A DNA stretch of 64,000 nucleotides. Origin: Trebouxia sp. TZW2008. Lineage: Eukaryota > Chlorophyta > Trebouxiophyceae > Trebouxiales > Trebouxiaceae. Made by a program: the position numbers and the translations under genes. Below are positions 1-64,000 of the stretch, piece by piece. The stretch lies in assembly GCA_002118135.1 (NCBI GenBank), contig BDIU01000118.1:62001-126000 (forward strand), in the 5' to 3' direction. Positions within the stretch are counted from its first letter, which is position 1; every line of letters starts with the position of its first letter. The notes under the pieces were generated by a model. It saw only the letters and a list, made by a program, of their open reading frames with translations, was not told where the DNA came from and did not search any database.

Positions 1-161
1 TGTGCTTTGGTGCCTTGATCATTCTGATGTTTGCAAGGGCACGTCAAGCATGCTGTAAGTACTGTCATGCTGAGCAAGAATTGCAGGCTGGTACATCAGG
101 GAGATTTATGTTTTGTGCTGTCTTCTATCCATACTTCTCAGTGTAGCAGCAACAAGCCTAC

Positions 162-1988
162 CAGGAAGACATTGACTCCACCCCTGTTGCCTCCATGTGT
201 GTTGAGCAGGTGGACTGTTGTGCGTTCCAGCTTGCTCATGGAGTTCTCTAGTAGAGCAAGCTGTGGTGCTGTCACCTGCAATCCAATTTGCGCAAATCAA
301 CTATCTGTATAGCAAAATGTGACAGCTACGAGCACACACTGTAATTGCATGCAAATTTGTTGCATCTCAACACAGCAAACATCAGGACCTGCTCAGACTG
401 TATGACTTCAGAGGCGCATCGTCTGACTACGTAAGCAAATCAAGTGCCATTGGAGCATACTTGTAAACATCAAGCTGTTTGATGACATACTGTCAAACAA
501 GGCAGCTTATAAGAGACTTTGCAGCTGTGCTAAATTAAACAACAAATGCATATATATGGACATGCAGTGATAGGTAGCAGATGCAGCAACTGACAATGCT
601 AATTCGTTGTCTGCTGTGACTCACCCAACGAATGCAGTCTACAAAATAGCAGTCTATAGACTCTTGCAGCAGATCACCAGCATCACTCTTGAGAATGATG
701 GCCAGTTGTCACTGTGCGCTGTGACTCACCCAGTGGATGCAGTCAACTGAACAGCAGTCTATGGACTCTGGCAGCATGTCGTCAGCATCAATTTTCAGGC
801 ACGACATCGCCAATTGTCACTTTGAGCTGTGTAAATGCAGTCTGCCACACAGCAGCCTATAGGGTATTGCAGCATTTCGCCATTCAGACACAACATTGCC
901 AATTGTCACTCTGTGCTGTGGCTTACCCAATGAATGCAGTCTACAGGACAGCAGTCTATGGACTCTTGCAGCATGTCATCAGCATCAATCTTCTGTCCCA
1001 TGGCTCGCGCTCTTCCAAACTCTGGCTCCATCTGATACGTCTTTGGACATACGCTGGTGCAGTTTGTACAGCCTATGCATGTCAGCTCGTCCACAAAGAC
1101 CTGAACCCAAGGCAAGATGTGTGTTAGACGTGCTTGGTTGCAAACAGAGCGTAGAGTAGGCACAAGTGGCCACTGCAAACTGATCAAGCTCACGCGAGCT
1201 CTCTGACATGATGAGCATGTTGTTACAGCGCTTCGAGCACTGAGTTGTTGTCTAGACATTGAATGCTACATGCTGACAGGTCAAATGCACAATTACCTGG
1301 TCACGTTCATACGAGCCATCAGAAAAGGGGTTGACAGCATCGCCAGAAATGCCAACAATAGCATCGTAAGCCGCTCGTTTGTCAGGGTGCTTGAGTGTCT
1401 GCATCGAGAGAGCTCAGCAGTGTGATATCAGCTTTAACATCAGCAAAAGTGAGCTCAGCTGTGAGTGTGTGCTGATACCTCATATATCTCGTTGATGATG
1501 GTTGAGAACTCTTGCGATTCATCAGTTTGGCTGAGGTCAGGGTGACACTCTCTCATCATTGCATAGTAAGCCTTCTTGATTTGGGCATCGTCTGCATTCC
1601 AAGGCTGCATGGCACAAGCAGGACTTAGAACCAGATAGTAGATTTACAGACCAACAGGTGCGGGGAGAAGCGTCAGACGTACAATGCCCAATATGCTGTA
1701 GAAGTCCTCTTCCTCTGGCTCAGACGAAGGTGTTCGTGCGAAAGCAATAGGTTCAGCTTCTGTCGCTGCAGCTGCCGCTGTGACGCGTCGTCCACTGTCG
1801 TGCTGCCGACCAGAGAAGCATGGTGCAGAACTAGACAAAGCTTGTCGAAGCCTCGCAGGGCTTGCAGCTGCATGACTGGCCGCGCTAGACGGGGTCGGGC
1901 GCAAACTGGCTTGTACACCGTGACTATTTCTGATCACGCACGCTTGTGCGCATTCACTGCGAGCAGCAACCGTCATACGGATTGACAT
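162..1988 (-). CDS. Plastid DnaJ-ferredoxin fusion protein (DJC76/77/82-like), 3' end uncertain
   Basis: Exons on the minus strand: 1988-1683, 1604-1479, 1398-1297, 1100-927 and 275-162, all phase 0. The ATG at 1988 opens a Ser/Ala/Arg-rich stretch of about 90 residues that reads as a chloroplast transit peptide. A J domain follows (EEEDFYSILGI, then AYYAMMRECHPDLS with the HPD motif, then HPDKRAAYDAI). After it comes a [4Fe-4S] ferredoxin-like module: the cysteine run CIGCTNCTSVCP, then FGRARAMGQ and a second cluster CCPVDCIHW. The last exon seen (TAPQLALLENSMSKLERTTV) matches the region after the ferredoxin module in plant homologues. These proteins are stromal J-domain co-chaperones with a putative iron-sulfur or redox role. 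The end is unresolved: a GTAGGC donor at 161 implies another exon, while reading through reaches a stop within about ten codons. The intron between exons 4 and 5 carries exon-4 copies. Confidence 0.88.
600..900 (-). repeat. Three extra partial copies of DnaJ-Fd exon 4 in the next intron
   Basis: About 100 bp units at roughly 615-695, 720-800 and 805-895 repeat the 3' end of exon 4 and the start of the following intron. The middle copy still reads KIDADDMLPESIDCCSVDCI, then HW, then a GTGAGT donor. The leftmost reads SDAGDLLQESIDCYFVDCIRW, also followed by GTGAGT. The third is badly decayed. The real exon ends in the same TGG codon followed by GTAAGC. Confidence 0.85.
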
Positions 1989-4719
1989 GGCGAAGACTGG
2001 TTGTATCTCAGTTGCGACCACCGACTTGCGCAAGTTGCGACAACAGAAGCAGCAATGGGTCAATTAAAGTTGGTGTGGCACTCGTGGAGCACGTGGCTTC
2101 TGTCAGGGCCAATTTAGGCCAGAAGATCGCTGCCATACACTTTCACTGTACTGTTGTACCTTTGTATTGAATGCTTTTGCGACGTGACACCATTGTGAGC
2201 GATGTGATTAATCAGTACAGCTCACATCTCGGTCTGCCACCAACACACATGTTGCGCTCTTGATCATCGGATGGCCAACAGTAGCCAACGCTCAAACACA
2301 TGTATGATTTAGCTTGATGAAACCTGCTCCACATGATATATTATGCGTATGCTGCATGTTGTTATGCCGTGCATGATTGCATGCATAGTCGTTGATGTAT
2401 GCTTGTTCTGCTTACCAGACCTCTCGCGCTTCATGAGCATGGCATATTATCAACCCTTGAACAATTGCTGCTCTAGATCTAGTTGTGGTCAAGCGCAACT
2501 CTAGATCTGGCAAGTCTTCCTTCTAAAGCTATGCAACAGCCACAATAGCAGGAGAGCTCTAATGTCAGTAACTCCTCCTGCATAAATGAGGTATGGCTTG
2601 GATTTCTCCGTGTCGAATGGCATGCAACTGTTGACCTGTGTACACTTATACGCCTGACTACCATGAGCCAATTGAAGTGATGAAGTCAATGGAGATGCCT
2701 TTGGCTTTGTGTGCTGCTATATGTACTGCATTACTGCAGGAGGGACACGCTCTTGCTTTCCTGTCTATGCAATGGCTATGTAATGGTGTTGAGGGTGAAG
2801 GTTGGTGCTGTGCATGTCTGGCTCACAAGTCAATTGTGTGTGTTGTCAATGTCAACTGTTTGAAAGCATGCTCTATTGTGCAGACATGTCAAGAAGTGAT
2901 CACCTCATCAGCTGGTGAAGTTGTCACTCTAGTAAGTAGTGGGTGGTGTTGAGCGACTACATGTGTGTGTCATTGCTGTACGCCACAGTGCCTGTGTGCA
3001 CTGTGAGCAGGGCAGGCATAATGGCGTGTTGAACTCTCAGTCTTGCAAGGGGTTTGATGAACTGATCACTCGTTGAATCCTGCAGAGGATGTCAGCTGCC
3101 ATTATGTTTGACGCTGACTGCAGACGCTTATGTGTTGAGCTGACTGTGGTCAGTGCACCGTCCTGAAGTTTCACCGTCTTGACCATGTAAGTCCTGTCTT
3201 ACAGCATAAAGCAATTGCAGATGACAACCACTAGGTCATCTGGGTCGGAGCAGTCCAACTGAAAGGTTTGGGGTACATCTTGCTGATCTCTTGCATTGCG
3301 TGAGACCACATGAAATGGACTACAAGACACTGCTGTATTTTCTGTTCCAACAGCTTGTGTTGTGAACACAGCCTTAAAGGATAAAGAGCATGTCCTTGAA
3401 AAGGTGATGCAATGTAGAGTTCTTCAAGATTTGCATGTGTCAATGTGCTGGCTGCATATGAACACACAGCATCAAAGTCTTGGCGCATACAGCAGACTTG
3501 CTGTAAGCTATCTGAGTTAAAGGCCACATTATGCAGTATATTCTGAAATCAGGAGCTTGAAACTTGCCTGCATTCTGCGCATTTTCGCTCAGGCAAATTC
3601 TGCAGTCGGGAGCGATCGCACGTGTGACTCAAGCTTGCAATCTTGCGTAAAATCCGTTCCCACGCAAGGCCTCAGTTTAAACTCGATGCATGCTGCTTGT
3701 GAGCGCAACTCCACAACTCTATGCACAGATCAAGCATGAAGGGCATCAGCAAGGATACATGCAAGCCGAGTACGAAGTTGAGGTGGCAAATGGTAGATGC
3801 ACGGCCTAAATATATGGCGTGCTTAGGTCTTGAAGATTGGGAGCACAGACGCTGCAGCTCCAGCGACAGCAGCACCCACAAATGCTATCGACCTTGCAAC
3901 GAGTTGCCGCGATCCTACTGGTATGCATTGACTTCTGCACAACAGCAATGTCGGCAAACACTCTTGCCCAAGAAAGAAGGTTGGCAGGCACAGGAAGGGT
4001 TTGGCCCATCCCATATTCCCTCACCCATGCAAAACGGAAAACACGTATTTATATACAATTTAGTGTGGTGTGCTATATCGCAGATGAAGCCACAGCTTTC
4101 TCAGAGAGATGCAGCTATTAAATACATATGTACAGTCATGCGTACACATACTTACATGTTTATGTAATACCATCGAAGACAGCACCAAGAAGCCCGAGAA
4201 GATCTTCGACAGAGATCGTGCAGTCGGCATCCCATGCATCCGGCTGGCCAGCCTATTTGCCATGGCATTTGGAACGCGGTCTCTACCCGCTGCATGCCAG
4301 AACGGAAGACAAGAAGACAAGACCAAAAGGTACTCCCAAGGTAAGTATGTCCAAGGTAAGTACGTCTACGCTTTGATCATGAGTATAAATTTGCGTGCAT
4401 TCGTGGTGGATCGAGGCTTCGCACAACCCGACCCTTGCTGATGTGACACTTTGCTGCTGTGACACCCATGCTCCTTATCTTATTCACACTATTGAATTTG
4501 CAGTGGCTGTCTGCGCACAAGTGGGTAGTTGCACATGCCACCACAGTCAACAAACTGCAGTGCTTAAACACCATGACCAATCGTGCCTGCAATTTGCCTA
4601 CATGTTTGCATGCCCTGATTCACAGGCAGCCTCTCCATGCGGAACTCATGCAGCAGCTCTGTGTAGACATCAATGAAGTAGCTTCTGATCTTCAGGCAAC
4701 CTGACAAGTGAAACCTAGT
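1989..4719. other. Intergenic stretch, no gene I can support
   Basis: Open frames here (for example about 100 codons on the minus strand at 3231-3527 and on the plus strand at 2638-2952) start without an ATG and show no recognisable domain or convincing splice structure. The stretch from about 4120 to 4345 belongs to a dispersed repeat seen again, inverted, at 46915-47110. An unannotated exon of an unknown gene cannot be excluded. Confidence 0.5.
4120..4345 (+). repeat. Dispersed repeat, copy A (partner inverted at 46915-47110)
   Basis: The shared core includes the words gatcttcgacagagat, cggtctctacccgctgcatg and aagacaagaccaaaaggtac, found in inverse orientation about 42 kb away. Translated, both copies give IFDRD, then a GIP or SIP motif, then a Q-N/E-R-K-T/G-R-Q-D run, so it may derive from a mobile-element coding region. 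No complete element or terminal repeats were recognised. Confidence 0.6.
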
Positions 4720-7414
4720 TTAATACTTGGCATTGACAATATTATCCATCTTTTTGAAGGGAATGAAGTCCTCTGGGAACCCTTCACCTTTGGCTGGCAC
4801 ATATTGAAACACGCCCTGCAACGACATCGATATCATCCCTTGTAAACTCAAAGTTCTGGCAGACATGCCTAACTCGCTTGCAGTTATGCAGTCGCTGGCG
4901 TAAGCGGACAGAAGCGATGCAACTCAGGAATTTTCTCAGGCAGTTCGACAGGGGTGTGAGCAAGACTGATTTAAGTCAATAGCATACGCACAAAAAGACA
5001 GCACAGCTTCAGTCAGATTTCAGCTTGATACAGCAGCGTCAGCAGCGACAACTGCAATGACTATGCTCTGTGCAGAATTGTGCAGCATATGCATCAGCTT
5101 AGGCGCGGGCGGTATTGCAGATACTCTCATGCACAGGTGACCTTTGAGTCCCATACACATGAAAGACGCTGGAACAGAGTGCATACCCAAGGGAGATGAC
5201 TGCGTCTTGCAATGTCACTAAGAGAGTAAGCCTCCCACTCTGGTATGCTTGCCCACCTGCAGACCAATTGTCAGCGCCTGAACAAGATCTCCCTGCTTGC
5301 ACAAAGCGAAGCAGCTGCAGACTTCAAGTGCTATGCAGAAATTTGGATTACTGTATGCGGACGTGCGTAACAAAAGGGGTTGTGCATCAAGTGTCAACAA
5401 GCGGCATTCCTAGCCTGTGAACCCGTCACAACGTGATTCATGGCATTTGCAGATGAGCAAGCTCCAGAACTATCCTGCAGTTAGACAGCAACTTGCATCT
5501 TGCAGTGAACGGTAAGCACTCTGCTCACAGCAGACATGTATGTATATGCTTGCGAATATTATATCAGGAGCCTATAAACCTGGAAGCAGCCAAGGCAGCA
5601 AATTTGACTGGTGACGGGCCAGCAATGTGGCTTGTGCACCCGTGTCCATTCCTACATTTGCAGCCTATCGTCTTGCTGCTTCAATAACCAGGCATTGCAT
5701 TGCAGTGAGTGAGCTCAGTCATGTTACCAAAATCTGAATATCTCAAAGTGGCATGAAAGGTTGACCAGTGTCGGAGCAGAAGCTGTTACAACTAAGCACA
5801 ATCATTCAAAACTGTTGCAACTCAGCAAAAGAAATACGATGATATGCAAGCCCACCTGCTAGTGGTCACAAAGTCAGAGCCCTCTGTCTGCTCTAAGGAG
5901 AAACCTTTGAAGCCAGACATCTGCTGCATCACAGACTCCCTCTCTTGCCAAGTCTCCTCGAATTCCTGTATCTTGTCCTCGGGCACTATAAATCTGTGCA
6001 CACGGACAGAGACATGTGTGTTAGCCATGCAGAAGCCATCTTGGCTGCTGTACACTAGTACCCACATGCACAAGCACCCTGCAGTTTGGCGCTTGTTGCG
6101 GCGCGACAATCGCAATCTCATGTGCCCCTTAGCACAAAGGGGCAGAAGTTTAATGCAGTGGACGATAAATGCAGAGGAACTCAAAGGCTGGCTTGCTGCC
6201 AAGGAGACTGTGAGTCAGCCCTAGCATGGTGACATGCATGACTCATAATGGGCCATGCATGACACATTCAGGGGCTTCACACTCACATAACACCCAGTGA
6301 CACACTGCAGCTTTGCTGGGCTTCAAGAGGCAGCTGCCAGACCGGCTGCAAACAGACCTGCACGCGTCTGGTTCTGTGACATGCAGCTGGCCTTGCATGT
6401 CAAAAGGTGTCAGCTGGTATCACACCTGTTGACATTGTTGAAGCCTTTTGAGGGCTGAGTCTTAGGCTTGGCCTTCGGGGGAGCCTCACCAGGAGCCTTG
6501 GGGGCTGTGGCTTGGCCAGGCTGATTGGATGGTGTAGACCCATTTGCCTGAGCGCCATTTAGCCTTGGATCTGAGCCCTTCCCGCTTGAGGCTTGCTGCA
6601 AGCATACTATGCTTTGACTGTATTCCCTATTGGTAGTGGTGTGAGACATGCTGCACAAAGTGTACAAAGTGTGCAGATGCAGCATGGCGTTCAGAATTGA
6701 GGCTTGCCAACACGAGCTATGGATGCTGGTATATCAAGCCTGAAGCAATCACGCTTCAACAAGCTCGGCTCTTGTTGAATCAGGCGCCAGATTGCTGCAA
6801 GCAGCAGCAAGGACTACCTTGGTTCGCCAAGCAGCTATCCATTTCCTTGCACTTTCTGCATTGTGAGAATTGGGCTGAGCTTCTTGGGCTTGGTGGGCAA
6901 TGGCCTGCAAGGAAACTTTTCAGCACCATGCCTCAAGTAGCTGCTGTGCAACACTGCCCAAAGGCTGAAGGCTTATGACTTGCAGCACATACAGCTCAGG
7001 CACTGATCCAATGTGAGGAAAGCATCTGGCTGACACCCTCCAGAGCATGATGCAAAGCTCATGCATTTGTGCAGTCCAGTAAGGAGCATGCAACAACATT
7101 TTGGACTAGCGTTATGGTGATTCAGGCAGCTTTTATGACAAGGACAACTGCCAGCCGTGTTTGCCAACCTGAGGCTTGCCTCCCTGAGCCGCCGCTGCGA
7201 TGCTAGACCGCTTTTGACTCGCGGGAGGTTGCAATAGCTGCAACCGCACGAAAACGCACGCTCCCCGCACAGACTGAGGGCAACCGGAGGAAACTTGGTT
7301 CTGGAGTTGCGCACAAGGTCGCGCTTGGAAAGAACGTCCCTGAGTTTGCCGTCTGCAGTCTGCGAATGCGGCCGAAGGTTTTACGGTCTGCACATGCCCG
7401 CTGGCCGTCAGCAT
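4720..7414 (-). CDS. Plastid ABM-domain protein, haem-oxygenase-like (LFO1/IsdG type)
   Basis: Exons: 7414-7169, 6595-6426, 5993-5856, 5256-5187, 4815-4720 (stop TAA). The phases agree and give about 239 residues. The ATG at 7414 starts a transit-peptide-like region rich in Ser, Gln and Arg. A Pro/Ala/Lys linker follows (about residues 83-130), then the antibiotic-biosynthesis-monooxygenase (ABM) fold: NNVNRFIVPEDKIQEFEETW across the exon 2/3 junction, then FKGFSLEQTEGSDFV, WASIPEWEAYSLSDIARRSH and a C-terminal block VPAKGEGFPEDFIPFK. That last block recurs, from memory, in algal low-iron-induced ABM proteins. ABM enzymes of the IsdG type degrade haem, and algal relatives are proposed plastid haem oxygenases. 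The third intron is flanked by the direct repeat GCAGGTGGGC, so either junction assignment gives the same mRNA. The gene is divergent from NTRC. Confidence 0.82.
5070..5165 (+). repeat. Short dispersed repeat, copy 1
   Basis: The word attgtgcagcatatgcatca followed by gcttagg recurs at about 14705 in a KRI1 intron, and flanking similarity extends about 90 bp (a calcium-like cagatac block and a ttgagtc/tctcaaagtc end). Both copies lie inside introns. No terminal repeats were seen. Confidence 0.55.
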
Positions 7415-13150
<5,736 letters not shown>

Positions 13151-14107
13151 CTGAGAGGATTGAGTGCAAGCAAGCGGGTGCAGATGTGCTGCCAGAAAAC
13201 TTGACAGAGCAGAGAAAAGGGAAAAAAGACAAGTCTACGCTGCTAGGCATCATAACGGGAGCCCATTGGCAGCCCGGGATGGCTGCTCTCAGAGCAGCAA
13301 ACACTGGCAGAGCAAGTATGCAGCATGAGGCAGCTGCATCTACATTTTTGTGAGGGTATCCATGTGAGACATGTCACAGTCCACCAGCAGGATGCAGTTT
13401 TGTCGGTGGCAAGGGTCATGCTGTTTGTCAGGTGTATTTGCTAAGGTCTTTCTGGCCCCAATACAGAGTGCATTGTGCAGATGGCAGCAGTTGACCAGTG
13501 TCACTTTGCTAAATCATTGATCATTTTGAGCTAAAGTTGCTGAACGCCATTTATTATGCTGCAGCTTTTGCGTTCTGTTGACCTTCTGTGTTGAACATGT
13601 CACTTTTTGCAATTCAGCTGCACTTGCGCAGTTCCATTTGGCCTGCCTGCATTCTGATGATCATACTGCGCAACTGCAGCTCTTTGATCGAAATTGTCAT
13701 ACGACATAGAACACATGGCATTTGCCTCACAAAGAAATGAGGTTGCAATGCCAACTTCGGGGACAGATACAAAGCCTTAAGGTTAAGCTTGTAGGCTTAG
13801 CCAGTCTATACACGTCTGCAACTTTACCCCCATGGCTGCCATGTTGTGAGGACACAAAATGATAAGCGCTGCCAAATTGTGCATTGCTTTGAGCCCTTGC
13901 TGCAACTGCAGTAGGGCACATAGGAGGGTGCCTGCAGCTGCTGCTATGCTTTGCAAGAAACGCACGTGTTACGGCGAAGCAGCTCCTTGCGGACATCAGG
14001 GACAGTGCAACAGCCGCTGTCGTCAAGCTATCGCGCACTACAGCGCTGTCACGCCGTCATCGCATCGCAGACTGCAAGCACACACCAAGCCGCCGCCGTG
14101 TTTGGAG
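13151..14107. other. Intergenic region between NTRC and KRI1
   Basis: This interval should contain the NTRC 3' UTR and the KRI1 promoter. The last 200 bp before 14108 are richer in CpG, as at other gene starts in the window. No further gene is supported; a 100-codon minus-strand frame at 13727-14038 overlaps the KRI1 leader and shows no domain. Confidence 0.5.
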
Positions 14108-17100
14108 ATGCAGGGTAAGTCGGCCCAGCTCTTTGACGGAGGCGACACAGAGCGCGAGCCTGTCGACCTGGAGCTCACTGTCAACACAGAGTATGCAAGA
14201 CGACTGCAGGTCAGCTTGAGTGCGCTGCAGCGCGACAACGTTGCCAGGCTACGCCGAGTTGAACGAGTTCTGTTGCAAACGCTGCATCTTGAGGCGTAGC
14301 CTGCCTGTGTAGCATAACAAGCAGCGCGAGGAGCTTCACAGACTTCAGGAGCGGCACCCGGAGATCGCTGCCAGGGCTGCTGTGCGTGCAACAAATGTCC
14401 AAGTGTCTGACTCAGACGAGGAGAGCTCAGAGGAAGATGAGGTGTGCACTGGGTGCAACGAACTCTGCACACAAGCATGCATTGCAGCCATCATGTAAAT
14501 CGTCTCACCTGTGCATACAATCAACTTACACACATAGCAGGGTGTGCATCTGTATGCTACTCTCTTCTTGACAAGTTAGTGTCAAGTCTTCATGCTTGGC
14601 TCAGCACTTGTGGTGGGCAGGTTACAGCGCAGCTACAGTTCAGTCCACAGATTACACAAATGCAGCAGGGCCAGCAACGGCTATTGCACAATTGGTATTC
14701 CGCGTGTGATTGTGCAGCATATGCATCAGCTTAGGTGTGAGTGATGTCACAGATACGCTTGTGTCGAACTGACTTTCAGGTCTCAAAGTCTTCATGCTTG
14801 GCAGGATGATGGCTACATCTCAAGCAAGGTGGAGAAGCAAATATTTGAAACCATGTCCAAAATACGCAATCGCGACAGCAGCATCTATGACAGCAACAAG
14901 CATTTCTTTGCTGAGCCCACTGAAGACAACAAGTCTGACCGGGCTGGCAAATCCAGAAAGAAGAGCAAGCCTAACAAGCCAATGCTCCTGAAAGATGTTA
15001 TAGCACAGCAGGTACAGTCATCTCCTGCAGTTGATGCCTATGAACAGCAGCCACTGCATTCAGACAAACTCAGACAGGCCTTGATTTGACAAGGTTCGCC
15101 AAGCTGTGCTGCATGATTTATCCATGTTCTGTGCAGCGGACAACTCCAGCGTATATGTTGACAGATGGTGCATACGTGCAAGCTATCAGATCTTCTATGC
15201 TACTGTTTCTTGCAGGCATTAGAGCATGGAGCAGAGGCTGCAGAGAGTGATGAAGAAGACAATGAGCAGCCAGCTGACCCAACTTACGTGCAGGAGCAGC
15301 AAGATCTGAAGCGCAGCTTCCTTCAGGTATGTTGATGCTGCTGCTCAGTTCATCTGCATGTTGAACTTGACTCTGCCATGCCTCAGGTGATGTGTCATCA
15401 GCTACAGTGCATGCACATGACCAGTCGTTTGTTATGCTGCTGATTGCCATCAAAAGCGGCTGGTCAGCTGGAGTCTGACTTTCATGTCAGAAGACAAACT
15501 GCTGATGATCATCCTGACAAGCAGCATCTTGTTCTCATCATGTGGCGCAGCTTTGCTGCATCAGGGCAGCATCCCAAGCAAGATGTCTAAAACACAAATG
15601 CTGTGGATGTGTAGGCTGTCGAAGCTGAGGAGTCACAAGCAGGTGATGATGAACTTGGTGGCGGCGTGCTGCGCAAACGGCAGCGAGTCAGTGCTCAGGA
15701 GCAACAGTCTGATGCAGACGCTGCAGATCTGCAACAGGTCTGTCTTCTGCAACTCCTGCAATGCACATCAACATGGTGAATGGCACAAATGGTGAATGGC
15801 ACAAAGGCAAAAACTGTTCTTGCTGAGTGACTGCATGCAGAAGCTATCTGGCGCCAAAGATCAGATTGTGGCTTGAAGTCTCAGCGTTACAGAAGTTGCA
15901 GAAGGAAAGGGAAAACAAACTGCTGTCTCTTGTTTGTATCAAGATGAAGGGTGAATGACACAAAAGCGAAAACCGCTTTTTGCCCAGTGACTGCATGCAG
16001 AAGCTTTTTGCTGCCAAAGGTTAGACTGTGGCTGCAGCTCTTGAATGATCTGAATCCAATGTGCTGTGCAGTCTCTGGACAAGTACTTTGGAACTGATGG
16101 ACCTTTGAATGAAGACGACAAGTTCCTGAGGCATTATGTGTTGAACAAGGTACAGCTTGTCAGCTTTTTTATTGCGTACAGTCACAATGCAAGTGATGTC
16201 CTGCAGTCATCTTGCATCCCTGTCATTGTGTCGTGTGTCATCACTTGCAAGACACCACAATTTCAAGCCCCTGTTGTGCCCTGACTCTTTATGATGAAGA
16301 GCAGCAGATTTTTTGCTGACACAGGTGCACTCGACTTGTGCCGTCGCTTGAGAGTCTAATGTATTGTTTGCGTTTCCTGTTGCTAGCAAAGGTTCAGTGA
16401 GGAAATTAAGAATGCAGGGATGGGTAGATGCTGACAACAATGGGGTGCCAGCTTATGAGGAGATTTTGCTGACACACTGGTGCATTTGATACATTTTCTA
16501 CTGCTAGATTGGTTCAAAGAGGAATGAAACTGTGAAACTGCAGGGATGGGTAGATGCTGATACTGAAGGGGTGCCAGCTTATGAGGAGATTGTGGGAGCT
16601 CATGATGACGAGGATGAAGCATATGATGAGCAAGCAGATCAATTTGAGGCTGCCTATAATTTCAGATTCGAGGTCAGCTCAGCTCAAAAAGCTTATCTTA
16701 CTGCATGCATCAATCAGCTTGTATTACATGTTGTCTTTTGACACAACTGTCAAACCAGAAAAGGCAGCATGCCAGCTTTCCCACCGTCACGTTCTGCTGC
16801 AGCATTGCCAACACATCTCTGCACTTGCAGCACAAAATGTATACAGACCATCAAGCACCATATTCTTCAGTATCTTATACTCCCAAAAACTTGCATGTGA
16901 TGCACTAGCGCGGATGTATTGAGCTTTTCACAGTTTGCACTGCATTTTAGTAGTCTATACTCTCAAATACTCAAGTATTGCATATCAGTGTATGACATTA
17001 TGCGTATTGAGGCACATATGGTGCTTCACTGACACAGACCATATGCGCCTCAAGACAGCTCACAATCTGATGTCTTCATTCAGCATTGCCGAATGTTACT

Positions 17101-20100
17101 GATCATGCAGGAGGAAGGAGGCAGACAGATGGTGACTCACCCCCGTGTCGTGGACCATGTTGTACGAAATCTTGATGGGAGGCGCAAGCGCAAAAGACCA
17201 GATTGTCTGTGTCATGTCAAGATATCTCACTGGCTCATGTCTGCACGCGGCATTGCTGAATGTCTTTGTTCATGCAGGAGGAAGGAGGCAGACAGATGGT
17301 TACTCATCCACGTGTCATGGAACATGTTGTACGGAAACCTGATGAGAGGCGCAAGCGCAAAAGAGCTGAGAAGGCTGAGAGGAAAGCAGCGGAGCAGACA
17401 ACACAACAGCAAGAAGTGAAGCGCCTCAAGAATCTCAAAAGTCAAGAGATACAAGACAGGTACATCCTCACAACAGTTGCTGCTTTAGTGCATGCAAACA
17501 GATTTGAAAAGTAAAAAAGACCAAGACAGGTACATCCTCACAGGGATTAGCGTCTTACTGCCTGCAAGCATCGGGGAAACATTTTCACAGTGATTGCTAC
17601 CGCTCTGGCCAGAGGCTCCCACTATGACGCCTAATGGCGTAGACTTTTGTTTATCTACTTACTCAGTGAAATACTGGCAGGAGGACAATGGCAGTCCAGG
17701 TGTGAAAGCACATGCAAGTTGTGAAAGCACATGCAAGTTGTGAAAGCTGTCATATGCAGCTGATGGTCTGTAAAACAGCTCGGGTCTGGGGTATCAATGA
17801 TTCTGGATCCACATCTATAGTTACATCAAATGCTTACTGCTCGATTTTGGTCCTTTCACCCTGAAAGTGCTGAGCATGAGCATCTGGAAGGCAAGCAAGC
17901 ATCAGCAGCTAAGGCTGCCACTCAAGCTGTCAACGAAGTGCCACCATTGTGCAGTGTACACAGAACAGTAAGCTCTCTTGGTGAAGGCACTCAATGTAAG
18001 GGCATTGCTAATGCAAGGACAATGCGATTGTTATCCAATCACTGCCTTCTGACTATAATGGCACCTCTCAGTACCGACAATTTTGATACAAGAATGATGC
18101 ACTTTGTGACGAAAGCAGTCATTGCAAACAGAAGTAACTGTATACGCACTGTGTTTTACACAGCTTGCAAGACAGCTGAGATGTGGCATGCAGGCTGCAA
18201 AAGATCAAAGACATAGCAGGGGCATCTGGGCAGGACAATGCAGCGTTTGATGCTCTCATGAAGGGTGATTTTGACCCTGATGAGTATGACAAGCATATGG
18301 AAGCTGCTTTTGGGGATGACTACTATCAGGTGCTGTTCGTGCGCTGACTGTCTTGCATGTCGTGAATTGGCCAAGCCATTGAGTCATCCTGTGTGCTTTT
18401 GCAATCAAAGTCCGTGCCTTTTCACCTTCCTGCATGCCATCTTTATCAGAACGTTGCAGAGCTAATGCTATATTCCATCCTGGGCTGCCTCTTTCAGCAG
18501 AGGCTCGTGCTATGACGCCTAGCGGAGTAGGCTTTCCCTTTTTTCTAACATGTTCCATAGTTGTAGGTACAATGGCAGTCATCCAAGGGCGCCAGCTTGC
18601 AAATAGATTGGCACGAGTAGTTCTGAATGTCTGTATATATGTCATAGGGTGAGGAAGATGATCCTGGACAGATTCTGGATGATGAGTTGCAACAGCAGCT
18701 CAATGAGATGGCGAGCTATGATAGTGATGCAGATGAGCAGCCCCGAGAGGAGAACTCCTCAGGTATGCAATATCACAATTGCCTTGCAGTTTCATTCGTT
18801 CGTTCGTTCATTCATTCATTCATTCATTCATTCATTCATTCATTCATTCATTCATTCATTCATTCATTCATTCATTCATTCATTCATTCAAAATGCATGC
18901 CAGATAGGCTCAGCAGGCCCTGTCAGGTACGTACTGGAGCAATCAACCACCTTTAACCAGTTTGGTCCTGTGCTGACCTGAACCAATGGCCTTCTGCTGA
19001 AGCCAATCTAGGTGTTGGGCAGACCCTGGCCAACTACTACACAGGCTGTGATGTATGCATAGGATGCTGAAAGGAAACCCATTCAAAGCTCAGGGATTGA
19101 CTCCCTGTAGACATGCCAAATGCTCGTTGCAGCAAGTCACGAGGGCATGCATGGAAAATTGTGATTGGCTCTGCAGCTGCAGCTTGCTGTGCAACCCTTG
19201 CTGCGTTTGAGAATGGCACATAGTGTCATCTTCAGCTGTTTATCCTTAGCTTTAGCATGCAGTAGCTGGGTTGCGGGCCAAGCATGCTGACTTTTCTTAC
19301 GGCTGCAGTCATAACTTGTAAGCTTGCTTTGCTCAAGATGATTATTTGAGAAGGTTCTATTATGTTATACTGTTACTATGTTATACCATCAGACTGCCTG
19401 GACCTCATGGACATGCAGTCGTCGCTGCTATGTGGCACATGCGATCAGCCTTGTTGACTGGCTAAAGCATGCGAAATTACTCTCTCTCTTTGCTTGAGCC
19501 TGTGGCATGCTGAGTGCTGTTATTTTCTCAGGGGATGAGGCAGCAGAGAACAATGCACAAGCAAATGCAGCAGAGCTAGCAGCTCAGCGCAATGCAGTGA
19601 GCAAGCTGTTGGGTGAGTACAACAAGCTGGATTATGAAGATGACATAGGGGGGCTCAAGACCCGCTTTCATTATAGAAATGTTGGCAAGGAGGACTACGG
19701 CCTGTCCACTGATGAAATCTTGAGACTCAATGACAAAGAGCTGAATCAGCTAGTTGGGCTTAAGCGCCTGGCTCCATACCGTGAGGATAGGGGCAAATTC
19801 AGACCAAATTACGCCAAAATGAAGGAGTTGAAAGTCGCTGAGGAAGACAGGCAAGCAAACTGGCAGCAGAAACAGCAACGCAGGCAGCAGCATAAGCAGC
19901 AGCAGAGGGCCAAAGCAAAGCAGGAGAAGATAAGTGCACCGTCTGCAGCAGCTGCAGAATTACCAGCAGCTGACATGCAGTCTGCAGATGCCAAAGCGCA
20001 GCGTATGAAGTCTTTTGAGAAGTTGTCATTGAAAAGGAGCAAGGCTGATGGCTCTCATGCTGTTACCAAAAAGCCAAAACCTTCAAGTGCTGAGCATACT

Positions 20101-20190
20101 GATGCTGTGGCTGATGGCCTGTCCAAAGCTGCCCGCAAGAATCTGAGGAGAGCAGAAAAGCGTGCTGCTAAACGAGGTCAAACAGCTTAA
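14108..20190 (+). CDS. KRI1: KRI1-like ribosome biogenesis protein
   Basis: Eleven exons: 14108-14209, 14313-14441, 14805-15011, 15216-15326, 15615-15737, 16072-16149, 16544-16672, 17278-17459, 18194-18329, 18648-18762, 19532-20190 (TAA). All phases fit, giving about 656 residues. Family hallmarks in order: LFDGGDTE and NTEYARRLQHNKQREELHRL at the N-terminus; the acidic SDSDEESSEEDE; DGYISSKVEKQIFETMSKIR; SLDKYFGTDGPLNEDDKFLR; GWVDADTEGVPAYEE with an acidic run and YNFRFE; KRLKNLKSQEIQDRLQKI; GDFDPDEYDKHMEAAFGDDYY; and KLDYEDDIGGLKTRFHYRNV followed by a Lys/Gln-rich tail. KRI1 binds Krr1 in the nucleolus and is needed for early 40S assembly. The ATG at 14108 gives the usual short N-terminus. 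Introns 6, 7 and 8 contain copies of exon edges, and intron 10 contains a long (ATTC)n tract. Confidence 0.93.
14690..14800 (+). repeat. Short dispersed repeat, copy 2
   Basis: Shares the ttgtgcagcatatgcatcag core and flanks with 5070-5165. Inside the same KRI1 intron, aagtcttcatgcttgg also occurs twice (about 14587 and 14787), the second time just upstream of the exon 3 acceptor. Confidence 0.55.
16380..16475 (+). repeat. Copy of the start of KRI1 exon 7 with its acceptor
   Basis: The intron tail ttgctag...aatgcag plus GGATGGGTAGATGCTG is repeated about 140 bp before the real exon. It reads GWVDADNNGVPAYEEI, then departs from the exon. The flanking gctgacac...gtgca block is also repeated, so the duplicated unit covers the intron end and the exon start. 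Confidence 0.8.
17111..17215 (+). repeat. Copy of the start of KRI1 exon 8 with its acceptor
   Basis: It follows catgcag, exactly as the real exon does at 17278 (offset 167 bp). It reads EEGGRQMVTHPRVVDHVVR and then a Lys/Arg run, and stays open. The flanking ctgaatgt(c)tttgttcatgcag/gaatgttactgatcatgcag sequence is also similar. Confidence 0.82.
17505..17560 (+). repeat. Copy of the tail of KRI1 exon 8 with its donor
   Basis: The word aagacaggtacatcctcac occurs at the real exon 8 donor (17452-17470) and again at about 17523-17541, with the preceding aaaagt...a block also repeated. This makes a second potential donor about 70 bp downstream. Confidence 0.75.
17590..17770 (+). repeat. Dispersed repeat with GACGCC motif, copy 1
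   Basis: Core cagaggctcc...ctatgacgcctaatggcgtag, then a pyrimidine-rich tract and a caatggcagtc block. Similar sequence occurs at 18475-18600 and 49290-49440. The function and ends of the element are unknown. Confidence 0.55.
17965..18142 (+). mobile_element. MITE copy 2
   Basis: In KRI1 intron 8. It runs from an acagtaagctctcttgg end to an aacagaagtaactgta end, and the internal order is inverted relative to the 10296 and 22618 copies. About 178 bp. Confidence 0.65.
18475..18600 (+). repeat. Dispersed repeat with GACGCC motif, copy 2
   Basis: Shares agaggctcgtgctatgacgc and ctag, a pyrimidine tract and caatggcagtc with the copy at 17590. Both are in KRI1 introns. Confidence 0.55.
18789..19000 (+). 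repeat. (ATTC)n microsatellite plus SINE-like repeat copy 2
   Basis: About 24 uninterrupted ATTC units (18795-18890) lead into the repeat core (gataggctcagcaggccc, gtacgtactggagcaatcaa, cctgaaccaa). The same tract-core association is seen in the other family members, as expected for a retroposed element with a simple-repeat tail (here read from the opposite strand). It lies in KRI1 intron 10. Confidence 0.75.
19385..19495 (+). repeat. Dispersed repeat with TGCTATGTGGCACATGCGA core, copy 1
   Basis: About 100 bp shared with 42465-42560 (ctgctatgtggcacatgcga, cagccttgttg, ctggctaaa, gaaattactct). Both copies sit immediately upstream of, or within, intron sequence. A short reverse-strand fragment is at about 39320-39360. 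Confidence 0.6.
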
Positions 20191-20383
20191 TGTGCAAGGC
20201 TTACACCTAGTTGAAATCAAGTTCAAACAAACCTATGAAGATGCAGTTTGGTACAGTGTAGAATTGTTGTGCTATGTCAAATGAAATGGCAACTATAAGA
20301 AGACACGATCATACACCTGCGACTGTATCACAACTCTGATTCACACATCAGTAACAGACCAGAATACTGATCATACAGGAACA

Positions 20384-22204
20384 TTACGTGTGCAACCTTT
20401 CCCGATGTAGCTGCGGTTGCTGCGACGGCCACGCATCACCACTATGTAGACGCTGACGATCTGATGGTGACAACAAGCCTTGCCTTTCCTCTGTATGTAC
20501 ATCCACATGGACAGGCTCAGGTCCTGCACATGCCAAGTTCTTTACTGCTGTCACCGCCTCACAGCTCAGATGAAACAGATATAGCATCAGCCACATACCA
20601 CACCAGACTTTGTGTTGTAACAATTTTCGGCATGCGCATAACCCTGGCGCCATGTGGCACACATTACCACATGAGAATCATTGAGTTGCGTCATCACCTT
20701 ACAGTGAAACAATGCCTCATTGTCTGAGCACATGGTCGTGCTAGCAACCTTGTTCGCTGACGTCTGTTCTTTGAATTGTGACAAATGCATGTGTGCAACA
20801 ACACGAACACAGACAACAGCATAAAAAGCTGCTGGCACGACCATATCATGCCCAGGGAATAAGAAACAAGGTACAGCTTCCACAAGAGCAACAGTGCATA
20901 CATAACCACTCAAAGAACTCAAGGCAGCATACAATGTTGCTGCAGAACCATGTCATGTGCACCACATACCAAACAATGTATTGCTTGGTCTGTGGTGCAG
21001 AACAAGCTCAGTTGCGGACAGCCTCAGATATACACTCAACTCACAGCTGAGGCGTGCAGTCAATTCCGTTTTGCATGAGAGGACGCATGTCAACAGCGTA
21101 CAGCTGGGGAGCAGCAAAAGAGGTAATTGATAGATGGCTCACCTAGTGCTGGCGAGGATGTTGGAGGCGACAACGGCGGTACCCAAGCTGTTGGTATCAA
21201 GCAGTGCAACATGACTGCCATGCCTGCCAACCTGTTTATCTGCAGAACAAAAGCAATCATGGTCAGCTGAGCAAGCTTAACAGAGAATTACGCTGGAAGA
21301 CCGCACCGGGATGTACAATGTTGAGGGTTACAGCATGCTACCAAGACCTCACACATGCACTGGGATGTACAGTGTTGAGAGCACCAACACCATACAACAA
21401 GCTGCAAAGAAGCAATCAGAAGTCATGCAGAAACAGGCAGCTGCAGCTTTGAGTTGGGCCGCACAATACTGGGGACAGCAGGAATATTCGACAAGCTGCA
21501 ATGAAGTAACAGGGATTCATGCAAAACTAGGCAGCTTGCCAGTGATGAGGATGTTATGATCATACAATAGCTTGCAATGAGTATTGCAATGAAGACAGTC
21601 ATGCAAAATTGACAACTGCAGCTCTGAAATACACTCACCCACAGCGGTGCTGCTTGCCCTGTCAGTTTTAGGCACAAATCATTGGAAAAGTGATTGCAGT
21701 TGCGCTGCAGTAGATGATACGAGTTGCCCTTGTATATTTCCCCCATTTGCTGTACTGCCTGCTGCACCTGCTGAGGTGATGCCTGAGTTGTTCCCACTAG
21801 TACGCTTTCCCGAAAGATGACTGCATAGCAAGCAATATTTGGTTGCTGCAACTGGCAATGTCATGCAGGGAGTGTGCACCAGGTGCAAAGTGCCACAGCT
21901 GCAGACTCACCAGGCCCTGGCGCATCTTTGGGGTTTGTAGCAAACACACCTGACACATCATATTCATGACCTGCAGCACTTTGCGCAGTTCAGAGGTAGG
22001 TCCAAAGCACAGGTGCAGATTGCTTGATGGTGCGAGGTGACAGCATGGCTTGGACGATTCAAATTGCTATTTCTCACCTCCATATGCATACTCTACACCA
22101 TATACTTCCAGGCCGCTGTGGAAAATGCCGACCCCGCACCAATACGTCCAGTTGTTTTGATCTGAAAGGTCGTATATATTGAGATAAACGGGCTCCCCGC
22201 CCAT
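20384..22204 (-). CDS. PPPDE/DeSI-family thiol isopeptidase
   Basis: Exons: 22204-22078, 21970-21911, 21820-21639, 21239-21143, 20523-20384 (TAA). All phases fit and the product is about 201 residues. It begins MGGEPVYLNIYDLSDQN. GIFHSGLEVYGVEYAYGG supplies the putative catalytic His29. Then come a short VFATNPKDAPGP loop and ESVLVGTTQASPQQV. The NSYHLLQRNCNHFSNDL motif has the putative catalytic Cys104, and WINRLAG follows. This order is that of the PPPDE (DUF862) papain-like fold. Relatives (DeSI-1 and DeSI-2) remove SUMO or cleave ubiquitin or palmitate from proteins; which substrate applies here is unknown. The C-terminal 75 residues, rich in Pro, Ser and Gln, are not part of the fold. 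The 3' end faces KRI1 across 194 bp. Confidence 0.9.
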
Positions 22205-22617
22205 GTGACTTACGGTGATGTTGCTCTGCCAGCTACTAGCTGCAAATTGCGCGTGCGACTACAGGCAAATGGCCGGTCAACACCGACAGGCTCGACACCA
22301 AGATCCTAGGACAAGCAGTACTTGCGTGGAGCGTGTAGCAAATCCCGGCGATCGTGCCAGCAGCTGCAGTCAAAGTGAAAAGTAGCGCTGGACAAGCTGT
22401 GCGAAACGCAAACAATGCGAAAACGGGTTGCTTCAAATGCGCTGAGGGAGGGCCGAGGGCGTTCATTAGCCCTTGGCTCAGCAGTGGTGCCAGCTGGACT
22501 GGCTTTAGTAACCTTCATCACATCATCCTGGCAGCATCCATGACCCTACCGGTATGAGGTAGCCGAGCCTGATGGTGCACCTGTACAGGGTCTGACCATG
22601 GAGCAAATGTATACGGA
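22205..22617. other. Probable promoter region upstream of the DeSI gene; possible divergent start
   Basis: This interval is rich in CpG, unlike the flanking introns. On the plus strand an ATG at 22415 opens a frame of about 42 codons with a hydrophobic run (AVVPAGLALVTFITSS), ending in TGA close to a GTATGA donor. It might be the first exon of a divergent gene that I could not follow downstream. Confidence 0.3.
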
Positions 22618-22802
22618 TACAGTAAACTCTCTTTGTAACGACTGGTTTGCTTACCAAAGAAAATTTTCCTTCAAGTTGCATCAAATTGTCTTGACTCAGA
22701 GGGACCACTGCAGTTAGATTGCAGTGATTGGTTACCAATGGCGTTGTCCTTACGTCGAGATTGTCCTTACATCGAGTGTCCTTACAAAAAGACTTTACTG
22801 TA
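22618..22802 (+). mobile_element. MITE copy 3
   Basis: About 185 bp. It starts tacagtaaactctctttgta and ends cttacaaaaagactttactg, then ta. Internal words actcagagggaccactgcag and gattgcagtgattgg match copy 1. Confidence 0.78.
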
Positions 22803-24818
22803 GAAAGTTGTAGCAAAAGATAATTCAAGTTGCAGCATGCGCATGTCTGCAAATACACTGCAACTAATTTTCAAATTGCTTCGCTGACAACAGTCAGCTG
22901 CAAGCTGCCAGCGCTGCCTACACAAGACCTTTTCGTCCTGTCTTGTTTCTGCATGGTGTGCTTCGCTGCCCGAAAGGCTTCCCGGAGAACAGGCAGTCTC
23001 TAAAATGTGAAGATTCGTTTGACTTGTTAATCAATCAATCCGTCACTCGAGCAATCAATAAACCAATGATACATCAAATTGGTGACTTTTTTTTTAATAA
23101 TTTGGGCAAAGGAGTGTCTGCAGACATTAACCAATGCCGAAATCAATGCATATGAATAGGGCCGCAGCAGATTGTTACAAAGTCGATAGTATCTGTGGCT
23201 GCTGCTGTCGCTGAAGCTGCAGCTGCAGCGTCTGTGCTGTCAGAAACTGCCGACCGCGAGCGCTGAAAGCAGGCAGCAAGCACCCCAAAAGCAGAAATTG
23301 ACTTCCTGAAAAATAGAAACCATCAAATTGGTGACTTTTGCGCCTTGCCAAACATTGCATCCATGCCTTGATCAAATCGCGGCATCAATTTACGGGCTGG
23401 ACTGTGCCCCTCGGACGCACTGTATGTGCCGTCATCCGGGGGCTGTAATGCGCTACCGCTTGAGCCAATGGTGTTGACTGTCTTTTGAGCATCACGTCCT
23501 CTGTCAGCCTGCGTTGTATGAGGTTGCGCCTTCACAGCCTTGTGACGCCTCATTGGACTCTGTGTTCATTTCCAAAGGCTTCAAGCAAAAGCCCACATGG
23601 CTTTTGGAGCTTATTTTAATACAAGCTCTCTCGCCAGTATGTGGTCATCAGAGGATGATCCTTTCGCTGGGCCCAACGCTCGAGGATCAATCCATTCACA
23701 TGGGCTCAATGCACACTCTATCCGCTGCATCGCGCAGACATTTCATTCTTTCAGGTCAGCATGCTCGTGTCACTGGCTGTTCGGTCGGTTGGAATCCTGA
23801 AATTGCTGCAGCCAACCTGGCAGAAGGAGCACCATGTCTGCATGAAGCAGCACTTGCCAGTTTCTCAGCTGCTGCCCACACAACTATTCGTGCCCAAGTC
23901 ATCAGCAAGTTCAGTTGCAACAGTAAGCATTCAACCTTGCCCTTGCAGGCATATCTTTATATAGGGCGTCTCTGAAAGCTGCTTGCTCCAAGCACAGACT
24001 TGCCCGTTCTCAAGATGATGGGTGCTGCCCAATTGTCTGCTATCAGATTGGGTCAGCCAATAGCTTTGCAAGCTGACAGGATCTGGGATTGCCTCTTTGA
24101 CGCCAAGCAGGGGTGGCCCTTGAGCTTGCAGTCAGTAGCATTGCACATTATATTTGAAATCTGCTGTACCACTCAGGCTTTGCACACTCGTGCAAGCTTG
24201 ATTATGCAAGTTTGTTTGTATCTTCAAGGCTAGTGGTACAAATTTGCAGGTGTTCATGTGAAGAGTGGCAGGTAACAGAATGCTGATTGGTATAATGTAG
24301 ATTGGTACAACTTTTGCCACGGGACTCAAGAAGCACTGTCATTTGAGTGATGTCAAGCATCATGCTGCTCTATCTGAGCGCTGCAGGTGCTGCAGCCCTT
24401 TTAATACACAGGTATGCCACGTAACTTCTGCTGCATGTGCCTTGCTGTCAGTTCAAGTGCCTGTGTTCAGCTATCTGTGCAAGGCAGCTGCGCTGCAAGG
24501 TATTTTGAAGCCATTCCATCATATGTGCATGACACTGTCTCTGGTCTTGTGCTTGCCAAGCATGCTTGTCTGCACAGCAGGACATAGTCCTTTGTAGTGT
24601 CACGCATACCTTGATGACAGCTGTGCTGATGTTCAATCATTGTGTCACTCCAATATATAGAAAGGCGATTGTGCTGCTGTGCAGATCAAGCTGTCATGCC
24701 TGCACAGTCCCCATGCCTGATGCTCAGCTCAGCATGTCTACCGTCAGGACAGGCTGCCAAGACGACGTGTAGTTCCCAGAAGCACATATATCTGTGGAAG
24801 CTGAGAGTTCAGGGTCAG
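22803..24818. other. Region without a supported gene
   Basis: The densest coding-like stretch is a complete 76-codon minus-strand frame, 23553-23323, with ATG and stop (residues include AQPHTTQADRGRDAQKTVNT and ARKLMPRFDQGMDAMFGKAQ), in a locally CpG-rich segment. It may be a small gene or a terminal exon; I recognise no domain. An ATG at 23597 on the opposite strand opens about 53 codons up to a GTCAGC donor. The rest is AT-neutral, repeat-like sequence. Confidence 0.3.
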
Positions 24819-24890
24819 GTATGGCTGTCATTGTGCCCTGAAGTGCAAGCTTGAGCCATTGACCTATCGCTGCAAGACTTGTAGTATCAA
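24819..24890 (+). CDS. Isolated exon resembling a UBR-box (N-recognin zinc finger)
   Basis: The exon lies between a cag acceptor and a GTGAGT donor (phase 2 to 2). It reads GCHCALKCKLEPLTYRCKTC and then SI, which lines up without gaps on the start of the UBR box of plant PRT6-type E3 ligases (there a G-x-x-C...YRCRTC pattern). UBR boxes bind N-degrons with Arg, Lys or His at position 1. The exon that should follow (D-P-T-C...C...C-F...H) was not found, so the gene is either badly resolved here or degraded. The downstream unnamed exons may or may not belong to it. Confidence 0.4.
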
Positions 24891-26710
24891 GTGAGTACGC
24901 GCTGTCTAATCAGACCTGAAGCCATGCATCAGATGTCCTGCCTGAAAGAGAGCTACAGCCTAGCCAGGTTGTAAATGTGACAATGCCAGAGCCTGCATGC
25001 CTGATCAAGCATAACATTCTGCTGCTGTTTGTAAAGCAAATTGCTCGTCTGTTTGACGCTGTCCCCTTCACAGATGCTGCAGACCTACGTCCACATGCAG
25101 GTACTAATTGCTGCCACCTATCAGCTCTTGCATGCATCGTTGACATGCGCGCCCCTGATATGGCTATTTCCAGGCTGTGGGAGCAGTGTCTTGACCATGC
25201 GCTGCATTGAGCTACCACGTCCAGGACAATGCGCTGCATAGGTAAGTCTCCAATTCACCTGCTGTGAAAGTCCCCAGATTCTCCTGCAGCAGAAAGCTGT
25301 GGTCGGTTGTGCTATGGCAACTCACCGTGGACATCTCCAGACATAATTTCATGCAAAAGCAATTAGTTTGGACTGATGCTCTAAGCTTGTCATACGTCCT
25401 TTTGGACACCTGAACTGAGACCCACGCTGATTGGTGCAACGCATACAGCCTTCTGTCAGTCAGCCGAGTGCACCAGTCAGACATGATCATTTTCAGACCG
25501 AGTTGCTCTGCAGGATTTGGATCCGTTTTGCAGCGTCATGCTCTGACAGGATATCATGTCTGTGTTGCTGTGTGCAGTTTGTCTACCATCCTCAGGCTGA
25601 AGTTTACTGCGGGAAGTGCTGGGGTTGCGTCGTCAGGAGGTGGGAATCAGGCAATCAGGTAGTCCTTGTAGCTTCAGACACACTCCTTGCGCAGACTTGT
25701 TCCTTGTTAAGCTCTCTGCTGGTGCACATGTGTGAGTCCTCAAAGCAAGCAGCACTACTCTAGCTCGTGGCAAGTCTGGCAGTCTGCTGGTGTCACGGCA
25801 TGCTGGTTTTCAAATGTCGATCTGGCCGGGCAAGTGCGTCTGCTGTGGCTCCGGCATACGGCTCTGCCCTAGCAAATCACACTCACAGCACGAACTCAGG
25901 GTCGTGCACCCATGGTTTCGGAGCCGCGTGCAGGCATTCAAAGAGTCTGTTCGCTCGCTCGCTGACATCGACACGCTTGTACAGCGACCTGTCTGCATGT
26001 CGTCGATCGCTTAGGCCATACGCAATACGTAGACCACCACTGCTTCCATGTTGCGACAAGAGGACATCCCCGGCTCTCAGAGAACCGTGGCCATCCTCCA
26101 GGTGACAGGCGATGCTTCAGACAAAAGGAGTCTGCTTTCGACGCGAATCATTACTGCTCTTTTGGCACGACATCTTGGCCACCAACATCAGGTGAAACAG
26201 GACTGAGCTTGCAGGCTGTTTCCACAAGGGTTGAGGAGGTGTTGGAGGAAGCTGAGCTGAATTCCTCAAGAACTTGAGCATCTTGACACCAGCAGGACTT
26301 CCATTGAAGGAGCCTGTGGGTGTCCTTCCATGCCTTGGAGATACCTCAGCTCACTGATGCACGCAGTTAGTTGGCTCAGTCACTGACAGTGATGTGTGTT
26401 GAGCCGAGCCTTGACCAGTATACAAATTGCTGGTGCTGTCAGCGATTGGCATGTGCACGCTTGATGATTGTCAATCTGCCATAGGCGGAAGCTTGAATTG
26501 TAGTTGCCTGACCCGCTGAAGACTAGTGTTGCCTGGTTTCAAGTTGCTGCTGCTTGGAGTAGCCTGTTCAAGTCTCTAGAAATATAAGCATATGAATGAA
26601 ATTTGAAGCGAATTCTTAAAGCAGGCAGGCCAGCTGCAGTAACTGTGTTCACGGCTGACATTGACAGAAGTAAGAACACAAGGAGGATGTGCAGGTGATC
26701 TCCAATCCCT

Positions 26711-26817
26711 CAGTGGAGCCATCCAAGATGGTCGGCTCCACTGGTGTCCAGTAAATCTGTCCTGTCAGTCTTCTCAACTGGATTGAGAAGACTGACAGGA
26801 AAGATTTAGTGGACACC
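26711..26817. repeat. Two abutting hairpins (inverted repeats)
   Basis: The first, 26711-26743, has arms CAGTGGAGCC and GGCTCCACTG around a smaller ATC/GAT stem. The second has 35 nt arms, 26743-26777 and 26783-26817, differing at 2 positions, with a 5 nt loop. The right arm continues as an open frame (DRKDLVDTAGSAEATSSIL) up to a GTAACT donor at about 26921, so it may be an exon and the left arm an inverted copy of its start. Confidence 0.85.
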
Positions 26818-26943
26818 GCTGGGAGTGCGGAGGCAACTTCTAGCATCCTGCTGAAGCTAGTGGTTATCAGTGCCCTGCCAGCACAGCTCAGAGCCTTGCG
26901 GGAGGCAGGCGGGGTAACTGCTGTAGTCTCAGTGCTGTGCCTT

Positions 26944-27345
26944 GTACAGTAACTTCTCTTTGTAAAGGCTCTCAATGTCATAATAACAATGATTATCATC
27001 ACACTTGCCAGCATATGCTGCTAGGTGTGTATGGCGCAAGTCTTATCTCGGCAGGCAGGCTTGTCTTGAGCATTGCGGTAAGAATGCCTGATGTTCAGAT
27101 GAAGGTCAGACAAAACAATGTCATTGCAGATCTTGCTCAGTCGACCTGGAGGATTTTATCCTTTGATTTGACCAAACAACATGACCTTAGGCAACCTGGT
27201 GTTGAGTGATGTAAGGACAGCGCAAGCGGTGATTAACCACTGCACTCTGACTGTTGTGACACCTCTGAGTAGGGATAATTTGATATAAGGACAATGTTCT
27301 TGGGAACCAAAGCAGTCGTTACAAAGACAAGTCACTTTGGTCTCA
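26944..27345 (+). mobile_element. MITE copy 4, split by an insertion
   Basis: The left end tacagtaacttctctttgta is at 26944-26963. The rest of the element (gataatttgatataaggaca, accaaagcagtcgttacaaa) resumes at about 27210-27340, so about 230 bp of foreign sequence separates the two parts. The right end is degenerate. Confidence 0.6.
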
Positions 27346-27508
27346 GTGCTGTGCCTTGTATGCTGGTTTGACTCTCTTCACATGGAGCTGCACATCATAG
27401 TAGATAAGCTTGGGCCTTTTGACATGGCGCTTGAGCAAAACGTCATGTGACTTGCTCAGACACAAGGGTCAACTCACCATAGCTGTCATTGTACAAAGTC
27501 AATTTTGA

Positions 27509-27623
27509 TGCAATCAGCATCCATGGCAACTTTCTATATATGAAAGTTGCCATGGATGCTGATTGCACATCCCATTGCTGATTGCACATCCCATGAAAGT
27601 TGCCATGGATGCTGATTGCACAT
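27509..27623. repeat. Perfect 26 bp hairpin plus a third direct copy of its arm
   Basis: Arms 27509-27534 and 27542-27567 are exact reverse complements around a 7 nt tatatat loop. The right arm sequence (gaaagttgccatggatgctg onward) is repeated directly at about 27595-27622, joining straight on to the 90 bp palindrome. Confidence 0.88.
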
Positions 27624-27710
27624 CAACCTTCTGTTGCACATCCCCTGGGCAGAGCGCCTGCAGAGCTCTGCAGGCGCTCTGCCCAGGGGATGTGCAACAG
27701 AAGGTTGATG
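27621..27710. repeat. 90 bp perfect palindrome without spacer
   Basis: Both strands read identically from catcaaccttctgttgcaca to its complement, with the centre of symmetry between 27665 and 27666 (cagag/ctctg). The right half is coding-like: it carries the acceptor and most of the exon at 27674-27740. Confidence 0.92.
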
Positions 27711-28719
27711 AAGCAGAGGCAAGCCTTTCAAAGCTCCAGGGTGAGAGCAATGCAGCCTACACCAGATGATCTTTCTTGTCATACCTTCCCTACAGAATGG
27801 AATGTCTGTTGTTGCATAAGAGCTATGCCAAGCAGGAGCCGGTTGCGGCAGCAGAGAAGTGATTTGATCAACATGATGTGCATGAGCTGTCGATGTAATT
27901 TCTGGTCAAGGTGTCGCATGTTTAGACTCGTGGTGGCCTGATTTGCATTTGATAGGTGTGAGCATTATGCTACAGCATTGTGCAATGCTGACTCCACTAT
28001 GACACACTGCTGACACTGCTTTCACAACTTGCGCTCCCATATCACTTGACAGCCACTCTTGCTGGCTGCATGCAGATCACCTAACAGAGCTGGTGCTGTC
28101 AGCAACGCATCAGATGGCGCAGCATGGGCAGTCATTAGCCTGTCTTCAGCTCTTTCACCGGCTCAACCTGTCCCACGAGACCATATTGCAGCACGTGGAG
28201 CAGCTGTGCCCTAACTGGGGAATGAGCAGGCTGCTGGCCGATAAGGCGGCATGGGGGTTTCTCTCAAGCTTGCTGATGTCATTGGTATGTTGCGCTTCAT
28301 GGATCCATTGCTGCACAGCCATTGCTTTGAAAGATATCAGCTGTGTTGCTGCCATGCCACATCAGCATGTCTGTAGTGTTGCAGCAGTGCCAGCAATGGC
28401 TTGTGTCAGAGATAGTGCCTTCACCACAAACAGAGCAGGGCTAACCTGGCAACACTCCAAAAAAGCAGCAACCCGATCACTCTAAATGTGTTGCTTGCCC
28501 AAAATATGTCACAGCTTTTGTCTAGCGGCATGGACTGCTACTGCAAAGCTGCAGCAGCACATTGCAGTGTCCTTGTTCTCTGTGTACCAGGTGCATATTC
28601 TTGAACAAGACAGCTTTCTCCTCTTCTCCTCAAGTATCATCTTGCAGGTGCTTTCATGCTGCTTGTCAGTACAGTAAGAGTAATGAATATGTCCCCAAAG
28701 AAGATGGCACCTGGCTCAG
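27674..28719 (+). CDS. Unrecognised gene, candidate exons
   Basis: Exons that join in phase: 27674-27740 (ALCPGDVQQKVDEAEASLSK, phase 0 to 1), 28076-28284 (HLTELVLSATHQMAQHGQSL, then FHRLNLSHETILQHVEQLCP and an aromatic/Leu-rich end, phase 1 to 0), 28591-28647 (VHILEQDSFLLFSSSIILQ, phase 0 to 0) and 28670-28719 (YSKSNEYVPKEDGTWL, phase 0 to 2). The composition and splice sites look real (GTGAGA, GTATGT, GTGCTT and GTCAGC donors, cag acceptors) and the protein is helix-rich, but I do not recognise the family. The first exon lies half inside the 90 bp palindrome. Its relation to the UBR-box exon upstream and to the exons at 30000-31070 is unknown. Confidence 0.45.
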
Positions 28720-29999
28720 GTCAGCAAGGTTTGACAACAACATTCGTGACACCTGTGGTGATGTGCACAGCAAATTGCACATACATTTCAAAGTGAAGTC
28801 TGGCTGCTGGATGATTACCTGGTGGACAGCACAGCAATATGGCAACTGCTGTGTGAACTAAGGCATGTGTGCTGTTTGCATTCTGACCTGGCACTCTCAA
28901 GGTTTCAATCCAGCAACTCAAAACAGCAAGTTGTGTTGTTGTAGCAAGCCATGATGCTCGTGCCTCCCCTTCAATCAATTGTACAATGCCCTCAAACAAC
29001 TCAGAGCTTGCTGTCTGCGCAGCTGAAGTGTACCCAGCAAGAGTCTGGCACGTCAACCAGATTCAAGGCACTGCTGCTGCTGCGGCACTTGGCGGAAGAA
29101 TTGACTCAGCACAGCGGCATTCCATGGGCTGTCCCTGAAGCTGCGACGACCACTGAACAATACTCCCTGGTGATAAGTGTCATGTGGTCAGTCCACCAGC
29201 GATACCCAGAGGCTGCAGTCCTGGTATGCCCCACCCGCACAGGCCCATGCTATGGAAGTGCTATGCTATATACCATAGCGTATATATTGCTACGGATACA
29301 TATGAGATCCGTAGCAACTGGAGTGCGCCGTACGTGTTGCATGACTCCAATGAAGCATCATACTCTCCATTTCACTCATTGATACTCTCAAATCCTTGCG
29401 CATTAGATACTACGTATGAATATGCAACGAGGTATGACACTGTAAGCTAGGACAAGCTTCACACTCCTACAAGAAATAATGAGAGCACAATGGTCCTGAT
29501 CAGTCAGGTTTGGAGAGTTTGTCACAACATTGTTTGTAGTACAGTAGAGAGTCTATGGTCTGGGACAGAGTGCCAGGTGTGGTGTATCTGTGCAGCAATC
29601 ACGGGTAGCCGGTCAGGCTTGCTATAAAGAAAACATAAGTGTTGTGCTGAGGAAAGGCTGAGCCAAACAAAGCATTGGCCTGTAATGTAGTGATGCTGCA
29701 CAATGGGCAGTTGGACAGAAAAGGCTGTTGCTCCTCGACAGCTTTCATGCAAAAATGATGACAGGTCCCTGACCCTCAGCTGGTGTGGGCAGTGACTGCC
29801 TATCAGTAACAGTCAGTGAATCCCCATACAAATCCTCAATATGCAGTTTGTGATGTGCGAGTTGTTGAGAGTATGCATCATGAAAACAGATTGAAGACGC
29901 AAGACGCTGTGCGTACACCAATGCGCCAGACATGGTATGTAAGTATCTGAGGGTATTGATCCCTGAAACAAAGAGTATGGTGATTTACTGGTCTCAATT

Positions 30000-31070
30000 A
30001 TGGAGGCAGGATCAGCTAATCCTAATATGCTGACAGCAGAAACTCAGGCAGCAAATTCGGCAGAAGGATCCCTGATCAAGCTCATACAGCAGTTTGTTAT
30101 CAATGACAGATTGCACTCATGTAGGGACTGCTTCCTGTGCATGGTGCAGACAGAGATCATGCAAGACAAGCACTTGGGTATTGTCAGCACCAGCAGGCTG
30201 CGGCATGTGTACAAGCTGCTGCATGGTGTCCTGCTGTTGAGCTTGCTGACATGCAAGGCCTTTGTGTACAGGAGGGCCAGCCCAATGCAAATCGTCCCCC
30301 AAAGCCCTACAGCACAGCCCCCAGGGGTCATGCTGGCCTGGAGCAGGGCAGAAGTGCAGGCGGGCAACACATGGCTCAGGGCAACAGCAAGGCCCAGGGG
30401 TAGGGCCAAGGGCAGGCTTGGGGCAGGCCTGTGCTTGCTCGAGGCTATGGCTTAGCTGACAGGCCAGGCCAGAAGCAAAGTGGTAACAACAGCCAAGCTG
30501 GCAGTGAGGCCCGGGGCTCTGGGGTCAGTAGGGGCCAGGGCAGTGAGCAGGGCAGGTCACAGAGCCAGGCCTCTTTGCAGTACAGGAGCAGTGGCAAGGA
30601 GCAAAGCAAGAAGAAGGGGCAGGTACAGCCCCTGTGCGCTGCGTCCCTCAGCCTTTGCTGTCATGATTGTTACATTTGATGTCCTCTGAGAGGCTCAACA
30701 CGGGGGCCATGGGGCACCATGCAAAATGAAGTAAACAGTCTCGTGCTTGTCAAGATACCTGAGATTCTGCTAGAACTCATTCCTGACTCTCTTTTTTGCA
30801 CCAGATAGCAGACCTCCAGCAGGCAGCTGCTGATGCTGCTACAGTCTTTGACTCACTCAAGCCTGCTGCCTGCAGGAGGTTGAAAAGCCGCGCCCAGCAT
30901 ACTACCAAGGCAACATTAAATTTAGCCAGGAGTTTGAGGCGGAAGCAGCCAGGTGTGCTAAGGCAGCATCTAGGTCTGCGCAGCCAAGGAGGGAAATGCA
31001 TGCCCGCAAGAGAAATGCCGATAAGAAGGACAATGGCTGGCAAGAAATTGATGAGGAGGGTCCCTGCTGA
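30000..31070 (+). CDS. Unrecognised gene or gene end, candidate exons with an in-frame stop
   Basis: An ATG at 30000 opens a frame reading MEAGSANPNMLTAETQAANS and then a Leu/Ile/Cys-rich segment. A second exon-like block from 30272 to about 30621 is rich in Gly, Gln and Ser (SGNNSQAGSEARGSGVSRGQ; YRSSGKEQSKKKGQ) and ends at a GTACAG donor. It is open except for one TAG at 30401-30403. The last exon, 30876-31070, follows tgcag and reads EVEKPRPAYYQGNIKFSQEF, then an Ala/Arg-rich basic stretch, to a TGA. The low-complexity Gly/Gln-rich and basic parts suggest an RNA-associated or scaffolding protein, but that is a guess. The TAG may mark a pseudogene, a missed intron or a sequence error. Confidence 0.4.
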
Positions 31071-32642
31071 GTACGCCCTTTTTGCTACGCCCTTGTGCTT
31101 GACCAATGTTTGCATGTGTCTGTTGCTGTGAAGGCGGACCTCTGGCTGGTGCAGTCCTCTTCTTGCTCTGTGCTGGCATGTCTGCAGCTGCTATACAGCA
31201 TGAGCACCAGCTGCATTACCAGTCATGCTGCCAGTCTGAGATTGTCGCATCAAGCACCATTTGCCAAATAAGCTGTACAAATGCATCTGAGCTGTATGGC
31301 TGCAACACATGACTTCAGAAGCAGGGTCAACCTTTACAGCTTCATCTGCGCTCTATTTTTGTGTGTGGTCTGATCAGTGGCTGATTGATGCAGGGCTCAG
31401 CCATGGAGTTTCCCAGTGCCCTGGTGAGAGAGGCCGGCTCTGCAGGGCACTTGCACAGCTGAGCAGCGCTTGCTGGCATGTTGTGTCGAGACCTTGGCAT
31501 GAATGCAGCAACATGTACAGCGTGGCTGTTGCTGATTTCTGCTTTACCCTTTAGGCGCTGCTCCTGTGTAGGCACAGATACTGACATTGTGTGTGTACTC
31601 CCACATTGGCTACAGATGTAGGCATCCTGGTCATTCGTGTTTGTATTCTTTATGTGTGTCGCAAAATACGTTGTTGAATCGCATACATTGGCAGATTACA
31701 GCTTTGAGACATGCATGTAAGGAAGAGTGCACATGCAGTGTGAGATGCGATGTGTCGCACATTTGGGAATACATGCAATGCGCAGCAGGCAAGGAAAAAG
31801 CTGTATTCAAACCAACACAATGTCTAGAAATTCAACATTAATGGTCTACACAAGGCCGCACATGACCTTGAACGGTTTCTAGGCGTTGACAGGCCTCACG
31901 TATATCATATATCTGTATATCATCACAGCCAGACACAAACGTGCGCAATGCTCGAAAGATGTCAACGCCGCTTACTAAGATAGCGGTGCCCGACATGGTT
32001 TAGTATCTGCAGCGCACCAAAGCAAACATTATTATTTCTGCGAAGAGAGTTGACTCATGACCCCTGCCACGCTTTTGATCTTAGCACGTAATTACCCTAG
32101 AGGGAGAGAGAGAATAATTTTACATAGCACAGCTCAGCATAATGACCAATTGATGTTAGTGTGTCAACCGCGTATGTACTTTACCTAATACACAGTGCTA
32201 TACTGAATGTTGGAGCGGCAATCGTCGAACATATGACTACAACTCGCCCAAAAAAGCGTCAGCCCCCTATACAGGTGACAAGCATTATTCATTGTCCTGC
32301 AACTAGCAGAATAAAACAGGTTGAGTGTGGTTCTTGCCGTCACTGTTGCTCAGCATCTTGGTGGCTACTTTTATCTAGAATTGCCTAATGGCTGTACTTA
32401 CACAGTATGTTGACCCTAGGGGTTCAAGTGATAGCCTTGCTCAACAGCAACACATCCATAAACAACCGCACTCACTTGCATAACAGAAACAGCACTAGGC
32501 TGAACCAAATCTCATTGTACAAGCTGCTGGAACAGTCCGCTGGTGAACTTGCGTTGCTTGATGGCACAACAGCAGGTCAGACTTGTGCTAGCAGGCATCA
32601 AGAGTCAATAGGACTGCCGTAATGCAAGCCAGCATGACCGCA
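31071..32642. other. Region without a supported gene
   Basis: Sequence between the unnamed plus-strand gene and the 3' end of the kinase gene. No ORF here has a domain or clean splice sites. It contains short AT-rich patches (for example around 31900 and 32100). Confidence 0.5.
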
Positions 32643-35600
32643 TCACCAGTTGCGTCCGCTCTTGATCACGTACAAGCGGTCCACCACGTCCTGTGCAGTA
32701 TGGCGCTGCTGCGGGTTCTGCCTCAGGCAACCACAGACCACTTCCTCCAAAGTAAACAGGCCATGCACTCTGTTCTTGACCCGGGTCACACGAGGCCACT
32801 GGGGCAGGCCCACCTGCAAAGGGCACAGCACGCCTGGGTGCAAGTCGCAACACAAGGCGTGCGCAAGCGGGCCATGGGCCGTAATGCCACAAGCAGTGTG
32901 GGATGTGTGAGAATGCATTGGCAGTGCCTTGTGCATTCTGTCACGTGGTGACATTGCCAGTGGCAGTTTCATGGCTGCACTGCTTTATTCAAAGCTAATT
33001 TGATTTCATTGGGTTTATCTGCTCATTGAGCGGATCTTCATGCGAGCTAGCGCACTTCTTCTTGCTCATTTCGGCAGTGCAAACAAACTGCGCTTGACAC
33101 TTGAACGGCGTGCTACCCAATGCCACCCTAGTGGAATTACGTCTTCTCAAACGTCACACATTCATCCCTGGACACATTCTGCACAGTGAGTCACCTGGTG
33201 ACAGTAGTCAGGCCCAGCCAGCAGGCTCTGGGCGAATGCCAGGGTGTGGTAGTCATCATTGTCCTGCCTGTAGGCGGCCACAGCCTGTCTGTGCTCCTGA
33301 CTTCTTGTGCCGCCAACCATGTCCAGCAGCAACAGCCCGAAGGCCCACATGTCATGCGAAGGCATAGGGTGATAGTAGCCGTCCCGGTGCAGCTGGTCAG
33401 CCATCTCAGGCGCTTCCATGCCTGCCGGGTACCTGCAACATCAAACCACTGCTCAAGCATCTCCTAGCAGGGCTTCAGCCCTCAGTCATTCATTCATTCC
33501 TTCATGCCTTCATTCATTCATTCATTCATTCATTCATTCACTCAATCATTCTGAACATATGCTAGACAGGCTCAGCAGGTACGCATTAGAGCAATCAACT
33601 GGCCCCGACTAGTTTGGTCCTGTGCTATCCTAAACCATTCAAACTGTGCATGAAGGGAGGTGAGGTCCTTGTAGATGGTTGTCTGCCCTTGACCTCAGTC
33701 TCGCAGACCTTGGCCTTGTAATGGCCACACAACATGCCCCCTGCCTTTTTTCACGGCAGATCCCCAAACTCTCTGATGTTACATGTGGAAAATCCTAAAA
33801 CCTGCAGCTACCTCATCGCCCCTAACAAAATTCAAAGGTCGTTCGAGGGGTTTCGGAAACCCTCTACGCTCGCATCCTTATGCTTATTACTGTGCTCTTT
33901 TTATGTTGTCTTGCAAGCAAAAGTCATAGTGATGGTCTGGATGTGGTGACTTATCCCAACTGTATGCGTCTTTCTGAATCTTTTGCAAATATATTGGTTT
34001 GTCTCAAGTCACGGGGTGTATATATACAACTAATGGCGCACATGCCCCCCGCAGGCAGGAGCACAAGGCGCAAAACTGAGCAAGCTGGGCAGACTGACCA
34101 GGAGGTGCCAAGGCGGGTTCTGGACGTATCTGCCTCAAACATGCGAGCAGCGTTGCCAAAGTCTGACAGGCGCCAGCCAGACTGGTCCAGGGCCTGAAGC
34201 ACATTGCCGCCGTGCAGGTCTTGGTGCACCACTCCCTTGCTGTGCACCCTCTCCAAGGCTCTGGCAATGTCCAGCGCAATCACCACAACATCACTGCAGT
34301 CTTCAGACAGCCTGCATAGAACGCTTGCTCAACATTTGGCATCAGTGAATCACCACAGCTTGACTGCAGTCTTCAGACAGCCTTGCCATGGTTGTCTACG
34401 CTTTGCTCAGCATTTCATACCCGACAGGTCAAAAGCGCAATGATTGTTGCGCATTGTCCTTTGCTTCCCAAAGCACACATGGTGAACCATGACTGCCTGT
34501 TCCTCAGTGTAAACTCACAATAATTGTTGCGCTTTATACTTTGCTTCCCAAAGAACATGGCAACCATGATTTTCTACGCTTTGCTCGACAATTGGCATCA
34601 GCGAATCACCATACTCTCCTTCTCAGTGATCAACACTCTTGAGTACTTACGTGTTACATCCAGCGTATTGGTCCCAGCGTATTGTGTCCGTCGTGATCTG
34701 CACTGCATCCTTGTGATTCATGCCCTCAAATACTCAAGTATTGCACATTGCGTATTGTGATTCACTGCTTGGCATGGTGAGCAGGGTTGGGGGGCTGCTC
34801 ACCAGGCAATTCAGCCGGCGCATGAGCAGCACAGATGTCAATTGAATGAATAAATGAATGAATGAATGAATGAATGAGCGAATGAATGAACTAATGAACG
34901 AACAAACGAAGGAATGAATCAATGAGCAGCACAGAGGCTGAAATGCACAGCAAGCACAAGGTGCGATGAGGGGGGACCGCTGAACTGAGTAAGCACAATG
35001 CGCGACTAGGAGGAAGCGCTGACCTGAGTGTGGGATAGCAAGCACAAGGCGTAATAAGGGGGAAGCACTGACCTGAGGGTGGAATAGCAAGCTCAAGGCG
35101 CGATCAGGAGGAAGCACTGACTTGAGTGTGGGGTAGCAAGCGTGATTAGGGGGAAGCGCTGACCTGAGTGTGGGATACAGCAGGCTGCTTAAGCTGCGGC
35201 CCAGGCGCTCTACCACCAAGAAACCGTGCTCCTGCGGGTAAGGCCCTTCAACATCCTCCTCCAGCACCAGGGCAAAGGCCTGCATGACGTTTGGGTGGCG
35301 GCACACTCCCAACAGCTCCGCCTCTTCTTGCAGCTCGCACTGGATGCCGGTCTTCAGGACGGTTCCGGGCAGGTTGGGGCTTTCCCAATCCTGCACAGCC
35401 CCATTGCGACCCTCTGCTATCTGGTCTCCTGGGGCATCCCACCGGTGCTGCACCACATCATCACAGTTGTGACATCTCCACGGTGTCAGGAGTTCCACTC
35501 AATCGATCAATCAAGCAGTCAGTCAATCAACCAACCAACCAGCCAATCACTTAGTCAGTCAGTCAGTCGGTGAATCAATCATTCAATCAATCAATGACTA

Positions 35601-38600
35601 TATACTGTACTGTTACAAGGGACCCAGCAGGGGTCCATGCAAACAATGTTTGACCAGTTTCATTCGAATGCATGTAACAGCCAAGCTTGCTGCGTTCATG
35701 CGTCAGAACAAGAAATGTTGGTTGTTATCATGCGCATATCATAGATGATTCACAGATGAAAGGCATTTTGCAAAATGGCGGACAGGAGCAGGGCAGGGGT
35801 TGTCCAAGCTATAGGGGGGTGAGGCATAACTCACCATGTTAAAGAGGGGGACTTGCCATTGGGTGCGGCAAAGCTGCAGCTCAGCCTGCAGTGCCTGCAC
35901 CTCCTCCTGCAGCGCTGTGCTGTCTGCGATGTGCTCAGCCTGGCCGCAAGTGGGGTGGGGGAGGGTGGTGGGGGGGTCAGAGAAAGGCAACCCAGTCTCA
36001 AACTCAGGCTGCTGCTCATACTCGTGCTCAGGGCTGCTGTCAGAGTCGCTCCACTGAGCAGTGTCTACCTGCATGCAATCACAGCGAAACACATAACTAA
36101 TATGCAAAAACATCAAGGCAAACATCAGGTACACGCTTGAGCCACAGATGCTTAGTTCAGCATACAGGAAGCAGAATGCGTTGCGAGCTGTCATGCAACA
36201 GAAGAATTTGAGTGGCCCAGCAACCCCATCAAAGCTTCCCACATTCAGATGCCTGGCTACAGACCGCATGGCTGAGTGAAAGTCACGCAGCAACTCAAGC
36301 AGCACAGCAATTGCCTGGTGCTGGGCAAAATCAAACAGCACAGCAAGCACCTGGTGCTGGGGTGAAGTCAAGCAGCGCAGCAATCACCTGGTGCTCAGGG
36401 TGAAGTCGAGCAGCATAGCAACTACCTGGTTTTGGGGAAAGAGTCAATCAGCACAGCAGTTATGTGGTGCTGCTTAGTTTCACCCGCAGCACAGCAATCA
36501 CCTGATGCTGGGGACCAAGTCAAGCAGCACAGCAATCATCTGGTGTTGGGGGTGAAGTCAAGCAGCACAGCAATCACCTGGTACTGGGGGTGAAGTCAAG
36601 CAGCGCAGCAATCATTTGATGCTGGCGGTGAAGCCAAGCAGCAATTACCTGGTTTTGGGGGGAGAGTCAATCAGCACAGCAATCACCTAGTGCTGGGGTG
36701 AAGTCAAGCAGCGCAGCAATCACCGAGTGCTGGTGTGGAAGCCAAGCAGCACAGCGATAAAACTGGTGCTGGGGGTTGAAGTCAAGCAGGGCAGCAAGTA
36801 CCTGGTGCTGGGGGTGAAGTCAAGCAGGGCAGCAAGTACCTGGTGATTGGCACTCATCGGGTTAGGGCCGGGAGTGGAGGGGCTAGGGGGCTGCCTGCAT
36901 GCCTGCACCTGCTGCTCACTCTCTGCTAGCTGCTGCTCACGTTTGGCCAGCTGCTGCTCTAGCGCCTGCACCTTGGCTTCCAACTCAGCAAGAACGCTCT
37001 TGTTGTGTTCCATCCTGGATTCTGTCTCCTGCAATGAACTTCAGTCAATTCAGACAGATTGCGTTTCCGGTGAATGTTTGGGCAGTGATCATGTGCAAAG
37101 GCTAGGGGCAAACCTGTAGACTTTTGGCAGACTAACCGTTGAAAAGGACTGCAGCTCCCTTCATGCTCAGCACAAATGGTTTAAGATAGCACAGGACTGG
37201 TTGCAGACAGTTGATTGCCCCAGTACGTACCTAGCCGGGCCTGCTGAGCCTGTCTGGCACATAACTAATGTGAATGAATGAATTGAATGAATCAGTCAAT
37301 ATGGGCTTCTGCTATCGTGACAATGTATGATCTCAGCCAAGACACAAGGGAATGAGCAAAAATGCAGTGACACCATGGTCATGTTTGCGTCAGCTCAGAT
37401 GTGTGCAAAATCACAAGCTGCTGAATCTCTGGCTTGTTGAACAATGTGTCACGATGATCATGTGTCATTGATCAGCATGTGACATGGGTCAGCATGCATT
37501 GCAGGAATGTCAGCATATAAGCCCTAGTGTGGAAGAGCGTCAGAAGTCGACACACTGCAGCAACGGCACGAGGCAGCGATGAGAGTGGGAATGGACACTC
37601 TGTCAGACAAGCAGTGCTTGCCACAATGAACTTCAAGTGTGCTTTACCTGAACGTTGGAAGACAACTCAAGGCTCAAGGCAGCCTGCTGCTGCTGCAGAT
37701 TTGCATTCTGCTGCTTGACTGCCTTCAGCTCCTGCACAGCATTCACAATCATCATCAGCAAAGGCTCACTGCCATTTGAGTGTTCACATCAAAATTCATG
37801 TTGGAACAGTCATCTGCAGCAGTCAGACAACCCTGTGCTTCTAGTCTTGCAGCATGCCGCAGCCTTTATGAACAAACAATAATAATGCACAGGCGGATGC
37901 ATGACAAGCACTGCCAAGCATGGGTCATCTTTGCGTTGAGCACAAAAGAAAACTGCATGTCTTGATCTTCAAAGCTTTTGCTAAGCTTAGCAAGCTAATA
38001 AGACAAGAAGCAGATTGCTGGCATTTCAAAACCTGACCAGACTTAGCAGATGCTACTGGAAGATCGTCAGACATCATATCACACACATACTGTGATCTGC
38101 CCTACATGTAGCTTGCCAGAGGTTTGGTCAAAACCTGAGGCAAGCTTCTGATCAAGACAGCTTCTCACAGACGCTCACAAGAGCCTTGAGCTACGATTGA
38201 CAGGAAAGTGGCAGTGATCTGCAACAGCCAAAAGCTGAGGGAGTGTTCTAGGTAAAGCTTGCCAAACAAATGCACATCAAAAGTTGCCAAACATGTACAT
38301 TTGCTGAGTAATAGCTCACCTTGGCAGCCTGACTGCTTGTCCTCCTCAGATCGTCCAAGATTTCCTCAGCTGTTTGCCTCCTCTTGTCAGCTGCTATCAA
38401 ATCCGCCTCCAAGCCTTGCCTTGCTGCCATCTCAGTTGCCAAGTTCACTTCTACATTGCGGCTCTTCTTCTTCAGCTTGGCCAGGCTGCGCTCTGCCTGC
38501 TGCCTTTCCTTCTTCAGCTCAGTCACCTCGGCTGTCAGAGCCTTGGTCTTAGCACTGACGTCCTGTTTGAGAAGCAAAACTGATGTTAGAGTTTGACTAT

Positions 38601-41600
38601 CTTGTGTAACATGCACAGCTTGCAAGTCAATAGCGTGAAAACAGCTGCTTACCACATGACTTCATATTGTGATATTGCCACACACTAATTGTGCTTGTAT
38701 GCTGCTTTTCCATAGGGCTGCTGTGGCTACATATGATGCAAGCAGTGCTACAGGCCAGTCTGATCCTGAGATGTGACACATTGCAGCAGGCCAATCTGCA
38801 AAGCTGCTTGTTCCAAATTCTGCAGAGTCTGCAAGCCAAGCCGCAATTGCTGCACATCAAACACGATGCAAAGCTGCCTAAATCAGTTTGCAGTGAGGCA
38901 GCTCACCTTGACATTTGCCTTCTTGGCATCGCTGAGGGCAGCCTCAGAGGCGTTCCTCCTCTTCTGCTCAGTTGCCAAATCCGCCTCAAAGCCCTGCCTT
39001 GCTTCCTTCTCAGCTGCCAAATCCACCTCAAAGCCCTGCCTTGCTTCCTTCTGAGCAGCCAAGTCCAGCAAGGCCTGCTGCCTCTGCTGCTTCACCTGAG
39101 TCAGTGTGTACTCTGCCACACTGCTCCTCTTCTGCATGGCAGCCAGGCTGAGCTCTGCCTGCTGCCTGCTTGTGTTGAGCTTGGTCATGTCAGCCTTCAG
39201 CCCTTCAAGCTGAGTGCTGAACTCCTACACATCATAGCTGTGTGTTTGGCGCAGCGAGAAATGATATGTGAGAGCAAATCTACATGCCAAAGCTGATGGC
39301 ATGTGCCACATAGTGGCAATGACTACACGTCCATGAGGTCCAGGCAGTCTATGCCACAGTGAAACACCTCCAGGAAATCACGCTGCGCAAAGAAAACGTG
39401 CATGTTACGACTGCAGCTTTCATGCCGGCATACACTTGCATTACCTTCAAGGGGAGTATAGTTGTACTCCATTTGGAAGCTGGATCACCACTTGTGTCCC
39501 TGCATGCTGATGTTCAACAGGAGCTCTTGGTACATAGCAGGTAAATGCCAAGCATGTAGCCAAAGCACTTGTGAGTTGTAGACATGCGTGACTGATGGCT
39601 ACATGTGATCTGCAGCACATTCTGTGTGAATCAACAGTGTTGATGCTGCTGCCAGCAGGCTGCTGTTGTGCGCATTTTGACGCAATTCACAAAATGCCAT
39701 GTTTGTTTGGGCAATCATACTAGACTTCAGGCAAGAGGGCATGCATGAATGCTTTCTGGCATTAGGAGGAAATGGATTACAAAAGCAGAGAACGTGTATG
39801 CTCTTATCAGCCTAGGTAAATGATAGCAGCTCTATTCAAGTCGCCACCTCACTCACCAACTCGCCACCTGAAGACCTTCCATATGCACAACGAGCACTCA
39901 TGCACAAGATACGCGAGACGACCAAACAAGGCTTTGTTGTGCAGCAGCTCACCTCTGCAGACTCTCTGCTCATTGTCTTTGCCGTACGCAAGTCCTCTTC
40001 AAGTGTTTGCCTCCTCTTCTGGGCGGCTGTCAACTCCACTTCTACCTGCTGCCTCCTTTCCTTCTCACCAGCCAGGCTGTGCTGGACCTGCTGCTTGCTT
40101 GTCCTGAGCCCTGCCACCTCCGCCTTCAAAACCTCAAGCTTAGTCTTCATGTCCTGTAAAGAACAAAATTGAGATTTTCATTCATTCATTTTAAATGTGT
40201 GCTAGATAAGCTCAGCAGGCCCAGCTAGGTACGTACTGAAGCAATCAACTGTCTCCAACCATTTTGAGTTAGTACACCACGGGGAATACTACATTGTAAT
40301 GAGCGCATGCTGCCTATTCTGACATTGGTTTCACAATCAGCGGCTTGCATTGCTTCTGAGCCTGCAGTGTTTACAATTCATGAGGAAAAGCTTGTGCCTG
40401 GGACTGCTTGATCATGTTCATGTTTCCCTTCCCAGATACACAGCAGAGCTGAGATAAGAACATGCAGTTGCAGTCAGACCATCTAGAACAACAGTCTGCA
40501 ATGGTACTTGATCAATTTGAGGCGACCTGATCACGTGCACAGCACAGCTCTGGCACTGAATGGCATGCCTGCCGTGATGATCATGTCACAGGGACGGCAT
40601 CTCCAGCAAAAAGCAGCAAAACTAGCAGTCCTGTGTGTCCATTTGCATGTCAGCTAAGCTGCATCAAAAGGAGCTCCTCTAGTGAATGCAGCTTGCGCAT
40701 GCATGTTCAGGAGTCAATCATACATCAGCTTGCGTATGCATTTTCAGGAGGCAAACACACATCATTCGTGTCTGGCGGTGGAATTCCCAACTCACCTTGG
40801 CAGCCTTCCCATGTGTCTGCTTTAGATCAGCCAAGGCAGCCTCAGCAAGCTGCCTCTTTTTCTTCTCAGCTTCCAAGTCCACAACCGCCTGCTTCTGGCT
40901 ATTTGCCAGCGCCTCCTCTGCCCCAGTCCTCTTCTTCTCCGTCTCAGTCAGGCTGTGCTGTGCCTGCTGCCTCAGTCTGGTGAGCTCAGCCACCTCAGCC
41001 TGCAAGCCCTCAACACGCGAGCTTGCAACCTGCAGACGGCACAGTTGCATTTGCTAGAGGCATGGCTCTAGTCCTCTTGGATGTAAACATGGCGCGGTTT
41101 GAATGGGGTAGAATCAGCTGCTGAGATTTCTTGCATGCCACAGATACACAAGGTACTTTGCGCCAGATAAATCCTGTGACATGCGCGGTGTTTGAGATGA
41201 GGACATGTATAGCTAGCTTGGTCAAGGGCTTCTGAAAGGTGAGGAGGGTGGAAGAAGGGGGGTTGAGGGGGCCGGGAGGTTGATCTGGCTTGCACATCTT
41301 CTGTGGTCTGGAATTTGATGCCTTGATGAGCCTGCTTCCTTCAACTTCATACATGTCAACCTGCACAGGTTGTTTGGCGAAACTCTGAGCTTACAACGCT
41401 GCTCCAGTGTTTGCTGCTAAGATGCATTTGATGAATGCTTACCTCAAGCACCTGAACCCTCACTGCTGCGCAGTACAGCAACGTGCATACGAGCCAAACA
41501 ACTTACCACAAAGCGCGCTTGATCGCTGTGATGTATGATGCCTGCAGGAAGGGCATTGGCGACAGGAGACTGTGCTGCACTTCCTCAAAGTCTGGGGTCC

Positions 41601-44600
41601 CCATGCCAGAGCTGAATGTCGTTGCCCAACCACTATCATGGCCAAATTGCAGGTCAGAGGGACTTTACGCTTTGCACAGCTCTGGCATATGGTGTTGAAG
41701 GCCTTATCCTTCTTGAGCCATGCAATGACGAATGATTGAATGACGCAGCCGGTTGCAGCAACTGACTCATGTTGTCTGTAGTCAGTGATTGTGGCTGAGT
41801 ACCATCAATCATTTGCAGACAATGGGTTAGTCGGGTGTGGTCTCGCCCAGGTATAAATTCACTGATGCAGGATGCACAACAAATGCACTTGTAGTGGTGT
41901 GGTGCACACCTTGTCAGTCTTCTGGTGGGTCAAGGCCATAGTGGCTAGGGCCTCCTCCAGCTGCCCAGTCTTCCCCATCTGCAGCACCAGCTGCTGCAAC
42001 AGACCCCTGCTATTCTTGTCAAACACCTGCAGCAGCAACGCATATGGTTTAGCAGAGCACAGGACTGCAATGGTCACAGACAGTTGATTGCTCCAGTACA
42101 CACCTAGCTGGGCCTGATGAGCCTGTCCAGCACGCCTTGGGAAGGAATGAATGAAGCGAGCATTGTATGAGTTGAGACTTTCTAGCCCTGAACTGATGGG
42201 CAGATTAACGTGTTATCCTGTTGCTGTCTATCAGACACGCACGAGTGAGGGTTTGCATGTCTTCTAGGCCTGTCTTGCAGAACACTTGTATGCTGCAGTC
42301 AGTAACAATTTGGCAAGGTCCTGACTGATTTAGCAGAGGAGTGGCACATGGGCAGCCTGGCTGTGACTGGCAGTGTGTGTGTAAGGCCTGTGGCAGTGTG
42401 TGTATGATGTGATGGGACAGTTTGATGACTGAGCATAATTATTTGCGGTGGTTTCACTGTGTCGTGGACTGCCTAAATTTCATGGGCACATAGTCATTGC
42501 TGCTATGTGGCACATGCGACCAGCCTTGTTGGCTGGCTAAAACATGTGAAATTACTCTTTTTTCTCTCTCACCTGGGCGGCTTGACTGTAGCGCTGGTGG
42601 AGCTGCATGACTGCAGCCTCTGCCTGCTCCCTCTGGGACTGCTCAGCTGCCACCTGAGCCTGCAGGACAAGCTTGCTCTCCTTGAGACCCTGCAGATCAT
42701 GGTCACAATCATGAGTCACCAATGCTTGCATATATTCACATCAATGGGTCATTGAGCAATGTCTAATGCTGGATTTAGCTCCATGCACACCTGCTAAACC
42801 CCTGCTCTTCACAAGCAGCACAGTGCATCTGTGCCTGTGACATGCGACTGCATCAGCAACCCAGATCAGCCACGGCATGCATGAATGCTTAGATCTCTGC
42901 TTTCAAAAGGTATATACAGCTTTCCTGTGGGTACAAAAGCAGATGTGATGACTTCATGTCAGCTAGCAACCAGACCTTGAGCAATCCCAACTGCTAACAA
43001 GGCAATGCAGATCAGGGATAGAAAGCCACATTCAATGTTACAGCTAGCGACCAGACCTGCTGAGCCTCCTCATGCTCGGCAAGAGTCTGGTCTAGGGTAT
43101 GCTGCAGGGACTCAGCCTCCTGCTTGAGGGTGGACACCTGCTCCCGCAGCTCTCTTCCATCCTGCTCCGATCTCTGCGCCCTGCTCTGAGCATTGTCCAA
43201 AGCCATGGCTAGTGACTCGCTGTCAAAGGCGAGCTCAGCATTCTGCTGCTTTGCCTTGGTCAGTTGGCCCTGCAACAACAGGTTTCAAATTAACACAGTG
43301 CCTGATTGAGGCAACACATAGCAAACCAAGCAATCATGTGGGTCATCAGGACTCTGCACTTTGGTGGGATGATGCAGGCCATTCCTTGGATTGAGCGTGT
43401 TGCAAAAGCATCAGTGTATCAGATGTTTTTTTCTCTCAAACAAGAAGCTTTGAGACTCACCTGTCTTGCAGCCTTCAAGCAGGCGGCACGGCGCACGTCT
43501 CATGTGGAAACTACATGGTGGCTGCTACCTAGCCACAGTATTATCAGGCAATGCGTGATACCTGAGAATGAGATGTCAGACTTCTCCACATGCTGTAGAA
43601 GTCTGACAGCATGTGGCTGTTGCCATCACATGGAGGCAGCACTTTACTGTTGAGCTTGTATGTATACAACCAAAGCTGCAGCTGAACCAGAAGAAAGCAC
43701 TGCAAAGCCTGTTCTAAGCAGCTGGTCATACCAAATGCATCATGCTGTGAGGACTTGCGGGGGGATTTGGATTTCTAGTGGTAGACAGGATGTGGACCAC
43801 ATGCCTTGATGCCATTGCAAAGCAGGTCTGCAGCATTGTTTAGCTGACCATGGTCAAAAGGAAACTATTGCCTGCTATTGCGGCAAATACAAATGTGTCG
43901 AAGCCCACTTATGTGTGTTGACAGCATATCACATTGTTGGATTGCCCTTGCGCTGTGGAGTGCAAGAGTGAATTCATTCCTGCACCATGTGTCAACTGTC
44001 AAGTTCTGCCGGCTCAGCCAAAAGAAACAAAGGTACCATGGTGAGTGCAGGTGAGCTGAACCAAAGACATGCACGCACAGCCAGGCAAGCTCTGTTTGAC
44101 AAGCGACTTGTCCCCGTGGAAGTATGTTGACCTGGCAGATGCTCAAGCAGAGTCCAGTGACCCGAAGCTCTGCATAGTTCAACTTGTCTCACCTCATCAA
44201 CCTTGACATCTGGTCACAATAGCAGCACAGCCTTGAATGCACACAGGGGTGGTCACAGAGTGAATGACTGGGGCTCAATCATTTGCCCTTCCTCTGGCTC
44301 ATGACTCGCAAACCTCACTGCAAGGGCAAGACAGACAGACAGTACCTGGAGCGCTTCTTCACTCTGGATGTTGGCAGCCTTGAGTTCTTGACCTAAAGCC
44401 TCCAGCTCCTTGTTGCAGCAGTACAGCTCCTGAGTCTGCTGCTGTAGCCTTGCAGCCTGCTGCAGTGCCTGCATACATTGCTCCGCAATTGCAGAAGTGC
44501 ACTTTGACAAGAGACATAGGACCGTGAACAGCTGCGCCTGTTCACACTTCAGTCCTGACACTGTAACAGGACCAACAAGCAACGCTGGCACAACCTGCAG

Positions 44601-45227
44601 GACACTACTGCCGATGTCTTGTGCAAGAACTTACACAAAATTGCAACCGGAACAAACAACAACTCTTGCACAATCTGCTGCCTATGCTTTGTATGAAAAC
44701 TTACACTTTGCCTCAGCTGTGCTGAGTACTGCTGCAATTGGACAGAACCAGCAGCAGCCGCCTGAAGCCTCAGAACTTTCTCAACATTGTCGGGTGACTC
44801 CTTCACGAGCATCTGCAGCAACATTGTTGGCCTGATGTTGCTTTTTGCACGCTGATTGCATTCCCCAACAACATACACCCCATAAAATAACTTGCATGCA
44901 GCAGTGTAAAAACTTCTGGTGAGCGCACAGTGTGCGGAAGCAAGCAGGACCCAGACGCAAGCAGGACACTTTTCTGATGTTATGGATCTTTCCAGTCACC
45001 TGGCAAAATTTGGTCAGCCTTGAGTCTGATTTCTGTTTGTCAGACTTTGCAAGGCTCTTGCCTGGTATGCCAGTAGCAGAAACACAACCCTCAGTCCCTG
45101 CAGTGCAAAAGCTACTTGAGCAGTGTAGACAGGCAGAGAGTGATAACATACACCAGATGCGCTTGCACGTACCTTCTTCGCAATCCTTGACCCTACGAGA
45201 AAAGCTGCATCGCAAGCAGTCCCTCAT
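32643..45227 (-). CDS. Long coiled-coil protein kinase
   Basis: Eighteen exons: 45227-45173, 45097-45000, 44812-44705, 44468-44346, 43269-43057, 42689-42573, 42026-41910, 41029-40796, 40153-39953, 39224-38907, 38562-38320, 37731-37648, 37028-36840, 36068-35835, 35447-35164, 34311-34099, 33432-33195, 32813-32643 (TGA). Phases fit throughout, giving about 1079 residues. Residues about 50-700 are almost continuous coiled coil rich in Glu, Lys, Gln and Ala, for example LKAEVAGLRTSKQQVQHSLA. A short acidic/Pro segment follows. The C-terminal kinase domain has the glycine loop AEGRNGAVQ, the lysine in VLKTGIQ, a catalytic loop VVHQDLHGGNVL (HQD instead of HRD), DFG in LSDFGNAARMF, the APE motif AGMEAPEM, and MWAFGLLLLDMV. 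It is probably active and probably self-associating. The substrate is unknown and I cannot name a family. Small extra exons could have been missed. Confidence 0.82.
33485..33720 (+). repeat. (ATTC)n tract plus SINE-like repeat copy 3
   Basis: The microsatellite (about 33485-33545) leads into gctagacaggctcagcaggt, gcaatcaact, ggtcctgtgctatcctaaac and a longer tail shared with the copy at 12421 (ggaggt/agaggg...gtctgcc). It lies in a kinase-gene intron. Confidence 0.7.
34320..34620 (-). repeat. Copies of the start of the kinase catalytic-loop exon
   Basis: The reverse complement around 34340-34385 repeats GGCTGTCTGAAGACTGCAGT, the first bases of the exon that starts at 34311, with the intron sequence before it. 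Two further similar segments (ttgcttcccaaag, aacatttggcatcagtgaatc-like) follow to about 34615, so the intron end and exon start are tandemly duplicated. Confidence 0.7.
34838..34925 (+). repeat. (AATG)n microsatellite
   Basis: Imperfect tract of aatgaatg units with interruptions (gagcg, aactaa, aacgaac). It is in the intron after the kinase N-lobe exon. Confidence 0.85.
34960..35163 (-). repeat. Minisatellite seeded at the kinase N-lobe exon donor
   Basis: Four to five units of about 48 bp. On the coding strand each unit repeats the exon end (CCACACTCAG or CCACCCTCAG) followed by the donor GTCAGCGCTTCC or GTCAGTGCTTCC. The exon itself ends ...CCCACACTCAG/GTCAGC at 35164. Confidence 0.85.
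36283..36839 (-). repeat. Minisatellite, 38 bp unit, seeded at a kinase-gene donor
   Basis: About 14 units of agcagcacagcaatcacctg followed by gtgctgggggtgaagtca. On the coding strand each unit contains CACCAG/GTRMTTGCTG, the same sequence as the real exon end and donor at 36840 (AATCACCAG/GTACTTGC). The two units nearest the exon are the most alike. Confidence 0.9.
37130..37310 (-). repeat. SINE-like repeat copy 4 with GAAT tail
   Basis: Opposite orientation to copies 1-3: atggtttaagatagcacagg, agttgattgcccc, tacgtacctagccgggcctg, ctgagcctgtctggcac, then tgaatgaatgaattgaatga. Confidence 0.72.
40176..40275 (+). repeat. SINE-like repeat copy 5
   Basis: A short ttcattcatt tract, then gctagataagctcagcaggc, ccagctaggtacgtactgaa and gcaatcaactgtctc. 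In a kinase-gene intron. Confidence 0.7.
42040..42165 (-). repeat. SINE-like repeat copy 6 with GAAT tail
   Basis: atggtttagcagagcacagg, acagttgattgctccagtac, acctagctgggcctgatgag, then aaggaatgaatgaa. In a kinase-gene intron, same orientation as copy 4. Confidence 0.72.
42465..42560 (+). repeat. Dispersed repeat with TGCTATGTGGCACATGCGA core, copy 2
   Basis: Matches 19385-19495 over about 95 bp with scattered differences. It lies in a kinase-gene intron directly beside the donor of the exon ending at 42573. Confidence 0.6.
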
Positions 45228-45498
45228 CTATGTCGATGCTTGAAGTTTTGCCACGGAGTTGCAGGGTCAGATGAAGGTAGCAGAAACTGAAGTTCAAATG
45301 TCCCAAGACCTTGCTCAAAGCAGGTAGTGTGCTGCGTTCGTGAAGGCCTTTTGAAACACGAAAAGCGTGAACAGTAAGCACCGCTCAGCTCGTGCACTGA
45401 CTGTAAAAAGGGGGCCTGGTCAAGCACGGTGGCTGACCACTAGCGGTAGCGCGATGATCGGATAGATACAATGCGCTGAAGGGCAGTCATGTATCAGC
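45228..45498. promoter_or_regulatory. Probable shared promoter region
   Basis: 271 bp between the kinase-gene ATG (45227, minus) and the ATG at 45499 (plus). It is CpG-richer than neighbouring introns (for example ctagcggtagcgcgatgatc). No TATA box was recognised. Confidence 0.45.
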
Positions 45499-45819
45499 AT
45501 GTCCACATCCTCGCTGCAACCGAAATTGATGCACGCTTCGATCGGCAAACTGCTAGAGCAAAGTCAACATGAGAGTGTTGTTGACCGTGCGCAGGAATTT
45601 CTTCGGGATTTCTCAAATCCCCAAAAAGAAAACCCAAATGGCGTAATAGCTTGGGTACAGCCAGTCTGCCCAACTGGAAACCGATCTCTAGCATGCCAGT
45701 TGCAAGTGGTGCGCATCAAGCATCATCAGTCTTCCCCAAGCGGCTGTAAGAGGCTTGCTGCAAGTGCAGCTGAGAAGAAGTCTGGTCAGACAATGCATGC
45801 AGGGGAGCCTTCGGCTTAA
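45499..45819 (+). CDS. Hypothetical protein, 106 aa
   Basis: A complete ATG-to-TAA frame beginning MSTSSLQPKLMHASIGKLLE, with a helical patch ESVVDRAQEFLRDFSNPQKE and a basic C-terminal part (RIKHHQSSPSGCKRL, AAEKKSGQ). The stop is followed at once by GGTAAGTC, a good donor, so splicing inside the 3' UTR or a different exon end is possible. I recognise no domain. It is divergent from the kinase gene. Confidence 0.4.
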   Translation: MSTSSLQPKLMHASIGKLLEQSQHESVVDRAQEFLRDFSNPQKENPNGVIAWVQPVCPTGNRSLACQLQVVRIKHHQSSPSGCKRLAASAAEKKSGQTMHAGEPSA

Positions 45820-47475
45820 GGTAAGTCAGGTGCATTTCCGAATGATACCATCTTATCGCATTGATAACAAGCCAAGCTGTGCATGGTCTGTTTCATGCTT
45901 TCTGTTCGATCATTTCTCCTTCTTGGCATGAATTGAACCCCCAATGCTGACAAAATCGATGAGTGGTTTCGGAGCCGACTGGATCATGGGAAAACAGCTT
46001 GTGTCGGTTCGCCCGTCGCTCAGCAAGCGACGAGGCTTCCGACACATACCTAAGGGACATCGGTCTCAATCCAGCAGCGTATTCACGCGCGTACATTCCC
46101 GTGTGCTGTGCTGAGAGTGCTCTATCTGCCGCTACACCAACCGCGCGTTGCTTGTTCGCAAAGTTGCACCTGATTCTCAAACCTTCCTCTCGCTGGACAA
46201 CGTTGCATCAACAGTCAGACCACCAGCACTCGCTCGATGCTTAGCTTGATGCCGGTCTGGCACAAGGCAAAGCTTTACAGTGACGCTCTAAGCCCAACGA
46301 AGGCAACTTGCTCAGGCGCACAAGTCACTTTCTGCAGCGAAGTCGCAGACAAGCCACCTGTACCACAAGTGAAGCCTGTGTAGACAGCTCGTCTTGGTCT
46401 CTGTTTGAACCAGTTGTGCTGGCATCTGTGAATCACTGGCCTACCTATGAAGACAATGTCGCCCAAGCCTTGTTCCTTGACTCAGCTTGCAAGTTGCAGC
46501 AAGTCAGTTGCACCCGCTGCAAAGCTGCCACTTTCTCACAAGGCATTGCCACCAGCCAATCTTAGCCTCAGCGCTTCTACCAGTCTTTCTTACCTGCCTA
46601 ACTCTGCGATACCCTGCTACAGCAAGCATGCCACATTCAATGCCAACGGTCTGGCATACCTCAGTCAATGCTTTGGTGCAATTGTGAATCAAGATACTTC
46701 CTGCGGCGATGCTAATGTTAGCTTGACTTGTTCAGCAAGGCGTGAGCAGCCATTGATCATTGCAGATCACAAGTGATTGGTAAGGTTGTGACAAAATCCC
46801 TCAATTGGGTTGCGCTAGTTGGGGTTCCAAGTCTGTGTATGCCAGCCTTGATCTGCCATACAGGAGATTGCAGCATGCATTCACGCTCTGCTTATACACG
46901 AACTTGACGCATGGACATACTTGTCTTGGGAGTACCTTTTGGTCTTGTCTTCCTGTCTTCCGTTCTTGCATGCAGCGGGCAGAGACCGCTTTCCAGATGC
47001 TACGCAAATTGGCTGGGATGCTGATTGCATGATCTCTGTCGAAAATCCTCTGGGTCATCTTGATGATGTCTTCTATATATATTCAAGCATACATGTGTAC
47101 ATCTCTGTGATAGACCTGTAGCTTCAAGCTGTCGCTACATCAGGATTACTTATACCATATCATGCTCGTTCATTGATGTATATACTTGTTTTAGGTTCTG
47201 CCTGTGTGAGTGAATATGGGATTGACCAACCCTAGAAGGGTCATAACATTGCCAAACAGGTGCACATGCGCATTTGTGTAGCGAATGCATCAGCCCACAT
47301 GTGACTTGTGTCACAAATGTCACCATGGCAAGTTCGCCTTCGAGTTTGACAGACGTCAACAGGCGGAAAGCCTACGCTTCACTGGCGAAAGATTGCAACA
47401 TAATCGAAGTTGGTCTTGTCTGACCGGTCTTGCTGACACGTATCGTGCTTGACTACACCTCATTAGATTGTCTTG
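45820..47475. other. Region with overlapping open frames, no gene resolved
   Basis: 45950-46780 is GC-richer and nearly stop-free in several plus-strand frames (for example one reading SYLPNSAIPCYSKHATFNAN and another VNHWPTYEDNVAQALFLDSA), so unresolved exons are likely, perhaps of the gene starting at 45499. 46915-47110 is a repeat. Confidence 0.35.
46915..47110 (-). repeat. Dispersed repeat, copy B (inverted relative to 4120-4345)
   Basis: The reverse complement contains TTTTCGACAGAGATCATGCA, GCGGTCTCTGCCCGCTGCAT and GACAAGACCAAAAGGTACTC, the order seen at 4187-4345. The minus-strand frame is open through the shared part (RIFDRDHAISIPANLRSIWK). Confidence 0.6.
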
Positions 47476-49144
47476 ATGAGCCGAAGTATTGAGGGTGCAA
47501 AGCCAAGCATAGTTCGCGTCAAACGGCGACGACAGGACCCTGCACCACTTGATCTAAGTGAGTGCTGCAGACTTTCAGACTTCTGGCAGCTGGGCCAATG
47601 CAGTCACAGACGTCTGAACCTGTTGGTTGCAGTCATCGAAGCGCCTCGGCAGGCTGCACAGAATGCTGACCCTGCAGACTGCTTTGCCACCCTTGCAGTT
47701 AGCACCAATCATACACACAAGAGGCGCAAATTTCAGCTGGTGACTACAGTCAGTGACAAGCATCAAGAAACAGAGGACTTGCTGCAAGCGCTACAATCAG
47801 GGTCAGAAGCTGCATCTGCCCTGTTAGTTCTAGCTGCCAGTGATCATGCTGTCAACAGTGCTACTGTTTAGGCGGGCAACAGACAAGCTTGAAAACAATC
47901 AAGCCAGCAACCTGACTAGAACTTCGGCTGGATATCGGCAGATACCCGTCTCAAATGCAGAAAGCAATCCTGTGCAACAAAACTACAAGATATATGACCT
48001 GGTAAACACTGCAGCAGACCAACCTAGGGCTGACAGACAGCTCTTCAGGTGTAGATATGAGGTTTTTGTGAAGATAATCTGCTCTCTGTTCAGCAATTCA
48101 ACAGTGTCTACTCCTCTGCGGTCCCTGCCAATTTGCGACCCGCATGTGCAGTGGTGCCAATGAAGCACATATCCTGAAGAACTATTATCCTCTTGTGCAA
48201 CAATATCTGCAACAACAGCAGCAGCAGCAGCAACAGCATACAGAACTTCCGCCGCAGGAGTCGTCACAGGCTGCAACAGAGGTAGTGCTTGCCAGCACAG
48301 AAGTTACACCCCATGGCATTGCTTTGCCATCAGCATGCAAACTCATTGTGCATGTGCTGTGGCTCAGGAACTGAATGACGACGAGTACGTTGTGGACTAT
48401 TATACACTAGTTCAGGGCGAGCAGTCCTTGACAGGGGCAGGCTCACGGAGCATGCCCATCATCCAGGTATTAGCACATACAACATTGTCATGCAGCATGA
48501 AGGAGGTTGTTCTCCCTTGTTTCTGTACTTCAAGGCGCCTTCTGCCATCTGTGGACGCATGTGTTTGTGGCTTGCACAACCCACGTGTTCCCACCACTTC
48601 CTGGAATGGGTCCTCTTCTGCAAGCTCAGCATAAGAAAGCAATGCATTTGCAGAAATGGACAGTTCTCATTGAAGAGTCTTTAACAGTAGAGACAGGACA
48701 GTATTGTCAACCTTGTCCAATGATAACCGCAAAAGGACAGCTGTCAGTGTTACAATCGTGCAGATCTGGCAGCCCTGAGACTCAGAATCTTGCTGTCAAA
48801 AGTTTAGAATGTGCTGCGCATAGGTGAGGGATGATGAGCTATGGTGGCAAGAGTCTGCAGATGCTAGCAGCGATGCAGACGAAAGTGATGACTCCAATGC
48901 AGAGGACTGGTGAGCTGTTATTGTAATCAGAACAGAGCATTGCTTACCTGTTGCTGTGAAGAGTGGGTGTTTTGCACTGTAAATGCAGCATATCTCAAAG
49001 CTTCAAGCTCAGATGCAGGCATCAGGAATGCAAGTTCGCAACGATATATGCAGGTATGGGAATGATTACCCAGAGGGAGAGGAATCTGCAGGGTCTGAAT
49101 GCAGTGAGGCAGGCACAGATGGCCAGTACAGCTCAGATGACTGA
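47476..49144 (+). CDS. IWR1: IWR1-like RNA polymerase II nuclear import factor
   Basis: Exons: 47476-47557, 47633-47822, 47872-48048, 48152-48281, 48368-48466, 48824-48909, 49054-49144 (TGA); the product is about 284 residues. Family signals: the N-terminal IVRVKRRRQDPAPLDL, the KRRKFQLVTTV strand, NEAHILKNYYPLVQQYL followed by a Gln run, DDEYVVDYYTLVQ, and the diagnostic acidic C-terminal motif DDSNAEDW joined across the last intron to YGNDYPEGEE. Iwr1 (SLC7A6OS in animals, DMS4/RDM4 in plants) binds assembled RNA polymerase II and carries it into the nucleus. The intron between exons 2 and 3 would be only 49 nt, so that junction is the least certain. The CAG run (about 48213-48237) encodes polyglutamine. 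Confidence 0.9.
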
Positions 49145-49790
49145 TACTTGCTGTCCTTGCATATTCAAGGACAGCAAACAAATTTAGAGCGCACAAGCAG
49201 ATGTAGCTTAGGGGTTGGTCTGCCGTGCACAAGTGTACAGTTATACGTTGCGATATGGTCAATTGTATACATATTGCAGTTGATATTGCCGGGCTACTGT
49301 CTTTCGCAGAGGCTCTCAGCATGACGCCTCACGGCCTAGACTTCCCTTTCCTTTCGTTTTCCTGTTCTTTCTGGTTGCTTTGTATGCTTTCATGCACAGT
49401 GTCATGCATGTGGGCGTGCATGCTGTAGGCACATTGGTACTAGTGATCCGTTCTGGTTAGTTGTAGTTGTACAGTCACTGATACTGCTGCTGTAGTTTGC
49501 ACTTGGTAAACCAGACGTGGCGTTGTGCAATTAAGCAGGTTGCATTCATCATGAAAGTCTGGTCTGTGGCTGCATGCCTTGAGCCGGCACTAGCCACTGA
49601 TTAGGTCAACAGCTGCCTAGCCTGCTGCGCTTTGTACATGCGCGATTGGCCATCGCGGTGTCATTGTCGGATTCAGCAGGCGCTGCACGTTGCGGGACCC
49701 GCGACCGAAACCAGATTACCAGATTACTGTGATCAAATGCACTATACCGGGAGACCTTGTCGCTGAACACTGCTTCGTGATCACTCAGAG
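49145..49790. other. Intergenic region between IWR1 and FANCD2, with a repeat
   Basis: 49290-49440 is the third copy of the GACGCC-type repeat (gcagaggctctcagcatgac, then gcctcacggcctagacttcc). The last 150 bp are CpG-richer and probably hold the FANCD2 promoter. Confidence 0.5.
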
Positions 49791-52700
49791 ATGGACTCAG
49801 CCGGGAAGCGTCCTGGGCAATACGTGGACAGCCCAGACGCCGCAAAGAAGCTCAAACGCTGCAGCGAGCATGATATCTTCCGTCAAATGGTGAGCTGCTT
49901 AGCTGCTGCGTCGTCACGCTCGATATTTCCGCTGAAGACTGATCACTGCCTGCTCAGCTCAACGACGGTGGCTGCCAACATATTAAAGCAAGCCAGCCAG
50001 TTGAGGTCGAGGACCCCAGAGAGCTGAAGCGCAGTCTGCAGCAGAGTTTTGCACAAGACTCCGAAGCTGCAGCAAAATTTACACGCAGCTTTCTGGAAGC
50101 CCTGCAAGACAATGAAGTGCTTGAGTCTGTACTGTCACCCATGATCATCACAGACAAGGTCAGTGCTGCCATCACTCCCACTTCTGGTGGAGACAATTAT
50201 TGACAACAACCCTTGTGATGCTGTCTCTGCTCCTGTTACACTCTAAAGACAGCATGCATGATGCTTGCAGAGGGTGCCAGAGACTGGGGATAGCCTAATG
50301 CGCCTGATGCTCAATATCTCAGCCATCCAGACGCCATTGGCATCTGCATTGCTGAACTTCTTACCACAGTCTGACGGCATTATGAGCAGTCATTGTGAAG
50401 ACTCCATTTCACAGCTTCTGCTGGGCTCCCTCAGATGGTGCGCACATGGCGGCATTGCTTTCTAGTTGTCCAGTATGCACATTTGCAAAGCATTTTCAGG
50501 TTGTTTTGTGAGAGCTGCCAAACATATGCAATGCAATGACTGCAATTCCTACACATATCTGCATACAGGTCTTGCCTTAAAGCCTTCACTTCTTGATAGC
50601 ATTGGTGTTTGTGCATATATCAGCACAAGTGCATCGTGGCATCATGCTTGCTTGTCCATTATGCGCAGTTGCAAAGCATCCTCGGTCTGCCATGTATACG
50701 CTGCCAAGCATGTGCGATGCAAATATTGCAATTCCAATTCTGCCATGTAAATGCTGCCAAGCATGTCCAGTGCAAATATTGCAATTCCAACTCCAGTGTG
50801 TGTAATGCTACTGCTTCTAGCCCTCAATTCTCTACACCATCAACGATCATGCACTGGCCATGCTGCAATCATCAGTGCATGCTCTATACATGCTCTGCAG
50901 CAGTGTTACCTGCAATTCAGCATCGTGCCTGTGTCAGCACAACTTCACCATGCAGTAGACATGCAAACTCACTGCATGCATAGAGCACATTGTGCAGCAG
51001 CTTCAGCTATGATGCAGCATCTTGCAATCTCGTCCAACAGGCGTGGTGGCATACAGGCTGGATGAGGTGTTTGATGCACACACACTGACACAGCTGCTTT
51101 TGGAGGTCATGCCCAAATGCAGCAGACCGACGAAACAGGGCATTCTAGAGCTGCTTCCAGAGCTTGTGCTTGATTCTGATTGCGAGGTCTGGCCCTTCCT
51201 TGCATTCAGATTGCAGGCACAACTCTGAGCTACTCTGCACAACTCATGCCATGTTTTGAACAATCCTGGTCCAGGCCAAGTGTGGCTGTTCCTGCTGTGT
51301 CGCTTTTGTAGCGTATGCAGCTCAGTAGTCAGCTGTGTATGCTATACTCAAGGCAATCATTGCCAGCATGCATATATGTGAAGCACCAAAGTCGACTTGC
51401 CTACTACAGTAACCTCTCTTCATGAGGACTCTCAATATAAGAATATTTTTTATGTATGGACAATGCCATGGGAACCAGTCAATGCATACTGACTGCAGTG
51501 GTGCCTCTGCGTAAGGACAATTTGATGTAGTAATCATGTTCTTTGTGACCAAAGCAGTCGTTATAAAGAAACATTACTGTACAGTTTGAGAAGCATCTCT
51601 TACAGTGGCTAAGTTCTTGCCTGCAGGCAGTCACAGCAGCACTCTTGCAGATGACAGAGCACAGCTCAGAGCTGCTGCTGCCCACTTTGGAGGCCATCAG
51701 CAACATTTCACCGCAAGACACTACTCAGGTTGCTGGTACATGTCATTCATGATGCATACCATTATGCATGCCTTGACAGCACGGCTGTTGTCTTGGCAAA
51801 TCTATCTTTGGAGCTGAATTGGCGCTGTAGATCTCACCAGGGAACTCTGTTGGCAGGCATGCTTCAACTGGGCTAGCAACGTTGTGTGATCACTGACAGG
51901 ATGACATTTCACAAGTCACATCAATGCGTCCAGCAGCAATTGAGTGAGTCAGTTTTGTGCACATGCTTGCACAGGTTATGCCAACAAGGCCAAGGTTTTG
52001 TGTCATGCAAGTGTCACAAGCCAGAGCCCAGTTGCCTCCAGACATGTACTGTGTACATATAGCTGTACACAGTCAGGGAACAAACGTAAAATGTGCTTGC
52101 AGACAGCATGACAAGTAGAGGTGCATTACCATAGCAGGACTTCAGCCATTCATTCAGCTCAGGCGAACAGCCTGCTTGCGATGTCAGACTGCAGGTAGGG
52201 GGCTGGCTATGTCTCACGTCGTCACAACATGTGACTACAGGCAGGAGTGACAGAGGTGGTGGCGCAGCGATTCCAGGCAGCCGAGCTTGCAGATGTGCCA
52301 GCCCTGCTGCGCTTCCTGTTGCAACACATCACGCAACAAAATGCGACTCAGGTGAATACATGGCTGGCACATGTCGCCACAAGATGACTTGCCTTACCTC
52401 TTCATCAATGTTCATGTTGTCGTGCCAAGCTGTGTAATCCTTGTAGCATCCCACAAACAGTCACATCATCATGCCAGAGGCTGCAGGAAATGGGGCTTTC
52501 CTCCTCTGCCAGTAATGCTCAGGCAGCACTTGACATTCAGAGCTTTTTCAATGATCATGATGCAATCTGTGCACTTGGTGTCTTTCTTTTATGCTCTGCT
52601 TCTGAACCTAAGACGATGTGCGGAAGCAAGCATGCTATGCCTTTCAGTCTGCGTTTGCCCTTTCAGTAGATGCACAAAACATCCGGTTCAATCATGCTTA

Positions 52701-55700
52701 GCTGCTGCTCTTGAGACCAAGTCTGCCACAAGGGTTCTGTGCCTGCAGAAATATTGTTTGCATTGCAGGTAGTGGAGCTGTTGCGGTGCCACATGCCTCC
52801 CCTCAGCAATGCAAGGCTGCCTCCAGAAGGTGAGACAACTATACACACAGTCCATGCTGTTTGGAATTGGCAGAAATCACAGTAGAAGCCTGCATGGAAG
52901 TGTGCATTGTCTGTCATTGTGTTTGGTGCCCGCATACAGCATGGAAGTGTGCATGCCTGTGTTTGTCTGTGGCCCCCACATACACATGCTCAGACATATC
53001 GGGCATGTACAGTGCATACTAGTAGTGCCAATTTACAACGTCGGCATGTCAGCAAGACCTCCCTCTGCAGCTTGCACCCTGTGTAGCAAAGCATAAGCCT
53101 GTATGCTGTTGGCAATGCACTTGCATTTGTGCAGTGCACAACTTCTGCTGTCACAGCTCAGAGCAAGCCTGAGCTGCACTCTTCCAACATCCAGCAGTGA
53201 GCTTTTCTGTAGCATGTAAGTGTGCCACAGTAACTGCGCCACGCTAGATGTGCCACACTCACCGTGCCACACTAACTGTGCCACGTTAACTGTGGATTTG
53301 TAAACACTTCAGATTCATCATCTTGCAAACACCATCTTGCCATGTTACAAGAATGACAAAGATGTAAAGTTTGAAGACAATCGTAAAAGATGGCACTGCT
53401 TGCAGAGGGCAACCTGGAGGAGGCGGCAGTAGAGGCCATGCGCACAGGGCTGCAGTGCTCACACCTAGCAGCAGACACCGCCTTCAACCAGATCAAAGCC
53501 GTCACAGGTCCATGCTCATCGGAACTGTCTCAGCCATGTTGTGCAGTTTTGCTCAATCTCTGCTACAAGCATGATTGTGTCCTGTCTATACCTTGAACAC
53601 CCTTCAAACACCGCTCTCGAGGCATGCTATACTGCGCTGTTGTTATATCTTGTTGGGACAGTGTTCATTGCAGCGTATTGACAGCAACCTGCAATTTGGG
53701 CAGAACATACTTGCAAGCACAGGCACAAGCTCTATTGCATGCAGAGGGGGAGCAGCATGGGGCTGTGGACCTGTGGCTGCTTATCCTGTTGGCTAGCCTG
53801 GCAGCCCAGCGCTGTGAGGCTGTGCACAAGCTGCTTAAGAAAAAGTTTGCACAGGGCCACGCTGACACTGCCTGGCTGGACAGGGCATTGACGAGTCATC
53901 AGGTGAGATCAGCCCTGTTCAGCAATGAGACGCAATATAGCACAATGATGTTGCACGAGTAGCTGTCTCCAAGTTGTTCAGCTGTGACCCCTGGTCATGC
54001 TGTTCGCAGGGCATGTCTGGCAATACCAATCTGCAACAAGGCAGGTACAAGTCAATAACAGCATGCACATTGCAGTCACACATCCATGCTGTACTATGAT
54101 GTCATCCAGCCAATGCCTTGGTGACAGTTGCAAACGCTGTTGCAGGGAGTGGTGAAAGGGTTGTGGCCTGAGTTGCTTTGCCTGGCTGGCCGGTTGATAC
54201 AGTCAGGGCAAGGGCCAGCCCAAGCAGCAGGGGGCCACCTGTACACCCTGCTCTTCACGTCATCAATTCCTGCTTGTCCACCAGGGCATACCCAGCAGGT
54301 GCTTCACTCCCAGCAGACCTGCCACTCAACAGTGCAGTCTCTGAGTAGTTGCATTGCATGTGCCAAGCTGCGGGTAAGGTGCAGCCCCAACAGCCGGCAG
54401 CCATCTGTGCATCCTGCCATTCACCTCTGGTGCTTGTGCTTATTTCCCATGCATACTCAGCAGGTGCCTCTTTTTGAACACCTGCCATACACAGCTGCAG
54501 TCCTTAGATCCCAGACATGTAGCTCAGAGCTTGGCTTGCTACCTGCAGACACAGACCTTGCCTGCAACCATAATCCACTTTGTACTTGCCTCTGCCAACT
54601 GTGCCTACTTATCATACATGATTGTTGTTCATATCCTTCCTCACCACACTGGATGTTGTGAAGGGTATTTCATATCTGATGAAAGCCCTTTAGTAGATAT
54701 AAGGCTGGTTGCAGGAGGTGCTAGGGGGGTTGCGTGCCCACCTGGGGTCAAGGCAGGCCGGGGAGGTGACAGCAGCCCTGCAGGTGGTACTGAGCCTCAG
54801 CCACACCCAACCCCTGCCCCTGCTGCACCACCCCTCCTTTTTGGGAGGTCTGTTGGATCCTCTGGACCGCTTCACACACACTCAGCTTCACCAGGCAAGC
54901 CACCAGCCAAACTCTTACTATCTGTCTCAGGTTTTGCTCATACATTGATTGTGTTGCCTGAGGGAAGGATGCAGCTTGTACACAAGGCTGTGCCCGTCAG
55001 ATTGAGTTCTTACTTGGTGCCATGTTGGCTGATTGGGTGCTTTGTTGCCTCTCTACTGAAGGCAAGGTGTCATTCTAGCCTAGGCTGGCAAAAGCTGTAA
55101 TGACTGACTCGCTTGCTTAGTCTTGTCATTGCATAACTTTGTCAATTCCTTCACCACAAAATCGTGAAAGTATCACGCAGTTTTGGAATATGCAGTCACT
55201 GTGTGCAAGGATGTACGTGTGTATGTCTGATGATGATGATGCTGGCAGCCAACATCAGCTCAGGGCCCTGGTTCTGTACAGCTTGGTGAGCAAGCCAACA
55301 TATTATTCATTTGTACAGGTGTTTGAGGTAGTGAGCCAGCTGGTAGTCACCCACATTCCAGACAGTGATGCATCAGAAGCAGAGGGTCACCGCCGATCCC
55401 TCAGCCGCCGCCTGGAGGCCTTGCTGGACCAGGTTGTTAGCCGTGCTGAACCACCAGAATGGACAACAGGAAGCAGAACGAGACAGAAGCACACAAACAT
55501 ACCAGAGTGACATTGAACAAAACAAAAGAGATCAACGAAACCAATCGATTGTCCAAAGTATTAAAGATTCAGCTTGCATAAGCCAACAAGCATGAGTCCT
55601 GCACCTGCCACAAGCATCCTGTGAGGAGTATGTACTGTTCAGGAGACAACACGACAGGCAAGCAGGGCTGCTGTAGACTGGTGGCTGACCCGTACTGCTC

Positions 55701-58700
55701 TGTCATGCTTGTGATGTAGCACATGCACAATGGGGAAACAGCGCCTGACTGATGTGCTTGCGATGCAGCACATGCGCAGCGGAGACTTGGCGGCGGAGAG
55801 GATTGGCATCATTGGTACCATCAAGCTGGTGGAGCGCCTGGCCACCCCTCCAAAAACCCCCCAGCACCCGTCACAGCCCACAGGTGCTTCCTGCCTGTGC
55901 TTTTCTCCTTGTGACTCACATTGCCACACTTCTGACAGCCATAACCACAGTCTCTTGGCATTGCAGATGCACTGTGTCTTGACAACATCACATGCAGTCT
56001 CAGCATATCGTGAGCACAAAGAGTTCACAGCCAGCCCATTCTACAAGAAGTAAAAGGCAGCCCTGTAAGAGTGGTCAATTTTACACTTGCCTTGGAACAC
56101 ATCGCATAACTGCATCCCACGCCAATGGATCACAACCTTGTGGTAGCTGAAGAGCTTGAGCGGTGGACTACTTCCATTGCATGCAGTGGACAGGAGCGCA
56201 GAGGCACAGCAGCTGCTTAGCAGGAGCTTTGAGGCAAAGCAGCAAAGCCCCGCCATGTTTGCCCTGCTGTGTGATGAGCTGACTGAAGCAGTCAAGGGGG
56301 GACGGCTGGGGGAATCCCTCACAGCCTGGCTGAGAGGGGCTGCCACAGATGAGCTGGAAGGCTTTTTAGATGACTGCACCCCTGACCCACCCCCTGTTCA
56401 GGTATGTAAGTATTTTCTCTGCCAATGACATCCACAGCAAGCCAGTCAGTCATATGAGCAGTGATGCAGTGGGGGAAAGAGTGGGCATGAGCAGGGTGGG
56501 ATGGTCATAGACTGACTAAGAGCAGCTGCCTTTGATGGGGTGGAAGCCTTCCCTGGTGACAACATTCCTGAAGCTCTGCTTCCCAACACATGCATAAGCA
56601 AAGTATTGCATCAGCATGCAAAATCATGGCAGATGGCAAAAGCTTTCATCACTGAGCATGCGGGTTGTTAAGCAGCTTGATCATTGCACCATGCATGCAC
56701 CTAGACATTCCACAAGAGGGGCAACAGTGTGCTGCTCAATCCTTGCACTGCATAATGCTTTGAAAGCTTAAATTGCCCTATGCATGAGACAGACCTTGAA
56801 TGTGAAAGCTTGACATTGTGGCTTGACACCCTTTTGTGTGTGCAGTGCAATGGGGGTGAATCCATGGCTGCAGCAAGTTGGATGAATCTGAACGGCACAG
56901 CAGGACAAGTGATGCTGCCAGTGCTCAGAATTCTGGCTTCTCCAGACCAGCAACACAGGTCAGTCTCACCCTGCTTGTCCGACCTTGTGCGGCAAGCCTG
57001 CTACGCAGCAGTTGTCAAGATGCATACATGCGCTCTGTTTCGTCTTAAGGGCCTTGACACCTAGACTGAGCTGTGTGGCCTTCTTGTGGAGGCACTCTCT
57101 GGTGTACCTGTCTGCAGTGCAACCGCTGGCGCTCACTCTGGAGCTGCAGTGATTTCACCCTATAGTGCACCTCTATACTAAGTTGACAATGAGCTATGAT
57201 CCCTTTGGTATGCAGGCAGTCCTTGGTGTACCTGTGTGCAGTGACACGCCTGGCACTCGCACTGGAATTGCAGTCCATGGGCAATCTGGAGGGCCTATCT
57301 GCAATCCTGGGCTGCCCCCTGCTAATGCCTCACATTGACCTGCTGCACAAGGGCGCCCTGATGGGGCTGAATCCTGAGCAACAGGGACTGGTGTGCAGTG
57401 CCCTGCTGCTGGCGACCAATTGGCTAAGAGAGCTGGTCAATGCTTGGGCCCATCATGTGCAGCCTCAAGGGTACAATCTGTAAAACAGTTTACCAAGAGT
57501 CACCTTTGTATGACACTGATTCCTCCGTGCATGCCTCACATTGACCTGCTGCACAAGAGCGCCCTGATGTGGCTGAATCCTGAGCAACAGGGATTAGTGT
57601 GCAGTGCCCTGCTGCTGGCAGCCAACTGGCTCAGAGAGCTGGTCAACGCCTTGGGCCATCATGTGCAGCCTCAAGGGTACGCTCATCAGCGCTAGATGCA
57701 TGGCATTGACACTCTCCCTCACACCTAACCCCACCCCCCACCCCTCATGCCCTGCTTAACTTGGTTACACCAGGGCGCCCTGCTGCTGGTGGCTAAAGGG
57801 CCAAGAGAGCCGGTCAATGCTTAGGGTCATCATGTGCAGCCTCAAGGGTATGCCCGTGACAGCCATCAGCACGAGCTTGATCTCTGGCATTTGCCCCAGA
57901 TGTGCAGCCTGGATGATATACCTACCAAAACCATATGCATGCCTTGCATCACCTGCCTTTTTCTCTTTCACATACGCTGGGATAATTACCAATTTCAAGG
58001 GTGCGCTTATCAAAGGCATGTGCATGCCTCATGCATGGTCTGCTGCCTCGTTTTTTTTTGCTGCAACCCAGTTGATCTGTTTGTGTTCTCAAACACAATA
58101 CTCCTGAAATCGTTCATTTTGTGCCCAAAAAGGGCTGCGAGATAAGAAAGGTGCCTCAAAGAAAACATTGCTGTGGTCTTTTTTTGCAGATGTGAGGGTG
58201 GAGCTGAGGTACAGCAGAATCTGCTGGTGCGCCTGCAGAACCTCACACAGCTCCAAGCCCTGCTGGCAAACACCCTTGCCATTATGCCCTCCCAGCCCAA
58301 CCTGCAAGTTGTTGCAGGCCAACAGGCTCCTGTCCATCAGCAGGAGAAAAGCCAGGTTCTTGCCACATTATTCTGACTGTCGCCATAGCATCACGCCTGC
58401 TACTCTGCACACACTATTGCTACTTGAGCTATGTCTTGCATGACGAATTGATGCTTGCGTGACTATGTGCGAGCAGTAGTGTACTACACTATATGAGATC
58501 GTCTTCCTGACCAGTTTGCAGCTTGATCTCCGACACAGCAGAATGCTGCAAAGATTTGTTGCGCGCTCAAGATTTTGCAGTGCCTACATTTGTGTCGTGG
58601 CAGTGCTCTATGTACGCTTGTGTCTTTCATGCATCTTGTCAGCTGCATATGTTGTAAGGCTGACTGTGCTCAGCTTGTCATTGGCAGGTGGGCAAAGGCA

Positions 58701-61700
58701 AAGCAGGCAGGAAGGCCAAAGCCGCAGTGACAGGCACAGAGGACTCTGGCGAGACACATGAAGACCAGGAGAATGTGGACAGCAATGCAGCGCCAGGCTG
58801 TGAGGTGCAGAAAGGACCGGCAGCACACAACCCGACATCCCGGTGAACAACAGCTCTTCTTCTGCAGATTCAATGGACTGATTCAGTTTGTTGAGCACAG
58901 TCAGTTGGGTACAGAAGTTTCATTTGAACACACAGAACTCAATGCCAGAATCAATGAGCGTGCCCCAGCTGATATATATACCAGCCTGAAACCAGACAAG
59001 GCATAGTGTGCACACACAGACCTTGCATGAAAAGGAAACGAGCAGCTTGATGACAGCAAGTATGCTGACCACAATGCCACTCACCAAAAATTGAATGCAC
59101 ATCACGACCCCACTTAATGCTGGTGCTGCTGCTGCGCTCTGCTGCTTGCCACTTGGCAGCAATTGCACACTGCTAGCTGCAAGTTTGCTGGCATTGTGCA
59201 CTTGCCAAGAGCCAACCTTGGTTGTAGAAGGATGCCTTCAAGACAACGCCATGTTTTATTGCTGCTGGGTGCTGTCTCAACAGGCTGAGTTACGGCCACT
59301 AGAGTTACAAGTGCTTCTTCCACTAGATACAGTGCACTGCACAGCCCTGCCGCTGCCACACACGAAATGACAGCCCTCAGTCACTACAGTGCATAGATAC
59401 AGCCGTTGTTGCAGGGCATTGTCACGAGAGATGAAGGCTCAGTTATGGCCACTGGAGCTGCATGTGCTGCTTCTGCCGGGGCAGGTGCAGTGCACGGCCC
59501 TGCCACAAGCAACCTTGGCCCCTGCTGCCTTCCTGCTGGATTGCTTCACAAACAGTCATCACAGCAATGAATGTCTGTGCTGTAGGGTACTGTCAAGAGA
59601 GGTCAAGGCTAACTTACCGCCACTGGAGCTGCATGTGCTGCTTCTACTGGGGCAGATACAGTCCACAGCCCTGCCCCAGGCAGCTTTGGCCCCTGCTACC
59701 TTCCTGCTGGATCAGCTGAAGCAATGGCATATGTGTTGCTGCAGGGTGCTGTCACAAGAGGTGAAGGCTTCGTTGCTGCCAATGGAGCTGCACGTGCTGC
59801 TTCTACTGGGGCAGATGCATTGCATGCCTCTGCTCCAGGCAGTCTTGACCCCTGCTGCCTTCCTGCTGGATCAGCTGAAGCAATGACATCTGTGTTGCTG
59901 CAGGATACTGTCACAAGAGGTGAAGGCTTTGTTGCTGCCAATGGAGCTGCGCGTGCTGCTTCTACTGGGGCAGGTGCAGTGCATGCCACTGCTCCAGGCA
60001 GTCTTGACCCCTGCTGCCTTCCTGCTGGATCAGCTGAAGCAATAACATATCTGTTGCTGCACAGTCACAAGAGGCTCCGTTGCTGCCAAGGAATCTGCAC
60101 ATGCTGTTTCTTGTGGGCTGGTGCAGTGCACAGCTATGCCTCAGCTATGCAACAGTGACACATCTATCGCTGCAGAGTACTGTCAGTAGCCAATGAACAA
60201 TGGCGTGTGACTAGCATTGATTCTTGCTGCAGGGTGCTGTCACGTGAAGCGAAGGCGCAATTACGGCCACTGGAGCTGCATGTGCTTCTCCTGCTGGGGC
60301 AGGTGCAGTGTACAGCCCTACCCCAAGCGGCCCTGGCCCCTGCTGCCTTCCTGCTGGACCAGCTTCATGATGAGCTGGTGCAAGCGCTCACTCTGTCAAG
60401 GCGCCCAGCTTTCCTGAAGGCTGCTTCACAAGAGCCTGCGTCAGGTGCTGGTTCACATGGTTGTGATTTTGGTCTAATCTGATGTCCGCCATAGGACATG
60501 TTGAATCTTCTCTGCTGGATCCGCTTGATATTCAGCTGGTGCCAGCGCTCAATTTGTCTAGGCGCCCAGCTTTCCTGAAGGCTGCTGCTTCTCAGGAGCC
60601 TGCATCAGGTGCTGTTCTGCAATGCAAGGCCTGCAGTATGTCTGTAAGTCCACAAGGTTTCCTGAGACTTATTTGGCTTTGTTATAGTATGGCTTAAATC
60701 TGTTCTGCTGAAACTGCTAACTGAGATATTGACAAGTCTGGCAATGCGCCCCATCAGCGCTAGCATAAGGTGTCATGGAGCAGTGCTTCTGATGATAGCA
60801 GCTTTGCTGTTTTATGACAAACTCTTCTGCCATATATGATGCACAAGACGTTCTTCGTTACAGGTATTCAGCAAGGCCTAAACGCAACACGTCAATGCTA
60901 TTAAATGATTGCCCTGTTCTGCTGAGCTGCTTAACCTTGGGCCTCAACTCTGATCTTTTGGTTTGGCATGTGCTGCATGATTCATGCTTGGTATGACGCA
61001 GGACAGGAGCAGACCACTTCTTGTAATGGCAGTATTGATCACCAGTTGCAGTGTTCTTACAATAAGAGTGTCGTTGTCTGAGAGGCCTTAGACCATCAGA
61101 TGACTGTATGGTGCAGGCAAGGAGCAGACCCCTCAGCAAATTTGGGGTGCCATGGAGGGCGTGCTGCCCGCCTTGCAAACCCTGCTCACAAACTGTAACC
61201 GCATGGCACATGGTAAGGCCCAATATGCTTCAACACACGCCGCTGCATCAGTTGAGCCAGTGTTGAGACACTTGCCACATCTACGATGCCTCTTTATGTT
61301 GTGTAACTCTGGCAGAGCATTTTGTTTAGGCTCCAATGGCAGACTTCAGGTGAAACAACATGCATCATTGGGATGACAACATGTTCAGGATTGCCTGCAC
61401 ATCCTTCATTGCATCAACTGTACAAGCCTCTTGAGCATGTTTAAATCAGTTTTTGCAAGATCTGCAAGCATGCGAAATCCCAGTCTGCATAATTCCCACT
61501 ACCTTTGCAGCACTTCAAGCTGCTCATCGTTGCTTGCAGGTTACAAAGTCTCCACACAGATTGCAGGGTTGATGTCTGAAAGTATCTTGCTTCTGCTTGC
61601 AGGGCAACAGAGTCAAGAGGGGATTGAAGAAGAGGTGTTTGCCGCCAGGGTTGAGGGGGCCAGCCAGGACCCCACCCCAGACTTACTCATCATGGGTCAC

Positions 61701-64000
61701 CCTGCTGCCACTGTTGCCCTAGCACCTGCACCAGCAGCTGCAAGGTCAGCTGAACCTGCTTCTATGCAGTGTATCCACACTGTCAATTGCTTGCATGTTG
61801 CATGTTGCATGTTGATTGTTATGTATGGTGCTGCATTGCCGCTATGCTGCTTGCTGACATGTCTGTCAACAGCCACATGCGTCTCCATCAACCATAAGTT
61901 CTGTCCAAGACGAGATACATCAGGCAACGATAAACAGGCTGTGGCTCGGCATGAAGATATGCAGATCCTGACCTATCCATACCATGTCCCTGTCATTTCA
62001 GTGGAGGTTGGCATGAAGCAAGATGAAAGTTGGCTGCCATATGCTATCCACCCAACTCAGATCCTTGGTAGCAACACTCACAGCATTCGATGGCAATGCG
62101 TAATATGCAGTGCCCAATTACTTTGGCTGATATGCAGCTACTAACTATAATATGCAGTGCCCAAGTACTTGGATATCATAGTGCTGAAGCAACAGAGAGG
62201 CAGCAATGGATCAGTTGCCCAAAGACTTGTTGACTCAGGCCACTAGTTGCTGGTTGTTGTCTTCTTTTGGCTCGAGTACAATTACAACACCCCGTACACA
62301 CTCCTCTGGTAATGGTCGGTGTGTCGAGTCTCCATTATATAAGACTTATATCTGTCAGACAAGATGCGAACAGCATGCAGCCAATCAACTGTAAGTCACA
62401 TTTATCGATAGCATTAACGCCGCCCTCAGTCACATGGGTTTTGCTTTCTGCTTTCACCACTTGATGGGAACTTTCAAGTAGAGGGGGCTTGGTAGGGTGG
62501 CTTCTGGTGATTGACAGGAGTGTTCATTACGCTTTCATCTAGTTTGTCCACCGAGAGTCAAACCCTATAGCAAATTTGACATGGACCCTGTTGCTGAGAG
62601 GCCCTAGTAGCACCCAACTCCTGTCCAACATCTTTCCTTGTGACTTCTGACCTAAAGCTGATTCTTGCCAAACTCTTGTAACAGACTAATGAATGTATTG
62701 ACAGTGGCACACAACTGAACCACTACTCGCCAAACTGTGTCACTTCATAAAAAGACTTGTCGCTATTTATCCGATTGAGGAATACAGGTACTATCCTTGC
62801 TAGTACAATGCTTGTGACACAACTGTGATGGACGCACAGTCTTATTTCTGCGCTCTCTAAACTCCTTGTTGACTTTATCCTTGACATGGGGAGAATTGCA
62901 CCAATAACGAATGGCCCAAAACCTGGCCATGATGGTATCTTTGGGAAGTGCAAACCTGTCAACTGACTCCTCAAAGCCATTGCCAGTCACCCCAAGAACC
63001 TCACACTTCGCTCCTGATGTGTTGCATCATTATCAAGGTCAGCATCACTAAACCAGATCACCTTCTGGGGGCAGATCCTCTCCCCATCCACCTCTATGTT
63101 AAGTGGTGGTGTTGTCTTAAAATTCACTGCCTCGATAACAATGAGGGTTGACTGGCTAAAGGAAGGGCACCGCAGCTCATTGCTGCATGCCTTCCTGAGG
63201 GCTTTAGGCCTACAGCCCCAAAGGTCACAGCCAGAGTGGCAAGGACTCTACTACAGCTGCTGCTGCAGAGCCCTGTCGGCTATCTTGGTGAATCTATGGC
63301 TCACATATCCACTGTCGTTGCAGAGTTGTGCAGCAGAGCTTGCACTGCTTTCAGCAGCTAACAGCTTCAGACTGGCTAAAGGAAAGCCAGTATAGCTCAC
63401 TGCTGCGTGCCTTTCTGAGGACGTTTGGTCAGCAGCCCCAGGGCCAAAGTCAGAGCAGCAATGACACAACTGCAGCTCCTGCTGCTGTTACGGCCCCAAT
63501 GCAGGCAGAAGAGGTAAGGCTTGCTTTCAGTAACTTGATATTGATGTAACAAGCAATGCTCCAGCTGCGCGTGCAGAACAGATCTAGCAATACGCCTGCA
63601 GAGGAAGTGCCCCGGGCGTGTTTGATGCATTTGTGCTCTCGCGCAGAACTGCATTCTAGCAGCGTCACTGTTTCATGATTGTGCATACAGCTTCATGGTG
63701 AACTGCTCAGAGCATGCAAAGCGACAGGTGTTGACTAAAAACAATGCCTTTGTACTGTTTCCTATCATATAATATTGTACGGCAGATGCTCTTTGACACG
63801 TCCTAGGCTTGGAGGGTGACAGTTCAGCCATAAAAGCATCAATTGCATGCACCTTGCTAGCTTGATTGTTGCTTCTGTTTGTGAGTTTGATCGCTGGTTA
63901 CAGGTCATCAAAGCCTGTGTGCAAGCTGGTCAGCAATTCAGAGGGCTGTCCAGAGGGGCCCAAGGCATTTTGGAGCAGGAAACGTCCCTGTTGCACATCC
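49791..64000 (+). CDS. FANCD2: FANCD2 (Fanconi anaemia ID2 complex subunit), 3' end outside window
   Basis: Exons: 49791-49889, 49958-50158, 50271-50437, 51018-51186, 51627-51728, 52138-52194, 52241-52351, 52769-52829, 53406-53507, 53745-53902, 54128-54298, 54715-54894, 55259-55285, 55319-55432, 55769-55883, 56187-56401, 56846-56958, 57216-57470, 58190-58355, 58688-58842, 58868-58908 (doubtful), 60233-60450, 61117-61212, 61603-61744, 63324-63513, and 63904 on. Apart from 58868-58908 the phases agree. Helical-repeat blocks align with FANCD2: EVLGGLRAHLGSRQAGEVTA, IGIIGTIKLVERLA, NGGESMAAASWMNLNG, LLATNWLRELVNAW, LHDELVQALTLSRRPAFLKA. FANCD2 pairs with FANCI, clamps DNA and is monoubiquitinated in crosslink repair. 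The aligned acceptor position is Gln, at the 55432/55769 junction. The intron after 54894 starts GC. Start: first ATG, followed by GKRPGQYVDSPDAAKKLKR. Confidence 0.9.
50690..50800 (+). repeat. Short tandem duplication in FANCD2 intron 3
   Basis: Two adjacent units of about 54 bp (tgctgccaagcatgt, gcaaatattgcaattccaa) and a weaker third near 50515-50550. No exon similarity was seen. Confidence 0.7.
51405..51581 (+). mobile_element. MITE copy 5
   Basis: About 177 bp, from tacagtaacctctcttcatg to gttataaagaaacattactg, then ta. Internal gtaaggacaatttgat and ctgactgcagtggtgcctct match the family. It lies in FANCD2 intron 4. Confidence 0.75.
53215..53300 (+). repeat. Minisatellite in FANCD2 intron 8
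   Basis: About five units of 15-17 bp with consensus gtgccacactaact. Confidence 0.8.
55700..55768 (+). repeat. Duplicated acceptor and exon start, FANCD2 exon at 55769
   Basis: gcttgtgatgtagcacatgc at about 55707 parallels gcttgcgatgcagcacatgc at the real junction, an offset of about 50 bp. The upstream copy has tag in place of cag. Confidence 0.6.
57083..57150 (+). repeat. Decayed 5' fragment of the FANCD2 exon at 57216
   Basis: tggtgtacctgtctgcagtg, then cgctggcgctcactctggag and ctgcagt, parallel the start of the real exon (tggtgtacctgtgtgcagtg, cctggcactcgcactggaat). Confidence 0.7.
57530..57855 (+). repeat. Two partial copies of the 3' half of the FANCD2 exon at 57216-57470
   Basis: The copy at 57530-57682 stays in frame (HIDLLHKSALMWLNPEQQGL, then LLLAANWLRELVNALGHHVQ) and keeps the donor (caagggtac), but has no acceptor at its start. 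A shorter, stop-containing copy lies at about 57773-57855, again ending cctcaagggtatg. Confidence 0.88.
59262..60232 (+). repeat. Tandem array of partial copies of the FANCD2 exon at 60233
   Basis: Copies start at about 59268, 59415, 59586, 59745, 59904 and 60063, and the true exon is at 60233; the spacing is 147-171 bp, mostly 159. Each copy repeats the first 130 or so bases (LELHVLLLLGQ, then a Pro-Ala-rich AAFLLDQL). Copies 2, 4 and 5 keep gcag before the first base; copies 4 and 5 are the most alike. Copies 2 to 4 share one open frame from 59389 to 59886. None has the exon's second half or its donor. Confidence 0.9.
60508..60612 (+). repeat. Copy of the 3' half of the FANCD2 exon at 60233-60450
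   Basis: It reads LDPLDIQLVPALNLSRRPAF and then LKAAASQEPASGAV, parallel to the exon's second half (LHDELVQALTLSRRPAFLKA). It lies in the following intron, so both halves of this one exon have been copied outward. Confidence 0.85.
62723..63110 (-). pseudogene. Degenerate ORF in a FANCD2 intron, possible mobile-element remnant
   Basis: The minus strand reads VIWFSDADLDNDATHQERS in one frame (63095-63010) and continues in another as ESVDRFALPKDTIMARFWAI, then NKEFRERRNKTVRPSQL to a stop at 62763. A frameshift between the two parts is the simplest reading. The composition is protein-like and differs from its surroundings. The family was not recognised; a transposon-derived ORF inserted in the intron is my guess. 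Confidence 0.4.
63139..63240 (+). repeat. Copy of part of the FANCD2 exon at 63324-63513
   Basis: gactggctaaaggaagggca, then gctcattgctgcatgccttc, parallels the real exon (gactggctaaaggaaagcca, gctcactgctgcgtgccttt), an offset of about 217 bp. It reads DWLKEGHRSSLLHAFLRALG. Confidence 0.82.

Follow-up and report, generated by a model that had tools for sequence, protein, structure and literature searches.

Tandem duplication of exons with mutually exclusive splicing concerns whole exons that are held under coding constraint. In the potato RdRp gene, as given in the available text of PMC4974935, a tandem duplication across an intron-exon junction was accompanied by the gain of a new intron. 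Small tandem duplications have also been described, in the accessible part of PMC8355091 (which cites Schiml 2016), as products of repair in mammalian cells, where breaks are staggered or nicks lie close to each other. As for the relevant algae, the word "tandem" is absent from the main text of the Asterochloris genome paper in its available form, where one array of 141-bp units is reported from the ends of scaffolds, the low-GC region concerned also having virus-like genes (PMC6652019), and in the available text of the new Trebouxia genomes paper "tandem" is absent and "intron" occurs once (PMC11126685). The pattern described below was not found for Trebouxia or other green algae among the literature titles and abstract openings listed, and a description may exist elsewhere.

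The analysis was centred on a stretch of 64,000 nucleotides (positions 62001-126000 of contig C114, hereafter the window) in an assembly of 68,541,624 bases and 527 contigs. Positions 20001-30000 of contigs C1-C27 were used as comparison stretches, 24 of the 27 being usable (in two cases with less than 10 kb of sequence), while C6, C24 and C26 were left out of the sample as too short. Five plastid-looking stretches (L014, L024, L025, L026 and L032; G+C 0.39-0.44, with plastid-type genes recognised by eye in some) were excluded, so that the nuclear sample consisted of the window and 19 other stretches, 252,092 bases on 20 contigs. A retrotransposon-like stretch, recognised by eye, is common to L009:8291-10000 and L010:6240-7960 with 97% identity. 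As no annotation exists, gene models were obtained with a gene finder self-trained on the sample, a joint two-strand Viterbi model, to whose training eight 3.2-kb loci around DnaJ matches were added; these loci, picked by gene family and therefore non-random, also enter the pair-level and junction counts and the input lengths of the simulation. The gene finder converged on a CAG|GTRAGY-like donor and a TGCAG|G-like acceptor, with a median exon of 110 and a median intron of 326 bases, and recovered NTRC, KRI1, FANCD2, the kinase gene and DnaJ-Fd; exon counts beyond NTRC and FANCD2 are its predictions. Kri1_C, DnaJ, Fer4_13, Pkinase and PPPDE peptidase domains were identified in the window genes. 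Among the 120 of 8000 matches listed for the NTRC model, a Trebouxia sp. C0005 protein reaches 80% identity, two unnamed matches reach 79 and 76%, and proteins bearing the name of another genus reach 65% at most; the best three of seven FANCD2 matches are from Trebouxia strains. On this basis the organism is taken as a Trebouxia-like lichen alga. The gene finder takes some intronic copies for exons, 47 of 483 predicted exons being flagged as copies, and caution is due in lichen-alga annotation because the copies pass for exons.

Copies of exon edges were found in all five unrelated genes in which the initial annotation had reported them. The true exon tail and donor of DnaJ-Fd, the DnaJ-ferredoxin gene (895..993, minus strand; predicted exon 945-1100), is the source of three extra copies in the following intron, on the same strand, located by local alignment at 806..878 (score 55), 698..796, where the donor GT is retained, and 612..690. 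In NTRC, for which two to three copies had been proposed, the true exon (11548..11721, plus strand), 92% identical over 60 aa to a Trebouxia sp. C0005 protein, is accompanied by two intronic copies of its acceptor and exon head on the same strand, at 11392..11508 and 11245..11361, the second carrying an in-frame stop seen by eye, and by a fragment at 11154-11175. Three copies occur in KRI1 (plus strand throughout): the acceptor and exon head at 16539..16594 (predicted exon 16544-16672) is repeated in the intron at 16413..16468 (89% over 56 bp), the acceptor and exon head at 17217..17364 (predicted exon 17278-17459) at 17050..17197 (84% over 148 bp), and the exon tail at 17452-17472 as a 21-bp copy at 17522..17542 (100% over 21 bp). 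The kinase gene, on the minus strand, has an intronic copy at 34348..34383 (92% over 36 bp) of the acceptor end, 34278..34313, of predicted exon 34099-34311, together with two minisatellites touching predicted donors, namely an array of ~49-bp units at 34949..35177, across the predicted donor edge 35024, and about 14 units of 38 bp at 36291..36850, reaching the predicted donor edge 36840. In the coiled-coil part of the same gene (window 38320-41029) four mutually similar exons lie at ~580-1630 bp spacing, all predicted to be coding, and these duplications seem to be retained in the protein. Tetranucleotide arrays of TTCA, TCAT, TGAA and TCAA are present in predicted KRI1 and kinase introns (18791-18890, 33482-33551, 34843-34925 and 35499-35595).

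For FANCD2 (plus strand), where four copied exons had been reported, three are clear and the fourth is weak (54206-54261/54372-54427, 39 bits). The acceptor and head of exon 57216-57470 (57211..57274) is copied in the intron at 57087..57150 (78% over 64 bp), and its true tail with the donor (57325..57474) has intronic copies at 57531..57680 (92% over 150 bp) and, less similarly, at 57777..57880. The true exon 60233-60444 with its acceptor (60225..60450) has six intronic copies of the acceptor and exon head within 59282..60143, beginning at 59282, 59407, 59578, 59737, 59896 and, for a partial one, 60072, and its tail is copied in the intron at 60507..60614 (84% over 108 bp). Finally, the interior of predicted exon 63324-63513 (63370..63485) is copied in the intron upstream, at 63150..63266 (77% over 117 bp).

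The copies are not peculiar to the window. Self-alignment of the 252 kb returned 112 non-overlapping local direct-repeat pairs, 21 in the window and 91 elsewhere, vs 0, 0 and 0 in three dinucleotide shuffles, and the same search gave no local direct pairs in 50 kb of E. coli; density is gauged against these two references only. Pairs were present in 19 of 19 other nuclear stretches (1 to 11 each), and thus spread over 20 contigs, in agreement with the genome-wide habit suggested earlier, the window being indeed below average (0.33 pairs per kb vs 0.48 in the other stretches). The plastid-like stretches L014, L024, L025, L026 and L032, 42 kb in all, are rich in short repeats: the 79 local direct pairs counted in them amount to a higher density than that of the nuclear sample. 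In the genome at large, the lengthening of introns and the leaving behind of spare splice sites were likewise borne out: copies cover 12.0% of the predicted intron bases (exon, 15.4%; intergenic, 7.1%), and 59 of 787 junctions have, by a strict rule, one copied splice site or more. The direct orientation claimed for the units was also observed, since direct pairs are much more numerous than inverted ones at spacings from 100 bp to 1 kb: at spacings of 100-200 bp, 200-300 bp and 2-4 kb there were 91, 47 and 1 direct matches of at least 36 bits, against 4, 0 and 4 inverted matches, with 21 further inverted matches within 100 bp as possible hairpins. Copies are mostly spaced 60-240 bp apart, the fullest 20-bp bin being 160-180 (104 best pairs of at least 50 bits, to which all pair-level figures refer and which are distinct from the 104 families of the grouped shift test at 36 bits), and in this set the spacing modulo 3 is 38/28/38 for remainders 0/1/2, hence without frame selection. 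The proposed decay of similarity with distance, on the other hand, was not recovered: at 25 junctions with at least two copies, 25 comparisons were less similar when farther and 23 more similar.

The contention that the units nearly always span a junction did not hold, because 19 of the 104 best pairs lie clear of every predicted exon and a further 15 end more than 5 bp before the junction; the bias towards junctions was evaluated by moving pairs randomly along their own contigs (300 shifts, copy-flagged exons left out). At 36 bits, 80 of 112 pairs touched an exon vs a null of 63.1 (sd 4.8), a value reached in 0 of 300 shifts, and copies reaching a junction within 5 bp were mildly enriched (67 vs 54.0, sd 4.8; 2 of 300 shifts), whereas a junction at least 8 bp inside the copy was not (42 vs 45.4). 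The corresponding values were 71/91 vs 53.9, 60 vs 48.9 and 40 vs 43.3 at 50 bits, and 51/64 vs 41.1, 45 vs 38.3 and 34 vs 35.5 at 70 bits; with pairs grouped by family and copies counted as exons, 78/104 vs 62.0 touched an exon, and the junction count was 47 vs 46.2. Exons are therefore favoured and junctions as such are not, so that of the junction bias in the initial annotation only the exon enrichment and the mild excess of copies reaching a junction within 5 bp stand. Among the best pairs, 85 of 104 touch an exon, only 4 of these 85 units being whole exons and 28 staying within an exon or ending at its edge, and many matches end within ~6 bp of a splice site. The geometry is one-sided: the second copy lies upstream in 29 and downstream in 5 of the acceptor-spanning pairs, and downstream in 18 and upstream in 1 of the donor-spanning pairs, which is the outcome if only extra copies falling in the intron survive.

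The fate of the two members of a pair differs. Mismatches at exon codon positions 1/2/3 amount to 13.7/12.4/20.6%, and within the same pair the exon parts are 84.3% identical vs 80.4% for the intron parts (48 pairs, p 3.5e-4), as expected if the copy alone drifts freely and the exon is constrained. An in-frame stop was found in 17 of 85 copies and a gapped codon in 16 of 85, in a set including 15 exon-internal pairs, some of which are repeats within coding exons. The AG is retained in 45 of 56 copied acceptors, and the 39 copied donors read GT in 30, GC in 8 and CT in 1. Plain AG/GT retention is no higher than the neutral expectation (p 0.18-0.81), whereas either GT or GC is present at 38 of the 39 copied donors vs 81-86% expected (p 0.002-0.02), and altered GT donors became GC in 8 of 9 cases (p 2.6e-4, for a test chosen after the data were seen). 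A strong conservation of copied splice sites (37/39 AG, 21/23 GT) was considered and discarded, being biased by short extensions, with the fuller set near neutral. RIP-like hypermutation was rejected as well: CpG transitions are raised, yet all twelve kinds of change occur (transitions 334/595). CpG transitions are ~2.5 times as frequent as those at other C/G positions (37/246 vs 139/2304), a hint of CpG methylation.

The observed pairs were compared with a simulation in which duplications fell uniformly, those that broke an exon were removed and the copies decayed neutrally, indels included, under five settings. For thresholds of 36, 50 and 70 bits, the simulated exon-touching share was 50-63, 56-69 and 58-78%, respectively, vs 75, 82 and 85% observed; the excess was significant in all five settings at 36 bits (78/104, p <=0.005) and also at 50 bits (71/87, p <=0.007), and was lost at 70 bits in the harshest setting only (p 0.10). 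An earlier simulation with few indels had given 48-53%, that is, a larger apparent exon bias. Copies ending at an edge made up 18-32% of simulated exon-touching pairs vs 26 of 85 observed, the edge zone running from 0 to 14 bp past the exon edge in one count and from -5 to 14 in the other. Selection and decay thus account for the geometry and the edges, as well as for some of the excess of exons; what is left of that excess may reflect stronger intron turnover than modelled, errors in the gene models or a true preference. Young pairs are scarce, only 3 of 94 pairs (below 24% mismatch) lying under 6% vs 23.5 under a constant rate (p 1e-8). Under a constant rate, loss of young copies alone cannot yield such an age hump, which could derive from a past wave or from assembly collapse of near-identical copies.

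Concerning the origin of the copies, 53 of the 104 best pairs are adjacent or at most 25 bp apart, and among 70 exon-edge pairs the copies lie less than 20 bp apart in 34 and are separated by a longer spacer in 36. The spacer resembles the flank predicted by simple tandem duplication in 8 of these 36 (7 of 24 edge-trimmed and 1 of 12 extending pairs), and this poor homology counts against a plain tandem model; it may have been erased by intron turnover, or some copies may not have been made head to tail, although a head-to-tail origin of the spaced pairs appears plausible to us. The 48 isolated pairs comprise two with overlaps of 75 and 13 bases, five whose copies come to within 5 bases of each other (3, 1, -1, -4, -5) and 41 that are separated by a gap of at least 9. 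No long repeat was found at the ends of the few isolated pairs that meet cleanly, and clean ends of this kind would agree with end-joining at nicks or staggered breaks, as described in mammalian cells (PMC8355091); from these few cases, break or nick repair, rather than slippage, may be suggested as the source of the duplications.

Taken together, we consider it probable that most of the pattern was generated by a past wave of short local duplication, followed by selection and decay, rather than by a special attack on junctions. Many short local DNA duplications would have arisen in the genes of this Trebouxia-like alga, with copies mostly 60-240 bp apart. A duplication spanning a junction would drop its extra copy in the intron, upstream for an acceptor and downstream for a donor, and the protein would remain intact if splicing still used the copy joined to the remainder of the exon. 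Such duplications would be tolerated, extending the intron and leaving a spare splice site, while exon-internal ones would mostly be purged. The intronic copy would then decay neutrally and the exon copy stay under purifying selection; because the exon copy is constrained, exon-anchored pairs would remain recognisable longer than intron-only pairs. Splicing presumably uses the original exon only, and the wave has probably slowed since. Against this reading stand the exon excess over the simulations, the few young copies and the spacers mostly lacking the predicted homology.

A mutational process targeting exon edges or splice junctions, linked for instance to transcription or to splicing intermediates, might instead copy edges into introns. 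In its favour, exons are in excess over both random placement and the decay simulations, many matches stop within ~6 bp of a splice site, there is a mild excess of copies that come to within 5 bp of a junction, and 17 of 24 edge-trimmed pairs with a spacer are without detectable spacer homology. We nevertheless hold such targeting to be unlikely, as junctions well inside the copy are not enriched, 19 of the best pairs lie away from any predicted exon, and ends at exon edges arise in the unbiased simulation too. A composite version, in which Trebouxia-like algae underwent a burst of short duplication whose breakpoints, perhaps through coupling to transcription or splicing, favoured exon edges, and in which the spare donors were partly kept as usable GT/GC sites and made introns a reservoir of functional decoy sites, is in our opinion rather improbable. 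Selection on the copies as mutually exclusive or poison exons, or as used alternative splice sites, is a still more doubtful reading. Intact sites are common, GT or GC persisting at nearly all copied donors, and the nonsynonymous to synonymous ratio is lower in edge-trimmed than in extending copies (128:110 vs 253:152, p 0.03); except for this leaning of the edge-trimmed copies, the coding constraint and open frame expected of alternative exons were not observed in the copies, which have stops, gapped codons and the codon-position pattern of a neutral copy. Plain AG/GT retention is near neutral, whole exons are rare, the spacing has no frame bias, and an internal repeat was absent at E 1e-3 from the proteins of five relatives (two for NTRC, three for FANCD2).

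It could also be asked whether the copies are the bodies of new introns, gained by tandem duplication of an exon segment, as in the known model that builds introns from duplicated exon sequence and in the potato case, where the duplication crosses an intron-exon junction (available text of PMC4974935). This is very unlikely here, because the introns start well before the copies, the NTRC donor lying at 10654 vs the first copy at 11154 and the FANCD2 donor at 58804 vs 59282; in these two introns, the ones looked at, existing introns were therefore extended, and neither is bounded by homologous positions of two copies. The scarcity of near-identical copies is what collapse of recent duplicates in the assembly would give, yet the copies differ by ~4-28% and are therefore not assembly stutter. 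As regards mobile elements, the two units searched genome-wide matched locally only (3 and 5 places at E 0.001), without the many dispersed copies expected of a transposable element or introner, and inverted copies are rare beyond 100 bp, so that an artefact or mobile elements would be a most improbable source of the pattern.

The copies give a eukaryotic genome a source of intron sequence and of spare splice sites that can be counted, one local duplication being detectable in about every 2.3 kb. They also allow tests of how near-identical spare sites are passed over in splicing, and of whether waves of duplication set intron size.

Mutually exclusive exons share with the algal units the direct, neighbouring coding copies with splice sites, and differ in being whole and constrained, the algal copies being mostly exon parts in decay. 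The duplications ascribed to the repair of breaks and nicks, as far as the available part of PMC8355091 describes them, are likewise direct tandem copies at breaks and represent a candidate mutational source; they were measured in mammalian cells, at breaks that had been induced. Where an intron is gained through tandem duplication (Hellsten 2011, cited in the available text of PMC4974935), duplicated exon sequence becomes intron, as it does here; there both sites of the new intron derive from the duplication, whereas in the alga one old junction is doubled and a spare site is left. The potato RdRp gene resembles the alga in that a tandem duplication at the DNA level crosses an intron-exon boundary and carries the splice signals along, the algal copies appearing unused as far as could be judged. 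According to the same available text (PMC4974935), the potato event concerns one gene, in which an intron was gained, while in the alga many genes are involved and existing introns were lengthened where looked at.
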